Origin: Companilactobacillus tucceti DSM 20183 | Lineage (GTDB): Bacteria; Bacillota; Bacilli; Lactobacillales; Lactobacillaceae | Direction of reading: 5' to 3' | DNA length: 64,000 bases | Assembly (NCBI RefSeq): GCF_001434665.1 | Contig: NZ_AZDG01000005.1 | Span: 31,312 to 95,311 of the forward strand | Shown here: piece by piece, positions 1 through 64,000 of the stretch | How positions within the stretch are numbered: the first letter of the stretch is position 1 | How the letters are laid out: each line of letters begins with the position of its first letter | Program-made: the position numbers and the translations under genes | Notes under the pieces: generated by a model | What the model saw: only the letters and a program-made list of their open reading frames with translations | The model's database searches: none | What the model was told of the DNA's origin: nothing

Positions 1-2
1 TT

Positions 3-1118
3 TCATTCTTGTTTGTAAATACGGGGTAGCCGATCTGTCAAACAACAAAGAATTTCGTAGTTTATAGTTCCAGCATATTGGGCTGCATCAGTGGCAGTGA
101 TTTGTTCATCGCCATCTTTTCCGATCAATGTAACCTTAGTACCAACTGGCAACTTACCTGGCAGGCGAACCATAAATTGATCCATACAGATTCGACCTAC
201 GATTTGACATCTTTGACCATTGATCAAAACATCGTACCCTTGCATTCTTCTTAGCCATCCATCTGCATAACCAATTGGAACTGTACCGATCCATTCTGGC
301 TTTTCACTAGTGTAAGTGGCACCATAACCGACTTTTTCACCTTTTTCAATTTCTTTAACAAAAACCAACTCAGAATGTAAACTAAGCGCAGGTTTCAATT
401 CAAATGGTACTTCAGGAATATCAGTACCTGATGGATTTAATCCATACAGCCCTATTCCGAATCGAACCATATTAACGGCCAAATCTTGATGCCACAAAGC
501 AGTAGCTGTATTGGCGCAATGAACATATTTAAAATCAATTGGTAAATCAGACTTCATTTCTTTGAATCGCTCTACTTGTTTTAAGAAATAAGTCTTATCA
601 GGATTATCAGCAGTTGAAAAATGAGTAAACAAACCTTCTGGAATAAATTTATCAGGATTATCCTTAATATAGTTGCATGCTTCGATCAAGTCTTGTTTGT
701 TACGAAAACCAATTCTACCCATACCACTATCGATACCAATATGGATTTTCAAATTAGAAACATTTTCTCTGGCTGCTTGTTCTAACCAATCTAAGGATCC
801 AATAGTCAAAGAAATATCGTTATTGGCTGCCAGAATTGCATGTTGCACTGGAGTGATACTTAAAACCAAAATCGGTGCTTTAACTCCTGCATTACGAATC
901 TCTAGAGCTTCATCTAATGTAGTCACACAGAGTCCAGAGGCTCCATATTCAACTTCTGCTCTTGCGACCCTAACTAGTCCATGGCCATAGGCGTTAGCCT
1001 TAACAACGGCAAATACAGCCGTCCCTTTAGGAACGCTATTGATCTCACTTTGTAAATTGTGTTTTAAATTATCTAGGCTCACTTCTACGTAGGCAGGTCT
1101 ATGTGTTGATGGTAACAT
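3..1118 (-). CDS. alr: Alanine racemase
   Basis: A 371-residue PLP-dependent racemase that interconverts L- and D-alanine, supplying D-Ala for peptidoglycan and for teichoic acid D-alanylation in the cytoplasm. The PLP lysine motif AVVKANAYGHG places the Schiff-base lysine at residue 40, and the second catalytic Tyr is in VGYGATY at about residue 265-270. Full length for the family; the stop codon lies just inside the window edge. The start ATG shares one base with the acpS stop (TAATG), so the two are translationally coupled, the common acpS-alr order of Firmicutes. Confidence 0.97.
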   Translation of the reverse strand: MLPSTHRPAYVEVSLDNLKHNLQSEINSVPKGTAVFAVVKANAYGHGLVRVARAEVEYGASGLCVTTLDEALEIRNAGVKAPILVLSITPVQHAILAANNDISLTIGSLDWLEQAARENVSNLKIHIGIDSGMGRIGFRNKQDLIEACNYIKDNPDKFIPEGLFTHFSTADNPDKTYFLKQVERFKEMKSDLPIDFKYVHCANTATALWHQDLAVNMVRFGIGLYGLNPSGTDIPEVPFELKPALSLHSELVFVKEIEKGEKVGYGATYTSEKPEWIGTVPIGYADGWLRRMQGYDVLINGQRCQIVGRICMDQFMVRLPGKLPVGTKVTLIGKDGDEQITATDAAQYAGTINYEILCCLTDRLPRIYKQE

Positions 1119-1477
1119 TAATTATCCTCCTCTAGAATTACTTCCGTGATCACTAATTCATCCGTATCTGAAATGGAAATGAATATTTTACCATAAAAAA
1201 TATCTGTTTTGATGTAAGGCTGGCCTGATTCGTAATTTAATATACTCAAATCATGAAATCCAATCTTACCCAAACCTGTGCCCATAGCTTTAGTGAAAGC
1301 TTCTTTAGCAGAAAATCTACCAGTTAAATAAGTCATTTTGGCCTTTTCAGTTTTTTTGGCATTAAATACTTCCAGTTCTTCAGATGTAAGAATTTTATCC
1401 GCAAATCGTGGCAAACGCTTGTAAATATTTCTTACTCGCTCAATTTCGGCAATGTCTACTCCTAATCCCTTTATCAT
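1118..1477 (-). CDS. acpS: Holo-[acyl-carrier-protein] synthase
   Basis: A 119-residue phosphopantetheinyl transferase that moves 4'-phosphopantetheine from CoA to apo-ACP, activating fatty-acid synthesis. The N-terminal MIKGLGVDIAEIERV carries the metal-binding Asp8, and GRFSAKEAF carries Glu59, the two family signature sites. A GGAGA ribosome binding site lies 7 bases before the ATG. It is the first gene of the acpS-alr pair, lying downstream of cshA and its terminator. Confidence 0.96.
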   Translation of the reverse strand: MIKGLGVDIAEIERVRNIYKRLPRFADKILTSEELEVFNAKKTEKAKMTYLTGRFSAKEAFTKAMGTGLGKIGFHDLSILNYESGQPYIKTDIFYGKIFISISDTDELVITEVILEEDN

Positions 1478-1502
1478 CTATCATTCTCCATCATTTTTTC
1501 TC

Positions 1503-1535
1503 AAAAAAAGACAAAGTAATATTAATTACCTTGTC
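1503..1535 (-). terminator. Rho-independent terminator after cshA
   Basis: On the minus strand, an 11-bp stem beginning GACAAGGTAAT with a 4-base loop is followed by seven U residues. It separates cshA from acpS-alr. Confidence 0.8.
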
Positions 1536-1587
1536 CCCTCATGTTACTTATTATAAAACATTTTATGACAATTCTAAATCATCAAGC

Positions 1588-3129
1588 TTAGATTGTTGTT
1601 CTGATCTTAAATGATTTCTTAGATTGACCTTGTTTTTTCTTGTTTCCACCATTATTACTGCGACGCTTGTCACTGTTTGAATGGTTAGAATGGCCTCCAC
1701 GATGATCGTCATGTCTTCTTGAACGATGATCATTGCGTCCACCACGATAATTACCACCATTTCCACGATAACGTCTGCCGTGACCTGACTTGTTACGACT
1801 AACTTTTCTTGATGGAAGTGGTCTTTCAGGTGCAATCTTAACAGGAACACTTTCAGCGTCCTTGATCATATCATTCAATAACACTTTAACAAGATCTTCT
1901 GGTGAATATTCGCCAAGCAATTCCTTAACGATATCATCAAACCGATCTAAGTTGTTGTTTGCTAAAGTATCTTTGATTTCTTCTTTAACAGATTCCATTT
2001 GTCCCTTAAGAACTTCGTTATCTGAAGGTGGAGCAAGTGGTGTCATACGCTTCTTAGTAAGATTTTCAATCGTACGTAAGTAGCTCATTTCATTTGGTGT
2101 AACAAAAGTTACTGAAACACCTGAATGTCCGGCACGACCAGTACGTCCAATACGGTGAACATAACTATCTGGGTCTTGAGGAATATCATAGTTATAAACG
2201 TGTGATACACCTGAAATATCCAATCCACGTGCGGCAACGTCAGTTGCTACTAAATAATCAAGTTTTCCAGCTTTGAACTTACGTAAAACGCTAGTTCTTT
2301 TATCTTGAGATAAGTCACCATGAATACCTTCAGCATTGTATCCACGAGCTTGTAGACCCCTTGTCAATTCGTCAACACGACGCTTTGTACGACCAAAGAT
2401 CAAAGCAAGTTCTGGTGCTTGAACATCAAAAATACGTGTCATCAAATCAAATTTTTCAAAGTCACGTGACTTAACAAAATATTGATCAATATTATCAGCA
2501 GTTAATTCTTTTGACTTGATCTTAACGATCTTAGGATCAGTCATAAACTTATCAGCAATCTTCATGATTGGTTTAGGCATTGTAGCTGAGAATAACAATG
2601 TTTGATGTTCATGAGGAACATTAGATAAGATACTTTCAATATCTTCAACGAATCCCATGTCCAACATTTCATCAGCTTCATCAAGCACAACTGTTTTTAC
2701 ATTTGCTAACTTAACCGTATGACGGTTAATGTGGTCAAGTAAACGACCAGGGGTTCCAACAAGAACATTAGGATGGTTCTTTAAAGAACGGATCTGTCTT
2801 CTAATATCAGAACCACCATAAACTGATTGAACTCTAACTTTTTTCTTACGGCCTAATTTATATAACTCTTCTTGAGTTTGAATGGCCAATTCTCTTGTAG
2901 GTGAAATAATTAAGGCTTGAATGTCATTTGAAGCCATGTCTACTGCATCTAAGATAGGAAGTCCAAAGGCAGCTGTCTTACCTGTACCTGTTTGGGCTTG
3001 TCCAATTACGTCATCACCAGCTAATACTAGTGGAATAGTTTGTGCTTGGATGGGGGTTGTCTCTTCGAACCCGGCTTCATCAACAGCACTTAATAGTTTT
3101 GAATCTAAATTTAATTCGTTAAATTTCAC
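1588..3129 (-). CDS. cshA: DEAD-box ATP-dependent RNA helicase CshA
   Basis: A 513-residue cytoplasmic RNA helicase of the CshA type, which unwinds structured RNA and works with the degradosome and ribosome assembly. Visible motifs in order: Q motif near residues 24-30, Walker A AQTGTGKT (Lys51), PTRELA, DEAD at 150-153, SAT at 180-182 and HRIGRTGR near 328. From about residue 430 a Gly/Arg/His/Asn-rich basic tail replaces an ordered domain and probably binds RNA nonspecifically. The start is GTG, six bases after a GGAGG site. The neighbour upstream is murF, with a hairpin between. Confidence 0.95.
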
Positions 3130-3145
3130 AAAAATCCTCCAAGTT

Positions 3146-3185
3146 AAAACACGATAAAATCACAGACGTTTACTTTATCACGTTT
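3146..3185 (-). terminator. Hairpin between murF and cshA (probable terminator)
   Basis: On the minus strand, an 11-bp stem (AACGTGATAAA with its partner, two wobble pairs) is followed by a short U-rich run just upstream of the cshA start. It could terminate murF transcripts or be a structured cshA leader; the U tract is short. Confidence 0.45.
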
Positions 3186-3209
3186 CTCTATCATTCTCAA
3201 ATGGCAAAC

Positions 3210-4574
3210 TTAAATTAACGCATGTAAAACGTTTTCTAAATGGATTCCATGACTTGCTTTCAATAATAATGTGTCACTTGAGTTTAATTCTTTCTTTATA
3301 TCATCAGTTAGTTTATCTAACTGATCTTTTTGATACCATTTCATATCACCTGAACTGTATTTTGCAGTCAGTTTGCCAGCTAAATATTTCATATATTCGC
3401 CAACTAAATATATTTTGGCAAAATCGTCTGGATTAATATACTTTGCCAATGATTCATGTAGTGCTATAGAAGCATCGCCTAGCTCTAAAATATCACCCAA
3501 CACAAGGATTCTTCTTCCCTTTGTTGGAATATTCTTGAGGTTGCTCAAAACTTCGATCACAGCGGTTGGATTAGAATTATAAACGTCACTCAAAATGTCA
3601 GCGCCATTACTTGCTTTCAACCACTCAGTTCTATTTTCTGTTACATAAAGGTTCTTAAGAGCCTTTTGCATTGCTTCTGGTTTAATATGTGATTCTAGTC
3701 CAACCAATAATGCTGCAAGTGCGTTGTTAACGTTATAATCACCCATCATTGGTATTGTAAATTCAATCTCTGGCCAAAGATTTGTTTTAAAGGTAGTAGA
3801 AGTTTTACCAGGATTAATTTCAGTTGCATAAAGAGTATCATCGTCTTTACGACCAAAAGTATACTTTCTTTGCTCAACATTTTTAGCTCTGTCTCTAAGC
3901 AAAGGTTCATCCCCATCATAAATAAATCTGCCGTCTTCTTGTAAATGAGAAACTATTTCCATCTTTGCATCAGCAATTTTATCTCTAGTACCAAAGAATT
4001 CAATATGAGCTTCCCCAATCATAGTGATGACAGAAATGTCAGGGTTAGCAAGACTACTTAGATGTTCAATTTGACCAGTGCGATCCATACCCATTTCTAC
4101 TACTAATACTTCCGTATTGATCGGCATATTAAGAATAGTATATGGAACGCCTATTTCATTGTTAAAACTTTTTTGGGTTCTGGCAACATTATTGCTTGTC
4201 TCTAAAACACTAGCAATCATATCTTTAGTAGTTGTCTTACCATTGCTACCAGTTACTGCTACAACCTTAGGGTTAACTTTAGCGAGATAGTATTTAGCTA
4301 ATGTATCAAAGGCTTTTGATACATCATCGACCACAACATAAGGAATGTCGTCATTTGGAATATCATGATCACTTTGCCATATTGTAGCGTGCACACCATT
4401 CTCAATAGCATTGTTGATAAAGTCATGTCCATCTCGTTCACCTTTTAATGGAAAGAACAAGTCGCCTGCTTTAGCTTCACGGCTATCAAAGCAAACTCCA
4501 GTAACGTCAATATCAGCAATACCGTCAACATCTAATTTTAAAGCAGAATAAACTTCTTTTAACTTCATTTTCAT
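3210..4574 (-). CDS. murF: UDP-N-acetylmuramoyl-tripeptide--D-alanyl-D-alanine ligase
   Basis: A 454-residue Mur ligase that adds D-Ala-D-Ala to the UDP-MurNAc-tripeptide in the last cytoplasmic step of peptidoglycan precursor synthesis. The ATP-binding loop VTGSNGKTTTKDM sits near residues 107-119, and the rest of the Mur central and C-terminal domains is present (EMGMDRTGQIEHL, DVYNSNPTA). I chose the ATG at 4574 (MKMKLKEV) because a GGGGA site precedes it and because the longer frame, opening at 4619, begins inside the -35 box. Its job connects to the D-Ala supply from alr. Confidence 0.95.
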   Translation of the reverse strand: MKMKLKEVYSALKLDVDGIADIDVTGVCFDSREAKAGDLFFPLKGERDGHDFINNAIENGVHATIWQSDHDIPNDDIPYVVVDDVSKAFDTLAKYYLAKVNPKVVAVTGSNGKTTTKDMIASVLETSNNVARTQKSFNNEIGVPYTILNMPINTEVLVVEMGMDRTGQIEHLSSLANPDISVITMIGEAHIEFFGTRDKIADAKMEIVSHLQEDGRFIYDGDEPLLRDRAKNVEQRKYTFGRKDDDTLYATEINPGKTSTTFKTNLWPEIEFTIPMMGDYNVNNALAALLVGLESHIKPEAMQKALKNLYVTENRTEWLKASNGADILSDVYNSNPTAVIEVLSNLKNIPTKGRRILVLGDILELGDASIALHESLAKYINPDDFAKIYLVGEYMKYLAGKLTAKYSSGDMKWYQKDQLDKLTDDIKKELNSSDTLLLKASHGIHLENVLHALI

Positions 4575-4590
4575 GAAAAAAAATTCCCCA

Positions 4591-4619
4591 ATTCTAACAA
4601 AATATTTAATACTGTTCAA
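4591..4619 (-). promoter_or_regulatory. Promoter of murF
   Basis: Minus-strand TTGAAC (4614-4619), a 17-base spacer and TAGAAT (4591-4596), ending 17 bases before the chosen murF start. It rules out the upstream ATG of the same frame. Confidence 0.65.
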
Positions 4620-4663
4620 ATAAAAAGAGTATACTAAATTACTTAGAAAGGACTTGATGTATT

Positions 4664-5890
4664 ATGACTTCCCAAACAAAAGATGAACCCCAGAGTAATA
4701 ATTACTGGAAAAGGAACTTAAAAGTTCTTTGGTTCAGTACTTTTATGACCGGAATTGGCTTCAGTATGATTACACCCTTTATGCCATTATACATTAATCA
4801 GCTAGGCAATTTCACAAAAAGTCAACTTGTGATTTGGAACGGTATAGCATTCTCATCAACATTTTTAGTTATGGCAATTGCTTCTCCAATTTGGGGAAAA
4901 ATTGCTGATCGCAAAGGACGAAAATTAATGTTAATTCGTGCTGCACTAGGAATGTCGATCGTCATTTACTTACAAGCTACAGTAACCGCACCCTGGCAAT
5001 TAGTTGCATTGCGACTATTACAAGGTGTCTTCTCAGGTTTTGTAAGTAATTCCAATACTTTGATTGCATCCACCGCACCGAGATCAGAAAGTGGAAAAGC
5101 ACTTGGTACTTTAAATACCGGTGTTATCTCAGGTACTTTACTAGGACCACTTATTGGTGGTGTCATTGCTCAATACTTCGGCTTCAGAGTTCCTTTTATG
5201 GTTACCGGAAGCCTGTTATTCACAGCATTTATCCTCGTAGTAATTTTCATAAAAGAAGACTTTAAGCCAATTACTAAGGATGAAGAAGCAAGCACATCTG
5301 AAATTTTCCATAAACTCAAAAATCCCAATTTGATTTTAGCCATGTTTGTTACAACTATGATTATCCAAACATCAAACAATTCAATTAACCCAATCATCAG
5401 TTTGTACGTAAAGCAATTAATGAACGGCTCCGACAAGGTTACCCTAATATCTGGGGTAATTGCTGCCATGCCCGGAATCGCTAACGTCATCGCAGCTCCA
5501 AGATTTGGTGCTTTAGGCGATAAGATAGGTACAGGTAAAATTTTGATCGGTGGATTAATATTTGCAGTCATTGTCTATATCCCACAAGCATTTGTTACAA
5601 ATGTTTGGCAACTAGGAATATTAAGGTTTCTAGTCGGTGTATCTGACGCCTGCTTATTCCCACAAGTTCAAACCATTCTAGCAAAGAATGCGGATGCAAA
5701 ATATACAGGTCGAGTCTTTGGATACAACCAGTCATTTCAGTCTGTCGGAAATGTATGTGGACCACTATTAGGTTCTTACATCTCCAGTATCCTAAGTTAT
5801 TCAGCTGTATTCATAAGTACAAGTATCCTCGCTTCAATCAACTTCTTTTGGGTATTTTCACACATGAAGTCAAAAAAAGCTAAAAAATAA
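4664..5890 (+). CDS. MFS multidrug exporter, PmrA-like
   Basis: A 408-residue major facilitator of the DHA1 drug:H+ antiporter type with about 12 hydrophobic segments. The loop 2-3 signature [20 protein letters not shown] and the motif [20 protein letters not shown] (motif C) are clear. By memory the sequence follows pneumococcal PmrA (fluoroquinolone and dye efflux) along its length, but substrate range cannot be read from sequence. Transcribed divergently from murF; the start has an AGAAAGGA site. Shares a bidirectional terminator with rpmE2. Confidence 0.85.
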
Positions 5891-5922
5891 AAGCCTTCCC
5901 GAGAAAGGATGGCTTTTTATTT
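5888..5922. terminator. Bidirectional terminator
   Basis: Stem AAAGCCTTCC / GGATGGCTTT with A and T runs on both sides, placed between two convergent genes (the exporter and rpmE2). Confidence 0.8.
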
Positions 5923-6165
5923 GTTTTGCAAACCATATTTCTTGTTGAAACGGTCGATACGTCCATCTGCTTGAGCAAACTTTTGTTTACCTGTGTAGAA
6001 AGGATGTGAGTCAGATGAAATTTCAACACGAATTAATGGATATTCTGTACCTTCATAATCTGTTGTTTCACTTGAGTTAACAGTTGAACCAGCTAAAAAC
6101 TTCTTACCTGTTGATGAGTCCATGAAGACAACTTGATGGTACTCTGGATGAATTCCTGTTTTCAT
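5917..6165 (-). CDS. rpmE2: 50S ribosomal protein L31 type B
   Basis: An 82-residue ribosomal protein of the large subunit. It begins [18 protein letters not shown] and has no CxxC zinc ribbon, so it is the zinc-independent (C-minus, type B) form that can replace the zinc-binding L31 when zinc is scarce. The start is fixed by AAGGAG six to seven bases upstream. No Zur-like operator was recognised upstream. It stands alone between two terminator-bounded units. Confidence 0.95.
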
Positions 6166-6266
6166 TCTATGTCGCTCCTTTGCCCTAAATCTTTTGCAGA
6201 AATAGAGATTAAATTTACTAACGGTGTTTAATGTTATCATGGATAGCAAGAATATTCAATATAATT

Positions 6267-7760
6267 CTAATTTTCCAAGATTATTTTTTGACTAGATATT
6301 TCATCGATCAGGTCTTTATCGTGGTCGATCAACAGCATCGTTGGGTGCTGTTTTTTTATGGCATCAATTATTTGCTGACGCGTTATGACATCTAAATAAT
6401 TTAATGGTTCATCCCAAAAATACAAGTTTGCTTCTTGAGATAAACTTATCGCTAACGCAACTTTTCTTCTTTGACCTTGACTCATACTTTCGACTGGTTG
6501 TTCAAAAAGATCTCTTTCAAAACCTAATTTTCGTAAATTTGAAAAGATCATCTCTGGATCGATTTTTTTGATCTGAGCAAGTTGTTTAATATCACCTGAC
6601 AATTCATTCTCTTGTGCTAAATACGAAACTTTAATTCCGTTTGCGACAATTATATCTCCATTTTGTTTAAATGGTTGATCGATCCCTAATATTTGTCTAA
6701 AAATCGTTGTTTTACCGATACCATTTTTACCTACTAAAGAAACAACCTGATCAATTGGAACTTTAAAGCTTATTTTTGGTGTCTTTATATCTCCATGAAC
6801 AAGCTGCAGATCGTTCACTGTAACAAGAGTCTTAGGATGTGTAACCTCTAAGTAATTTAGCTTGATAGGTTCTTCTATCTCGATATTTTTAAGTAAGCCT
6901 TGTTTCTTCTCGATTTCAGAATCAACACGTTTAGAAACTGACTTTGCTTTTCTCATCATCTTAGACGCCTTATGACTAATAAAGCCTTTATCTAAATTGA
7001 CCTTTTGTAATCCAGTTTTATTTTTTTGCTTTTCAGATTGGTTTGACCAATTTTCTCTTTTGACCGCTGTTTCATGAAGTCTTGAAATATCTTTTTTTAA
7101 CTGCTCTTTTTCATCAAATTCAGCTTGGTCTTGCATTTTCTTTTCTTGTTCCCAAACGTCAAAGTTACCTTTGTATATATCTACATTTTGTCGATTAATT
7201 GAAATAACATGGTCGATGACTTCATTCAAAAAGGTCTTATCATGACTTATAACAATAAATCCCTTTTTACTTTTCAAATAATCAGCTACAACTTGTCTAC
7301 CTTCAATATCCAAGTGATTAGTTGGTTCATCGATCAACTGAAAGCCATAATCGTCAATAAATAAAATTGCCAATAGGACCTTTGTTTGCTCGCCTGGACT
7401 TAATGTTGAAAAGTTTTGTTCCAAAATATCTGGTTTTGCTTTTAATTTATCAAGTTCAACTTCTATTTTCCAAATATCGTAGTCTTCTAAATCAGTTAAT
7501 TCTTTTACGATCTCAATAGTAGAACGATTCTTATCGTTTACTTTTTGTGGATAATAATAAAAATTCAGATTGGAAATTATTTTACCTTGATAAGGTAACT
7601 TACCAAGCAATATTTTCATTAATGTTGTTTTACCACGACCATTACGTCCAATTAGGCCTAATTTCCAACTCTCATCAATTTGTAAATTCAATGAATCAAA
7701 CAGATTATCCACCATTTGATCATATTTATAACTCATATTTTCTATTTGTATAGTTCCCAT
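6267..7760 (-). CDS. ABC-F ribosomal protection protein, Lsa-like
   Basis: A 497-residue soluble protein with two fused ABC ATPase domains and no membrane segments. Domain 1 has Walker A GRNGRGKT (38-45), signature LSPGEQ and DEPTNHLD; a charged linker (about 205-275) follows; domain 2 has GKNGIGKTT, MSQGQRRK and DEPLNYLD. Length and sequence recall Enterococcus Lsa(A), which displaces lincosamides, streptogramin A and pleuromutilins from the ribosome. The linker would set drug specificity; I cannot assign it. A dedicated promoter and attenuator-like leader upstream supports an antibiotic-inducible resistance role rather than a housekeeping ABC-F. Confidence 0.88.
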   Translation of the reverse strand: MGTIQIENMSYKYDQMVDNLFDSLNLQIDESWKLGLIGRNGRGKTTLMKILLGKLPYQGKIISNLNFYYYPQKVNDKNRSTIEIVKELTDLEDYDIWKIEVELDKLKAKPDILEQNFSTLSPGEQTKVLLAILFIDDYGFQLIDEPTNHLDIEGRQVVADYLKSKKGFIVISHDKTFLNEVIDHVISINRQNVDIYKGNFDVWEQEKKMQDQAEFDEKEQLKKDISRLHETAVKRENWSNQSEKQKNKTGLQKVNLDKGFISHKASKMMRKAKSVSKRVDSEIEKKQGLLKNIEIEEPIKLNYLEVTHPKTLVTVNDLQLVHGDIKTPKISFKVPIDQVVSLVGKNGIGKTTIFRQILGIDQPFKQNGDIIVANGIKVSYLAQENELSGDIKQLAQIKKIDPEMIFSNLRKLGFERDLFEQPVESMSQGQRRKVALAISLSQEANLYFWDEPLNYLDVITRQQIIDAIKKQHPTMLLIDHDKDLIDEISSQKIILEN

Positions 7761-7764
7761 TTAT

Positions 7765-7786
7765 AAATGCACCTCTTTGTGCATTT
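7765..7786 (-). promoter_or_regulatory. Hairpin displaying the Shine-Dalgarno of the ABC-F gene
   Basis: On the minus strand AAATGCAC and GTGCATTT form an 8-bp stem around the loop AAAGAG. The ribosome binding site (AAAGAGGTG) spans the loop and the first bases of the 3' arm, so folding would partly mask it, a possible second, translational layer of control. Confidence 0.55.
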
Positions 7787-7803
7787 GACCGGTTTTATTC
7801 CAA

Positions 7804-7832
7804 CAAAAAAGAACGCTAATTAAACAGCGTTC
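7804..7832 (-). terminator. Leader terminator (attenuator) of the ABC-F gene
   Basis: Minus-strand stem GAACGCT / AGCGTTC with an 8-base loop and six U residues. It lies between the gene's own promoter and its start codon, so it must be read through for expression. Confidence 0.8.
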
Positions 7833-7855
7833 TCCCTTTTAACTTACAGGAAGGC

Positions 7856-7938
7856 GCAGTTGTAGAAATAAAGTTGAAGTCAAATTACACACTTATTTTG
7901 TATAATTTAAAATTTCAACTTAATTTCTCAACGGCTGC
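7856..7938 (-). promoter_or_regulatory. Long leader hairpin of the ABC-F gene containing the uORF
   Basis: The arms 7914-7938 and 7856-7878 are complementary over more than 20 positions with small bulges (shared core TTCAACTT, ATTTCT, CAAC, GC). The 5' arm contains the three-codon ORF, so a ribosome on that ORF would prevent this hairpin. I could not define the antiterminator pairing with the terminator downstream. Confidence 0.6.
7920..7931 (-). CDS. Three-codon upstream ORF in the ABC-F leader
   Basis: TTG AGA AAT TAA (Met-Arg-Asn), preceded by a strong GAGAGGGAG ribosome binding site 8 bases upstream. Very short upstream ORFs are known to control transcription attenuation of antibiotic-induced ABC-F genes such as Listeria lmo0919 and Bacillus vmlR. 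An alternative start, GTG at the site itself, is too close to the Shine-Dalgarno. Too small to prove from sequence alone. Confidence 0.5.
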   Translation of the reverse strand: MRN

Positions 7939-7967
7939 ACTCCCTCTCTTGTTTTATTCTAGAAACT

Positions 7968-7996
7968 AATTTATCAGCTTAATAATAATTTGTCAA
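7968..7996 (-). promoter_or_regulatory. Promoter of the ABC-F gene
   Basis: Minus-strand TTGACA (7991-7996), 17-base spacer, TAAATT (7968-7973), located directly after the murA stop codon. It gives the ABC-F gene its own transcript with a leader of roughly 200 bases. Confidence 0.7.
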
Positions 7997-7998
7997 TA

Positions 7999-9273
7999 CT
8001 AAATCAAATCATCAGTACCCATCAATGATACATCTGCCGATAAAGCGCGTAACTTAGTAACGACTTGGTCATATCCTCTTAAGATATTTTCAGCATTATC
8101 GATCACTGTTTTACCTTCAGCAATTAGTCCTGCGATCATCAAGCATGCGCCTGCGCGGATCTCTTCTGCAGAAACTTCTGCTCCTTGTAAGTGTGATCCT
8201 CCTCTAACCAAAATCAAGTCATCTTCACTAGTGATATTAGCGCCCATCTTGTTTAACTCAGAAATATGTTTAACACGTTTGGGATAAATGGTATCAATTA
8301 CCATTGCTTCACCCTGAGCTTGCATCAACAATGGTGTTATAGGTTGTTGTAAATCTGTAGCAAAGCCAGGATATGGCATTGTTTTGATATTAACTGACTT
8401 AAGGTTTGGTGATGCATTAACATAAATGCTATCCTCACCAATATCTAAATTAACGCCCATCTCATCAAGTTTGGCAATAAATGCATCCAAATGTTCGCTA
8501 ATAATATTTTTAACTAAAATTCCACCGCCATTAGCAGCAGCCAAGCTTAAATAAGTTCCTGCTTCAATACGATCGGGAATAATAGTATGAGCATTATTAG
8601 AACGAAGAGTATCAACACCTTCAATTCTAATAGTCTCAGTTCCAACTCCACGGATAACTGCACCCATGTTGTTAAGGAAAGTGGCTAAATCAATAATTTC
8701 AGGTTCCTTTGCTGCATTTTCAATTATAGTAGTTCCCTTGGCCTTAACAGCTGCAAGAATAACATTGATAGTAGCACCTACAGAAACCATATCTAAGAAA
8801 ATCTTAGCTCCTCTCAAACCACCGTCTGGAGTCGTAATAATGATTTGTCCATGTTTATTTTCAACATGTGCTCCAAGTGCTTCAAAGCCTTTGATATGTT
8901 GATCAATGGGACGAGGTCCAATGTCATCCCCACCGGGAAAACCTACCACTGCTTTACCAAATCGACCTAGCATCGCACCCATAAAGTAATATGACGCACG
9001 TAAGCTGCTCACTTTTCCACTAGGTAATTCGGCAAATTGAATCTGTGTCGGATCAATCTTTAATACATCATCTTCCATTGTAGAAGAAACGTTCATATCC
9101 TGTAGAATTGAACGTAAGTTTTTAACATCTCTAATTTGTGGCACTGAATCCAACACCACTGGAGTATCAGATAAAATTGCTGCAGGAATAAGTGCCACTG
9201 TACTGTTCTTGGCACCTCCAATAGTAACTTCACCTGTTAACTTTTTACCACCATTTATTACAAGTTTTTGCAT
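7999..9273 (-). CDS. murA: UDP-N-acetylglucosamine 1-carboxyvinyltransferase
   Basis: A 424-residue enolpyruvyl transferase that adds PEP to UDP-GlcNAc, the first committed step of peptidoglycan synthesis. The fold signature ([28 protein letters not shown]) is intact. The loop that normally reads GGCxIGxRP here reads GGDDIGPRP: Asp116 occupies the position of E. coli Cys115, the residue alkylated by fosfomycin. Cys-to-Asp enzymes in other bacteria remain active and resist fosfomycin. Located between pyrG and the ABC-F unit; lactobacilli often have two MurA paralogues, and which one this is cannot be told here. Confidence 0.95.
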
Positions 9274-9303
9274 AAGCTTTTCCCTAACTATTATTAACTA
9301 AAA

Positions 9304-10917
9304 CTACATATTTTCTTCATCAAGACCAGATGCAGCACCAATAAATGCCTTGAATAAACCTTCTGGTTTTGTTGGTCTGGATAGGAATTCGGGATGATAT
9401 TGCACAGCAATATGGAACTTGTTTTCTGGAACTTCGATAATTTCTACAAGACGGTTGTCAGGTGAAACACCAGAAAAACTTAGTCCAAGATCTTCAAATT
9501 GTTTGCGATAATCATTATTAAATTCATATCTGTGTCTGTGTCTTTCTTGGATAACTGATTGATTATCATAAGCTGCAGCTGTCTTTGAACCTGGTTTTAA
9601 TTTACATGGATATGCACCCAAACGTAATGTACCACCACGGTCTTCAAGATCCTTCTTATCAGCCATAATATCAATAATCTTATTCTTGGCATTGTCATCT
9701 ACTTCACCAGTTGTTGCATCAGAAATACCAGCAACATTTCTAGCAAATTCGATACTTGCCATTTGCATACCTAAACAAATTCCAAAATAAGGAACATCGT
9801 TTTCACGGGCATATTTAATAGTTGTGATCATTCCTTCTAGACCACGGCTACCAAAACCACCAGGTACGAGAATACCATCAGCATCTTTTAGAAGTTCAGC
9901 GACATTATCTTCTGTAATTTCGTCTGCTGAAATCTTCTTTAATTCTATATCAGTATTATATACATATCCAGCAGAACGAAGTGCTTCTGTAACAGAAATA
10001 TAAGCATCTTGTAACTTTGTATACTTACCAACTAACGTAATCTTTGTTGTGTGCTTCAAATTGTGCACACGATTTACTAATTTGTTCCAATCTGCCATGT
10101 CAGCTTCTTTAGTATTTAAGTGCAAGTAGCGACATACGATATCATCAAAGTTTTGTGCTTGAAGATTTAGAGGAATGTCATAAAGTGATTCAGCATCACG
10201 TGATTCAATAACTGCCTCTGAATCAACATCACAAAATGATGCGATCTTATCTTTCATGCTTTGTGGCATTTCTTGTTCTGTACGAACAACCAAGATGTTA
10301 GGTTGAATACCAATACCACGTAATTCTTTAACACTGTGTTGTGTTGGCTTTGTCTTCATTTCGCCAGCAGCTCTTAAATATGGAACTAAAGAAGTATGGA
10401 TGTAAACGACGTTCTCTGAACCAACTTCTGACTTCATTTGACGCAATGCTTCAAGATATGGAAGTGATTCGATATCACCTACAGTACCACCAACTTCAGT
10501 AATGATAACATCTGAGTCTGTAGTAGTAGCAGCACGCATAATTTTTTGTTTGATCATATCTGTAATATGTGGAATAACTTGTACAGTTGCACCATTGTAA
10601 TCACCACGACGTTCGCGACGGATTACTTCTGAATAAATCTTTCCAGTTGTAACATTTGAGTACTTATTAAGATCATTGTCGATAAATCTTTCATAATGTC
10701 CAAGATCCAAATCAGTTTCTGTACCATCATTTGTTACATAAACTTCACCGTGTTGGTAAGGACTCATAGTTCCAGGGTCCACGTTGATATAAGGATCAAA
10801 TTTTTGCATCGTTACTTTAAGTCCGCGATTTTTTAATAATCTACCAAGAGATGCCGCAACGATACCCTTGCCAAGAGATGAAACAACTCCACCTGTAATA
10901 AAAATATATTTTGTCAT
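9304..10917 (-). CDS. pyrG: CTP synthase
   Basis: A 537-residue glutamine-dependent enzyme that aminates UTP to CTP. The N-terminal synthase domain begins [18 protein letters not shown]; the C-terminal class I glutamine amidotransferase carries the nucleophile in [10 protein letters not shown] and the His/Glu pair in VQYHPEF. I chose the ATG at 10917 because the upstream ATG at 10929 overlaps the GGAGG site that serves it. Its expression is governed by the leader described at 10970-11066, and it follows rpoE as in Bacillus. Confidence 0.96.
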
Positions 10918-10969
10918 ATTTTCCTCCACATACTATTGCTATTTTTGAAAGGGATTTCTTAAATAAAAA

Positions 10970-11030
10970 TAAAAAAGTCCCCTATTCACACTGAACAGGG
11001 AACTTGTAATTAGACAATCTAATAGAGCCC
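10970..11030 (-). promoter_or_regulatory. pyrG leader with CTP-sensing attenuator
   Basis: The predicted transcript starts GGGCUC (11030-11025). A 14-bp terminator hairpin (5' arm starting AAGTTCCCTG, loop GTG, then a U run ending near 10970) follows. This matches the Bacillus pyrG mechanism: when CTP is low, polymerase stalls after GGG and adds extra G residues, and the G tract pairs with the UUCCCU segment of the terminator arm to allow read-through. Promoter spacing, the GGGC start and the pyrimidine arm are all seen; the mechanism is by analogy. Confidence 0.8.
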
Positions 11031-11037
11031 AAACAAT

Positions 11038-11066
11038 ATAATACTGTTATATAACTCACTCGTCAA
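11038..11066 (-). promoter_or_regulatory. Promoter of pyrG
   Basis: Minus-strand TTGACG (11061-11066), 17-base spacer, TATTAT (11038-11043), with the GGGC transcription start 7 bases downstream at 11030. Confidence 0.78.
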
Positions 11067-11083
11067 ACTTTTAATCTATAAAT

Positions 11084-11731
11084 TTAGATGTCATCGTTTT
11101 CATCATCATCATCGTCGTCGTCATCATCGTCTTCTTCGTCAAGATCGATGTCTGCGTCAGCGTCATCACTGTCAAATTCTGTTAATTGACCTTCGATACC
11201 ATCATCTAATCCGGTATCTTGTTCATCATCACTATCATCGTCAACAGATAGATCAGAATTAGTAAACTTAGATAAATCAGGACCATTTGATGAATCGCTA
11301 GAGTCATCATCATCGTCATTCATATCATTTACTTCCAAGTCATTATCATCATCGTAGTCAATTACGTCATCATCTTCATCATCGTCACTCAAGAAAGCAT
11401 TAACTTTTTGAGCAGCCTTATGAGTGTTTTTAGTTCCGTTATCTTCTGGATGATTTACTTCCTCATCAACAGAATCAAATGGATACCACTCACGCAATCC
11501 CCAGACATTTTCCCCAAGCGAGAGAAAACTGCCGTCATTATTCAAATCTGTATAAAATTGTGGAAGACCTTCTTTAATTTCTTCATCAGTCTTACCTAAG
11601 TAATCTTGTATTTTATTAACAATGTTAGAGAAGTTCATGGCTTCTTTGTTATTATTATCAAGGATTTCGTAGGCTACCTCGATTAGAGAAAGTTCCTCTT
11701 TGTTTTGATTCTTGAATTTTTCAAGTTCCAA
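11084..11731 (-). CDS. rpoE: DNA-directed RNA polymerase delta subunit
   Basis: A Gram-positive RNA polymerase accessory subunit that speeds enzyme recycling. The N-terminal HARE-HTH domain (SLIEVAYEIL ... QFYTDLNNDGSFLSLGENVWGLREWYP) is followed by a disordered Asp/Glu tail of about 110 residues ending in a long acidic run, typical of delta. I prefer the TTG at 11731 (reading MELEKFKNQNKEEL, 215 aa), with AAAGGA about 10 bases before; an in-frame ATG at 11770 would add 13 residues not usual for the family. Six bases (or more) after the DUF1934 gene, forming a pair. Confidence 0.9.
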   Translation of the reverse strand: MELEKFKNQNKEELSLIEVAYEILDNNNKEAMNFSNIVNKIQDYLGKTDEEIKEGLPQFYTDLNNDGSFLSLGENVWGLREWYPFDSVDEEVNHPEDNGTKNTHKAAQKVNAFLSDDDEDDDVIDYDDDNDLEVNDMNDDDDDSSDSSNGPDLSKFTNSDLSVDDDSDDEQDTGLDDGIEGQLTEFDSDDADADIDLDEEDDDDDDDDDDENDDI

Positions 11732-11776
11732 ACGGTACACGTCCTTTCGCAGCGTCTTACTAATAATCATATCTAG

Positions 11777-12217
11777 CTACGCCTTAAAAATCAATCTAAA
11801 CTTATAATTTCCTACTATATTATTATCGTAAATCAAGTCATAATCAATGTTTATTTTTCCTGAAAGCGGTCTATTTTTAATTTCCACCTGAGAATTTCTT
11901 GTAAAAGTCTTTAATTGCATGACTCCGTACTCAGTTTCAAGATGTCCGCTATTGTGATCTTGATTCGTAAAATACAAAAGAGATGCCAAATGAGTGCTCT
12001 GCGCTGTACGTTTCAAATGAATTTCTCCATTATCAGCTATTTTTACTAATATCTTAGCTTCCTGATTATTATCTAGTTTCTCATTAAATCTTAAATAAGT
12101 TGAATTACCAACTCGAGTTAACATCCCAGGTTCAGCAATTCTTGTGTGAGTTAATTCTCCAGCCTGGGAAACTTCCATATTTAACTCTACATTTACACCT
12201 AAACTATTATTTTCCAA
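11777..12217 (-). CDS. DUF1934 (YwiB-like) beta-barrel protein
   Basis: A 146-residue protein of the DUF1934 family, a lipocalin-like beta barrel of unknown function. It begins with a TTG codon 9 bases after GAGG. Features that place it are the alternating hydrophobic strands, TRIAEPGMLTRVGNSTYLRF and a C-terminal YDLIYDNNIVGNYKFRLIF. No signal peptide or membrane segment. It sits directly upstream of rpoE, the arrangement I know from other lactobacilli and Bacillus, and is probably cotranscribed with it. Confidence 0.8.
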   Translation of the reverse strand: MENNSLGVNVELNMEVSQAGELTHTRIAEPGMLTRVGNSTYLRFNEKLDNNQEAKILVKIADNGEIHLKRTAQSTHLASLLYFTNQDHNSGHLETEYGVMQLKTFTRNSQVEIKNRPLSGKINIDYDLIYDNNIVGNYKFRLIFKA

Positions 12218-12281
12218 TATATAGCGCCTCTACATGATAAAATTAAAATAACAATTATATTTAGAAGAAGTGATTCAGTCA

Positions 12282-13097
12282 ATGAACAATACAATTTTAT
12301 TATACGACCAACAAATTAAAAAAGATCAAGAAATGCTCAATCCATTTGCGGATACAGGGGCGATTTTACGGTTTGTTTCTGAGAGCAAAATACCCATTGC
12401 ACATTTTTGGACAACACCTAAAACTGTGATCCTAGGTCTTCAAGACCAACGTCTCAGTAATCTTTCTGGCGGACTTAAAAGTTTAGCCGACAAAGATTAC
12501 ATCTATTATGTACGTAATTCTGGTGGACTTGGTGTAGTGACCGATGACGGAATCCTAAACTTTACGTTATTTTTACCTGATAAAAACAATATCACAATTG
12601 ACCAAGCATATGAAGAAATGCATCAAATAATGCAAAAGACGTTCTCAAAAGACATCGAAACAGGCACGATCGAACACTCTTATTGTCCAGGAACTTATGA
12701 CCTAAGTATCAATGGTAAAAAAATTGCCGGCATCTCACAAAGAAGATCTGGTGATGGAGTGGCAATAATGGCCTATATCAGTATCAATGGCGACCAAAAG
12801 AAACGCTCTCAATTAATGAAAGATTTCTACGAGATAAGCGATTATCCCGTCAACAAAAAAATCGGCTTTCCTAATATAGATATTAACTGTATGGAAAATC
12901 TTGATTCATTGATACATCAAGAATTAACTATCCAAGATGCCAAAAAGAGTATTCTCAAAACTATTGAGCAAAAATATAATATTGATAGGAGTCAATTTAA
13001 TATAGTAAAAAACTCTGCACCATATCTTGATGCCTATCAACAAACTATGGAAGATCTTATTTACAAAAATAATAAATTATCGGAGGTAAATGAATGA
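12282..13097 (+). CDS. lipL: Octanoyl-[GcvH]:protein N-octanoyltransferase, LipL-like
   Basis: A 271-residue member of the BPL/LplA/LipB cofactor-transfer fold. LipL moves octanoyl (or lipoyl) groups between carrier proteins. The sequence parallels Bacillus LipL: VRNSGGLGVV and DDGILNFTLF, the catalytic Cys135 in SYCPGTYDLSI, and the lysines of GKKIAGISQRR. The ATG at 12282 is preferred to the GTG at 12270 because the purine-rich AGAAGAAG is better spaced. Last bases overlap the next gene (ATGA). With no lipoate synthase in view, transfer of scavenged lipoate is the likely role. Confidence 0.82.
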   Translation: MNNTILLYDQQIKKDQEMLNPFADTGAILRFVSESKIPIAHFWTTPKTVILGLQDQRLSNLSGGLKSLADKDYIYYVRNSGGLGVVTDDGILNFTLFLPDKNNITIDQAYEEMHQIMQKTFSKDIETGTIEHSYCPGTYDLSINGKKIAGISQRRSGDGVAIMAYISINGDQKKRSQLMKDFYEISDYPVNKKIGFPNIDINCMENLDSLIHQELTIQDAKKSILKTIEQKYNIDRSQFNIVKNSAPYLDAYQQTMEDLIYKNNKLSEVNE

Positions 13098-14428
13098 ACG
13101 TTCAAATGTTGCCTAGAGAAAAAGTATTTCGCGATCCAATCCACAACTACATACATGTCCAACATAAAGTAATACTAGATCTGATAAACACTAAAGAGTT
13201 TCAAAGATTACGTCGTATCAAACAATTAGGTACATCATCCTTTACTTTCCAAGGTGCTGAACACTCCAGATTTACACATTGCATGGGAGTATATGAAATA
13301 ACCAGACAAATTTGTGATAACTTTCAAAGAAATTATCCTAGCAAAAATTCTGATGATGGCCTTTGGAATGATGATGAGCGAATCGTTGCTTTATGTGCTG
13401 CACTCTTACATGATTTAGGCCACGGTCCATATTCACACACATTTGAACATATCTTTAATACTGATCACGAGATGTGGACACAAAAAATCATCACTTCACC
13501 AGAAACTGAAATAAACCAAGTCCTTAAACAAGTTTCTGACGACTTTCCAGAAAAAGTAGCCAGTGTTATTGACCACACTTATCCAAATCCTCAAGTAGTT
13601 CAAATGATCTCCAGTCAAATCGATGCTGATCGAATGGACTATTTGCTCAGAGATGCTTATTTCACTGGTACCAAGTATGGAATGTTTGACTTAACTAGAA
13701 TTCTTCGTGTTATGCGCCCATACAAAAAAGGTATCGCCTTTGACAATGACGGTATGCATGCCGTTGAAGATTATGTTTTGTGTCGTTTTCAAATGTATCA
13801 ACAAATCTATTTCCATCCCGTATCACGTGGAATGGAAGTCGTTTTAACTAAACTGTTGCAACGAGCTAAAGATCTATATGAGCATAATCAAATGAATGGC
13901 TTTGAAATGCCTAGCCTATTAGTACCATTCTTCAATAAAAATGTGACTATAAACGACTATCTATCACTTGATGATGGAATTTTGAATACCTATTTTACTC
14001 TTTGGCAAAATTATCCTGACGAAACACTCAAGGATCTAGCTTATAGATTTTTAAGTCGAAAACCATTCAAATCAGCTCAATATAATCATGAAACAAAACA
14101 TAAGTTGCCGGAATTATCCGAATTAGTCGAAAGTGCTGGCTTTGATAAAAATTACTATACAGCTATCAACACTAGTTTTGACCTACCATATGATATATAT
14201 AATCCGCGTCAAAACAAACGCAAAACCCAAATTGAGATCATGCAAGATGATGGTTCTTTGATCGAATTATCAACAATCAGTAGATTGGTAAATGCACTAA
14301 CTGGAAAAATAAGTGGTGATGAACGTTTCTACTTCCCTAAATCAATGATCGTAGAACATTCAAACGATATTTTTAGTGAATATTATCAATCATTCAAAGA
14401 CCATATTCACAACGATATGATCGTTTAA
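13094..14428 (+). CDS. HD-domain phosphohydrolase, YwfO/dNTPase-like
   Basis: A 444-residue HD-superfamily metalloenzyme. The metal ligands are visible in QGAEHSRFTHCMGVYE (His57, His62), LLHDLGHGPYSHTFEH (His106-Asp107, His110) and a distal Asp in QIDADRMDYLLRD. It resembles Bacillus YwfO and Enterococcus EF1143, for which dNTP triphosphohydrolase activity has been described. Translationally coupled to lipL by a 4-base overlap, with GGAGG upstream; the same lipL-ywfO pairing occurs in Bacillus. Substrate is inferred from family only. Confidence 0.85.
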   Translation: MNVQMLPREKVFRDPIHNYIHVQHKVILDLINTKEFQRLRRIKQLGTSSFTFQGAEHSRFTHCMGVYEITRQICDNFQRNYPSKNSDDGLWNDDERIVALCAALLHDLGHGPYSHTFEHIFNTDHEMWTQKIITSPETEINQVLKQVSDDFPEKVASVIDHTYPNPQVVQMISSQIDADRMDYLLRDAYFTGTKYGMFDLTRILRVMRPYKKGIAFDNDGMHAVEDYVLCRFQMYQQIYFHPVSRGMEVVLTKLLQRAKDLYEHNQMNGFEMPSLLVPFFNKNVTINDYLSLDDGILNTYFTLWQNYPDETLKDLAYRFLSRKPFKSAQYNHETKHKLPELSELVESAGFDKNYYTAINTSFDLPYDIYNPRQNKRKTQIEIMQDDGSLIELSTISRLVNALTGKISGDERFYFPKSMIVEHSNDIFSEYYQSFKDHIHNDMIV

Positions 14429-14441
14429 TTCTTATTTCAGT

Positions 14442-14455
14442 TACAAACGCTTTCA
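14442..14455. promoter_or_regulatory. Candidate cre (CcpA) site upstream of the glycerol-3-phosphate oxidase gene
   Basis: Reverse reading TGAAAGCGTTTGTA matches the cre consensus TGWAARCGYTWNCW at 13 of 14 positions. It lies about 30 bases upstream of a TATAAT box (14485-14490), consistent with glucose repression of glycerol use. Confidence 0.6.
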
Positions 14456-14510
14456 ACTTTTGGCTTATTTTAATAGAATGTAATTATAATCTTTAAGGAG
14501 GAGCACTTTT

Positions 14511-16214
14511 ATGAAAGAATTCTCAAATACAACTAGAATCGATAATTTGAAATCAATGCAAGATCAAGAATTAGATTTATTAGTAATTGGTGGTGGAATA
14601 ACTGGTAGTGGAATAACGCTAGATGCCCAAACACGTGGACTAAAAACTGGACTATTAGAAATGCGTGACTTTGCTTCTGGTACATCCAGTCGATCAACTA
14701 AGTTAGTTCATGGTGGATTACGTTATTTGAAGCAAGCTGCCATTAATGAGGTTCATGAAGTTGGAAGTGAGCGTGCAATTGTTTATAACAATGCCCCACA
14801 AATCACAACTCCCCTAAAAATGATGCTCCCCTTCTATTACGGAGGAACTTTTGGCCCATTCACTACATCAATCGGATTAGATGTTTATGATCGTCTAGCA
14901 CAAGTAAAATCTTCTGAACGCAAATACATGCTAGACCCTAAAAAGACTCTTGAAAGAGAACCATTTATTAAAGGTGAAAATCTAAAGGGTTCAGGTGTAT
15001 ATGTTGAATATCGTACTGATGACGCTAGATTAACTTTAGAAGTTGTTAAAAAAGCTAGTGAAGAAGGTTCATTGATTGCAAATTATACTAAAGTCACTGG
15101 ACTACTTTACGATAGTCAAAATCAAGTTTGTGGAGTGACCTTCAAAGATTTGATTTCAGAAACAACCGGTGAGATATTTGCTAAAAAGATAATCAACGCT
15201 TGTGGACCTTGGGTAGATGAAATTAGAGAAATGGACGGCTCAAATGTAGGTAAACACTTGCATCTAACTAAGGGTGTTCATTTAGTGATCGACCATGATA
15301 AGTTCCCTATTTCAAATTCAATCTATTTTGACACACCTTTCCATGACAATCGAATGATGTTTGCAATTCCACGTGAAGGTAAAACATATATCGGAACAAC
15401 TGATACAACTTGGAATGAAGACCCTAAGGAACCAAGCATCACTGTAAAAGACGTAACATACATTTTAGCTGCCGCTAATCAAATGTTTGACCTACCACAG
15501 ACTTTGACTCCTGAAGATGTTGAATCAGGTTGGTCTGGAGTACGTCCATTGATTCAAGAAGAAGGAAAATCACCTTCAGAAATTTCTCGTAAAGACGAAA
15601 TATTCCAATCAAACTCAAATCTATTATCAATTGCCGGTGGTAAATTGACTGGTTATCGTAAAATGGCCGAAAAGATCGTTGATATAGTTGCTAAACAATT
15701 AGCAACTGAAGGCAATTACGAATACAAGGCAGAACAAACTAAAGATCTTCCACTATCTGGTGGTGACGTAGGTGGAGATAACGGTTGGTTATCATACTAC
15801 GATAAGATGGCTCAAGAAGGAGTTGTTAATTACGATCTAGAACGTGAAGAAGCTGAAAAGTTAGTACAAAGATATGGTTCAAATGTATTAGATATTTATG
15901 AATTACTACCTAAAGAAGCTAAAAAAGATGGACTACCTAGAATAGATTGGGCTATGCTGCAATATGGATTAAAAGCAGAAATGGTCGAACATCCTATTGA
16001 TTATTTATTACGTCGTAGCAGTCAAATGTTGTTTGATATAAACCATGCAAAAGAAATCCAAGAACCAGTGATTGAATATATGTGTAATTTCTATCATTGG
16101 GATGATGATACCAAAAAGGCAATGACTGATGAGGTTAAAAAGAAACTACACTTAACCGAATTAAAAGATGTTAAGAAAGCCTACAAAGAACACGTCGCTC
16201 AAATTACCGATTAA
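14511..16214 (+). CDS. FAD-dependent glycerol-3-phosphate oxidase/dehydrogenase
   Basis: A 567-residue flavoprotein that oxidises sn-glycerol-3-phosphate to dihydroxyacetone phosphate at the membrane. The dinucleotide-binding motif VIGGGITGSG is at residues 25-34, followed by SSRSTKLVHGGLRYL and YRTDDARLT, both GlpD/GlpO signatures. Lactic acid bacteria usually use the oxygen-dependent GlpO; residues alone do not separate it from GlpD, so I give no symbol. AAGGAGG site 10 bases before ATG. No glpK or glpF is next to it; the cre-like site upstream suggests carbon control. Confidence 0.9.
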   Translation: MKEFSNTTRIDNLKSMQDQELDLLVIGGGITGSGITLDAQTRGLKTGLLEMRDFASGTSSRSTKLVHGGLRYLKQAAINEVHEVGSERAIVYNNAPQITTPLKMMLPFYYGGTFGPFTTSIGLDVYDRLAQVKSSERKYMLDPKKTLEREPFIKGENLKGSGVYVEYRTDDARLTLEVVKKASEEGSLIANYTKVTGLLYDSQNQVCGVTFKDLISETTGEIFAKKIINACGPWVDEIREMDGSNVGKHLHLTKGVHLVIDHDKFPISNSIYFDTPFHDNRMMFAIPREGKTYIGTTDTTWNEDPKEPSITVKDVTYILAAANQMFDLPQTLTPEDVESGWSGVRPLIQEEGKSPSEISRKDEIFQSNSNLLSIAGGKLTGYRKMAEKIVDIVAKQLATEGNYEYKAEQTKDLPLSGGDVGGDNGWLSYYDKMAQEGVVNYDLEREEAEKLVQRYGSNVLDIYELLPKEAKKDGLPRIDWAMLQYGLKAEMVEHPIDYLLRRSSQMLFDINHAKEIQEPVIEYMCNFYHWDDDTKKAMTDEVKKKLHLTELKDVKKAYKEHVAQITD

Positions 16215-16328
16215 ATAAATTTAGATAAAATTATGATTACATCCCCTTTCAAAAACTTCAAAATATAGTAAAGTTGTTGTTGTACTAATTCAACAATAAA
16301 GTAACAACAAAGAAGGAGATTGCGCGAC

Positions 16329-17730
<1,402 letters not shown>

Positions 17731-17755
17731 TTACCCTACCTTTATTTTTAGTTAG

Positions 17756-17790
17756 CAAAAAGGGGACTGCGACATATGTCACAACCCCTT
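17756..17790 (-). terminator. Terminator between prs and gdhA
   Basis: On the minus strand AAGGGG ... CCCCTT frames a GACATATGTC inner palindrome and ends in five U residues. It would stop transcripts from glmU-prs before gdhA. Confidence 0.7.
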
Positions 17791-17811
17791 ACTACATTTC
17801 AAAATTTTTAT

Positions 17812-17938
17812 AGACTAAACGTGTACCAAAAGGCTGCAACCTCCACATAGCTACGAACCACAAATGATTGATAGTACCAATCATTCGTGATTCTAGGCTA
17901 TGTTCCGGTGGCAGACCGCCTCTTGTCACACTCTTTTT
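17812..17938 (-). repeat. Palindromic intergenic repeat, subfamily A, copy A1
   Basis: About 127 bases beginning (minus strand) GAGTGTGAC six bases after the prs stop codon and ending at ACACGTTTAG. Two long arms meet at the core GATTGGTACTATCAATC. It is alignable along its length with the copies at 33848 and 46985, which hold the same landmarks CTGCCACCGG and GGTTGCAGCC. Confidence 0.85.
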
Positions 17939-18913
17939 TTAATTACGTTTGAAACGTGTATCAAATAATGGACTAACTGGTTCATTTTCATGAATACGAC
18001 GAATTGCGTCACCGATCAATGGTCCAACTGAAACTTGTACCATCTTATCAATAATCTTTTCTTTTGGTAGATTGATTGAATCTGTAACAACTAATTGCTT
18101 AATTGGTGATGCTTCAATTCTTTCAATAGCTGGGCCTGAAAGAATTGGATGTGTACAACATGCATAAACTTCAGTAGCACCGGCATCGATCAATGCTTGT
18201 GATGCTAGTGAAATTGTACCTGCAGTATCGATCATATCATCAATAATAATGGCGCGTTTTCCTTTAACATTACCAATAATATTCATAACTTCGGCAACAT
18301 TAGCACGAGGTCTTCTCTTATCGATAATAGCAATTGGTGTCTTCAAAAATTCAGCAAGCTTTCTAGCACGAGTTACACCACCGTGGTCTGGTGAAACAAC
18401 TACGGCATCTTCTTCAAGATGATTTGATAAGAAGTAATCAGCCAACAATGGAGCACCCATAAGATGGTCAACTGGGATATCAAAGAATCCTTGAATTTGT
18501 GCAGCATGCAAATCAAGTGCTAATACTCTAGTAGCACCAGCACGTTGTAACATATTAGCAACTAACTTAGCAGTAATAGGTTCACGAGAACGTGACTTTC
18601 TATCTTGTCTTGCATAACCATAATATGGAATAACAACATTAATAACATGAGCTGAAGCACGTTTTAGCGCATCGATCATGATCAACAATTCCATTAGGTT
18701 ATCGTTAACTGGTGCTGAAGTTGATTGAACTAAGAATACTTCAGCTCCACGAATACTTTCTTCAATATTGATTTGAATTTCACCGTCACTAAAACGTGTA
18801 ACTGATGACTTACCTAAAGGAAGTCCTACTTCCTCAGCAATCTTTTCTGCTAGAGGTTTGTTTGAATTCAATGCAAAAATTTTAATCGGTCTATCACTCA
18901 TTTGATATGACAT
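17939..18913 (-). CDS. prs: Ribose-phosphate pyrophosphokinase
   Basis: A 324-residue enzyme that makes PRPP from ribose-5-phosphate and ATP for purine, pyrimidine, NAD, His and Trp synthesis. The signature [17 protein letters not shown] and the PRPP loop [12 protein letters not shown] are intact. A frame continuing upstream to 19087 is only an overlap with glmU; the true ATG at 18913 ([13 protein letters not shown]) has GGTGGA before it. Thirteen bases separate it from glmU, the standard glmU-prs operon. Confidence 0.95.
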
Positions 18914-18926
18914 TAATCTTCCACCC

Positions 18927-20315
18927 TTATTTCCAATCTTCACTATTTGATAGTGGTAATCTGTTCCAAAAATCTTCTTTGTTCGTTTGACGCTGTCTTG
19001 CGATTGCCATGGCATGTTTTGGAATATCATTAGTAATGGTTGAACCAGCGGCAATAAATGAATGGTCTGCCATTTCGACAGGAGCAATTATATTAGAATT
19101 ACTTCCAATAAACGAATGGTCACCAATATTACTATGCCATTTCTTAACTCCATCATAGTTAACGAAGACAACTCCGCAACCAACGTTAATATCAGTTCCT
19201 AATGTGGCATCCCCAACGTAAGTTAAATGACCGACTTTAGTACGATCACCGATCTTAGCATTTTTTACTTCACAGAAATTACCAACATGTACATCTTGCC
19301 CAATTTCTGCTTTTGGACGTAAATGGGAATTAGGACCCAAGTCACTGCCTTTATGCATAATTGCACTTTCAACAGTTGAGCTTATAATCTTAACGTTATC
19401 TTCAATTGTAGCATCTTCAAGTCTAGAACCTGAACCAATTAAGCAATCGGAACCGATTTTAGTATCACCAAATATTTTTACATTTGGCTCAATAACTGTA
19501 TCATTGCCAATCTCTACACCATAATCGATGTAGGTATTATCAGGATCCACAAGTGTTACTCCATCGCGCATATGAGCTTCATTGATTCTCTTTTGCATCA
19601 ACTTTTCAGCTTGTGACAAAGCAACACGATCATTAACACCAATAGATTCGCTAAAATCTTTCATTTGGTAAGCAACGACCTTCTTGCCTTGTTCCTTAAG
19701 GATAGAAGCTACATCAGGTAGATAGTATTCACCTTGCGCGTTGTTATTTTTAACAGCATGCAAGCTCTTGAATAATAATTCATTGTCAAAACAATAAATT
19801 CCTGTATTAACTTCTTTTATTTCTCTTTCTGAATCTGTAGCATCTTTTTCTTCAACAATCTTAGAAACACTACCGTCAGCCTCACGAACAATTCTTCCAT
19901 AACTGAAAGGCTTGTCAGTATGAGCAGTTAAAACTGTTACTGCAGCATTTTCTTTTTCGTGATAGTTAAATAGGTTTTCAAAAGTTTCAGCTGTAAATAA
20001 TGGTGTGTCACCACTAACAACAAGCGTCATTCCTTTTTTATCACCTAAATCTTTTTCAGTTTGCAATACAGCGTGTGCTGTACCAAGTTGTTCTTCTTGC
20101 AAGACATACTTAGTACGATCTTTTAAGAGATCTTCAACTTTTTCAGCACCTGTACCAATTACTGTTTCAATCAAACTTGGATTAAGTTTTTCCACTTGAG
20201 TTAAAACATGATCGACCATTGCTTTTCCAGCTACTGGTTGCAAAACTTTATAAAGCTTAGACTTCATTCTTGTACCTTTACCGGCAGCAAGAATTATTAC
20301 ATAACGATTTGACAT
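18927..20315 (-). CDS. glmU: Bifunctional GlmU: N-acetylglucosamine-1-phosphate uridyltransferase / acetyltransferase
   Basis: A 462-residue two-domain enzyme making UDP-GlcNAc. The N-terminal uridyltransferase begins [19 protein letters not shown]; the C-terminal half (from about 250) is a left-handed beta helix of hexapeptide repeats with the acetyltransferase motif ([17 protein letters not shown]). Start chosen at 20315 because AAAGGAG lies 6 bases upstream; the in-frame ATG at 20336 has none. Its product feeds murA in the same window. Confidence 0.95.
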
Positions 20316-20389
20316 CGGAAACTCCTTTTCAGTCATTCAAATATCCTTATATATAATAGCATTATTATTACATTTTGCTCAATTAGGTT

Positions 20390-21232
20390 TTACTCAAAAT
20401 AACTGAAATCGGTTTTACTCAAGTAATCACCGGGCTCAATTCTAATAATTTTATTATTTGTATCGATATTTTCCACTTTAAAAATAGAAGTTACGTTTTT
20501 ATCTCGGAGTTCTTGATCCATCTTAATGTTCTCGGCGAAAACAGTTGCACCAACAAAAATAGCATTAAATTCTGAAATAAGACTACGCATACCATTGATA
20601 GTACCGCCGCCTTTCATGAAATCATCCACAACTAAAACTCTTGAGCCTTCCTCAAGGCTACGCTTAGATAATTCCATCTTCTCAATTCTATCTGAAGAAC
20701 CAGAAGCGTAGTTAACACTGATAGTTGAACCCTCAGTTATCTTAGAATCACGTCTAACGATAACAAAAGGAATATTCAAGAAGCTGGCAACACTTTGGGC
20801 AATTGGAATCCCCTTAGTAGCGACAGTCATGACAACATCAATTGAACTTTGAGAATATTGTGTAGCGATCATACGGCCGATTGTTCTTAACAAATTAGGT
20901 TCGGCCAATAGATCAGTCAAATATAAATATCCACCTGGTAAAATACGGCTAGGTTCTACTAAACGTTTTGAAGTTTCTTCAATAAACTCTGTAGCTTCTT
21001 TTTTAGAAATACCTGGTGTAAAAATAACTCCACCACCAGCTCCAGGCAAAGTTTCGAGAACTCCAATACCTCGAATCATAAAAGTTCTTCTTAAAATACC
21101 CAAATCTTCTGAAATGGATGACTTAGCTGATTCAAAGCGCTTAGCAAAAAACGCTAATGAAATAAGCGTATGTGGGCGTTCTAAAAGGTAGCGTGTCATG
21201 TCGATTAAACGTTCGCTTCTTCGTGTTTTCAT
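20390..21232 (-). CDS. purR: Pur operon repressor PurR
   Basis: A 280-residue regulator with an N-terminal winged helix (about 1-75) and a C-terminal phosphoribosyltransferase-like domain whose motif VLVVDDFMKGGGTING binds PRPP as the signal. In Bacillus and lactococci it controls purine genes. Start at ATG 21232 (MKTRRSERL) after GAGGAG; 22 further upstream codons in frame are rejected. Located upstream of glmU-prs, so the sensor of PRPP lies beside the gene that makes PRPP. Confidence 0.93.
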   Translation of the reverse strand: MKTRRSERLIDMTRYLLERPHTLISLAFFAKRFESAKSSISEDLGILRRTFMIRGIGVLETLPGAGGGVIFTPGISKKEATEFIEETSKRLVEPSRILPGGYLYLTDLLAEPNLLRTIGRMIATQYSQSSIDVVMTVATKGIPIAQSVASFLNIPFVIVRRDSKITEGSTISVNYASGSSDRIEKMELSKRSLEEGSRVLVVDDFMKGGGTINGMRSLISEFNAIFVGATVFAENIKMDQELRDKNVTSIFKVENIDTNNKIIRIEPGDYLSKTDFSYFE

Positions 21233-21355
21233 CTTTTTTCTCCTCAAAAACGTGTTCTGTATAAAATTATAATGTAAATAATGCACTAATTCACTCATTT
21301 TCCATCAATTAATTAAGATTTTCAAGAACTTTCGAATATTTTTTTCAATATAAAA

Positions 21356-21398
21356 GAAAAAACTGTAAAAATCATCAAATGATTTTTACAGTTTTTTG
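21356..21398. terminator. Terminator after the LRR surface protein gene
   Basis: Perfect 15-bp stem AACTGTAAAAATCAT around a 3-base loop with A and T runs on both sides. Confidence 0.82.
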
Positions 21399-21403
21399 AT
21401 ACT

Positions 21404-23155
21404 TTAATTTAATGTTACTGCACTTTCTGGTACCCATTCATTAGTTGAAACACGGTACATTGTTTCTCCATTGATGGTTGCTTTTTTATCTGTTACAAAA
21501 TCTGAATCCTTAGCTAGACCACGATCTGATTTTTGTCCGTTATCATGGTAAAGTTTTGTTTCTGAATTAATTCTTAGTACTCCATTAACTGGAGTTATTT
21601 CTAGTGTATCGTTGGCTTTAACCCATTCGTTACTTGATACTCGGTAGTGTTTTTCGCCGTTGATATATGTGTAACGATCAGCTTGCCAATCAGTGGTCTT
21701 TTCCAAACCACGATTAGAAGTTTCTCCGTTTAAATTAGATAGTTTTTTGATGGAATCAGAATTAGTTTGAACTATTCCAGAATATTCAAAGTATTCTGCA
21801 ACATCACTAGCTTTTACCCATTCATCATCACCAACTTGATAGTAAGTTATTCCATTAACGACATTCTTCTTTGTTGTTGAAAAATCAGTTACACCATCAA
21901 GTGTTTTATCTGAGGTCTTATTACCATTAACATCGTAAATGGCAATCGAATCGGTTTTCTTACTGCTTAGTAACATTTCATCTATTTCTGTTACGTTGCT
22001 AGTATTTGATCCGTTATTATTTCCAGAGTTATTGCCACCAGAATTATCAGAACCCTTTTCGACTGTTACTTCAGAAGTTCCAGTAATATCTGGATAATCT
22101 TTTGAAGTATAAGTTACTGTATATGTTCCTTCAGTATCAGTGTCTAAGTTGCCCGTATCAACATCAAAATCATTTATAGTTAGTTCTTCATTAAATGGGG
22201 CAGTTGCGCTTACAAAGCCTAAGCTATTATCCCACTTGTCGCCAACATTCATAGTTACCGGTTTAGTGGTGATACTACCTTTTCCAATTGAATAAGGTTG
22301 CGTAATAGTCATTTTTACAACTTGATCATTACCATTTATATTAATTGTTTCATCAAAATTAATTGTTAGTGTATCACTTGCTTTAATGTTGGATACTGAA
22401 ACGATATTTGTTGAATCATCTAAGCTAACATCGGCGTCTGTATTTTTCAAACTTGCAGTTGCATTAGAGATACTACCACCAGAACTTAGATAATCATTTA
22501 AATCAATATCAAATGAATTTTGATTTAGTTGTTTTGAATCTTCAATAACCGTTTGAGGTGTAACGGTCAAACTTTTAGAGTCCCAGTTAAAATTATTTAG
22601 AACGCTAAAGTCTGTCACATGGTTATCACTTATTTTTAAGTTAGTTAAATTAACCAATGATTTCAAAGGAGAAATATCGCTGATATTATCAGATTCTGCA
22701 TGTAAATACGTTAAGCTCGTCATATTTTCTATTGGTGATATGTCAGATAAATTTGAATTATTATTTATAGACAACCATTCTAAATTTAGGCCTTCCAATG
22801 GTGATAAATCAGTAATTTTATTAAATCCTAAATCCAATCTTTTAAGAGAAGTGGCATATTGTAAACCTGAAATATCAGTAATCCCTGATAAAACTAACGA
22901 CAATCCCATTCCAGATGGATTTAATGTTGATAGAGCTTCAGGTGTTACTTCATCTTTACTTCCATAATAACCTTTTGAAACCAGAGCAGCTTTTAAGCTT
23001 TCTGATATTCCATTTTCGTCAACGTCGCTTTTATTTGATTCTTTTGTGCTACTTTCAACATTAGCAGCCTGAATAATCGGTATGTTTACCATCGAACTTG
23101 TCAAAAGTGCTCCTGCTGCAAGTCCAGTTACGATCATACTCATACTTTTTTTCAT
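21404..23155 (-). CDS. Secreted leucine-rich-repeat protein with C-terminal SLAP domains
   Basis: A 583-residue exported protein. Residues 1-30 are a signal peptide (MKKSMSMIVTGLAAGALL..., cut near AANVES). About 75-190 hold four to five bacterial LRRs with repeating 'ISDISPLKSL' steps; about 195-370 are beta-rich Ig-like segments; a Gly/Asn linker follows; 390-583 carry three SLAP repeats, each ending in (D/N)EWV. SLAP domains bind the wall or S-layer noncovalently, so this is a surface-displayed binding protein of unknown ligand. A cre-like sequence lies upstream. No sortase motif. Confidence 0.82.
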   Translation of the reverse strand: MKKSMSMIVTGLAAGALLTSSMVNIPIIQAANVESSTKESNKSDVDENGISESLKAALVSKGYYGSKDEVTPEALSTLNPSGMGLSLVLSGITDISGLQYATSLKRLDLGFNKITDLSPLEGLNLEWLSINNNSNLSDISPIENMTSLTYLHAESDNISDISPLKSLVNLTNLKISDNHVTDFSVLNNFNWDSKSLTVTPQTVIEDSKQLNQNSFDIDLNDYLSSGGSISNATASLKNTDADVSLDDSTNIVSVSNIKASDTLTINFDETININGNDQVVKMTITQPYSIGKGSITTKPVTMNVGDKWDNSLGFVSATAPFNEELTINDFDVDTGNLDTDTEGTYTVTYTSKDYPDITGTSEVTVEKGSDNSGGNNSGNNNGSNTSNVTEIDEMLLSSKKTDSIAIYDVNGNKTSDKTLDGVTDFSTTKKNVVNGITYYQVGDDEWVKASDVAEYFEYSGIVQTNSDSIKKLSNLNGETSNRGLEKTTDWQADRYTYINGEKHYRVSSNEWVKANDTLEITPVNGVLRINSETKLYHDNGQKSDRGLAKDSDFVTDKKATINGETMYRVSTNEWVPESAVTLN

Positions 23156-23203
23156 GTCCCTATATCTCTACTTTCTACTTATTGTTTGTTGCATATCTTT
23201 GCG

Positions 23204-23217
23204 TTGTTAACGCTTCC
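23204..23217. promoter_or_regulatory. Candidate cre site upstream of the LRR protein gene
   Basis: Reverse reading TGGAAGCGTTAACA fits the CcpA consensus except at the third base; about 50 bases upstream of the start codon. Confidence 0.4.
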
Positions 23218-23309
23218 AATAAAGAATTATACACGGTGTTTAAACAAATTATAAATCAATTTATGTAAAAATATTTTTCAAAAAATAATTTAAAAGTTAA
23301 AATGAGCAT

Positions 23310-23343
23310 AAAAAAAAGAGGATCACATTTTCTGTGATCCTCT
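23310..23343 (-). terminator. Terminator after veg
   Basis: Perfect 11-bp stem AGAGGATCACA / TGTGATCCTCT followed on the minus strand by eight U residues. Confidence 0.9.
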
Positions 23344-23355
23344 ATAAGGAGCGAT

Positions 23356-23625
23356 TTATTCGGCATCAGCCTCTGCTTCTTCTGTTTCTTCGCTATCAAA
23401 AGTAATATCAATAGACTTAGTAAGTAAGTCTGCATAACTATATGAAACTCTCTCGAATGAGTTTTCATTTTGGTCAAGATCGACAACAAATACTGAATGG
23501 AATGTTTCCGCTAAAGTACCCTTACGACGAACGACCTTCTTGCGACCTGCTTGTGCTACGACCGTTAGGCCCTCACCTAAATGGGCATCTAAACGGCTTT
23601 TAATTGTCTTCAATGACGTTGGCAT
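23356..23625 (-). CDS. veg: Veg family protein
   Basis: An 89-residue protein of the Veg family: LKTIKSRLDAHLGEGLTVVAQAGRKK and the Sm-like beta core FVVDLDQNENSFERVSYSYADLL. In Bacillus subtilis Veg stimulates biofilm matrix genes by an incompletely understood route. An acidic tail (EETEEAEADAE) closes it. AAGGAG upstream and a strong terminator downstream. It follows ksgA, the conserved order in Bacilli, and has an upstream gap of 79 bases that may hold its own promoter. Confidence 0.92.
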   Translation of the reverse strand: MPTSLKTIKSRLDAHLGEGLTVVAQAGRKKVVRRKGTLAETFHSVFVVDLDQNENSFERVSYSYADLLTKSIDITFDSEETEEAEADAE

Positions 23626-23704
23626 ATTTTAATCACTCCTTAGGAGTGCCATTCTACCACGTATTTGCAAAAAAATCAAGGTTTGGTTATAATAGCAGGT
23701 TTAC

Positions 23705-24589
23705 TTAAATTGTCTTTTTTAGTTCAACTGCCATTTGTTTGAACTGTTCGATAGAGACTTGCTCTCCCCTAGCATTCTCTGCAATGCCACATTTTTCAAA
23801 GACAGCTTTTATCTTATCCCTATTTTCATCGGTTCTTCCTTGCCAATTAAGCAAGTTATTCATCAAGCTCTTACGCTTGTGTGCAAAAGAAGAGCGAATC
23901 AATTTATGGAAATATTTAGGATCTTCAATATCATTTTTGCTATCAGGTATTCTATCTAAAACTGCTACGGCTGAATCAACTTTAGGACGAGGAATAAATG
24001 ATTTAGCTCCAACGATTCTATCAATTCTTGCCGTCATTCTAGTTTGAACTGCAATCGTTAATGACCCATATTCACGGTGTCCTGGTTTGGCAGTTACTCG
24101 TTCGGCAACTTCTTTTTGCATCATCAATACTAAGGATTGGAAAGGATAGTCGCTGTTGATCAAATTCAACATGATCGGAGTCGTAATGTAATAAGGTAAA
24201 TTAGCCACTACTTTAATTGTCTTACCTTCTAAATGATGATCTTTTACAAACTGATCTAAATCAACTTTTAAAATATCTTCATTTATGACTTCAATATTGT
24301 CATAGTAACTTAATGTATCTTTCAAAATTGGTATCAAGGTATCATCGATCTCAAAAGCATAAACTTGTTGCGCAACTTGAGCTAGTTTCTCAGTTAAAGC
24401 ACCAATACCAGGTCCGATCTCGATTGCTATTTCATCAGATTGAAGACCACTTGCATCAACAATATCATCTAGAACCTTTTCATTTGTTAAAAAGTTTTGT
24501 CCTAAACTTTTTTTAGCACGCAATTTGTATTTACGCATAATATCATTGGTACGGATTGGATCAGCAATACTTAATCTACTTTGAGTCAT
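23705..24589 (-). CDS. rsmA: 16S rRNA (adenine1518-N6/adenine1519-N6)-dimethyltransferase
   Basis: A 294-residue KsgA/RsmA methyltransferase that dimethylates two adjacent adenines near the 3' end of 16S rRNA during 30S maturation. SAM motif IEIGPGIGALTEKL and catalytic NLPYYITTPI are visible. The ATG at 24589 (MTQSRLSIADPIRT) is set by AGGGAG inside the end of rnmV; the two overlap by 14 bases. Loss of this enzyme gives kasugamycin resistance in other species. Part of metG-tatD-rnmV-rsmA-veg. Confidence 0.95.
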   Translation of the reverse strand: MTQSRLSIADPIRTNDIMRKYKLRAKKSLGQNFLTNEKVLDDIVDASGLQSDEIAIEIGPGIGALTEKLAQVAQQVYAFEIDDTLIPILKDTLSYYDNIEVINEDILKVDLDQFVKDHHLEGKTIKVVANLPYYITTPIMLNLINSDYPFQSLVLMMQKEVAERVTAKPGHREYGSLTIAVQTRMTARIDRIVGAKSFIPRPKVDSAVAVLDRIPDSKNDIEDPKYFHKLIRSSFAHKRKSLMNNLLNWQGRTDENRDKIKAVFEKCGIAENARGEQVSIEQFKQMAVELKKTI

Positions 24590-25148
24590 ATGAACTCCCT
24601 TTATCAAATTTTTTAACGGCGGCAATTAAATCGTCCGGCGATACATTAAACATATTCAATCGATTTAAAAACTGCTTAGCATTAGTGTAGCCAATTTCTA
24701 ATTCTAAGCCAACAAATTCACGACGCTTGGACGACTTGGCATTCCCCGACAATCCGAGATCAATCATATCAGCGTTAGTATATTTATTTTCTAAGTCTTT
24801 AGTAGAGTAGACATCTGCTAAGGCTTTTTTTATATCCTCATCACGAGCATGTTCGATTCCAAGACTACCGTCACTCTTTTTTGGGACAGCCTTATTTCTT
24901 GGCAAAAATGCTTGCTTAGCATCAGGAACAACTTTTTGAATAATCGTTCTTAGCCGATTTCCATTAAAGTCAGGATCGGTAAAGATTATTACTCCACGAT
25001 CCAATTGAGCTTTTTTTATTCTTTGAATCGTTTCCTCATTTAAGGCAGATCCTCGAGTCTCAATCGTATCAACTTCACCTAAACAGTCTTTTAAACGATT
25101 AGTATCTGACTTGCCTTCTACTACAATAATTTCTTTTATTTTTTTCAT
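24576..25148 (-). CDS. rnmV: Ribonuclease M5
   Basis: A 190-residue Toprim-domain endonuclease that performs the final maturation cut of 5S rRNA precursor. The Toprim glutamate is in IIVVEGKSDTNRL and the DxD-type motif in FTDPDFNGNRLR. The C-terminal part (ANAKSSKRREFVGLELEIGYTNAKQFLNRL) is the substrate-binding region. It starts two bases after the tatD stop and overlaps rsmA at its end, so translation is coupled. Confidence 0.95.
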   Translation of the reverse strand: MKKIKEIIVVEGKSDTNRLKDCLGEVDTIETRGSALNEETIQRIKKAQLDRGVIIFTDPDFNGNRLRTIIQKVVPDAKQAFLPRNKAVPKKSDGSLGIEHARDEDIKKALADVYSTKDLENKYTNADMIDLGLSGNAKSSKRREFVGLELEIGYTNAKQFLNRLNMFNVSPDDLIAAVKKFDKGSSYDSK

Positions 25149-25150
25149 AT

Positions 25151-25914
25151 TTAATTTATTCTATAAACTCTTTTAGCATTCTCAAAAGTATGTTTTGCAA
25201 CTTCATCGGGAGTTATATCTTTATATTTAGCAATGGCATCGACTACAAATCTCGTATAACCAGGTTCATTTTGATGTCCTCGGTATGGAGTTGGCGCTAA
25301 ATAAGGTGCATCAGTTTCAACCAAGAGTCTATCTAGCGGAGTATGCTTAGCTGATTCATGAACTTCTGGAGCGTTTTTAAATGAAACAACTCCACTATAT
25401 GAAATCATTAATCCAAGATCTAAGAACTTATTAAGCCAATCCAGATCACCATTAAAGCTATGCATTATGATACCTGATTTTGACATATCATGATTCTTCA
25501 AAATATTATACATATCATCAAAAGCATCACGACAATGAATCGAAACTGGCATGTCATATTGTTGTGCAACGTCTAATTGCTTGATCAAAACCTTTTGTTG
25601 TTCTTCATGACTAGGGTTTTCAGGCCAATGATAATCTAATCCAATTTCTCCAATAGCCACTACTTCTGGCAATTTGATTTGATTAATTAGTTGAGACTCA
25701 TTATATTCTTTTACAAATTCAGGATGCCAACCGATCACTGCATGAAGTGGCTTATAATTTTGAGCCAATCGAATAGCTTCAATATTCATCTCTTCATTTG
25801 AACCAATGATCGCCATTTCATCAACATCAAATTCTTTTGCGCGATCAATATATTCCTGAGTTTTACCAGCAAAAGCCTCATCATTTAAATGTGTATGCGA
25901 ATCGAAAATTTGCA

Positions 25915-25915
<1 letters not shown>
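25151..25915 (-). CDS. TatD family metal-dependent DNase
   Basis: A 254-residue TIM-barrel hydrolase (YabD type). Metal ligands are seen in FDSHTHLNDEAF, GEIGLDYHW, SIHCRDAF, MHSFNGD and ETDAPYLAPTPYRG. Family members have 3'-5' exonuclease activity in DNA repair and quality control. Its ATG shares a base with the metG stop (TAATG), giving tight coupling. Confidence 0.93.
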
Positions 25916-27966
<2,051 letters not shown>

Positions 27967-27970
27967 TTAT

Positions 27971-28684
27971 TTAAAGTTGTTCAAAAACGTTAACGGCATC
28001 GTCAGCAATCGTAAGATCTGCCTCTGAAACATCAAGATCATCTTTGTTAACAACTACTAATTTTGTATTTTCTTTACGATAACGCAGTAGTCCCGCAAAT
28101 GGGTATACTTTTAAGCTAGTTCCGACAACGATAATTAAATCTGCGTCAGAAACAGCCTTTTGTGCTCCCATCAAATTAACAGGATTTACACTTTCACCAT
28201 ATAAAACAGTTGTACCTGGACGAATAACACCATTATCTTCATGATGACGTCCATCTTTTAAATAGTATTTATAGTCAAACTCTTTACCACAAGTTAAGCA
28301 GTGAATATTATCGTATAAATTGCCATGAAATTCTATGACATTTTTAGCTCCAGCCTTTGTATGCAGCATATCTACATTTTGAGTAACGATCATACCCTTT
28401 TTATTACTTATTTCAGCCATCTTTTTATGAATAATATTAGGTTTAGCATCTGGGTAATAGAGATTTTCCACGGTAAAACCGTGAAAAGCATCTGGATGGT
28501 TAACTAAATTATCATGGCTCAGCATATACTCTGGAGTCGTCTCAAAACTTCCTGTACGATAAATTCCACCTTTTGAACGATAATCTGGAATTCCTGACGG
28601 CACTGATACACCTGCACCGGTCAAAAAAGTAACAAAGTTAGACTTTTCGATCAAATTCTTAAGTTCAATAATTTCGTCTGACAT
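27971..28684 (-). CDS. Sir2-family NAD-dependent protein deacylase
   Basis: A 237-residue sirtuin that uses NAD to remove acyl groups from lysines. NAD-binding GAGVSVPSGIPDYRS, VTQNVDMLHTKAG and the catalytic His in EFHGNL are intact. The structural zinc site is unusual: the first pair CLTC is present but the second CxxC is missing, replaced by a stretch reading DGRHHEDNGVIRPG. Either zinc is absent or other ligands serve. AGGAGA upstream of ATG. It lies between the HExxH protein gene and metG. Confidence 0.88.
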   Translation of the reverse strand: MSDEIIELKNLIEKSNFVTFLTGAGVSVPSGIPDYRSKGGIYRTGSFETTPEYMLSHDNLVNHPDAFHGFTVENLYYPDAKPNIIHKKMAEISNKKGMIVTQNVDMLHTKAGAKNVIEFHGNLYDNIHCLTCGKEFDYKYYLKDGRHHEDNGVIRPGTTVLYGESVNPVNLMGAQKAVSDADLIIVVGTSLKVYPFAGLLRYRKENTKLVVVNKDDLDVSEADLTIADDAVNVFEQL

Positions 28685-28694
28685 AAAAACTCTC

Positions 28695-29651
28695 CTATCT
28701 AATTAGATAATGTACGTTATTATTTTCAAACGTTTCCTTTACAGTTTGTTGATAGTATCTTTGATAAAATTGAGGATCAACTTTATTTGGATCAATATCC
28801 AAAGAAGCGACACTTTGACCATCATTAATACCTAATAAAACAAATGCCTTTTCATTATACTTACGATCAGTAAAGCCTGAATGTTTAATTTGATAAACTT
28901 GATTTAAATTCAATCTCAATTGGCGTTCTGAAATTACTGGTGTAATATTCAAAAATTCATGGTAATGCATTCCTTCAAATCCATTTGAAATAATCACATC
29001 ATTGTAATCTTCCAATAAACGAATCAATGCACGACGAGATTGAAAATTAGATGTTAAATCATTTGCATCAATAACATCGGATAATTTTTTAGCATACTTA
29101 AAAGAAGTTGGATATTCTTCTTTTAGCGAATCATCTTTCGCATGCTCACCAAAAATCATGGCATCAAAAATCAATAATGTTCTAAAGAAGCGCATATTTG
29201 CAGGATCGATTTCCACTCCCGGATCCAATGTCTGATCTATGCCTTCAAGGTATTTTTCTTTAATATCGTCTGTATAAGTTCCATCTTCAATTTGCTTTTT
29301 AACTATCAAAGCGTGTTCTAGTGTTTCTTGTAATGAATTTGCAGTCGATATGATTCTTCCATCAACATCATTATGCCCACTAGTAACAGAATTATAAATC
29401 TTAGGACCATCTGATAATTCAATTTCAACATGATACAATTCATGCGCTAAAACAAAATCACGGTAAACTTCGTTGGTAACTACAACGTCAATTTCATTTT
29501 CTTTGATCTCATGATTAGCCTGATCTAGTGTCAAAGTATCATGGTCTTTATAGTCAGAAATTAAAACAACTTTTTTACCACTTGTTTGTTCAATTCTATC
29601 AATTTGTTCTAAGATATTACTGGATACACTTTTTCTTTCTATCTTTTCCAT
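28695..29651 (-). CDS. Uncharacterised protein with an HExxH motif
   Basis: A 318-residue cytoplasmic protein I cannot name with confidence. Residues 70-74 (HELYH, in FVLAHELYHVEIEL) match the zincin active-site pattern, and an acidic residue follows, so it may be a metallopeptidase of the IrrE/M78-like shape. I recall similar lactobacillar proteins labelled 'IpaB/EvcA family', a name without proven function. No signal peptide. The ATG at 29651 after GAGGT is used; the TTG before it is rejected. It lies ten bases upstream of sir2 and is probably cotranscribed. Confidence 0.6.
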   Translation of the reverse strand: MEKIERKSVSSNILEQIDRIEQTSGKKVVLISDYKDHDTLTLDQANHEIKENEIDVVVTNEVYRDFVLAHELYHVEIELSDGPKIYNSVTSGHNDVDGRIISTANSLQETLEHALIVKKQIEDGTYTDDIKEKYLEGIDQTLDPGVEIDPANMRFFRTLLIFDAMIFGEHAKDDSLKEEYPTSFKYAKKLSDVIDANDLTSNFQSRRALIRLLEDYNDVIISNGFEGMHYHEFLNITPVISERQLRLNLNQVYQIKHSGFTDRKYNEKAFVLLGINDGQSVASLDIDPNKVDPQFYQRYYQQTVKETFENNNVHYLIR

Positions 29652-29692
29652 CAATAATTACCTCTTTTATCCCAAGTTAAGGAGAATATAAT

Positions 29693-30196
29693 ATGAAAAT
29701 AAATGTTACTTTAGTTGATGGTTTATTGCCTGATAAGTACGGAAAATATGCTTTACCTGAAACTATTAAAAATGGGAAACCGTTAATTAGCTTCCCAATT
29801 AATTTAGAGGATATTCCTAAAAACGCTAAGAGTTTAGCTCTCACTTTCACTGATCCTGATTCAATTCCAGTATGTGGTTTTGAATGGATCCACTGGACAG
29901 CAGCTAATATTCCTCTTACTAAAGCAATTCCTGAAAATTATAGTCAAATAGCTCCCACATCAGTCATTCAAGGCAAAAATAGTTCCGCTAGTCCTCTATT
30001 AGATTCGCTTGACAAGCATTCAATTGGATATAACGGACCAGTGCCACCTGACAAAACTCACGACTACATACTAAAGGTTTATGCTCTAGATAATGAGTTA
30101 AACCTTTCAGCTGGTTTTTGGATGAACGAATTGCTTCATCAAATGGAGAACCACATTATTGATCAAGCTGAAATAGTTCTTCCTAGTCGTGCTTAA
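29693..30196 (+). CDS. YbhB/YbcL-type PEBP (Raf-kinase-inhibitor-like) protein
   Basis: A 167-residue phosphatidylethanolamine-binding-protein fold. Signature SLALTFTDPDSIPVCGFEWIHWTAANIP and NGPVPPDKTHDYILKVYALD match the bacterial YbhB family, whose role is unclear. No signal peptide. AAGGAG precedes the ATG. Convergent with the Ppx gene, overlapping it by 4 bases at the 3' end, and divergent from the HExxH gene. Confidence 0.88.
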   Translation: MKINVTLVDGLLPDKYGKYALPETIKNGKPLISFPINLEDIPKNAKSLALTFTDPDSIPVCGFEWIHWTAANIPLTKAIPENYSQIAPTSVIQGKNSSASPLLDSLDKHSIGYNGPVPPDKTHDYILKVYALDNELNLSAGFWMNELLHQMENHIIDQAEIVLPSRA

Positions 30197-31110
30197 TTTT
30201 GACGATCCATTTTATGGAAATAATTAAATACATAGCCCTCACGCACACCGAAATTTGAGAAACGAATTTCCTTTGCGGGGGTTTTTTTAATTATCTCAGA
30301 GATTATCAAAATCCCACCTAAAATAACTTCATAACGTCCATCACTCAATTCCTTGATATGACTACGTTCTTCTACCGTTGCATGAGCTAATTTATCAAAT
30401 AGTTCATCTAATTGCTCACAGGTAATAACCGAATTATGAAGATTCTTCTTACGTTTACCTTCACGATTCAAAATACTTGTAACCGCTCTTAGTGTACCAC
30501 CTAAGCCCACAAAAGTGGCTTTTGTATTCATCCACTTTAAGCTTTCTAGTCTTCTGGTGATATCCTTTCTTGCTGAAACTAATTCACTTTCCTTGATAGG
30601 GTTACTCTTTAAATGAACATCAGAAATAGAAATAGCTCCGATTGGAATACTAAGTCCGTATTTTAAACGACCCTTTTTAGCCAAACTGATTTCAGAACTG
30701 CCACCACCAACATCAACGATCAAAGCATCTTTAATTCTCATCGTATTTCGAACAGCAACATAATCATAAAATGCTTCTTCTTTTTCATCAATGATATCTA
30801 ATTGTAGACCAGTTTCTTTGAGTACAGCAAAAACCAACTGATTTTGATTTTTGGCCAACCTTACAGCTGCTGTGGCTATTAAACTTATTCTATCTACGTT
30901 ATATCTTCTAATTCTATCTTGAAATTCTTTTAAAACATCAATTGTCTCTTCAATTTGATCATTAGTTAACAGGCGACTTTGGGCAATAGATTTACCAAGT
31001 CTAACTGGCTCACGCCAACGATCCAGCGTTTTGAAACGATTACGCTTTGATGAACGATACACTGATGTTCTAATGGAGTTAGATCCTATCTCAATAACTG
31101 CTAACTTCAC
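30193..31110 (-). CDS. Ppx/GppA family phosphatase
   Basis: A 305-residue member of the ASKHA fold that hydrolyses polyphosphate or (p)ppGpp. Motifs IEIGSNSIR near the N-terminus and VDVGGGSSEISL (ATP/phosphate loop) are present. The length corresponds to the short catalytic form without the C-terminal HD-like domain of E. coli Ppx, so specificity is open. The start is GTG with a weak GGGATGTGA site. No polyphosphate kinase is adjacent. Confidence 0.85.
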   Translation of the reverse strand: MKLAVIEIGSNSIRTSVYRSSKRNRFKTLDRWREPVRLGKSIAQSRLLTNDQIEETIDVLKEFQDRIRRYNVDRISLIATAAVRLAKNQNQLVFAVLKETGLQLDIIDEKEEAFYDYVAVRNTMRIKDALIVDVGGGSSEISLAKKGRLKYGLSIPIGAISISDVHLKSNPIKESELVSARKDITRRLESLKWMNTKATFVGLGGTLRAVTSILNREGKRKKNLHNSVITCEQLDELFDKLAHATVEERSHIKELSDGRYEVILGGILIISEIIKKTPAKEIRFSNFGVREGYVFNYFHKMDRQN

Positions 31111-31141
31111 ATTGCATCACATCCCATTGAAACAATTATAT

Positions 31142-31170
31142 AAAAAAAAAGGCCTACATAGTAGGTCTTT
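31142..31170 (-). terminator. Terminator after the glucosaminidase gene
   Basis: GACCTAC / GTAGGCC stem, short loop and nine U residues on the minus strand. Confidence 0.8.
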
Positions 31171-31191
31171 TCTTCACAAAGTTTTAATTTT

Positions 31192-32166
31192 CTAAATTAC
31201 GTATGTATCTTCAACCCATTCGTTAGTTGAAACTCTGTAGTAAACGTGGCCGTTATATGTCTTAGTTTGGTCTGTTTGCCATGGAGTATTGTTTTGTAAA
31301 CCACGTGTTGCTTTGCCCATTGTGTCACCATTGAAGGTTACCATTGGTACATAAATAGCCTTTGGATTATTAACACTGATAACATTTACATCACCAGGTG
31401 CTTGTGTTGATGAATCGTTATCATATTGAGTTAAGTTATATGTTTCGATCATATTGTTTAAGCTGCTTGCGTAAGTTGGGGCTGTTGCGTATCTACCTTG
31501 TAACCATGCAGTAGCATCTTTATAAGATGATGTATTTTCTTTCCATGTACCCTTGTAGTATGAAGAATCCCATGAAACACCATTACGAAGTTTATCACCA
31601 TTATCAGCAAATGATTCATAATAACTAGGGTACTTACGGAAGTTAGCATAGATTGTATACCAGCCTTGTGAGGCACTCCATTCAGAAGTCTTCATAGTAA
31701 CGTATGAACCATTGTAGTCACCTTTGATACCAAACAAGTTGTTACCTTGAGTAGCTAGTAGAGATGTTCCCCAGCCACTTTCAAGAATAGCTTGAGCCAA
31801 CATAACAGATGCGTAAACACCGTATTTGTCAGCAGCTTTTTGAGCCATTGGAACGGCCATGTCTAAGAATGCTTGTTGTTGTTGTGAAGTAGCACCTGCT
31901 GTTGCTTGAACTAATGCTCCTTGAGCCTTTGTCTTTGCAGCTGTAGGTTGTACTGTTTCAACGTGAGCAATATCTGGGTCAGCTTCTTTTACAGGTGAAC
32001 CAGCAATAACGTTTGTATCTGTTGTTTTCTTCGAATTATCTGAGCTTGATTGTTCAGTATTTGTATCTGAATTTGAAGCATCAGCAGCTAACACAGAAGT
32101 AGGTGCTGCAGCGGATGCAAGTGTACCTAAAACAATGGCACTTGTTAGTAGTGTTTTTTTAAACAT
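31192..32166 (-). CDS. Secreted N-acetylglucosaminidase (GH73) with SLAP domain
   Basis: A 324-residue exported wall hydrolase. Residues 1-28 are a signal peptide ending AAD; a Ser/Thr/Asn-rich spacer follows; about 95-250 form the glucosaminidase domain with the catalytic Glu129 in AQAILESGWG and the conserved NNLFGIKG and YANFRKYPSYYESF. The C-terminus (about 265-324) is one SLAP unit (YYRVSTNEWVEDTYVI). It cuts the glycan strands during cell separation. GGGGGA upstream. Monocistronic with its own terminator. Confidence 0.9.
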   Translation of the reverse strand: MFKKTLLTSAIVLGTLASAAAPTSVLAADASNSDTNTEQSSSDNSKKTTDTNVIAGSPVKEADPDIAHVETVQPTAAKTKAQGALVQATAGATSQQQQAFLDMAVPMAQKAADKYGVYASVMLAQAILESGWGTSLLATQGNNLFGIKGDYNGSYVTMKTSEWSASQGWYTIYANFRKYPSYYESFADNGDKLRNGVSWDSSYYKGTWKENTSSYKDATAWLQGRYATAPTYASSLNNMIETYNLTQYDNDSSTQAPGDVNVISVNNPKAIYVPMVTFNGDTMGKATRGLQNNTPWQTDQTKTYNGHVYYRVSTNEWVEDTYVI

Positions 32167-32310
32167 AAGGAAATCCCCCGAAAATTTGTAAAAATTCTAA
32201 TTTAATTTGGTCTTTTTCAACCATTGATCTTTTCAACAGTGTAAATATAACATATCCTTAAGAAAAACTTTAGATTTGCCCAGAACTGTAAACCAACTGT
32301 AATAAACCGG

Positions 32311-33087
32311 TTATTTTAATAATTCTGAATTCAATTGCTTTTGCTGATTATAAAATTCGCGGTATCCCAGATAACAAGAAATTATTGAACCTAGCCCTGT
32401 TGACGCTAATAACATAAAGGTAACCATAATCTGATACTTGATAGCTTTAACTGGATCAACACCGGCAAAAATCAAGCCTGACATCATACCAGGTAAACTA
32501 ACCAAGCCAAGTGTCTTAATTGAATCTATAGTTGGTTGCATACCACTCTTAATGCTATCTCGTAAAATATCGATCGAAGCTAATTTAATGTCAGCCCCTA
32601 GAGCTAATTTCTCTAAAACTTGTTGTTCTCGATCAGTAAATGTCTGTAACATATTACGATAACAAAGACCGATAGCAACCATAATATTACTTGCAATCAT
32701 CCCCGTAACTGGAACGATTTGTTCTGGTACAAACTTGATAGAACCTGTCCAAACCAAAGTTCCTAAAGTGACAACTGTACCTACACTGATAGCTAAAAGA
32801 GAATTTCGGAAAGCTTTTGGGATTCCATTCCCACGCTTACCAGCATTCCAAGAAGCATTGATAACAATAATAACAAAGCAAGCCATAGTGAGCCAGTTAT
32901 CATCAGTTTTGATAACAAATTTTAATATATACCCAACAATTGATAATTGAACAATAGCTCTGGCAACTCCAATTAAGATATCCTTATTGATTCCCAACTT
33001 CTCTCGATATCCAATCACAAGTGCTACTAAAACTAATCCAAATCCCCAAACTAAAGTTGTATTTGAAACTGTTAGATTATTAGACAT
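32311..33087 (-). CDS. fetB: ABC transporter permease, FetB (UPF0014) type
   Basis: A 258-residue membrane protein with about seven hydrophobic segments. It matches the UPF0014/FetB family (VARAIVQLSIVGYILKF, LGADIKLASIDILRDSIKSGMQPT, GLVSLPGMMSGLIFAGVDP), linked in E. coli to iron export and oxidative stress resistance. Its ATG overlaps the stop of the ATPase gene (TAATG). Confidence 0.88.
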   Translation of the reverse strand: MSNNLTVSNTTLVWGFGLVLVALVIGYREKLGINKDILIGVARAIVQLSIVGYILKFVIKTDDNWLTMACFVIIVINASWNAGKRGNGIPKAFRNSLLAISVGTVVTLGTLVWTGSIKFVPEQIVPVTGMIASNIMVAIGLCYRNMLQTFTDREQQVLEKLALGADIKLASIDILRDSIKSGMQPTIDSIKTLGLVSLPGMMSGLIFAGVDPVKAIKYQIMVTFMLLASTGLGSIISCYLGYREFYNQQKQLNSELLK

Positions 33088-33728
33088 TAGACTATTTCAC
33101 CATCCTTTATGGTAATTTTTTTAGCTGAATTTTCAATTTCTGATTCGTCATGTGTAACTCGCAAAACGGTCATATTTTCTTCTTCATTAAAACGAGTCAA
33201 CATTTTATGTACAATTTCTTTATTTTCGGTATCAAGCCCTGTTGTGACTTCATCAGTAATTAAGATTTCCGGTCTAAATAACAAATTTCTTAACAGAGCT
33301 ATTCGTTGTTTCTCACCACCAGAAATATCATTAACACTTTTATCAATATAACTTTCGTCAAGATTGACCATTTCTAAAGCAGAAATGGTTTTTTTAGAAT
33401 CAAATTCTTCACCGCGTACTAAAAATGGAAATTCCAAGTTATCCTTAACTGTTTTCCCAAATAAAGTCGGTTGTTGAAAAGCATAAGATACTCTTTGACG
33501 ATATGTCGTAGGATCATAACTACTTAACGACTTACCATCAAAAATGATTTCCCCAGATGTGGCAGTTATCATTGAAGCAATAATTCTCATCAAAGTACTT
33601 TTACCACTACCAGAAGGTCCAATAAATGTTATGTATTGTCCTGCTTCAATTTCTAAATTGATATTTTTAAGAATCTCTTTGTCTTTAACTTTATAAAAAA
33701 GGTCTTTTATTTCTAGAATATTTTTCAA
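33087..33728 (-). CDS. fetA: ABC transporter ATP-binding protein, FetA type
   Basis: A 213-residue ATPase partner of FetB: Walker A GPSGSGKST, signature NDISGGEKQRIALLRNL and Walker B ILITDEVTTGLD. I place the start at the TTG of 33728 (MKNILEIKDL) because AAGGGG is 8 bases before it; the GTG at 33737 would overlap that site. The FetAB pair probably exports iron or another metal; substrate is inferred from family. Confidence 0.87.
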   Translation of the reverse strand: MKNILEIKDLFYKVKDKEILKNINLEIEAGQYITFIGPSGSGKSTLMRIIASMITATSGEIIFDGKSLSSYDPTTYRQRVSYAFQQPTLFGKTVKDNLEFPFLVRGEEFDSKKTISALEMVNLDESYIDKSVNDISGGEKQRIALLRNLLFRPEILITDEVTTGLDTENKEIVHKMLTRFNEEENMTVLRVTHDESEIENSAKKITIKDGEIV

Positions 33729-33847
33729 GCATATCACCCCTTGTACATTTTCTAATTATGAACTCTCAAATTATTATAACTACTTAATTGCTTAAATCAT
33801 GCATATAAGATTCTGCATTATGATAACTATTTAAGTCAACCCAAAAA

Positions 33848-33969
33848 TAGAGTGTAATAAAAGTCGGTCTGCCACCGGAACATAACGTAGAATCACAAAT
33901 GATTGGTACCATCAATCGTTTGTGATTCTGCATTATGTGGAGGTTATAGCCTTTTATTACACATTTAGG
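33848..33969 (+). repeat. Palindromic intergenic repeat, subfamily A, copy A2
   Basis: About 122 bases from GAGTGTAATAAAAG to ACACATTTAG with the conserved landmarks CTGCCACCGGA, core GATTGGTACCATCAATC and GGAGGTTATAGCC. It lies between fetA and the B1 repeat; no plus-strand gene precedes it, so here the element is not in a sense 3' UTR. Confidence 0.85.
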
Positions 33970-33971
33970 AT

Positions 33972-34138
33972 AAAAAAAAGACCGCGACAAAACTATTTTT
34001 CCCTTAAACATGCAGCATAAACGTGGAACAAAACATAACTTTTTCCGCTTAAATCAAACAAGCTCATCAATCCAAAATCGGATTGATGAGCTTGTTTATT
34101 TTAATGCTCGAAAGCTGAACATGTTTTGTCCCACTCTC
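33972..34138 (-). repeat. Palindromic intergenic repeat, subfamily B, copy B1
   Basis: Read on the minus strand it starts GAGAGTGGGACAAAACATG 8 bases after the NlpC/P60 stop codon. It continues with TTTCGAGCATTAA, a 18-bp hairpin (arms CAAGCTCATCAATCC / GGATTGATGAGCTTG, loop GATTTT), TTTAAGCGGAAAAAG, the closing arm ATGTTTTGT, CACGTTTATGCTGCATG and a final U run. The last U tract could terminate transcription. Confidence 0.88.
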
Positions 34139-34146
34139 AAATCAAT

Positions 34147-35649
34147 TTATGCGAATACTCGTTTAACACCAACGATTGTACCTTTACCACTATAAATTCC
34201 TGAAGTACCTACATAAGGTCCCCATGAATCTATCATTGTATTAGCATCTAGCAAAATACCAACATGCCATACAATGCCAGTTGAAGGGTCAGCGAAGAAA
34301 ATCAAATCTCCTCTTTGACGATCATTAAAGTTAACTGGGTGAATTCTATTATCTGTATAAAGCAAACGTGAATTCCATTCGTTACCAGGTTGTGCATGTT
34401 GAATAGCAGTTACAGGTGATGGATTAACCCCTGAAGCATAAAGTGCTTGAACAACTAATCCTGAACAATCAACACCATATTCTGGTGAACTAGCTGCACC
34501 TGATATCCATGGTTGACCAACATATTTATAAGCTTGGTTTATCATAGCTTCAATATGATCTGAACGTGTACTCAATGTATTAGTTTGTAGAGGTGCAACA
34601 TATGAGTCAATACCATACCATGAACTTTCTGAGAATCCCATAGCAGTCCATGTTGCTAAGTTAACAATTCCTGTCACAGGAAGACCATGATTTGCTTGGA
34701 AATTCTTTACATAATATGTAGTAGTTGAATCATAAATGGTGTGTCTATTTGACTGACCAAAGTATCTTCTGACGAGCCAAACTTTGACACCTTCAACATC
34801 GTTATATAACTCGTATCCAACAGGTCCTTCTGGTTGAAGTTGGGCATTTTCTATTTGAAGCCAACCTTCTGGATTTTGGTAAGCAACATAAGGTGCTGCA
34901 TCATAGCCATTTACCCAAACGTTGTTACCGATTTGATAATAAGTTAAGCCATCTAAATCATCTGTTCTATTATATTTCCACATTGAACCTGCTGCAAAAT
35001 TGGTACTACCTTCATTCTTGCTAAATCCTTGGTCGCCACGTCCATATGAAACGGCACCATTATCTTTAACTTTAACAATACCATCAGCATCGGCACCAAA
35101 TGTCAAAGTAACATCGCTTGAATTAGCATAGGCATCTGTACTTACACGATAGTAATTTTGAGAATTGAGAGATAATTTCTTATCTGTTCTCCATGGTGAA
35201 TTGGCTGACAATCCAAAATTGTCGATCATAGTTCCATCTTCACGATATAGACGAGTTATCTTATCAAAAGTTGTTACTACACCACCATTAACTGGTGTGA
35301 TGGTACCTTGATTATCAGCATTATTTTGTGTATCAGTTGCTGTATCAGATTGTGTTGCAGTAGCTTGAGTATTTACTTGTGTACCTTGTGTGTCTTGTGC
35401 ACCTACTTGAACACCTTGTTGTGCTTGTGTAGATGCATCATTACTATTAACATCAGCTGTTTGTTGATTACTTGCTGCTTGAGGTTGATCTTGTTTAGCC
35501 TGATCCAAAGCCTGATTATTATTTTGTGATTCAACTTGTACATTTGGTGTTGAATCATTTGTAGCATCTGCTTTGACGGTTGCTTGATTTGCACCTAATG
35601 CCATTAATAAAACAAAACTGCTCCATAAAAATACTTGACTCTTCTTCAT
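34147..35649 (-). CDS. Secreted NlpC/P60 peptidase with SLAP units and a PG-binding-like domain
   Basis: A 500-residue exported wall endopeptidase. Order: signal peptide (1-28), a Gln/Thr/Asn-rich low-complexity spacer to about 115, two SLAP-like units (about 116-255), a peptidoglycan-binding-1-like helix bundle (YYVKNFQANHGLPVTGIV, about 325-350), and a C-terminal NlpC/P60 domain with the catalytic Cys in YGVDCSGLVVQAL, the His in WHVGILLD. It would cut stem peptides (D-gamma-Glu to diamino acid). Twelve bases after the C39 gene, forming an operon. Confidence 0.88.
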   Translation of the reverse strand: MKKSQVFLWSSFVLLMALGANQATVKADATNDSTPNVQVESQNNNQALDQAKQDQPQAASNQQTADVNSNDASTQAQQGVQVGAQDTQGTQVNTQATATQSDTATDTQNNADNQGTITPVNGGVVTTFDKITRLYREDGTMIDNFGLSANSPWRTDKKLSLNSQNYYRVSTDAYANSSDVTLTFGADADGIVKVKDNGAVSYGRGDQGFSKNEGSTNFAAGSMWKYNRTDDLDGLTYYQIGNNVWVNGYDAAPYVAYQNPEGWLQIENAQLQPEGPVGYELYNDVEGVKVWLVRRYFGQSNRHTIYDSTTTYYVKNFQANHGLPVTGIVNLATWTAMGFSESSWYGIDSYVAPLQTNTLSTRSDHIEAMINQAYKYVGQPWISGAASSPEYGVDCSGLVVQALYASGVNPSPVTAIQHAQPGNEWNSRLLYTDNRIHPVNFNDRQRGDLIFFADPSTGIVWHVGILLDANTMIDSWGPYVGTSGIYSGKGTIVGVKRVFA

Positions 35650-35661
35650 TATTTTCCCCTT

Positions 35662-36942
35662 TTAATAACTTATTGCACGTCTATCTTGAGTATTCCAATT
35701 AGCAAGGAATTGGTTGATATCCATTTGCATAGGTTGATTTAACCAGCAATCATTGTAATAAATATAGTTGCTGTCATAACCAGTTACTGTTAAGGCATGA
35801 TATGGAAAACCATGTAAAGTATTCCATGTTACTACTGGATGACCAATGCTAATTTGATACTTGATGGCATCAAGTCCTTGACCAGTTAAGTTCTTAGCTG
35901 ATCCAGCATATTTTTCTACCAAACGCATTAGAGCTGGTGGAAAAATAGTAACACCGGTATTATCCCACGGTTGACCCATATATCCATAATTTGGATTTGA
36001 ACTTCTTGGCATCTCATATGCTAATTGCATTTTATTAACATTAGCACCTGCATATTGAAGCATCATTGTTACGGCAGTGATTTCACAACCATTTGGTAGT
36101 TCTGGACGTTGTGAGATCATTGGAACACCAGCAACCCAATTTGCTGCTGGATATGTACTATCATTTACAACTACTGAAGATTGAGGTAACCAAACGTTGT
36201 TACCAACTTCATACCAATATTCTCCACCGTTTGAAACGCGTTTATCTATTTTCCAAGCAGAATTTGGTGCAACAGTACTACCGGCATAAACCGCATTCTT
36301 ACCATATCCTCGAAATAGTTGAACATCACTATCATAAGTAACACTTGCAGTACCACTGTATTCTTTAACATTATTGTCAAAGTAGCCTGATGTTTCTTTT
36401 ACAAACTCATTAGTAGAAACACGATAGTAAATTGTTCCATCATTCCATGTACGCTTAATATCTGTCATCCAAGGAGTATTAGCACCTAAAGCACGATTAT
36501 CAACTTGTTGGCCATTCCCTTGATATAGATAAGCTGTAGAACCATTAACGTGAAAAATACCATCAATAGATTCATCACTATATTGACTTTGTTGAGTCGT
36601 GACATCTGAAGAATTATTCGTATCATTTGTTATTGGTTCAGATTGATTATTTTGACTTGTCTGAGTTATTTGTCCCTGTTGTGAGGTAACTGTTTGATTT
36701 TGATCATTGTCCCCAGAAGGTGCTTGATCATTAACGTTCCCCTCAGTCTTGATTTCATTGTTATTAATAGGAGTGGCTGAATTTGTTGATTCATTATTTG
36801 ATGGTTCGTTAGATGGTTCGTTAGTAGTAGAAACTGATTGTGTTTGACTTGCATCAATATCATCAGCATGAACTATTTCTGGAGTCATCAAGAAGACCGT
36901 TCCTAAACTAGCAGCTAAAATAAATTTACTTCTAATCCCCAT
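35662..36942 (-). CDS. Secreted C39-like cysteine peptidase with SLAP units
   Basis: A 426-residue exported protein: signal peptide (1-26), Asn/Thr/Gln-rich spacer to about 125, two SLAP units (about 130-265; YYRVSTNEFV and WYEVGNNVWL) and a C-terminal peptidase_C39_2 domain with catalytic Cys in LPNGCEITAVTMML, His in FPYHALTVTGYD and Asp/Asn in YYNDCW. Unlike bacteriocin-processing C39 enzymes it has no transporter fusion; wall or protein substrate unknown. AAAGGGGA before ATG. First gene of a two-gene operon with the NlpC/P60 protein. Confidence 0.85.
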   Translation of the reverse strand: MGIRSKFILAASLGTVFLMTPEIVHADDIDASQTQSVSTTNEPSNEPSNNESTNSATPINNNEIKTEGNVNDQAPSGDNDQNQTVTSQQGQITQTSQNNQSEPITNDTNNSSDVTTQQSQYSDESIDGIFHVNGSTAYLYQGNGQQVDNRALGANTPWMTDIKRTWNDGTIYYRVSTNEFVKETSGYFDNNVKEYSGTASVTYDSDVQLFRGYGKNAVYAGSTVAPNSAWKIDKRVSNGGEYWYEVGNNVWLPQSSVVVNDSTYPAANWVAGVPMISQRPELPNGCEITAVTMMLQYAGANVNKMQLAYEMPRSSNPNYGYMGQPWDNTGVTIFPPALMRLVEKYAGSAKNLTGQGLDAIKYQISIGHPVVTWNTLHGFPYHALTVTGYDSNYIYYNDCWLNQPMQMDINQFLANWNTQDRRAISY

Positions 36943-37120
36943 AATATTCCCCTTTCAATGCTCTCATTATCTATCAACTACGTTCTCGATTCAATAATTA
37001 TTTTGATTTTTAGAATGACCGTTTTACGATATCGATTTATAATGAAAATCTTTAAAAAAATAAATGATTAAGTCTTACATTAATTAGATTAAATTAAACT
37101 AATTTTATTTTAATTAAAGG

Positions 37121-37149
37121 TTGACATTTTATAATAAAGAGATTAAGTT
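37121..37149 (+). promoter_or_regulatory. Promoter of the hydratase-like gene leader
   Basis: TTGACA (37121-37126), 17-base spacer, TAAGTT (37144-37149) just upstream of the T-box leader. Confidence 0.55.
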
Positions 37150-37171
37150 AATATCATTCAAAAGAATAAAA

Positions 37172-37440
37172 AAAGACGTTGAACAGGAACTTGAAATACA
37201 AAATACTTCAGAAAGTTGTCGGTTGATGCGAGGCAATAGTATTGTATTTTCTATATCACCTGCCAGTCGTACTTCGAAATAGACTTCTAAATTAGAAAGT
37301 ACTGATTGCACTCATTATCGTGCTAGCAAATTGTTTACAGTTTGTTATAAAGGCTGCATTAGTAATAATGTAGCAAATAAAGGTGGTAACACGTTTCTAA
37401 CGTCCTTTGATGATTATTAATTCATCAAGGGATTTTTTTA
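37172..37440 (+). promoter_or_regulatory. T-box riboswitch, candidate isoleucine specifier
   Basis: A complete T-box leader. Stem I spans roughly 37178-37268, the conserved antiterminator bulge AGGTGGTAACACG is at 37381, and the competing terminator TCCTTTGATGA / TCATCAAGGGA plus seven U residues ends at 37439. The helix CAGG/CCTG below the specifier loop leaves ATC followed by A, pointing to Ile (AUC). The variable bulge base (UGGU) pairs with A73, as in tRNA-Ile. Uncharged tRNA would allow expression of the downstream hydratase-like gene. Confidence 0.8.
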
Positions 37441-37469
37441 TTCAATAAAAATAAGTGAGGTGAGTCTCT

Positions 37470-37580
37470 ATGGAATCAAATATTAGTGAAGGTCAGATTA
37501 AATCCCAGATTAAAATTCAGATTAGAAATTTAAAAACATTTTATGGAGGCTCCACTTATGAAAGAAAATACTGTAGTTAA
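37470..37580 (+). CDS. Short Ile-rich leader ORF overlapping the hydratase-like start
   Basis: A 36-codon frame beginning MESNISEGQIKSQIKIQIRN after a good GAGGTGA site (6 bases). Five of its first 18 residues are Ile, all ATT, encoded by three near-direct repeats of CAGATTAAA. It runs 23 bases past the start of the hydratase-like gene in another frame, across that gene's ribosome binding site. It may be a leader peptide coupling translation to Ile supply, or the relic of a lost gene; function is unknown. Confidence 0.45.
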   Translation: MESNISEGQIKSQIKIQIRNLKTFYGGSTYERKYCS

Positions 37581-38370
37581 AGAAAACCTATTATCAAAGA
37601 ACGAGGAACAATTTGCTCAAGCACTATTTGATGCTTACAAATCTCAAGATCCACTAACTGAATCCGATTGGACAAATAATGTACCGGATGATCATTCAGC
37701 TTACCGAGTTCAAGATAAATTGATGCAATTAAAGAATGCACCTGTTGGAGGATATAAAGTTTCTCTTACTAGCAAACAAACACAAGATATGTTCGATTCC
37801 ACAGAACCACTTTATGGCGCTCAACTAGCTGACCACTTCTTAAAGTCTCCGGCACAAGTTAAACTTAACGATTTGATGGAACCACTTGTAGAAGTCGAGT
37901 TAGTCTTTAGAGCTAAAGAAGATTTAAGTGAAAACGATAGCCTAACCGATTTATTAAATAAAACTACTGTTGCACCAGCACTTGAGGTTCCCGATTCAAG
38001 ATTCAAGGATTGGTTCCCAAGTCTTTCCAAATATATGGTTATGTCAGATGCTGCCGTAGGTGGACTAGTCGTTTATGGTGAAGAATTTGACACCAATTTA
38101 TTTAAAAATGTCGAAGCCTTAGAGAATGTCAATTGCACTTTATACCATGATAATGAAGAACTTAAGTCAGGCAAATCAACTGAAGTATTAGGCAATCCTT
38201 TAAAATCTCTCAAATGGCTTGTAGATAAGTTGGCCTTACAAGGAAAGCAATTAATGAAAGACCAACGTGTATCATCAGGAACATTCGTTTTACCACCATC
38301 ACTTACAAGAGGAAATTGGCAAGCAAAATTCGATAATGGATTAGGCGATGTTTCCTTAAATGTTCAATAA
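37558..38370 (+). CDS. 2-keto-4-pentenoate hydratase-like (FAH superfamily) protein
   Basis: A 270-residue protein of the MhpD/DmpE hydratase group: AYRVQDKLMQL, GGYKVSLTSKQTQ, YGAQLADHFL, EPLVEVELVFRAKEDL (metal ligands Glu), and a C-terminal GTFVLPPSLTRGNWQ. Classical members hydrate 2-oxopent-4-enoate in aromatic breakdown, a pathway not expected here, so the substrate is unknown. The ATG at 37558 follows GGAGG by 8 bases; the ATG at 37543 overlaps that site. The T-box upstream ties it to amino-acid (probably Ile) limitation. Confidence 0.75.
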   Translation: MKENTVVKENLLSKNEEQFAQALFDAYKSQDPLTESDWTNNVPDDHSAYRVQDKLMQLKNAPVGGYKVSLTSKQTQDMFDSTEPLYGAQLADHFLKSPAQVKLNDLMEPLVEVELVFRAKEDLSENDSLTDLLNKTTVAPALEVPDSRFKDWFPSLSKYMVMSDAAVGGLVVYGEEFDTNLFKNVEALENVNCTLYHDNEELKSGKSTEVLGNPLKSLKWLVDKLALQGKQLMKDQRVSSGTFVLPPSLTRGNWQAKFDNGLGDVSLNVQ

Positions 38371-38448
38371 TCATTTGCGCGTCTAGATCAACTCTCCTAC
38401 ATAACAAACCTATTCTAGGCGCGTAAAAAAACTCCTTATTAGATCAAC

Positions 38449-38490
38449 AAAAAAGCAGTTATTCGTATCTCGGCGAATAACTGCTTTTTT
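38449..38490. terminator. Bidirectional terminator
   Basis: Stem AAAAAGCAGTTATTCG / CGAATAACTGCTTTTT between the convergent hydratase-like and DUF4811 genes. Confidence 0.88.
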
Positions 38491-38517
38491 AATTTCTACT
38501 ATTATATATTAGTTAAA

Positions 38518-39249
38518 TTAGTTATCTTCAGTAATCTCTTCAACTAATTTTTCCATAGCTTGTGCTTTAAAAGCCTTCGTAGCTTTTTCTTGCACTTGCT
38601 TTTGTTCAGAAGGTGTCATCGAAGGATCTTCTTGCATAGCTTTCATGACGGCAGCTTTTACATAAGCTGCTCCCTCTGATTTCATTTGAGCTTTAAACGA
38701 CTTACTCTTAGTTTTTTTATCCAATTCTTTAGCCTGGTTGGTTGTTAATACTAGCCAATCTTTTCCAACCTTAAAAGTATTGGTTTGCTTAATAAATTCT
38801 TTGTTATTATCTGAAATACCAAACAAGAATGAATAAAAATCGTTCTTATATTCCCAACGAGTTGTTTTTTGTGTCATAGTTGCTGCATCGTAGTTCCCTA
38901 CTTTAATGTTATTTTTGACATGTAGATCAACTTTTGTCGTTTGAGGTTTCTTATTGTTGGCTGTTTCAGGCGTTCTATAAATATAGATATTTTCTTTGCC
39001 CTTAGTACCAAGGTTTTTATAAAGTAATACTTTAGAACCTTTATTAACTGTTTGAATCTGTTCAGTTTTTGATTCTGTAACTTTTTTCATACCAAAATGA
39101 TTACTCTCATTTGCTACTAACAAAACAATGCTTAATATGAATAGTGCGATGAAAGTAAATGATAATGAATATCCAACTTTTTTATTTTGTAAGAAAACGG
39201 CAAAATAATAAGCTAGAGCTGCACAAATAATTATTGAAATAATAACCAT
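38518..39249 (-). CDS. DUF4811 membrane-anchored protein
   Basis: A 243-residue protein with two N-terminal hydrophobic segments (about 2-20 and 27-46), then an extracytoplasmic beta-rich region and a charged, Lys/Gln-rich helical tail. It matches the DUF4811 family that in lactic acid bacteria accompanies DHA2 exporters. Its ATG overlaps the exporter stop codon (TAATG), so it is translated with the pump and may be an accessory part. Function unproven. Confidence 0.8.
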   Translation of the reverse strand: MVIISIIICAALAYYFAVFLQNKKVGYSLSFTFIALFILSIVLLVANESNHFGMKKVTESKTEQIQTVNKGSKVLLYKNLGTKGKENIYIYRTPETANNKKPQTTKVDLHVKNNIKVGNYDAATMTQKTTRWEYKNDFYSFLFGISDNNKEFIKQTNTFKVGKDWLVLTTNQAKELDKKTKSKSFKAQMKSEGAAYVKAAVMKAMQEDPSMTPSEQKQVQEKATKAFKAQAMEKLVEEITEDN

Positions 39250-40745
39250 TACTTATCACCTGCACTTTCATTTAAATCTTTCATATTAATTTCTTTGGAT
39301 TTAGAACTGTTATTAACCATAAATGTAATTCCAAAAGCAATCAAACAGAACAAGATAGCGACCATAAAGGCGGCATGATAACCACCCAATGTAGCATTAA
39401 AGAAATCATCTTTGTATTGAAGTGGTGACTTAACTAATAATGAATGACTTGGTTTGGTATTGTTTGTTACATTAGTTAGAACACTAACTAAAATAGCTGT
39501 ACCCATTGAACTGAATACCTGACGAACAGTGTTATTAACAGCTGTACCATGACTCATCAAATCAAATGGCAATGAATTCATACCATCAGTTGTAACTGGC
39601 ATCAAGACCATTGAGATACCAAACATACGAACCATATACAAAACAACAATATCAATAACTGGTGTTGTTTTAGTTAAAAACAAGAATGGAATTGTTCCGG
39701 CGGTTAACAAGAACATACCCATACGAGCCAAGTCCTTTGGACCAAATCTATCAAAAGCACGTCCAGTGATAGGACTCATGATACCAATTAAAATAGCACC
39801 TGGTAAAAGTGTTAATCCTGAATGAAAAGCACTCATACCTTTAACAATTTGAAGATACAATGGCAAGATCATTTCAACGCCGACCATAGCCATATTTGTT
39901 ACAGATGACAAAGCTGCGGCAACAGAGAATTTTTTAACTGTGAAAACACGTAATTCCAAGAATGGTGTTTCCATTTTCAATTGACGGTAACCGAATAATA
40001 GAATGACAATAACTCCACCTATAATAGTTGAAAGTACAATTGGTGAACCCCAACCATCATCACCAACAGAACTGAATCCATAAAGCACTGATCCAAATCC
40101 TACGGTTGATAAAATAAGTGATAATATATCCAATTTTGTACGCTTAGTATTAATTACAGGACGCATAAAAATAAAAGCTAGAATAAGAACGATTACAACA
40201 ATAGGAATAATCATTCCAAAAAGATCTCTCCATGAAAAGTTATCAATGATCCAACCTGATAATGTAGGACCAATAGCTGGTGCAAGACCGATAACTAATC
40301 CACCAAGTCCCATGGCTGTACCACGTTGGTTAGCTGGGAAAATCGATAGCATAACAACTTGCATCAAAGGCATTGTAATACCAACACCGACGGCTTGAAT
40401 CAAACGTCCAGCCAAAATAGTTCCAAAGTTTGGTGCCACAAAACACATAATTGTTCCAATTAAGAATGTTGACATAGCAATAATATAAAGCTTTTTAGTA
40501 CTAAAGTTATTACTTAACCAAGCAGTGACAGGAATCATAATACCGTTAACCATCAAAAATCCGGTTGTTAACCATTGAACGGCTGATGTAGTAACATCAA
40601 ATTCCTTCATCAAAGTTGGAAAAGCTGTTGTTAAAATTGTACCGTTTAAAACAGTACAAAAAGTACCAACCAATAGAACCAGAACCATTAGGTTACGGTT
40701 AAATGGCTTTCCATTTATATCCAAGTGCTCATTACTTGAACTCAT
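39249..40745 (-). CDS. MFS drug exporter, DHA2 (EmrB/QacA) family
   Basis: A 498-residue transporter with about 14 membrane segments. Motif A in loop 2-3 is replaced by WLSNNFSTKKLYIIAM, and motif C is GLVIGLAPAIGPTLSGWI, as in LmrB/EmrB proteins that export lipophilic drugs. Thirty-six bases after a MarR regulator and overlapping DUF4811, so the operon is marR-pump-DUF4811 and probably derepressed by a pump substrate. Confidence 0.88.
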   Translation of the reverse strand: MSSSNEHLDINGKPFNRNLMVLVLLVGTFCTVLNGTILTTAFPTLMKEFDVTTSAVQWLTTGFLMVNGIMIPVTAWLSNNFSTKKLYIIAMSTFLIGTIMCFVAPNFGTILAGRLIQAVGVGITMPLMQVVMLSIFPANQRGTAMGLGGLVIGLAPAIGPTLSGWIIDNFSWRDLFGMIIPIVVIVLILAFIFMRPVINTKRTKLDILSLILSTVGFGSVLYGFSSVGDDGWGSPIVLSTIIGGVIVILLFGYRQLKMETPFLELRVFTVKKFSVAAALSSVTNMAMVGVEMILPLYLQIVKGMSAFHSGLTLLPGAILIGIMSPITGRAFDRFGPKDLARMGMFLLTAGTIPFLFLTKTTPVIDIVVLYMVRMFGISMVLMPVTTDGMNSLPFDLMSHGTAVNNTVRQVFSSMGTAILVSVLTNVTNNTKPSHSLLVKSPLQYKDDFFNATLGGYHAAFMVAILFCLIAFGITFMVNNSSKSKEINMKDLNESAGDK

Positions 40746-40781
40746 AAAGCATTTCCTTCTTTCAATTTATATTAATTTTAA

Positions 40782-41219
40782 TTACTTATTGGGAATTTGA
40801 ACCCCATCGATATTTGCATAGACCTTAGTTAAAATATGTTCCAATTGACTTAATTCTTCATCTGTTAAGTTTGAATAAATCTCATCATTAGCATCTTTAA
40901 AGTCAGATCGAAGTCGTTTAACAAATTCAGCACCCGCTGAAGTAATCTGAACAATTTTTTTACGACGATTATCAGGATCAACTTCTCGTACAACGAAATC
41001 CATCTTTTCCAATTTCTTCAAAGAACGAGCAATGATGGCTCCATCGAATAAAGTAATTTCTCCAATCGTCTCTTGATTGCAATTAGGATGTCGATTAACG
41101 ATCATCATTACCATGCTATCAACCATATTCATGTCAGTACCCTTAAGATATTGGCGAATAATACGCTTCTTTTGCATAATAAATCGAACCGCAAAACCAA
41201 TTAAATTATAATCATCCAT
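40782..41219 (-). CDS. MarR family transcriptional regulator
   Basis: A 145-residue winged-helix repressor: helix-turn-helix CNQETIGEITLFDGAIIARSLKKLE and wing VVREVDPDNRRKKIVQIT. It leads the operon with the DHA2 exporter and DUF4811, so it most likely autoregulates and represses the pump until a phenolic or other lipophilic ligand binds. GAGGTAAAAG upstream of ATG. Confidence 0.88.
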   Translation of the reverse strand: MDDYNLIGFAVRFIMQKKRIIRQYLKGTDMNMVDSMVMMIVNRHPNCNQETIGEITLFDGAIIARSLKKLEKMDFVVREVDPDNRRKKIVQITSAGAEFVKRLRSDFKDANDEIYSNLTDEELSQLEHILTKVYANIDGVQIPNK

Positions 41220-41261
41220 CTTTTACCTCACTAAAATAAAAATAAAGTTTTAAATAGCAAC

Positions 41262-41320
41262 AAAAAATATGCTATACCCAACTCTTGACAAAATCAAGAG
41301 TTAAATACAGCATATTTTTA
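41262..41320 (-). terminator. Long terminator hairpin after the LacI-family gene
   Basis: A stem of more than 20 bp (AAAAATATGCT, then AACTCTTGA) with a TTTTG loop and six U residues on the minus strand, between the LacI gene and marR. Confidence 0.78.
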
Positions 41321-41370
41321 GAAAACGTTTTTAATTTTTTAAACCGTTCCATCAAAAACACCTAGTTTTA

Positions 41371-42384
41371 CTAAACATCTTTAATAGAAGAGCGGACATG
41401 TAATTCTGGCTTATAGCGAATGATACTTGATTCTTTATCAGAATCATATTTGCCTTTAATAATTTTCAGTAATAATTCTGAAGCTTTCTCACCGATTTCC
41501 ATTATGGGTTGAGCTAGCGTTGTAATTTCTGGCGTAAATAAACTGGCAAAGCTGACATTATCAATTCCAACTAGAGATAGTTGATCTGGAATTGATATGT
41601 TATTTTTTTTGACCCACATCAAAACTGTTTCTAGTAGCATGTCGTTGGTAACGATTAAAGACGTTGGCGGGTTGTCAAGACTCATCAATTCTTTCAACCT
41701 ATCATCAACGTCTTCTACTTGACAATTAATAACATACTCTGGACGATAATCTATTTTTTTATCCCCTAAGGCTTGCTCATAGCCTTCCATACGTTCCACA
41801 CGAGTGGTGATTCCATCTCCGAATGGCAAAGTCAAAATAGCAATCTTCTTATGACCACTTTCAGTCATTAATTCAGTAGCTTCATATCCAGCATCAGTAT
41901 TATCAAGCAAGACACTAGGTATATCCACTCCTTTTAGCATTCTATCCACAAACATAACGGGAATTTTTTGCTTGCGTAAACTCTCATAAAATTCTTTATT
42001 TTCATACGTAGGAAACACTATAATTCCATCTATCTGACGTGCCAAAAAGGACTCTATCAATTCCCTTTCTTTGTTTGGATCGTCATCAGTTTTAGCAATA
42101 ATAACTGAATATCCTACTTTTTGAAAATAATTTTCAATAGAAGCTAGTAGCTCCAACGAAAATCTAGACGATAGATTGGCGCAAATAAATGCTACAACAT
42201 TAGTATTTTTTTGCTTTAAGCTTTTAGCAATTTGATTAGGGTGGTATTCTAATCTCTCAATTGCCTCAGCTATTTTCTGACGTGTGGTAGTGCTCATATA
42301 TTGATAGCGTTTATTCAAAAACTGCGAAACTGTACTTTTTGATACTCCTGCTTCATAAGCAACGTCATTGATCGTGGGCTTCAT
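41371..42384 (-). CDS. LacI family transcriptional regulator
   Basis: A 337-residue repressor: DNA-binding head TINDVAYEAGVSKSTVSQFLNKRY at 3-26, hinge NQIAKSLKQKNTN, then a periplasmic-binding-protein-like sensor domain. The sequence resembles the KdgR/RbsR branch. No sugar transport or catabolic gene adjoins it and it is bounded by terminators, so it acts in trans on unknown targets. GAGGAGA upstream of ATG. Confidence 0.88.
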   Translation of the reverse strand: MKPTINDVAYEAGVSKSTVSQFLNKRYQYMSTTTRQKIAEAIERLEYHPNQIAKSLKQKNTNVVAFICANLSSRFSLELLASIENYFQKVGYSVIIAKTDDDPNKERELIESFLARQIDGIIVFPTYENKEFYESLRKQKIPVMFVDRMLKGVDIPSVLLDNTDAGYEATELMTESGHKKIAILTLPFGDGITTRVERMEGYEQALGDKKIDYRPEYVINCQVEDVDDRLKELMSLDNPPTSLIVTNDMLLETVLMWVKKNNISIPDQLSLVGIDNVSFASLFTPEITTLAQPIMEIGEKASELLLKIIKGKYDSDKESSIIRYKPELHVRSSIKDV

Positions 42385-42416
42385 TTTCTCTCCTCAATAA
42401 TTAAATAGATTTCTTT

Positions 42417-42452
42417 TAAAAAACACCCTTATTACTCATTGAATAAGGATGT
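42417..42452 (-). terminator. Terminator after trpS
   Basis: Stem ACATCCTTATT / AATAAGGGTGT with a U run on the minus strand; the T run on the plus side may make it bidirectional. Confidence 0.72.
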
Positions 42453-42471
42453 TTTTTTTAAAGATTTATCT

Positions 42472-43497
<1,026 letters not shown>

Positions 43498-43511
43498 CTA
43501 AAATTAGCATA

Positions 43512-43728
43512 AAAAAAGCGCTCTATTGAAATTTATCAATAGGACGCTTTCACGTGGTGCCACCTGTTTTGTAGAAATATCTCTACCACTCTGAGGCTGT
43601 AAGGTGACCACCCATTCCATTTCCTAATTCAAGGTCGACAACTCTCACAGCCAAGGAGTCATTCTCTAATTCAACTTACTTGAAATAGTACTTAAAAATG
43701 CTTATGCTTTAGTATACTCTAATTGCTT
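43512..43728 (-). promoter_or_regulatory. T-box riboswitch, tryptophan specifier
   Basis: Leader of trpS. The S-turn AAGTA and the opposing GAAATGGAA frame the specifier TGG; the T-box sequence AGGTGGCACCACG is at 43550-43562 and the terminator (AGCGTCCTATTGA / TCAATAGAGCGCT plus seven U) ends at 43512. The bulge base C (UGGC) matches G73 of tRNA-Trp. Confidence 0.9.
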
Positions 43729-43730
43729 AT

Positions 43731-43759
43731 AGCATAGTGAAAAACCGACAAATTGTCAA
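43731..43759 (-). promoter_or_regulatory. Promoter of trpS
   Basis: Minus-strand TTGACA (43754-43759), 17-base spacer, TATGCT. The -35 box lies 15 bases before the divergent helD start. Confidence 0.65.
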
Positions 43760-43773
43760 TGTGAGGTACTTTA

Positions 43774-46041
43774 ATGACAGTTAATGAAACAAGAGAAGAA
43801 GAACAACAAAGAGTTTATCAAATTGCCGATAAAATCGATGAAAAAATTGAGAGAGCTACTGAAAATTTAGCAAAGGCTCATACCGAAACAGGTAAAATCG
43901 AACGTAACTATGGTGAAAATACCAAGGTCAATACTTTTGAAGTCGATGACCAGATGGAAACAAATGCTTCTGTTCAACAGCAGAAACAGTTGGTTTCATT
44001 AGCAGTCGAAAATGAAAATATTCTTGAATCAAATAAACTAAAACTAGAAAATCTACAAGGTTCACCTTACTTTGGAAGAATCGATATTGTTGAAGATGGC
44101 GAAGAGGACACGCTTTATATTGGGACTTCCACTTTACAAGATGAAGACGGTGACTTTTTGATTTATGACTGGCGAGCACCAGTCTCTGGAATTTACTACA
44201 ACGGTACGCTTGGAAATGTTAGCTACCCTACACCAACAGGTACCGCTAAAGTGGATCTTAAGAAAAAGCGTCAATTTCAAATCGTTAAAAATAAGATCAA
44301 AAATATGTTTGATACCAACGAAACTGTTGGTGATGAAATTTTGCAATCTGTTTTGAGCGAATACAATGACGAATATCTTAAAAATATCGTCGCTACGATC
44401 CAGCACGAACAAAATACAATAATCAGAGATACTAAGTCAGATGTCTTATTAGTACAAGGTGTTGCTGGAAGTGGTAAAACATCAGCCATTTTACAACGTG
44501 TTGCCTACTTGCTCTACCACAGTCGTTCAACTTTAGATGCTGATAAAATAATCCTATTTTCACCTAATAGATTATTCAGTAATTATATTTCTGAAGTCTT
44601 ACCAAGTCTTGGCGAACGTAACATGAGACAAGTTACTTTGAATGAATTCATTTCACTAAGATTGACCGGTATTCAAGTAGAAACACTATTTGAACGTTAC
44701 GAAAAAGATGAGCGAAATCTTCCAGAAACGACTATAAAAATTCGTCTATTTAAAGAAAGTTCTGAATTTTTAAATAAATTAGAAGAAATAGAACAAGAAA
44801 ACAAAGATCATATTCTATACTTTGAAGATATTATTTTTGAAGGCAAGCCATTCTTTACTAAAGAAGAAATCTCAGATATATATAATTCAAAGAATAAAGC
44901 TTATAGCATCCCTGATCGCTTTTTGAAAACTAAAAATACATTGATCAAACGTTTAAAGCAAAGAATTCATGATGATCGTGATGAAGATTGGGTTCAGGCT
45001 GAAATAGACAATCTCTCCGATGAAGATTTCCAACAAATAATTACTGATAATAATATCGAGGAATCAACTAACCAGCGTTCTATAATTGCTGAAGAATTTC
45101 TAAGAGATCGTTATGCTCCTATCTACAATGCCTTGATAAATAATTATTTCTTTGATCCATATAAAGAATATCTATTTATTTTAAATAATTTAAAACAAGA
45201 CTTAGTTCCTGACAATATTTGGAATACTATGATTGAATCAATCGATCATAATGTGGAAACTCATAAATTGGGATTAAGTGATGCCGTAGCAATTCTTTAC
45301 TTGCGTAATTTCATAACTGAAAGTGGAATCAACCGAAATATCCAACACATTTTTATTGATGAAATTCAAGATTATACTATGGCTCAACTGCAATATATTT
45401 CTAAATCTTTCCCTAATGCAAAATTGACATTGTTGGGAGACAAGGCTCAGGACATACTGACTAGCTCATATAGAAATAAAGATTTAATAACTGGTATACA
45501 TGAGTTATTTGAGAAAAAGAAAGTTACTACTATAACTTTGAACCAAAGCTACCGATCAACGGCTGAAATAACTAACTTCGCCAAAAATCTCTTACCTAAT
45601 GGAGACGAAGTAAAGTCGTTCTCCAGAAAAGGTGAAGATCCGGTCATTAAAGTATTTAATGATGAAGATAATTATTACGACGGACTTAAACAAGAGGCCC
45701 GAGAATTAAATCAAAAATATGGAACTGTGGCAATTTTAACCAGAAATCAAGCTCAAGCTGAACAAGTTTATACCCACTTCAGTGACGAATCACTAGTAAC
45801 TTTAGTCACAGCTGATTTCAGGTCCATTCCTAAAGGCATCCTTGTACTACCAATTTATTTGGCAAAGGGATTAGAATTTGATGCGGTTATTGGACACAAT
45901 ATTTCTAGTGAAAATTATCCAGATTCAAGAAGTCGAGATACTCTCTACACTATTTGTACAAGAGCCATGCACAGTCTGACACTTTGTGCAGAAAAAGATC
46001 TATCACCATTATTGAATAAAACAAAAATATCAGTTAATTAG
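43774..46041 (+). CDS. helD: HelD-type RNA polymerase recycling helicase
   Basis: A 755-residue superfamily 1 helicase-like ATPase that pries stalled RNA polymerase from nucleic acid. A long N-terminal coiled coil (about 1-95, charged, enters the secondary channel) precedes Walker A GVAGSGKTSAIL (near 227-238), a HelD-specific insert, motif II FIDEIQDYT, and C-terminal motifs NQSYRSTAEI and LAKGLEFDAVI. Divergent from trpS. In Mycobacterium relatives confer rifampicin tolerance; Firmicutes HelD mainly recycles polymerase. Confidence 0.92.
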   Translation: MTVNETREEEQQRVYQIADKIDEKIERATENLAKAHTETGKIERNYGENTKVNTFEVDDQMETNASVQQQKQLVSLAVENENILESNKLKLENLQGSPYFGRIDIVEDGEEDTLYIGTSTLQDEDGDFLIYDWRAPVSGIYYNGTLGNVSYPTPTGTAKVDLKKKRQFQIVKNKIKNMFDTNETVGDEILQSVLSEYNDEYLKNIVATIQHEQNTIIRDTKSDVLLVQGVAGSGKTSAILQRVAYLLYHSRSTLDADKIILFSPNRLFSNYISEVLPSLGERNMRQVTLNEFISLRLTGIQVETLFERYEKDERNLPETTIKIRLFKESSEFLNKLEEIEQENKDHILYFEDIIFEGKPFFTKEEISDIYNSKNKAYSIPDRFLKTKNTLIKRLKQRIHDDRDEDWVQAEIDNLSDEDFQQIITDNNIEESTNQRSIIAEEFLRDRYAPIYNALINNYFFDPYKEYLFILNNLKQDLVPDNIWNTMIESIDHNVETHKLGLSDAVAILYLRNFITESGINRNIQHIFIDEIQDYTMAQLQYISKSFPNAKLTLLGDKAQDILTSSYRNKDLITGIHELFEKKKVTTITLNQSYRSTAEITNFAKNLLPNGDEVKSFSRKGEDPVIKVFNDEDNYYDGLKQEARELNQKYGTVAILTRNQAQAEQVYTHFSDESLVTLVTADFRSIPKGILVLPIYLAKGLEFDAVIGHNISSENYPDSRSRDTLYTICTRAMHSLTLCAEKDLSPLLNKTKISVN

Positions 46042-46160
46042 ACGTGAAAAGCCGTCGCTATCCAAAAGGATAACGGCGGCTTTTTTTGTTTTGTTATACC
46101 AACAAGGTACTCAGGTAATAATGTCGTATTAAAACATTCATTGATTGATTCAATAATCAT
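46038..46160 (-). CDS. Possible 40-residue peptide (low confidence)
   Basis: ATG preceded by a strong GAGGTGATAGG site, reading MIIESINECFNTTLLPEYLV and on to a stop at 46038. It follows the CPBP-like gene by 67 bases on the same strand. The C-terminal half is the antisense of the helD terminator, which argues against a conserved protein. It carries one Cys and no export leader I recognise. Confidence 0.22.
   Translation of the reverse strand: MIIESINECFNTTLLPEYLVGITKQKKPPLSFWIATAFHV
46046..46091 (+). terminator. Terminator after helD
   Basis: Stem AAAGCCGTCGCTATCC / GGATAACGGCGGCTTT with an AAAA loop and a seven-U run. Confidence 0.9.
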
Positions 46161-46227
46161 CCTATCACCTCATTAGCTTTTGATGACAGAGTAACAGATG
46201 ATTGTAAATTTTTCGTATAGTAAGATT

Positions 46228-46893
46228 CTAAATTAAAATTGTTCCAACAATGGCACTGATAATAGCTACCAGCATTGCCATCTTCTCATCTTTTGTATAT
46301 AGATATGTCAAAGACATGCACCATCCTAGTGCTGTATTCATAAAGAATTGAATAAATGAACCTGGTAATGTTATTGCACCGGCGATTAGACCACTAATAA
46401 TAATACCTGAAATTGCATTAGCTGATGTACTTTCTCTAAAGAAATAATTGAAAAAGAATCCTGTTTGAACCATCTGCTGTTGAACAGTAATGATAATTAT
46501 GTTGGCTACCAAATTGAACAAAAATACTTTTTGATCTGAACTAGCCACATCGTCATTTACAAATTGAGGCAATCTACCTGTCACTTGTAAATAACTGACA
46601 GCCAATCTCATTGCGCATACCAAAATAATCATTAATGCAACAAAACCAAAATTAGCTGACAACGAATCTTTAAACTTTGGTGGATTATCTAAAAATGAGC
46701 GTCGCTCTCTTAAATATCTTCTTACCATCAAAAAAGTTAAAAATAGACCTAAAATAAAGAATACTGCTGCTAAAGTATCATTCAGACCCTTTTCAGTAGC
46801 AACAATATTTTTTAAGGCTAATGTACCAACAGCAAAAACGATCCAGATTATATATCTAGTAAAGTCGGTACCTTTAGATTCTCCTACGCGCAT
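46228..46893 (-). CDS. CPBP-like integral membrane protein lacking the EE motif
   Basis: A 221-residue protein with about seven hydrophobic segments, arranged as in CPBP (Rce1/Abi-type) intramembrane proteases. The segment that normally bears EExxxR reads VQQQMVQTGFFFNYFF, so both catalytic Glu are Gln, and the following conserved Arg and His positions are also not seen. It may be an inactive homologue. Start set at ATG 46893 after GGAAG; a TTG at 46911 is rejected. Its neighbours give no pathway. Confidence 0.55.
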   Translation of the reverse strand: MRVGESKGTDFTRYIIWIVFAVGTLALKNIVATEKGLNDTLAAVFFILGLFLTFLMVRRYLRERRSFLDNPPKFKDSLSANFGFVALMIILVCAMRLAVSYLQVTGRLPQFVNDDVASSDQKVFLFNLVANIIIITVQQQMVQTGFFFNYFFRESTSANAISGIIISGLIAGAITLPGSFIQFFMNTALGWCMSLTYLYTKDEKMAMLVAIISAIVGTILI

Positions 46894-46984
46894 AATATAT
46901 CTTCCAATCAATAAATTTTCTTAGTAATTATATCACACGACAAACTTCAATCGGCTTGAGCTTAAGAATTGTTGAGAAACTTAA

Positions 46985-47107
46985 GAGAGTGTGAAAAAAG
47001 GCGATCTGCCACCGGAGCATAGCCTAGAACCACGAATGATTGGTACCATCAATCATTTGTGGTTCTAGGCTATGTGGAAGTTGCAGCCTTTTTTTACACG
47101 TTTAGAC
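46985..47107 (+). repeat. Palindromic intergenic repeat, subfamily A, copy A3
   Basis: The best-paired A copy: GAGAGTGTGAAAAAAGGC pairs with GCCTTTTTTTACAC, and GAGCATAGCCTAGAACCAC with GTGGTTCTAGGCTATG around the core ATGATTGGTACCATCAATCAT. It lies between the terminator of the large surface protein gene and the CPBP-like gene, in the opposite orientation to both. Confidence 0.88.
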
Positions 47108-47109
47108 CA

Positions 47110-47149
47110 TAAAAGTTCTAAGTAAAGGAATTAATCTTTACTTAGAACT
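47110..47149 (-). terminator. Terminator after the anchored surface protein gene
   Basis: Stem AGTTCTAAGTAAAG / CTTTACTTAGAACT followed by UUUUAUGG on the minus strand. Confidence 0.75.
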
Positions 47150-47162
47150 AATCTCAGGTTAA

Positions 47163-49067
47163 TTAAACATGCTTACGTTTCTTAAATCCAAATACTCCAA
47201 CAATTGCTGCCAAAACAACACCTAATAAACTAATTAGGCCTGTTGCTTTCATTCCTGTTTGTGGGAATGATCCAGCCGCTTTGTTTTCATTCTTAATAGT
47301 ATTTGTTGAACCGGTAATCAAACCACCTTGATTATTTTCGGAAGATCCATTAGTAATTGATTCGCCTGGAAGTAATCCTTCTGAATCCTCTTCGTTACTA
47401 TTTTCTGATTCTTCATCGTCACCATTTTCATCGGTTTCGTTAGGATCTTCTGGATCTGTAGTATCTTCGTTATCCTCTTCACCATTTTCGTCTGGGTCAG
47501 TTGGATTTTCAGGATCTGTAGGCTCTTCTGGGTCAGTGGTATTGCCACCGTCCTCATCACCACCGTTTTCATCTGGAACTAGTGGTTCTTCAGGATCAAT
47601 ACCTTCATTGTCTCCATCTTCATTTTCATCGGGTAATTCTACACCTATTCCTGGCAATGTCATTGGTATTTCAAATTCGGTTTCTTTGTCAGAACTATCT
47701 TGAAGATCCCATCTGTGAGTTTCAGCATTAACGTTAACTTTATCAGCAACAATATTACCATCCAAGTTTTGGTTAGCATTAATTGTGGCTTCTGGAGCTA
47801 AGATACTGCCTTGGAATGGACGGTCAACATTGATCGTTCCATCATAGATTTTATTACTTGCAGTACTATCATAGAAATTCCAAAGCAAATGGTTATCACC
47901 AAAGTACTCTGTTTCCTTATTAGGACGTTCCTCACCATCATCTGAATTTTCACTAGGATCAGGACGATCAACATTATCGTTATAAACGACTTTGATTTGA
48001 GAAGTAATGTTATATTCAGGTTCCCCTTCTGTATCAACATTGATAATAACAGTTGTTCCTTCGGGATCTTTAGACAATCCAGCGATAGTTAATGGTGTAC
48101 CAGAAGTTAAAACATCTTTAGAAAGATTGATAACAATTTGATTTTGATCATTTGGTTTATAATCACGTAGATCAATAACTCTATTATTTTGATCTGGAAA
48201 ATCGGATGCTTTGATCTCAACATTTGGATCCATTAAAGAATATGCTTCTGATTTAACATCTAATTCTGAAAAGATCTTAGCAAAGTCTATATAAACATTG
48301 CCATTTTTATCTTCATAAGTTTCATCTGATGTCAAATGGTCAATATCAGCACCATTTACATTAGTTCTGTTTGGATTGGAGACATTAACATCAACACTAT
48401 CACCAAAGACAACTTTATTTGTTCTACTATTACCAGCAGAAACAAATGAGCTATTAGCAATCTTATTAAGGTTTTGAATATATGAAATATCCTTATCTAG
48501 TAATTCCTCATGAATATTAGTACCAAAGTTAACATTACCATTTAAAGTGCCGACGGCAATATTACCATTGGTATGTGCATTTAACGTTGCTTCATTAGCA
48601 AAAATATGAAAGTATGCTGCATAGTCTAACAAGTTAGTTTTTGATGGTAAATCATCCTCAACATTTCCACCATCTTTAACTTGTGAGTTTTCCGCATATG
48701 TTACTGGAGCTTGTGTTGCTGCACTACTCGATGCTTGTGTTACTGGTGTTACTTGTTTTTGCGCCATTGATTGAATATACATTCTATTACTGTTATTCAA
48801 TTGAGTATTTTGATTAGTTTTTTGTTGTACTTGTTGTGGCTGTGTTTGTTGTGCTTGGGCTGTAGTTGCTTGATCTTGGTCAGCTTGTGAATTATCAGTA
48901 CTACCTTGGTCAGTATTATCAGTCGTAGTTGTAGTTACATCTGCAGTTGGTTGAGTATTCCCATTTACTTCATCAGCATACGTATTATTTGAAACTGCAA
49001 TAAATGAAAGAACGGCCGCACTAGTTGCCACGCATGATAGTGCCCATTTACTTCCTTTTTTAATCAT
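47163..49067 (-). CDS. Sortase-anchored surface protein with choice-of-anchor A domain
   Basis: A 634-residue exported protein. Signal peptide (1-31), a Gln/Thr/Ser-rich spacer to about 115, then a choice-of-anchor A adhesin-like domain (about 140-455; NLLDYAAYFHIFANEATLNA ... NIAVGTLNGNVNFGTN ... FQGSILAPEATINANQNLDGNIVADKV). An acidic Pro/Asp/Glu/Asn repeat stalk (about 470-595) leads to the sorting signal SFPQTG, a hydrophobic helix and KKRKHV. The sortase motif is FPQTG instead of LPxTG. Probably an adhesin. GGGGGC before ATG; an AAACCGGTTT palindrome lies upstream. Confidence 0.85.
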   Translation of the reverse strand: MIKKGSKWALSCVATSAAVLSFIAVSNNTYADEVNGNTQPTADVTTTTTDNTDQGSTDNSQADQDQATTAQAQQTQPQQVQQKTNQNTQLNNSNRMYIQSMAQKQVTPVTQASSSAATQAPVTYAENSQVKDGGNVEDDLPSKTNLLDYAAYFHIFANEATLNAHTNGNIAVGTLNGNVNFGTNIHEELLDKDISYIQNLNKIANSSFVSAGNSRTNKVVFGDSVDVNVSNPNRTNVNGADIDHLTSDETYEDKNGNVYIDFAKIFSELDVKSEAYSLMDPNVEIKASDFPDQNNRVIDLRDYKPNDQNQIVINLSKDVLTSGTPLTIAGLSKDPEGTTVIINVDTEGEPEYNITSQIKVVYNDNVDRPDPSENSDDGEERPNKETEYFGDNHLLWNFYDSTASNKIYDGTINVDRPFQGSILAPEATINANQNLDGNIVADKVNVNAETHRWDLQDSSDKETEFEIPMTLPGIGVELPDENEDGDNEGIDPEEPLVPDENGGDEDGGNTTDPEEPTDPENPTDPDENGEEDNEDTTDPEDPNETDENGDDEESENSNEEDSEGLLPGESITNGSSENNQGGLITGSTNTIKNENKAAGSFPQTGMKATGLISLLGVVLAAIVGVFGFKKRKHV

Positions 49068-49157
49068 ACAAATTGCCCCCTAGACAAAAATACTTTTATA
49101 AAATTAATAAACGAATAAATTATCACGCTCTAAAACCTAGCTGTCAAACCGGTTTAC

Positions 49158-49174
49158 GGCAGATATCGCTTAGT
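49158..49174. promoter_or_regulatory. Possible operator upstream of the surface protein gene
   Basis: The segment TGTCAAACCGGTTTACGG contains the perfect palindrome AAACCGGTTT with a central CG, the shape of LacI-family operators. A LacI regulator without local targets lies at 41371-42384. The link is speculative. Confidence 0.25.
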
Positions 49175-49235
49175 TATGAATGATAGGAATATCCATTTTG
49201 CCAAGTTATTTATATAGTAATTATTCCAGTTCTAT

Positions 49236-49263
49236 TTGAAAACGTTTGTAAACGAATTATAAT
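49236..49263 (+). promoter_or_regulatory. Promoter of the VIT-family gene overlapped by a cre-like site
   Basis: TTGAAA (49236-49241), 16-base spacer, TATAAT (49258-49263). The sequence TGAAAACGTTTGTA at 49237-49250 fits the CcpA consensus at 13 of 14 positions and covers the -35 box, so CcpA would repress. Confidence 0.55.
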
Positions 49264-49296
49264 GGAACTATTAATAGTTGTTAGGGAGATTAACAT

Positions 49297-50016
49297 ATGA
49301 AAAATGGAATATCCTTGAACACAGTAAAAATGCAAAAATTAACGAGTAATTATCGTTTATCAGAGAAATTAAATGTTATTCGTGCTGGGGTTTTGGGTGC
49401 TAATGATGGAATTATTTCTGTAGCAGGTATTGTTCTAGGTGTTGCAGGAGCTAATCAAGGGCAACTGGCATTACTGATTGCTGGATTATCAGGTATGTTT
49501 GCCGGAGCATTTTCTATGGCCGGTGGCGAATATGTGTCAGTCAGCACTCAACGTGACACTCAAAAAACAATGACCAAGTTTCAACAAGCCACGTTGAAAG
49601 AACATCGAGAAGAAGAAACAGATAAATTAACCCAAAAATATATTAATGAGGGACTTTCTCCAGAACTAGCTAATAAATGTTCTAAAGAATTAATGAAGTC
49701 TCATGGTTTGGAAACAACTCTAAGAAGTAAATATAATATCGAATTGCACCACTACTTTAATCCATGGCATGCAGCAATTTGTTCCTTCTTTTCATTTATT
49801 TGTGGGGCAATATTGCCACTACTATCTATAACTTTGATCCCCGATCCATACAAGATCGTCGGTACAATGTTTGCGATGATTTTAGCTTTAATGGGAACTG
49901 GGTATATTAGTTCTAAATTGGGACATAACAATTCTATGAAGTTTATTATTAGAAACGTTATTACCGGTAGTTTAACGATGTTGATAACTTACCTAATCGG
50001 TGGAACTCTTGGCTGA
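49297..50016 (+). CDS. VIT1/CCC1 family Fe2+/Mn2+ transporter
   Basis: A 239-residue membrane protein with five hydrophobic segments. The first contains NVIRAGVLGANDGIISVAGIVLGVAGA and the second FAGAFSMAGGEYVSVSTQRD, both signatures of VIT transporters that move iron or manganese out of the cytosol. A cytosolic Glu/Lys-rich metal-binding loop (about 95-145) is present. GGGAG upstream. An MntR-type regulator lies 0.9 kb downstream, but no shared operator was identified. Confidence 0.88.
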   Translation: MKNGISLNTVKMQKLTSNYRLSEKLNVIRAGVLGANDGIISVAGIVLGVAGANQGQLALLIAGLSGMFAGAFSMAGGEYVSVSTQRDTQKTMTKFQQATLKEHREEETDKLTQKYINEGLSPELANKCSKELMKSHGLETTLRSKYNIELHHYFNPWHAAICSFFSFICGAILPLLSITLIPDPYKIVGTMFAMILALMGTGYISSKLGHNNSMKFIIRNVITGSLTMLITYLIGGTLG

Positions 50017-50027
50017 TCAAAAATCGT

Positions 50028-50078
50028 GCAAAAAAAATATGACAAGCAATCCATTTTGGGATTACTTGCCATATTTAC
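50028..50078. terminator. Terminator after the VIT-family gene
   Basis: Stem AAATATG(A)CAAGCAATCC / GGGATTACTTGCCATATTT with a short loop and A/T runs. Confidence 0.65.
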
Positions 50079-50130
50079 TTTATTGATTGAAAGTTGACTA
50101 CTATTTAATCAACTATCTATAAATTATAGA

Positions 50131-50203
50131 GCCGTCTATCGGATTTGAACCGACGACCCCCACCTTACCATGGTGATGCTCTACCTATCTGAGCTAAGAC
50201 GGC
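50131..50203 (-). tRNA. tRNA-Thr (anticodon GGT)
   Basis: Cloverleaf on the minus strand: acceptor GCCGTCT / AGACGGC, D arm GCTC...GAGC, anticodon stem TCACC / GGTGG with loop ATGGTAA (anticodon GGT), variable GGGTC region and T-loop GGTTCAAATCC. Discriminator base U; the CCA end is not encoded. Confidence 0.95.
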
Positions 50204-50254
50204 ATTTTCAACCTCTATTCTATCAGATAAGGTAATATTGCAAAATACTTTTTA

Positions 50255-50776
50255 CTAAAATGCCTCTATAATTTCAGCTATACCCGTTGCAAAGAAGAAG
50301 AACGCCAACATAAAGACGATCACACCTCCAGCTAAAATGGGATTAAATAATAATATGATGGCAAAAATAAGGTTCAAAATACCAACAATTACAATTAGCC
50401 AATAATACTTTTTCCCAAAGAAATGATAAAACCTAGACGTAAGTAATTGGAAACAAGCATCAAGTAAAAACCAGATGGCAAACATATAAATGGTTACTCC
50501 TACCCCAACGTTAATGTGGGCAATAAAAATAATTCCAATAATAATATTTGCGATAGCTGCCAGTATCGTCCATCCATTGTTAGAACCTAAAAAGCGTCCC
50601 ATTTGTGATCCAAACCAGAGCTGATAAACTCCTCTTAAGATAGCAGCAAAGCCTAAGATGTAAGCTATAGTTGATAAACTATTAAGTGGATACCAAACTA
50701 CTAAATAACCTACATACAATGATAAAATTCCAAAAATCAATCCAAACCAATCTATTCTGCGTTTCGGTAAATTCAT
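50255..50776 (-). CDS. HdeD-like (DUF308) membrane protein
   Basis: A 173-residue protein with six hydrophobic segments arranged as three two-helix repeats, matching the HdeD/DUF308 family associated with acid stress in enterobacteria. Gly-rich turns (ILGFAAILRGVYQL, ANIIIGIIFIAH, ILNLIFAIILLFNPI) mark the repeats. GGAAGGGGG before ATG. It is monocistronic; role in acid resistance here is only inferred. Confidence 0.75.
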   Translation of the reverse strand: MNLPKRRIDWFGLIFGILSLYVGYLVVWYPLNSLSTIAYILGFAAILRGVYQLWFGSQMGRFLGSNNGWTILAAIANIIIGIIFIAHINVGVGVTIYMFAIWFLLDACFQLLTSRFYHFFGKKYYWLIVIVGILNLIFAIILLFNPILAGGVIVFMLAFFFFATGIAEIIEAF

Positions 50777-50892
50777 TGATTTTCCCCCTTCCTATATCAA
50801 TTATTTTAACATTATTGATCCTCCAAAAATTTCAATCTGCGTTATAATTAATTAACTAATCTAGAATTTAGTTCAAACGAAAGGTAAAAAAA

Positions 50893-51546
50893 TTGTCACC
50901 TAACAAAGAAAATTATCTTAAAACTATTTACGAATTGAATTATGACTTTACTAAGATCACTAATAAGCGTATCTCAGAAATCATGAATGTTTCTGCACCT
51001 TCTGTTACAGAGATGCTTAATTCATTAGCAAGTGAAGGTTATTTGACACATTCTCCTTATAATAAAATCACTCTTACTCCTAAGGGAAATAGAGTATCAG
51101 AAAAGTTAGTAAAAACTCACCGTCTATGGGAAGTATTTTTACATGACTGTCTAAAATACCCTGTTGATAATGTCCACAATCATGCAGATGCTCTAGAACA
51201 TTCTTCTGATGATGATCTAATGACTCAATTAAATGATTTCTTAGGTCATCCTCAACGTTGTCCTCATGGTGGGATTATTCCTGGAAATGGACAAGGTGAA
51301 ACTGATGCCGATGATGAACTTTTAAGTATGGTAAAAGATGGAACACATGCTCAAATAGTTCGTATCTCTGATAATTATGATTTCCTACAATACTTTGGAA
51401 GTTTGGATTTAGAGATCGACGACATTATCAAAGTAGTAAAACATGAAAAATTCGACGGTTCTTTAGTCGTCGAAAAAGAAAATGGAACATTGCTAACTAT
51501 TGGTGCCAAGGCAATAGACTACATTTTCGTTGAAGAAAGAAAATAA
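50893..51546 (+). CDS. Metal-dependent regulator, DtxR/MntR family
   Basis: A 217-residue regulator starting with TTG (AAAGG 8 bases upstream). The N-terminal winged helix is NYLKTIYELN...RISEIMNVSAPSVTEMLNSLASEGYLTHSPY; the dimerisation/metal domain has HRLWEVFLHDCL, HNHADALEHSSDDDL and CPHGGIIPG, positions that hold Mn/Fe ligands; a C-terminal SH3-like (FeoA) domain follows from about 150. Probably controls Mn or Fe uptake. A strong terminator follows. Confidence 0.88.
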   Translation: MSPNKENYLKTIYELNYDFTKITNKRISEIMNVSAPSVTEMLNSLASEGYLTHSPYNKITLTPKGNRVSEKLVKTHRLWEVFLHDCLKYPVDNVHNHADALEHSSDDDLMTQLNDFLGHPQRCPHGGIIPGNGQGETDADDELLSMVKDGTHAQIVRISDNYDFLQYFGSLDLEIDDIIKVVKHEKFDGSLVVEKENGTLLTIGAKAIDYIFVEERK

Positions 51547-51550
51547 CATA

Positions 51551-51608
51551 CAAAAAACGCATCTATTCATCTGCCGACGATAGCAAGTGAATGGATGCGT
51601 TTTTGTTT
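51551..51608 (+). terminator. Terminator after the MntR-type gene
   Basis: Stem AAAAACGCATCTATTCA / TGAATGGATGCGTTTTT with inner TCTGC/GCAAG continuation and a U run. Confidence 0.82.
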
Positions 51609-51673
51609 TAAAATTACTTTTTTAAATAAGTTTCAAGAGCTTCCTCGTTCCCTTTGCTTATTTAGTTGGAGTT

Positions 51674-52012
51674 TTACTTAAGAAGTTCGTCCATAGCTTC
51701 AAGGGCTGTTCCACCATAAACATAAGCTGGTCCACCGCTCATAAGAATTGCAGTATTAACAGCTTCAACAATTTCTTCTCTTGCTGCACCTGCTTCAATA
51801 GCATTGTTCAAATGATCTAAGATACAGCCTTCACAACGAATTGAAATTGCCACACATAAACACATCAATTCCTTGTTCTTATGCGAAATAGCACCATCTT
51901 CCAAAGCAGCGGCATGCATAGCTAAGAAGTCTTTTCCGACTTCACCAGATGCTTTAGTCAATGTTCCATAATTCTTCTTAATTGAATCTAAACGATCTTG
52001 ATACTTTGCCAT
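51674..52012 (-). CDS. Carboxymuconolactone decarboxylase / AhpD-like protein
   Basis: A 112-residue all-helical protein of the CMD superfamily. The redox motif CEGCILDHLNNAIEAGA carries the CxxC...H of AhpD-type peroxidase partners, not the decarboxylase residues, so a thiol antioxidant role is likely. GGAGG 9 bases before ATG. A cre-like sequence sits 40 bases upstream. Confidence 0.85.
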   Translation of the reverse strand: MAKYQDRLDSIKKNYGTLTKASGEVGKDFLAMHAAALEDGAISHKNKELMCLCVAISIRCEGCILDHLNNAIEAGAAREEIVEAVNTAILMSGGPAYVYGGTALEAMDELLK

Positions 52013-52051
52013 TCCCCTTTGCCTCCGAGTAGTTTTAAATTTCGGTTCTTA

Positions 52052-52065
52052 TGTTACCGCTTTCA
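52052..52065. promoter_or_regulatory. Candidate cre site upstream of the AhpD-like gene
   Basis: Reverse reading TGAAAGCGGTAACA agrees with the CcpA consensus except for one central base. Confidence 0.4.
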
Positions 52066-52144
52066 TATTAATAAAACAAAAACGTGAAAAATATAACATG
52101 TTAGTTATACTAGATGTAACAGAAACTTTTATTGGAGACTAAAA

Positions 52145-52666
52145 ATGTTAATTTTAGATGAAAACAAAGCAAACACTGATATGAATAGCATTGAACGGAT
52201 TTATAAAGATAGCTTTTCAAAAAGCGAGCGACTACCTTTATGGCTTTTTAAATCCAGAGTAAAAAAAGATTTTGTCAGATTGTTCAGCATATACAATGAA
52301 TCACAATGGGTAGGATTCACCTACGTTATTAGAAATAAGGATACTGCTCTTATTTTATATTTAGCAATCGATTCAAAATTTCAAGGCCAAGGATTCGGTG
52401 GAAAAGCATTAGAACAATTGACTAGAACGTTCCACAAAAAACATATCTGCCTAATGATACCCTCTTCCAATGACAATAAATATCGTCAATTTTATTTAGA
52501 CCATAAATTTGAAAAGTCAAATTTCATGTTAAAAGAATCAAACAAACTATACGACGTAATGCAATTTGGAGACAAGCTAACTGGAATGGAATTGACTGAA
52601 GCTATTGATAAATTTAACGGGCCTATCTTGAAATTACGATCCAGAACACAGGTTATTAAATTGTAA
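52145..52666 (+). CDS. GNAT family N-acetyltransferase
   Basis: A 173-residue GNAT fold with acetyl-CoA loop SKFQGQGFGGKALEQL (R/QxxGxG/A). Substrate unknown. TTGGAGA upstream of ATG; a promoter-like region with AT-rich sequence precedes it. Its stop codon is followed after six bases by repeat B2. Confidence 0.82.
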   Translation: MLILDENKANTDMNSIERIYKDSFSKSERLPLWLFKSRVKKDFVRLFSIYNESQWVGFTYVIRNKDTALILYLAIDSKFQGQGFGGKALEQLTRTFHKKHICLMIPSSNDNKYRQFYLDHKFEKSNFMLKESNKLYDVMQFGDKLTGMELTEAIDKFNGPILKLRSRTQVIKL

Positions 52667-52672
52667 AAAAAA

Positions 52673-52834
52673 GAGAGTATACCGACACATGGTCAGCTTT
52701 CGAGCATTAAGGCAAACAAGCCCATCAATCCGATTTTGGATTGATGGACTTGTTTGTTTTAAGCGGAAAAAGCTATGTGTTGGCACACGTTTATGCTGCA
52801 TGTTTAAAGGAAATAATAGTTTTGTCCCAAACTC
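52673..52834 (+). repeat. Palindromic intergenic repeat, subfamily B, copy B2
   Basis: Begins GAGAGTATACCGACACATGG six bases after the GNAT stop, in sense. Same order as B1: TTTCGAGCATTAAGG, hairpin arms CAAGCCCATCAATCC / GGATTGATGGACTTG around GATTTT, TTTAAGCGGAAAAAGC, closing arm ATGTGTTGG, CACACGTTTATGCTGCATG. The outer stem changed on both sides relative to B1 (CCGACACAT with ATGTGTTGG versus ACAAAACAT with ATGTTTTGT), so pairing is preserved. Confidence 0.88.
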
Positions 52835-52857
52835 TTTTCTAGTTTCTGAACTTTTAT

Positions 52858-52898
52858 AGACTAAACGTGTGGCAAACCGTCTTTTGTAACACTCTCTT
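52858..52898 (-). repeat. Palindromic intergenic repeat, deleted subfamily A copy A4
   Basis: Read on the minus strand, GAGAGTGTTACAAAAGACGG joins directly to GTTTGCCACACGTTTAGTCT: both ends of the A element without the long central palindrome. It starts 9 bases after the stop codon of the DUF975 gene and lies beside B2, as A2 lies beside B1. Confidence 0.75.
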
Positions 52899-52907
52899 AA
52901 ATTTAAA

Positions 52908-53693
52908 TTACTTAGCTTCAGTTATCTTTTCATAAAAAGCAGCTAAAGTAAGTTGTTCATAAGGATGTAACCAAATGGATAATAATTCAGAAGTCATAAG
53001 GTTAAGAATTTCCCAGAAGAAAAATTCAATTCCTAGCAGTAACAATGAGAACTTATACCCTCTCATCAAACGTGAACTACCACTAAAACTTTCAAATGCT
53101 GATCTTATTGACCATTTCCCAGACTCATTCAATCTGTCTTTAAAAACTAAGAAAATCTGAGAAAACATCAACATAAACCAAATCCCTGGAATTATATAAA
53201 TGGCTAAACCAGCTTCCACAAAGACACCTAAAATAACTAACAACATTATTACAGGAAAGAAATACTGTGAACTGAATACTTGTAAGCTTCCCTTTAATGC
53301 ATTGATCTGTGAATCAGGGTTTCTCATATAATCAACCAAAGCATATGAGATTCCAATACAGATCATAAAAAAGAATAATGTAAATGCATATATAGCTAGA
53401 TTAGTAGCTGGAGTCAATGTCAAAACATACTTTGAAGCTGCTTCTTGATTTGTCGACATTGTCTGCATGATCTTTGTCAACTTCTCAGTGGCTTCTTGTG
53501 TGTTATTTAGATTAATACCCAAGTTTGAAAACCACTGTGTATAAATCTGAACCATAAAGTACATTCCGATAAAACGCATAATGATAGGAAAAATATTTAA
53601 AGCAATATTCCCCTTGATGTCTTTACGAAATGTTTGTCGCGCTTGTTTTCTAACTTCAATAAGTGAAACTCTTTTATAATTAGCGTTATTCAT
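52908..53693 (-). CDS. DUF975 family membrane protein
   Basis: A 261-residue integral membrane protein with about six hydrophobic segments. The N-terminal basic RVSLIEVRKQARQTFRKDIKGN and the loop VDYMRNPDSQINALKGSLQVFSSQYFFPVIMLLVILG are typical of DUF975, common in lactobacilli and of unknown function. AGGGATATTA before ATG. Followed by repeat A4. Confidence 0.82.
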   Translation of the reverse strand: MNNANYKRVSLIEVRKQARQTFRKDIKGNIALNIFPIIMRFIGMYFMVQIYTQWFSNLGINLNNTQEATEKLTKIMQTMSTNQEAASKYVLTLTPATNLAIYAFTLFFFMICIGISYALVDYMRNPDSQINALKGSLQVFSSQYFFPVIMLLVILGVFVEAGLAIYIIPGIWFMLMFSQIFLVFKDRLNESGKWSIRSAFESFSGSSRLMRGYKFSLLLLGIEFFFWEILNLMTSELLSIWLHPYEQLTLAAFYEKITEAK

Positions 53694-53746
53694 TAATATC
53701 CCTCACAATAACGCCATTATATCAAAACTTATCTTATGAAACTAAT

Positions 53747-54676
53747 TTACTGTACACGAATTGATCCGTCAGTGGCGTTTACTTTTAATAAATTTTCAGA
53801 ATCTGGACTTGATTGATAGCTATTACCTTTATTTTCACCGAAGTAGTGAACACTATTAGCATTGAAATCTACCCCGTCCATTTTACCTGACTCAGATCTA
53901 AAGGTACTTTCATCAGTTAAAATATAATCATTTGTTCCCTTTATCGTTACGACTTGCAAACGAACATGGCCATCATCCATATTAATCGTTCCGCCATTTA
54001 ATTTTGAATTTGCAACTTTTAAATTAGAATCGCTCATCTTAAATTTGTAGTTATTCAAAGTACTATTTTCAATATCGACAATAGAATCATCATCTGCTTC
54101 AAAATTAAGATTATTGATCGTAGAATTCTTTATCTTAACGTATCCATCATCAAAGAAGAACTTGCTTCCTTTTTGTTCAGTTACCGTCACGTTATCTAAG
54201 TATATTGCTGCATCGTTACCCCAATACTTATTAGACTTAGTAAATTTCTTAATGGTCAAATTTCTAAGTCTGACGTTACCCTCAGATAAATTGACATGCA
54301 TTCTTTGTAAGCTTTCTTTCTTAGGCACCGTTATGATTACACGTTCGCCTCTACCAGCCCAATCAACAGCTGCTTTTCGTTTATGACCAGTTACCGTTAA
54401 AGTATCTTTTTCTACAGAATATGTAGGCTCTTGTAATTTATCACCTGATATATGGATTGAATACTTATCACCTTTTTCAATTCTTACAGAGACATTCTTA
54501 CCATTAACTTTTACTTTAGAAAATGATTTCAAATTGTTTGTTTCATCAACTTTTTGAGAGATCTTAAATCCATGGTCCCAAACTATCATTTGCAAACCGC
54601 CGGTAAGATATCCACCAACAAAGAGAATGGCACCTAAAACTAATAAATAAAATCCAGTTACAAAATACTTACGCAT
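53747..54676 (-). CDS. DUF4097 beta-strand repeat protein, membrane anchored
   Basis: A 309-residue protein with one N-terminal membrane helix (about 8-28) and an extracellular beta-helix-like DUF4097 domain (LDNVTVTEQKG, IKNSTINNLNFEADDDSIVDIENSTLNNYKF, repeating). This is the DUF4097/LiaX-like adhesin-type sensor associated with envelope stress. Its ATG overlaps the DUF1700 stop, completing the padR-DUF1700-DUF4097 operon. It may sense or respond to membrane-active antibiotics; this is inference. Confidence 0.82.
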   Translation of the reverse strand: MRKYFVTGFYLLVLGAILFVGGYLTGGLQMIVWDHGFKISQKVDETNNLKSFSKVKVNGKNVSVRIEKGDKYSIHISGDKLQEPTYSVEKDTLTVTGHKRKAAVDWAGRGERVIITVPKKESLQRMHVNLSEGNVRLRNLTIKKFTKSNKYWGNDAAIYLDNVTVTEQKGSKFFFDDGYVKIKNSTINNLNFEADDDSIVDIENSTLNNYKFKMSDSNLKVANSKLNGGTINMDDGHVRLQVVTIKGTNDYILTDESTFRSESGKMDGVDFNANSVHYFGENKGNSYQSSPDSENLLKVNATDGSIRVQ

Positions 54677-55332
54677 TATTTATTTTCCCCTTTCATTGGT
54701 GTATTTCTACCATAAAGAAGTTTCTTACCTAACCATCTAAAGAAAATAACAACTAAGTCAAATACCCAGCGTATCGCCGCTATAACGATTGGAATGACAA
54801 AGAAGTTTAGTCCCAAAATAACCAGACCGCTACCGATATAAAGGGCTGACGTTGCCAATGATTCAAATATTACCGACACTCCCATGAAAATGGCTCCAAT
54901 ACCGATAATCACTGACAATGCTAGTAGGAATAAGAATAGTAATATGAAAAATATTCCTAATCCAAAGAATAATGCCAAACATACGACTAATAAAATTGCG
55001 ATCGGAATAGCAATCGGCGAAGCCATTAGAGCTAATAGTATCAAAACGATCATTCCAAGATTTTTCTTAAATCTTTCATTATCAGTAATTCGACCGTTAT
55101 CCACATGTTGATAATTATCTTCAGACATTTTAATTGAATAATCTGCCAAGACTTTTCTAGCTAATTTTTTGGGTAATCCCAATTCATTGATTATTGCATC
55201 AGTAGTAGTCAAATTTGCATCAATCAAATATTCTCGATAAAATTCCAAAACATCGTTTTGTTCTGATTCATCGAGTGGATGTAAATAAACTTTTAATTCA
55301 TCGATATATTCATTTACAGCTTTATTCTCCAT
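54676..55332 (-). CDS. DUF1700 (HAAS) membrane protein
   Basis: A 218-residue protein: cytosolic HAAS domain at the N-terminus (NEYIDELKVYLHPLDESEQNDVLEFYREYLIDA, 6-38), then four hydrophobic segments rich in Ile/Leu/Ala. HAAS proteins pair with PadR regulators and DUF4097 proteins in Firmicutes. It overlaps padR by 11 bases and DUF4097 by one, so the three are coupled. Confidence 0.83.
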   Translation of the reverse strand: MENKAVNEYIDELKVYLHPLDESEQNDVLEFYREYLIDANLTTTDAIINELGLPKKLARKVLADYSIKMSEDNYQHVDNGRITDNERFKKNLGMIVLILLALMASPIAIPIAILLVVCLALFFGLGIFFILLFLFLLALSVIIGIGAIFMGVSVIFESLATSALYIGSGLVILGLNFFVIPIVIAAIRWVFDLVVIFFRWLGKKLLYGRNTPMKGENK

Positions 55333-55639
55333 CTTTATCCTCCAAAATTTTATCAGTTGCTTCTTTTAGTTGTGCCCAATCTTCTTTAATAGAAATCAGT
55401 TGTTCTTCACCTAGTTCGGTTATCTTATAATATCGACGATTTCTACCTTCATAGGCTTGATCGTAAGTTTCTAACCAACCTTCTTTTTTTAGACGGCGCA
55501 AAATCGGATACATTGTTGATTCTGAAATTGGAAATACCTTTTGAACTTCCTTGGTTATCGTATAACCGTAGTAGTCTTCTCTAGTAAGCAGAGCTAAGAC
55601 ACTTCCCTCCAAAATCTCAGTTGAGGCCTGAATTGTCAT
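55322..55639 (-). CDS. PadR family transcriptional regulator
   Basis: A 105-residue winged-helix regulator: GSVLALLTREDYYGYTITKEVQ, ISESTMYPILRRLKKEGWLETY and RRYYKITELG, the PadR-s1 pattern. The ATG at 55639 (after GAGGAG) is preferred; 18 upstream codons cross its operator. A near-perfect palindrome upstream suggests autorepression of padR-DUF1700-DUF4097. Confidence 0.9.
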   Translation of the reverse strand: MTIQASTEILEGSVLALLTREDYYGYTITKEVQKVFPISESTMYPILRRLKKEGWLETYDQAYEGRNRRYYKITELGEEQLISIKEDWAQLKEATDKILEDKDGE

Positions 55640-55657
55640 GTTATCTCCTCTTTCTAT

Positions 55658-55680
55658 AATACTATACGACGTATAATATT
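55658..55680. promoter_or_regulatory. Candidate PadR operator
   Basis: Inverted repeat AATACTATAC - GAC - GTATAATATT (10-base arms, one mismatch) located 19 bases upstream of the padR start codon. PadR proteins bind such dyads over their own promoter. Confidence 0.6.
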
Positions 55681-55738
55681 GATTAGTTACCAATATAGTA
55701 TATATTTATAACAATGTCAATTGAATATAAAAATATTC

Positions 55739-55767
55739 TTGACATTATATATCTTAGGTCGTACTAT
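55739..55767 (+). promoter_or_regulatory. Promoter of the amino-acid ABC operon leader
   Basis: TTGACA (55739-55744), 17-base spacer, TACTAT (55762-55767), upstream of the T-box. Confidence 0.7.
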
Positions 55768-55789
55768 AGTTTCAACATTTAAACAGTAC

Positions 55790-56034
55790 AAAAACGATGA
55801 CAGAAGAGTAGTTACTTTATCTGGTTCAGAGAGTCGACGGTGGTGTGAGTCGATACAGTAAGTAATGAAACACATCTGTAAGTTAAATAATTGAATCAAG
55901 TAGGTTATTTCGGTGGCGCCGTTATCGCTGAAGTTATTGTAACTTCGTGAGCTTAGTATCGCAAGGTATTAAGAAGCCAGAGGTGGTACCGCGTTAAATC
56001 GCCCTCTTAGTCGTAAGACTGAGAGGGCTTTTTT
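55790..56034 (+). promoter_or_regulatory. T-box riboswitch, candidate histidine specifier, first module
   Basis: A full T-box: Stem I from about 55799 with S-turn AGTA opposite GAA, then A-CAC-A, so the specifier is CAC (His). The T-box AGGTGGTACCGCG is at 55981-55993 and the first terminator (GCCCTCTTAGTC / GACTGAGAGGGC plus six U) ends at 56034. Histidine transporters under His T-boxes are known in lactic acid bacteria. The bulge base U does not match C73, but tRNA-His C73 pairs with G-1, so that position is less informative. Confidence 0.8.
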
Positions 56035-56134
56035 GTTACAATAACTTCACGAGGTTAGTGTTGTGAAACACTAACGAACTGAGGTGGAACCACGTCGCGA
56101 CGTCCTCTAGCATTTTGCTAGAGGACTTTTTTTG
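56035..56134 (+). promoter_or_regulatory. Second T-box antiterminator/terminator module without Stem I
   Basis: A second T-box sequence AGGTGGAACCACG (56082-56094) and a second terminator (GTCCTCTAGCA / TGCTAGAGGAC plus seven U, 56102-56133) follow the first with only about 60 bases between. No Stem I or specifier fits there. Positions 55933-55997 and 56037-56094 are alignable, so the Stem III plus antiterminator part was duplicated. Confidence 0.8.
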
Positions 56135-56154
56135 TACAGTCAGGGGGAAAGATC

Positions 56155-56805
56155 ATGCACTATATTTTAGAAATACTACCTTCGCTATTAAGCGGAACAG
56201 TAATGACACTCAAAGTTTTCTTTTGGACTTTGGTTTGTTCATTACCACTAGGTGTCCTGGTTTCACTGGGACGGAGTTCAAAATTTAAACCACTAAGCTG
56301 GTTGGTTTCATTTTACATTTGGGTAATGCGTGGTACTCCATTACTACTACAACTTATTTTTGTATTCTATGGATTACCAAACATGCCATTCTTCCATATC
56401 GTATTTGAAAGATATGATGCAGCACTTTTTGCATTCATCTTAAATTACACAGCATACTTCGCTGAAATATTCCGTGGAGGATTTGGAGCCATTAGTAAAG
56501 GACAATTTGAAGGCGCTAAAGTTCTAGGATTGAACTATTGGCAAACGATTCGAAAGATAATCGTTCCACAAGTTTTAAAAATCGTCTTACCTTCAATTGG
56601 TAACGAAGTTATTAACCTAGTTAAGGATTCATCATTAGTATATGTAATTGGATTAGGTGATCTATTAAGAGCCGGAAACATTGCCAGCTCACGTGATGTT
56701 ACTTTAGTTCCATTATTATTAGTAGGTGTTATTTACCTATTATTAACACTTGTCTGCACTTGGGTTTTACGTATTTTAGAGAAACACTTCAGTTATTATC
56801 GTTAA
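56155..56805 (+). CDS. Amino-acid ABC transporter permease
   Basis: A 216-residue HisM/GlnP-type permease with five to six membrane segments. The EAA loop GQFEGAKVLGLNYWQTIRKIIVPQVLKIVLPSIGNE contacts the ATPase. AGGGGG before ATG. First gene of a three-gene importer (permease, ATPase, binding protein) behind the tandem T-box; histidine is the likely substrate from the specifier, not from the protein sequence. Confidence 0.92.
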   Translation: MHYILEILPSLLSGTVMTLKVFFWTLVCSLPLGVLVSLGRSSKFKPLSWLVSFYIWVMRGTPLLLQLIFVFYGLPNMPFFHIVFERYDAALFAFILNYTAYFAEIFRGGFGAISKGQFEGAKVLGLNYWQTIRKIIVPQVLKIVLPSIGNEVINLVKDSSLVYVIGLGDLLRAGNIASSRDVTLVPLLLVGVIYLLLTLVCTWVLRILEKHFSYYR

Positions 56806-56823
56806 GATTTGGGAGGAATTTTT

Positions 56824-57462
56824 ATGCTAAAGCTAGAAAATATTACAAAAAGTTTTGAAGGAACTACTATTTTAAATAATTTAAATCTTGAAGTTAAAGA
56901 CAACGCTATTCTTAGTGTTGTTGGCCCATCAGGTGCCGGTAAAACAACTTTACTACGTTGTATCGCTGGATTAGAAAAAGCCGATTCAGGTAAATTCACA
57001 CTAGATGGAAATCCATTTGATCCTGCCGATGAGTCTTCTAAAGAGCGTGTCGTCGGCGTAGTATTTCAAGATTTCAATCTTTTCCCCCATTTGTCCGTTC
57101 TTCAAAACGTTGCTTTAGCTCCAGAAATGGTTCTAAAACAAGATAAAAAGACTTCCGAAGCTGCTGCTAAAAAATTACTTGATCAATTGGAGTTAACTAA
57201 TCACGCAGATCAGTTTCCATTTGAATTATCAGGTGGTCAAAAACAACGTGTAGCCATTGCTCGTGCTTTGGCTATGCAACCAAAGATCCTTTGTTATGAT
57301 GAACCAACATCAGCACTTGACCCTAGTTTAAGAGATGCCGTTGCCGAATTGATCCTAGGTCTTAAAAAGACTGGCATCACTCAAATAGTCGTTACCCACG
57401 ATCCCGATTTTGCTAAAAAAATTGCCGATCAATTACTCGAAGTAAAACCTATCAATAAATAA
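56824..57462 (+). CDS. Amino-acid ABC transporter ATP-binding protein
   Basis: A 212-residue polar amino-acid importer ATPase: Walker A GPSGAGKTT, signature LSGGQKQRVAIARAL, Walker B ILCYDEPTSALDPSL. Start at ATG 56824 (MLKLENITKSF) after GGGAGG; a TTG at 56809 is rejected. It lies 18 bases after the permease. Confidence 0.93.
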   Translation: MLKLENITKSFEGTTILNNLNLEVKDNAILSVVGPSGAGKTTLLRCIAGLEKADSGKFTLDGNPFDPADESSKERVVGVVFQDFNLFPHLSVLQNVALAPEMVLKQDKKTSEAAAKKLLDQLELTNHADQFPFELSGGQKQRVAIARALAMQPKILCYDEPTSALDPSLRDAVAELILGLKKTGITQIVVTHDPDFAKKIADQLLEVKPINK

Positions 57463-57482
57463 CTATCAAGGGGGATTAAATT

Positions 57483-58343
57483 ATGAAAAAGAAAATATTT
57501 GCACTGATTGCCCTCTTGGCTTGTTTCGTTACCATTTTGAGTGGTTGTCAAAGTAGCACTAGTTCTGAATCAGTTGCCAAACAGGCTAACACTGTTGATA
57601 CTTGGTCACACATCAAAAAACGTGGTCGAGTTATCATTGGATTAGACGATACTTTTGTCCCAATGGGCTTTCGCAAAAAAAATGGTGACTTAGTTGGATA
57701 TGATATTGATTTAGCTAAAGCTGTTTTCAAACAATATGGTATTAAAGTTGATTTTCAACCAATTGATTGGAATATGAAGGAAACCGAATTGCGTAATCGT
57801 ACTATTGATTTAATTTGGAATGGTTATACGATTACTCCTGCTCGCCAAAAGCAAATCGCATTCTCACGTCCTTACATGGCTAACCGTCAAATTCTAGTTA
57901 CTAAAAAGAAGCAAAATATTAATAGTTTTGCCGGTATGAAAGATAAAACCTTAGGTGTACAAACCAGTTCATCTGGAGCAAGTTTACTAGATGAGCACCC
58001 TAAGATGTTGAAAGATTACATCAAAAACCAATCACCTGTTATGTATGATTCATTCAACAACGCACTAATGGATCTTGACGCTAACAGAATTCAAGGTTTG
58101 TTGATCGATAGTGTTTATGCTGGATATTACATCAAACACGAAAAAGATCCCGATTCTTATCAAATGACAACTGGCGGCTTCGATGGTGAAGATTTCGCTG
58201 TTGGTATGAGAAAAGGCGATAAAACTATGAAGAGAAAAATTGATAATGCTTTTCAAAATTTATCTAATAATGGACAATTAAAGAAGATAAATGAGAAATG
58301 GTTTGGTACTGATGATAATTCATTAGTTAAACCTGAAAAGTAG
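57483..58343 (+). CDS. Amino-acid ABC transporter substrate-binding lipoprotein
   Basis: A 286-residue extracellular solute-binding protein, family 3. Lipobox LSGC places the lipidated Cys at residue 22; the mature domain has RGRVIIGLDDTFVPMGFRKK, GYDIDLAKAVF and LRNRTIDLIWNGYTITPARQ, the amino-acid ligand pocket signature. Twenty bases after the ATPase gene, with GGGGGA upstream. Repeat B3 starts right after its stop. Confidence 0.92.
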   Translation: MKKKIFALIALLACFVTILSGCQSSTSSESVAKQANTVDTWSHIKKRGRVIIGLDDTFVPMGFRKKNGDLVGYDIDLAKAVFKQYGIKVDFQPIDWNMKETELRNRTIDLIWNGYTITPARQKQIAFSRPYMANRQILVTKKKQNINSFAGMKDKTLGVQTSSSGASLLDEHPKMLKDYIKNQSPVMYDSFNNALMDLDANRIQGLLIDSVYAGYYIKHEKDPDSYQMTTGGFDGEDFAVGMRKGDKTMKRKIDNAFQNLSNNGQLKKINEKWFGTDDNSLVKPEK

Positions 58344-58454
58344 GTTTGCAGATATCGAGTATTAAGGCAAATGGCACCAGTAATCCGATTTTGGATTGCT
58401 GGTGCCATTGCTTTAAGCGGAAAAAGATGTGTATCATTGCACATTTACGCCGCC
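58344..58454 (+). repeat. Palindromic intergenic repeat, subfamily B, copy B3
   Basis: Starts at the stop codon of the binding protein in sense. Conserved parts: TCGAGTATTAAGGCAAA, loop GATTTT, CTTTAAGCGGAAAAAG, GCACATTTA. Hairpin arms here are ATGGCACCAGTAATCC / GGATTGCTGGTGCCAT, unlike B1 and B2 but complementary (one G-U). The outermost left end is diverged. Confidence 0.85.
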
Positions 58455-58585
58455 TATTCAAGTCATAATCTTCTATTTAATTTAGTTCCTTATTATCATA
58501 AATCGTTTTTGATTTCACAATTGAAATGAGTTACTATGAAAATGGTTACATAGATAATTATCTATACGTTTTGGGGGGATTTATT

Positions 58586-59626
58586 TTGGAAAAAACTAGT
58601 CAGAAACTATCTATTTTCGATCGTTACATGACTTGGTGGATCATTCTAGCTATGGTCATTGGTGTTGCAATTGGTTACTTTTGGCCTAACACCGCAAATG
58701 TGATCAATAGCATGTCGATTGGAACTACTTCTATTCCAATTGCTATTGGACTGATTTTAATGATGTATCCACCATTAACTAAAGTTAAATATGAAGAAAT
58801 GGGACATGTCTTCAAAGATTGGAAGACACTTATTATTTCCCTATTTCAAAACTGGGTCTTAGGTCCGATAGTTATGTTTGCTTTAGCTGTTATCTTTTTA
58901 CATAACTATCCAAGTTATATGACTGGGCTTATCATGATCGGATTAGCAAGATGTATCGCCATGGTTATTGTCTGGAGTGAGTTAGCTCAAGCTGACGGAG
59001 AATATACTGCCGGATTAGTTGCTTTTAACGCTATCTTTCAAATTGTCTTTTATTCATTCTTTGCCTACTTATTTATAACCGTCATACCTGGTTGGTTGGG
59101 ACTACAAACACATGTCGTCAACGTACCAATGTCATCAATTGCAAAAAGTGTTGCCATTTATCTTGGCATCCCCTTTCTTGCAGGTATAACTTCTCACTAC
59201 GCTTTGATTCACTTCAAAGGTAAACAATGGTTTGAAAATGTTTATGTACCAAAGATAAGTCGAATAACTTTTTGGGCTTTGATTTTTACTATTATTGTAA
59301 TGTTCTCTGTTAAAGGTGAAAAAGTAGTTCAACTTCCTATTGATGTTGTTAGAATCGCTATTCCCCTATTACTATATTTCTTAATTATGTTCTTTATTTC
59401 ATTTGGAATGGCTCATCATCGTGGAACAAGATACCCAATCGCCGCTTCTCTATCACTAACAGCAGCAAGTAATAACTTCGAGCTTGCCATTGCCGTTGCC
59501 GTAAGTGTCTTTGGTATAAGCTCTGGTGAAGCCTTTACCGCTGTTATCGGTCCACTTGTGGAAGTTCCTGTATTACTTAGTTTAGTTAATGTTGCTTTGA
59601 AGTACCGTAATCGTTTTAAAAGATAA
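58586..59626 (+). CDS. ACR3-family arsenite (metalloid) exporter
   Basis: A 346-residue membrane protein with about ten hydrophobic segments of the ACR3 (bile/arsenite/riboflavin transporter) superfamily: [51 protein letters not shown] and [18 protein letters not shown]3 proteins usually carry a conserved Cys in the fourth helix and here ARCIAMV supplies it. Start set at TTG 58586 after GGGGGG, since the upstream ATG at 58526 lacks a site. No arsR or arsC is adjacent. Confidence 0.88.
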
Positions 59627-59656
59627 AGAGTTCAACAAAAAGCTTTTTTAAATATA

Positions 59657-59782
59657 CAGATTAAATGTGCGACAAAACATAGCTTTTTCCGCTTAAATCA
59701 AATAGTCCCAACAATCCAAAATCGGATTGCTGGGACTATTTGCCTTAATGCTCGAAAGCTGACCATGTTTTGTTACACTCTC
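59657..59782 (-). repeat. Palindromic intergenic repeat, subfamily B, copy B4
   Basis: On the minus strand GAGAGTGTAACAAAACATGG begins inside the TAG stop of the short SLAP gene. Then TTTCGAGCATTAAGG, hairpin arms AAATAGTCCCAGCAATCC / GGATTGTTGGGACTATTT around GATTTT, TTTAAGCGGAAAAAGC, ATGTTTTGT and CACATTTA. Arm sequence again differs from the other copies and remains paired. Confidence 0.88.
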
Positions 59783-60138
59783 TAATGTAATACTTCATCA
59801 CTTTCAACATAATTATTACTTACCCATTCGTTTGTAGAAACACGATAGTACCATCCACCATCTGCACCTCTTCTTTGCATATCAGTTAACCATGGAGTGC
59901 TATTTAGTAAAGCACGGTTAGTTACTCGTGAAACAGTGCTGTCTGCGTTAAACGAAACCATTGGTACAAAGCTTAGATTTGTATCCATATAGTTATAAAC
60001 ATGAATAACAGTACGTGAATAGTAAGTATAACCTGGATCATCAACATCGGCATTCACTGTAGTTGTACTTGCTCCAAGAACTGGAGTTACCAAAGATAGC
60101 ATTAATGACAATGACAAAAGTATCTTCTTTAACTTCAT
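59782..60138 (-). CDS. Short secreted SLAP-domain protein
   Basis: A 118-residue exported protein: signal peptide 1-31 (MKLKKILLSLSLMLSLVTPV..., cut near NADVDD) and one SLAP unit (SFNADSTVSRVTNRALLNSTPWLTDMQRRG...WYYRVSTNEWVSNNYV). No enzymatic domain, so it is a stand-alone wall-binding module. GGGGGA before ATG. Confidence 0.85.
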   Translation of the reverse strand: MKLKKILLSLSLMLSLVTPVLGASTTTVNADVDDPGYTYYSRTVIHVYNYMDTNLSFVPMVSFNADSTVSRVTNRALLNSTPWLTDMQRRGADGGWYYRVSTNEWVSNNYVESDEVLH

Positions 60139-60227
60139 AATATTAATCCCCCAAATATTTTTTACGATTTCAGTATATCAAATTATTTTCAACGAAACGT
60201 TTTTAATTTATTAAATATTCCATGATA

Positions 60228-60263
60228 CAAAAAAAGACAGTGAGAAAATTCTCAACTGTCTTT
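60228..60263 (-). terminator. Terminator after the 31-residue membrane peptide gene
   Basis: Stem AAAGACAGTTGAG / CTCACTGTCTTT with a TTTT-containing loop and seven U residues on the minus strand. Confidence 0.8.
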
Positions 60264-60286
60264 AGTTTTCATTTTAATTTTACTTT

Positions 60287-60382
60287 TTAAAAAATTAATA
60301 GAAGAAAGGCCATTATGATTCCAAATAGTGCTAAGTAACTTACATTACGTCTGTTCTTCTTAAGATTCTTCTTACTTTCCAT
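60287..60382 (-). CDS. Small single-pass membrane peptide
   Basis: A 31-residue ORF, MESKKNLKKNRRNVSYLALF then GIIMAFLLLIF: a basic N-terminus and one hydrophobic helix. GGAGG lies 9 bases before the ATG and a strong terminator follows 24 bases after the stop, so it looks like a complete gene in the otherwise empty 440-base gap between the SLAP gene and the deoxyribosyltransferase gene. Function unknown; a slightly longer form could start at 60391. Confidence 0.55.
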   Translation of the reverse strand: MESKKNLKKNRRNVSYLALFGIIMAFLLLIF

Positions 60383-60579
60383 ACTCGTCATCCTCCATGC
60401 TAAGTAATTTATACCATCTAAATTTGAACTTTTAAAGAACTTTCAACTGAACGGGGAAAAAAATAATATTTACTTTTAAATACCTAATAATATTCAAAAA
60501 AAATATTTGTTTAAAGGAAATTACAAGGAATTTTCAATAGCTTCCAGTATAATAAATACATATCAAAAAGGAGAGTTTT

Positions 60580-61053
60580 ATGAACAAGAAAAATCGTATT
60601 TATTTAGCCGGACCTTTCTTTAATGAACAACAGGTCAAACGACTTGATGAAATCCAAGCACTTTTAGAACAAAACGAAACGATCGGAGATATTTTCCGTC
60701 CCGCTAGTGTTGAATACACTGATGCAAAAGTTGGCTCCTTTGAATGGCAATCAGCTGTATTCAAGCATGATATTAATAATATCAACGTTTCAGATGTCGT
60801 CGTTGCAATGTTAGACTATAAGATAGAAGAAAACGAACTTGAACCTGATTCAGGAACTGTTTGGGAATGTGGCTATGCTTTTGCTAATAACATCCCTGTT
60901 GTCGCAGTTAGAAATGTTGCTGACTTGCCTTTGAATCTTATGTTGGCTGGTAGTTTAACTGCCTTTTTCAATGGTTCAGAAAATATCCAAAAAATTAAAG
61001 ATTATGATTTCAATCAATTAATGACTCGTTATGAAGATGTAAGCGTATTTTAG
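60580..61053 (+). CDS. Nucleoside 2-deoxyribosyltransferase
   Basis: A 157-residue enzyme that exchanges bases between deoxyribonucleosides, a salvage activity typical of lactobacilli. N-terminal IYLAGPFFNEQQ and the catalytic Glu in DSGTVWECGYAFA are the family signatures; the C-terminus ends VSVF. AAGGAG before ATG, and TATAAT at about 60550 is a likely -10 box. Ten bases upstream of the TetR gene. Confidence 0.93.
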   Translation: MNKKNRIYLAGPFFNEQQVKRLDEIQALLEQNETIGDIFRPASVEYTDAKVGSFEWQSAVFKHDINNINVSDVVVAMLDYKIEENELEPDSGTVWECGYAFANNIPVVAVRNVADLPLNLMLAGSLTAFFNGSENIQKIKDYDFNQLMTRYEDVSVF

Positions 61054-61063
61054 GAGGATAAAC

Positions 61064-61618
61064 ATGTCACAAGTAACACAGCGAACTAAAAAGAATATTG
61101 TTGACGCAATGATATCTCTACTAGAAAAAAAGTCTTTTGAGAAGATCACAGTCGCTGATATTTGTGCAGAAGCTATGATAAATCATAGTACCTTCTACCG
61201 TTACTTCACTGACAAATTTGTTCTACTAAGATCTGTATTTTCTTATTTATTAGATGATTTAATTAGTAATAGTAGTAATGCTGAAACTATCGTTTCACAA
61301 ATTGCCGATTTTATTGAAACTAATAATAATTTCATGCGTCACATCTCACCACAGTATCAAACTAAAGCTAATTTATATCCTGAGTTTCGCAGTATCCTAA
61401 AAGATTTGGTCGAGAGTAAATATAAAGAACCTGAAAGTCAAGACGACCCATTGATCCAAATGATCGTCACTTCTGATACTCCAGAATTAATGATTAGCTT
61501 CATAGTTGGTGGATTAGTTGGACTTGTTGAATACTTAGAATATCATGATTTTCAAGTTCCTATGAAAGAATTTACAGGTTTCGCCGAAAGTTTCTTTAAA
61601 AAATGGTCAAATTTATAA
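61064..61618 (+). CDS. TetR family transcriptional regulator
   Basis: A 184-residue regulator: TetR helix-turn-helix ISLLEKKSFEKITVADICAEAMINHSTFYRYFTDKFVLL at about 16-54, and a C-terminal TetR_C_7-like helical domain. It lies between the deoxyribosyltransferase and an MMPL pump in the same direction and most likely controls the pump. TAGGAGG before ATG. A terminator follows. Confidence 0.88.
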   Translation: MSQVTQRTKKNIVDAMISLLEKKSFEKITVADICAEAMINHSTFYRYFTDKFVLLRSVFSYLLDDLISNSSNAETIVSQIADFIETNNNFMRHISPQYQTKANLYPEFRSILKDLVESKYKEPESQDDPLIQMIVTSDTPELMISFIVGGLVGLVEYLEYHDFQVPMKEFTGFAESFFKKWSNL

Positions 61619-61625
61619 TACAAAA

Positions 61626-61665
61626 TAGTCACTTTGTCTCATTTTGAGACTAGTGGCTTTTTTTG
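61626..61665 (+). terminator. Terminator after the TetR gene
   Basis: Stem AGTCAC..TGTCTC / GAGACTAGTGGCT with an ATTTT loop and a seven-U run. Confidence 0.7.
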
Positions 61666-61734
61666 TTTCTTAAAATAATTTTCCGATTAGCTATAATCGT
61701 CACTATGAGGAAAACTCTGAAAGGGATGAAAATT

Positions 61735-64000
61735 ATGGAGAAATTTTTCAATATGCTCAGTCATAGTATTCACAAGCACGCTAAAATGTGGATCACTATT
61801 GTTGCAGCTATTACCGTAATTCTTGCCATAGGTTTGCCTAGAATTGAAATGAAATTTAGTAATGACGTTTTCGTTAATTCCAATTCTAAGCCTTATAAAG
61901 ACACGCAAACTTATCAGAAGCATTTCGGTGGGGATGCTGTTTATGTCATGGTGAGTGGCAAACAGGATCAAATTTTATCGCAAAAAAATATGAAGAAGCT
62001 CAATACGCTGGATAAGAAAATCAGTAAATTGGACAACGTTCGTGGAACTACTAATATCGTAGCTTTGATGAATGACGAATTATCACAATTAGCTGATAAT
62101 CCTACACAAGCTTCTAATATGAAGGGATTAAGTCTTAACTTAACTCCTAAAATGCAAAAAGATGTTATGAACTCATTATCTGATAAGCAAAAAGCTGCTT
62201 TGATGACTAAGATCCAAGGTTCATTAACAACTGAGCAACAGGCTCAAATAGCACAATTTGTACCAACTATTTTAACTGATACACAAAAGGCTCAAGTTGC
62301 CGCCGCACAACAACAAGCAACTGCTAAAATTGCTCAATTACCTGCTGCTCAACAACAAGCAGCCGCCGCACAAGTACAGGCAACTGCACAGACTCAACTC
62401 ATGGGTATGTTAACATCTGCTCAAAATAAACAAGTTCAAGCTTATACAATGACGATCCTAAACGATCAACAAAGACAAGCTCTTGAACAAAGTATTTTGC
62501 CAATGATGCCTAAAGTGCAAAACATGTCTAACGCTTTATTAAGAGATATCCTACTTAGTGATAACGGAAAAGTTCCATCTGCAGTTTCGCAATTATTACC
62601 TAAGAACGCTAAACATACCGTATTAATGGTTAACACTAAGAATACAACTGATATGGATACCAACGTTAAATTAATGAAGGATGTTCATAAGGCTGTTAAG
62701 GATACCAACTTCAAAGGCAACGTTAAAGTCAGAACTGCTGGTACTCCGGTAGTTATCGGACAAGTTAAGAATGTTGTTATTCAAAACATGGCTATCATGG
62801 TTGTTATTGCTGTTATCATCATGCTTATCATCTTAGCCTTGATCTTCCCAGTTAGAAGAAGATTATCACCATTACTATTTGTTTTAATTGGTTTGATCTG
62901 GACATTTGGTTTGATGGGTTGGTTCAACTTACCTATTACACTTGCCACAATGGCCACACTACCAATTATTATTGGATTAGGTACTGACTTTGGTGTTCAG
63001 TTCCAAAACCGTTATGAGGACGAATATCGCAGTTCTGAAGACTCGGAAGGTTCAATCAAACTTTCAATTAGTAAGATGGGACCTGCTGTCGGAATTGCTT
63101 TAGTTGTTATGATGTTCAGTTTCTTAACAATGTTCTTCTCTAAAGCTCCAATGATGAAACAATTCGGTGTAACCTTGGCACTTGGTGGTCTATGTGTTTA
63201 TATCGTTGAATTCTTTATGATGTTCAGTACTTTCACACTCTTAGATGGTTCAGAAAAAGCTCATGCTAAGTTTGTGGCTAAGAACAAGATCAGAAAAGAA
63301 AAGAATCAAAATGGTACAACTCGTCTATCCGGCTGGTTAGCTAACTATGCTAAATTTGTTACTAAACATGCCGCTTGGGTATTTATCATTGCACTTGTCC
63401 TTGGTGGATTCGGATTCTTCGTCGAAAGAAATATCGGTACTGAAACTGATATTTTGAAGATGATCCCTCAAGACATGTCAGAGTTGCAAAATACTAAATA
63501 TCTACAAAAGCAAGTTGGATCAACTGTTTATATTAATTACCTAGTTAAAGGCGACGACGTTCGTGATAAGGCAACTATGAAGCGTATCGATAAATTAGGT
63601 AAAAAAGAAAATAATAAATATAAAGATATTACTGATGTAACAAGTCTATCTTCTACTTATAAACAATTGGGTGGTTCACTTGATGCTAGTCAATCAACTA
63701 TGAATACTGGAATCAAGAATATTCCTGATTCGCTGAAGAAGACTGTCATCAGCAATAATAATCAATATGCAACAATTCAATTCAAAGTTAACCAACATCT
63801 TTCATCTAAAGAGCAACAAAACTTGATGGATAAAATATCTAAGGATATTGGTGGTAATCATCACGATTTGAAGATTTCACCTGCCGGCCCACAAGTTATG
63901 ATGTTGATTGGTGTAAGTAACGTAACTTCAAACCACACATTAATTATGTTTGCTGGTTTGATCATCATCTTCCTTGTATTGTTGTTGGTATACCACGAGT
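61735..64000 (+). CDS. MMPL/RND family efflux transporter (3' end outside the window)
   Basis: 755 codons are visible, open to the window edge. One N-terminal membrane helix is followed by a large extracytoplasmic domain with a Gln/Ala-rich coiled coil (about residues 175-230), then five to six helices with the RND signature LGTDFGVQFQNRYEDEYR, a cytosolic loop, and the second repeat (helix near 545, loop, IMFAGLIIIFLVLLLVYHE at the edge). Typical for HAE2/MmpL-type pumps that export lipids or amphiphilic drugs. ATG 61735 has AAAGGG 9 bases upstream; ATG 61726 is the alternative. Confidence 0.88.
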   Translation, partial: MEKFFNMLSHSIHKHAKMWITIVAAITVILAIGLPRIEMKFSNDVFVNSNSKPYKDTQTYQKHFGGDAVYVMVSGKQDQILSQKNMKKLNTLDKKISKLDNVRGTTNIVALMNDELSQLADNPTQASNMKGLSLNLTPKMQKDVMNSLSDKQKAALMTKIQGSLTTEQQAQIAQFVPTILTDTQKAQVAAAQQQATAKIAQLPAAQQQAAAAQVQATAQTQLMGMLTSAQNKQVQAYTMTILNDQQRQALEQSILPMMPKVQNMSNALLRDILLSDNGKVPSAVSQLLPKNAKHTVLMVNTKNTTDMDTNVKLMKDVHKAVKDTNFKGNVKVRTAGTPVVIGQVKNVVIQNMAIMVVIAVIIMLIILALIFPVRRRLSPLLFVLIGLIWTFGLMGWFNLPITLATMATLPIIIGLGTDFGVQFQNRYEDEYRSSEDSEGSIKLSISKMGPAVGIALVVMMFSFLTMFFSKAPMMKQFGVTLALGGLCVYIVEFFMMFSTFTLLDGSEKAHAKFVAKNKIRKEKNQNGTTRLSGWLANYAKFVTKHAAWVFIIALVLGGFGFFVERNIGTETDILKMIPQDMSELQNTKYLQKQVGSTVYINYLVKGDDVRDKATMKRIDKLGKKENNKYKDITDVTSLSSTYKQLGGSLDASQSTMNTGIKNIPDSLKKTVISNNNQYATIQFKVNQHLSSKEQQNLMDKISKDIGGNHHDLKISPAGPQVMMLIGVSNVTSNHTLIMFAGLIIIFLVLLLVYHE

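Follow-up and report, generated by a model that had tools for sequence, protein, structure and literature searches.

Dozens of genes of Companilactobacillus tucceti end with copies of one long folded hairpin, probably a movable mRNA 3′-end module that is also present in related genera

Firmicutes are home to MITEs and to repeat families such as BOX, RUP and STAR, and REP elements are linked to a Y1-type (RAYT) transposase. A REP element has been described as a short palindrome of 20–40 bp with a conserved tag at one end (PMC3733652). The REPs and BIMEs of Enterobacteria are portrayed as numerous intergenic palindromic copies, often placed directly after stop codons, and REPs located within 15 nt of a stop have been reported to stall ribosomes (PMC12306157). 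Among structured RNAs, the L17 downstream element (RF01708) of Lactobacillales is described as occupying what may be 3′ UTRs and as rich in G-U pairs, which mark its strand (PMC2864571).

Here we analysed a window of 64,000 nucleotides from C. tucceti DSM 20183 (contig NZ_AZDG01000005.1, positions 31,312 to 95,311), where a preliminary description had pointed out eight intergenic palindromes. Sequence inspection, folds and covariance-model matches locate all eight where they had been placed. Their many intergenic copies, often directly after stops, recall the REP/BIME elements as described, but they are about 134 nt long instead of 20–40 nt, and they show three stems (P1, P2 and P3), two fixed internal loops and strong covariation; in position they fit the stop-proximal REPs that are reported to stall ribosomes. 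They also resemble what is described for RF01708 in being structured, possibly 3′-untranslated and marked in strand by G-U pairs, although that RNA follows a single gene, encoding ribosomal protein L17, whereas the elements reported here are dispersed. The likeness to intrinsic terminators lies in the P3 of most B-type copies and in the hairpin that follows most A-type copies, but terminators contain neither P1, P2 nor the fixed loops. By description rather than by sequence, the elements share with MITEs, BOX, RUP and STAR a multi-copy, non-coding, intergenic nature and an occupancy that varies between species. Rfam gave no match over the elements for the whole window at the gathering threshold, and none above the curated threshold in E-value mode for six own loci and 13 others; the best of them, mir-7445, scored 46.1 bits where 79 are required, hit both strands and was judged a chance palindrome match. 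Searches of the open-licence portion of PubMed Central showed no description of the element.

Scores for the window come from R3, a covariance model trained on other genera only. The full A-type element A1 (17803..17935, minus strand; 83.6 bits) folds and begins about 5 nt past the stop of the reading frame 17939-19087 (minus), and is followed by an intrinsic terminator (17757..17788, minus). Two more full, folding A-type elements, A2 (33848..33980, plus; 76.2 bits) and A3 (46985..47117, plus; 94.5 bits), have no sense stop before them. A4 (52849..52896, minus; 20.6 bits, E 0.0024) is a 48-bp remnant that has kept both ends of an A element without P2 and P3. Facing A2 in a 3′ to 3′ arrangement, the full B-type element B1 (34005..34138, minus; 116.8 bits) folds and lies 8 nt past the stop of 34147-35649 (minus). 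Its terminator-like P3 (34059..34094, minus; −24.7 kcal/mol) continues into a U-rich strand, and its 3′ tail (GTTTTGT...CTTTTTTTT; 33960..34004, minus), the far end of which overlaps the end of A2, is complementary to its own 5′ end, a property not seen in all B types. B2, also full and folding (52673..52806, plus; 107.1 bits), is found 6 nt past the stop of 52145-52666 (plus), with a terminator-like P3 (52716..52753, plus; −21.3 kcal/mol) followed by TTGTTTTA and a 3′ tail at 52807..52845 (plus). B3 (58336..58460, plus; 46.5 bits) is a degenerate B element that lacks the 5′ arm of P1, at the place where 57483-58343 (plus) ends. The full B4 fold (59649..59782, minus; 118.2 bits), with a terminator-like P3 (59703..59738, minus; −25.4 kcal/mol), overlaps by one base the stop of 59782-60138 (minus), and a B element also follows the matching gene in genome G003. 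Complete hairpins are formed by A1, A2, A3, B1, B2 and B4. A1, A4 and the four B elements begin within about 0–9 nt of a sense stop or overlap it, as had been noted for six of the eight; A2 and A3 do not.

Folds and model matches join these elements in one superfamily of ~134-nt hairpins rather than in the two separate subfamilies first proposed, since R3 recovers both A and B types (seven of the eight strongly, A4 weakly). From the base upwards, the hairpin is composed of the outer stem P1, a 4-nt bulge, P2 as a second stem, an internal loop of fixed sequence (GA/GGA, with one A bulged out; GAGCAUUAA / UUAAGCGGA) and the variable stem P3. The base of P1 (GAG-A-GUG / CAC-G-UUU) keeps conserved G·U pairs and an A·G mismatch, and the common ends reported earlier, GAGAGTG... 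at the 5′ side and ...CACGTTTA at the 3′ side, were found again. The sequence of P3 is free to vary while its pairing is kept, and the unpaired loops are nearly invariant across genera. The P3 cap AATCC-GATTTT-GGATT, initially taken as fixed, is nearly so within the Companilactobacillus genome and varies in other genera. The 5′ boundary is sharp and the 3′ tail conserved, and remnants and tandem copies occur; in two G003 copies P3 is almost absent.

The eight elements are a small part of the copies in their own genome, so that the original observation holds more widely than it was made: we count at least 84 putative B sites and at least 59 full A copies, at least 143 in total, numbers that are lower bounds because 150 of 1,581 and 150 of 1,175 first-look candidates were scored. 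Distinct forward sites were picked by hand from the search lists (78 of the 84 B sites at 75 bits or more, six at 48–67 bits), and four weaker B sites (L163-L166), a mixed A/B place (C49:19760) and eleven short or weak A hits (L226-L236) were kept out of the context table. A B model finds matches in 96 of 301 genomes of the family; the alignment that bears the name A3 holds the best 150 of 192 matches. R3 also has matches outside this family but within the order, at up to 73.5 bits among the matches listed, and we do not claim them as copies.

Pairing is maintained through changing sequence. Across 24 own-genome B copies, 97.3% of cells are paired, versus 36–45% in slid controls, and 23 of 49 pairs carry double compensatory changes, in agreement with the covarying B arms originally described; the outer stem covaries as claimed too. 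In other genera 33 of 45 pairs covary, and the covariation holds against both shuffles and slid controls. On the sense strand, G·U exceeds A·C in proportions of 45:3, 54:8 and, for the B copies, 114:57 (input of 25/59 A copies, 81/84 B copies and 21 matches from other genera, one being the second hit within L261; columns in which G·U or A·C is the most frequent pair were set aside). This excess points to the sense strand as the one that folds. It argues against the cruciform, a double-stranded form, as the target of selection, RNA and single-stranded DNA both being compatible with it.

The placement of the copies follows the same strand. As many as 105 of the 143 own copies start between −17 and +20 nt from a sense stop, compared with 5.6% of random intergenic points and with the figure of about 11% (446/4,072) given for E. 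coli; the other 38 fall outside this interval, as do A2 and A3. A sense upstream gene precedes 123/143 own copies versus 43% of random intergenic points, with gene ends placed by a simple ORF caller (minimum 80 aa) rather than by annotation. Sense orientation is likewise found in 56/64 copies of the named relatives and in 32/38 of other genera, the latter being 38 of the best-scoring copies from five genomes, partly shared with the R3 training set, without two G034 loci fetched alongside. In having a fold that covaries on a single strand and sits in sense behind genes, the elements are like a structured 3′-UTR RNA, and these sequence comparisons strongly support selection for a folded structure of the sense strand where genes end. 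Of the folded RNA or cruciform first suggested, the selected fold therefore stands, through covariation, G·U bias and placement, and the strand bias opposes the double-stranded cruciform. Further copies, strong covariation and sites that track gene 3′ ends, on which the preliminary description had made its idea depend, were all found.

We would give roughly even chances to the reading of these elements as one family of structured 3′-UTR RNA modules, REP-like in placement and coupled to termination, which spread between gene ends. Fold, strand, position, family-wide conservation, occupancy differences and terminator-like coupling can be read directly from the genomes. The element would be transcribed in sense with its upstream gene, and the transcript would fold into a long hairpin that starts no more than a few bases from the stop codon. 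In most own B copies, P3 and its U-rich strand look like the only intrinsic terminator of the host gene, and in most A copies a separate terminator follows. The module might then fix the mRNA 3′ end and shield it against 3′ exonucleases and, being within reach of the terminating ribosome, may slow or stall ribosomes as REP hairpins near stops do; some factor could read the fixed loops. New gene ends would acquire copies through a presumed copying mechanism, in the clearest case by swapping the terminator stem. Several observations run against an RNA module: the 3′ arms of P1 and P2 covary though they would be mostly untranscribed if B copies terminate at P3; the G·U bias is weaker in B, and single-stranded DNA would produce such a bias too; A2 and A3, and 38 of the 143 own copies, are away from a sense stop; and the coupling to terminators is loose in other genera.

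Occupancy changes fast. Host proteins common between species number 6 of 49, several element sites are plain terminators in close relatives (empty sites read by eye), and in the clearest gain a resident terminator stem has been replaced by A1 and a new terminator, between an A-tract and a T-tract. Such turnover suits a dispensable or selfish element as well, and it is possible, though we consider it doubtful, that a transposase or recombinase inserts a MITE-like or single-stranded DNA hairpin at terminators, its fold serving movement and not the host mRNA. The multiple copies at sites that differ between close species, the sharp 5′ boundary and conserved 3′ tail, the remnants and tandem copies, the pairing of the P1 arms also in copies with a terminator-like P3, and a G·U bias also expected from single-stranded DNA would all agree with it. 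Complementary ends, as in MITEs, are present. However, inspection by eye of three sites (prs, A2/B1 and A3) showed no target duplication, and, in a partner search that covered Y1 only, the Y1 transposase (PF01797) that accompanies REPs had no match in the own genome or in three genomes rich in copies (G034, G024 and G013), and it was rejected as the driver for its absence from the own genome; it matches in 18 of 36 genus genomes. On these two points the elements would, as far as the checks reach, differ from MITEs with a partner insertion sequence. Strict placement in sense behind stop codons is not known as a typical trait of MITEs. As for other replicons, the L245 element matches three Pediococcus damnosus plasmids, and a copy on a plasmid sits where an annotated ABC gene ends; A3 found no match among plasmids, nor did B2 and the L253 element among plasmids and phages, nor two patterns among viral contigs. 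The RNA and the mobile element, at first opposed to each other, may each hold, since occupancy differs between close species and the fold is kept.

A stable stem followed by a U-tract is found within 69 of 84 own B copies, where it is P3, and downstream in 5/84; within A copies it is detected in 4/59 and downstream in 40/59, and in the other genera in 9/38 and 13/38, respectively. Scan misses are common, because a terminator is found at 38 of 83 control gene ends. Together with the lack of a detected Rho RNA-binding domain in 36/36 genus genomes, the B figures are those expected if the elements were ordinary strong intrinsic terminators, with a functional P3 inside passive relics spread by recombination. 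We regard this as unlikely: P1 and P2 covary, the internal loops barely change across genera, and the A copies and most of the other-genera copies examined, which generally lack a terminator-like P3, as well as the two G003 copies with almost no P3, are at odds with it. The idea of host-terminator capture arose from G025, G002 and G022, where the P3 at a prs-like gene resembles a complete terminator; as a general source of P3 such capture was rejected because the cap is nearly constant in the own genome. Switching between P1 and the tail of B copies (GTTTTGTCCC) was discarded as well, because in the CCGACACATG and ATGATACACG types the tail fails to track the 5′ arm.

Since 51/84 B and 26/59 A copies lie between convergent genes, and seven close A/B pairs are all 3′ to 3′, a BIME-like DNA element, either a cruciform or a binding site for gyrase, that deals with supercoiling between such genes could be imagined; it appears very unlikely, as a strand-specific wobble bias is unexpected from a double-stranded form and a gene in the same direction follows 27/84 B and 16/59 A copies. 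Template switching in hairpins (quasipalindrome correction), which would keep arms matched without selection and suits the mostly well-paired, fast-varying P3, is highly improbable and disfavoured already, because it predicts equal G·U and A·C, contrary to the counts above, and leaves the nearly invariant unpaired loops and the conserved basal G·U pairs unexplained.

Returning to the structured 3′-UTR module, a bolder and rather improbable version is a transposable, family-wide module in bacteria without Rho, where the two fixed internal loops of many transcripts would be recognised by one protein or by the ribosome, and where a shared 3′-end code that spreads by terminator swapping would link the stop of translation with the termination of transcription and the decay of mRNA. 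The element looks like an uncatalogued structured RNA that many lactobacilli carry in dozens to over a hundred copies per genome. Should it determine mRNA 3′ ends or what ribosomes do at stops, it would constitute a global post-transcriptional layer in a genus without detected Rho. Gene ends with and without a copy form a natural series, which makes the function of REP-like palindromes, an old question, directly testable.

All eight palindromic elements of the preliminary description, A1-A4 and B1-B4, are present when the window is read and folded. A1, A2, A3, B1, B2 and B4 are whole hairpins, made of an outer stem P1, a 4-nt bulge, a stem P2, a fixed internal loop and a variable stem P3; in B3 the 5′ arm of the outer stem is missing, and A4 is reduced to a remnant of 48 bp with both ends kept. 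As described, six of the eight overlap a sense stop codon or begin no more than about 9 bases from one, the exceptions being A2 and A3. The covariance model R3, built from 20 copies of other genera, with no A copy and no Companilactobacillus copy among them, gives 107-118 bits for B1, B2 and B4, 76-95 bits for A1-A3, 46.5 bits for B3 and 20.6 bits for A4. Apart from these, it matches two things in the window: A2 read on its reverse strand (28.4 bits) and, at 22.4 bits, a terminator at 50029-50083. Since this model finds both types even so, A and B belong together and, as judged from sequence, the two subfamilies proposed initially form one family-wide superfamily. The copies read out from other genera have in common AGAGUG ... 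GGCGGUUAGCUNGCGAGCAUUAA (variable hairpin) UUAAGCGGAANNAGCUGCC ... CACGUUUCG. Two 91-nt copies of a relative, G003 (L402:12664-12754, minus strand, and L404:11976-12066, plus strand), contain P1, P2 and the fixed loops with almost no P3, and may mark a minimal core. No family of Rfam 15 reaches its threshold over the elements, and no description of them was found in the open-licence literature searched. Two T-box leaders (37170-37410 and 55788-56009) and an L31 ribosomal protein leader (6175-6207) of the window do match at Rfam threshold.

The 2.17-Mb genome of C. tucceti (51 contigs) holds at least 84 putative B sites according to the model R1 (24 own B copies), of which 78 score no less than 75 bits, and at least 59 full A sites plus remnants according to R2 (25 A copies). 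Seven A/B pairs among the compared loci face each other 3′ to 3′ (window 33848-34138, L043, L054, L055, L062, L065 and L067), and one tandem pair runs in the same direction (contig C9:37794-38068). The further copies sought in related genomes do occur, R1 reaching E <= 1e-10 in 96 of the 301 genomes and 14 of the 40 genera of the family sample. By DNA similarity, B is matched in 27 and A in 4 of 36 genus genomes, own genome counted. In named genomes, 70 stretches carry an exact 18-base pattern, 5 of them in unrelated organisms and 65 in Companilactobacillus (nantensis, baiquanensis, kedongensis, insicii, suantsaicola, halodurans and hulinensis). The R3 search scored 150 candidates in each genome and may count a site on both strands; it gives at least 29 to at least 83 matches in five genomes of other genera, and at least 106 in G034, a Companilactobacillus. 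In other families of the same order, putative R3 matches score up to 73.5 bits among those listed.

The bias towards stop codons holds genome-wide: 105 of the 143 own copies (67/84 B, 38/59 A, the A model starting 8 nt ahead of GAG) begin between -17 and +20 nt of a sense stop, versus 5.6% of random intergenic points in the window, and the upstream gene is in sense for 123/143, versus 43%. Copies in sense number 56/64 in the named relatives and 32/38 in five genomes of other genera, where 20/38 fall within the same interval; a plasmid of Pediococcus damnosus has a copy that begins where an annotated ABC gene ends. Other long G+C-rich post-stop repeats, distinct from this family, occur at L350, L351 and L394 (G035, G007) and at L396 and L401 (G016, G017).

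The covarying hairpins are borne out by compensatory double changes in 33/45 pairs of the other-genera alignment (98.0% of cells paired, versus 31-46% in slid controls), 23/49 pairs of the own B copies (97.3%) and 8/47 of the A copies (97.7%). The base of P1 retains G.U pairs and an A.G mismatch. Leaving aside columns dominated by G.U or A.C, G.U exceeds A.C on the sense strand by 45:3 (other genera), 54:8 (A) and 114:57 (B), counts of copies related by descent and so not of independent events. A symmetric DNA process predicts equal numbers; of the folded RNA or cruciform first suggested, the strand bias argues against a double-stranded cruciform, the selected form being likely the sense strand as RNA or single-stranded DNA.

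Many B elements carry a terminator-like stem of their own. A scan for stems of -8 kcal/mol or better followed by a T-tract scored P3 in 69/84 B copies, a downstream terminator in 5/84 and neither in 14/84; genes with a B element appear to rely on P3 for termination. For A copies, it scored a terminator downstream in 40/59 (34 of these at 33-60 nt), inside in 4/59 and in neither place in 17/59. Among 83 gene ends taken as controls, at which no element is listed, only 38 score, and the scan thus misses many terminators. In other genera, P3 scored in 9/38 copies and a downstream terminator in 13/38, which indicates that the coupling varies by lineage. The RNA-binding domain of Rho was not found in any of the 36 genus genomes, the same search being positive in 9/14 control genomes. 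The terminator at 50029-50083 (minus strand), also picked up by a terminator scan, stands alone after a tRNA gene, and its tip AATCC..GGATT is similar to the cap that B elements have on P3; exchange between P3 and free terminators may occur.

Comparison of sites reveals gains and losses. The gene upstream of A1, which from its protein we take to be prs, is followed in G003, G016 and G017 (96-97% identity) by a plain terminator a few nt past the stop; in C. tucceti, A1 and a new terminator sit between a similar A-tract and T-tract. Elements adjoin the prs-like gene at 10 of 30 loci drawn from 36 genomes (R3). In G014, a reversed fragment is seen there by eye, without an R3 score, and in G013 (L345) a tandem element has three units by eye, R3 scoring two places. 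G003, G016 and G017 lack an element at the A2/B1 and A3 sites. At the B2 site, G003 carries a version with almost no P3, and G016 and G017 carry other sequence; at the B4 site, G003 has a B element and G016 a plain terminator. Only 6 of 49 host proteins of the named relatives match (>=69% identity) among the 111 own host proteins, which together with these site differences indicates that occupancy changes quickly. Inspection by eye of the prs, A2/B1 and A3 sites showed no target duplication, and no Y1 transposase was found in the own genome.

The best single account of these sequences would be a 3′-UTR RNA module, tied to termination and spreading between gene ends. Its main weakness is that a B copy stopping at P3 would yield a message lacking the 3′ arms of P1 and P2, although both arms covary; either read-through RNA or DNA in single-stranded form would then have to matter. 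This need keeps in play a selfish element, a rival that we consider rather improbable, if far from negligible. As for known systems, the L17 downstream element is likewise a structured 3′-UTR RNA of Lactobacillales (PMC2864571), and the elements do not fit it by the tests made. REPs are resembled in placement, yet the elements fail the tests for REP made here. According to PMC12306157, ribosomes are stalled by REPs that lie within 15 nt of a stop, a distance given for 446 of the 4,072 REPs of E. coli. By analogy with REPs, the 3′-UTR module might protect the mRNA or stall ribosomes.
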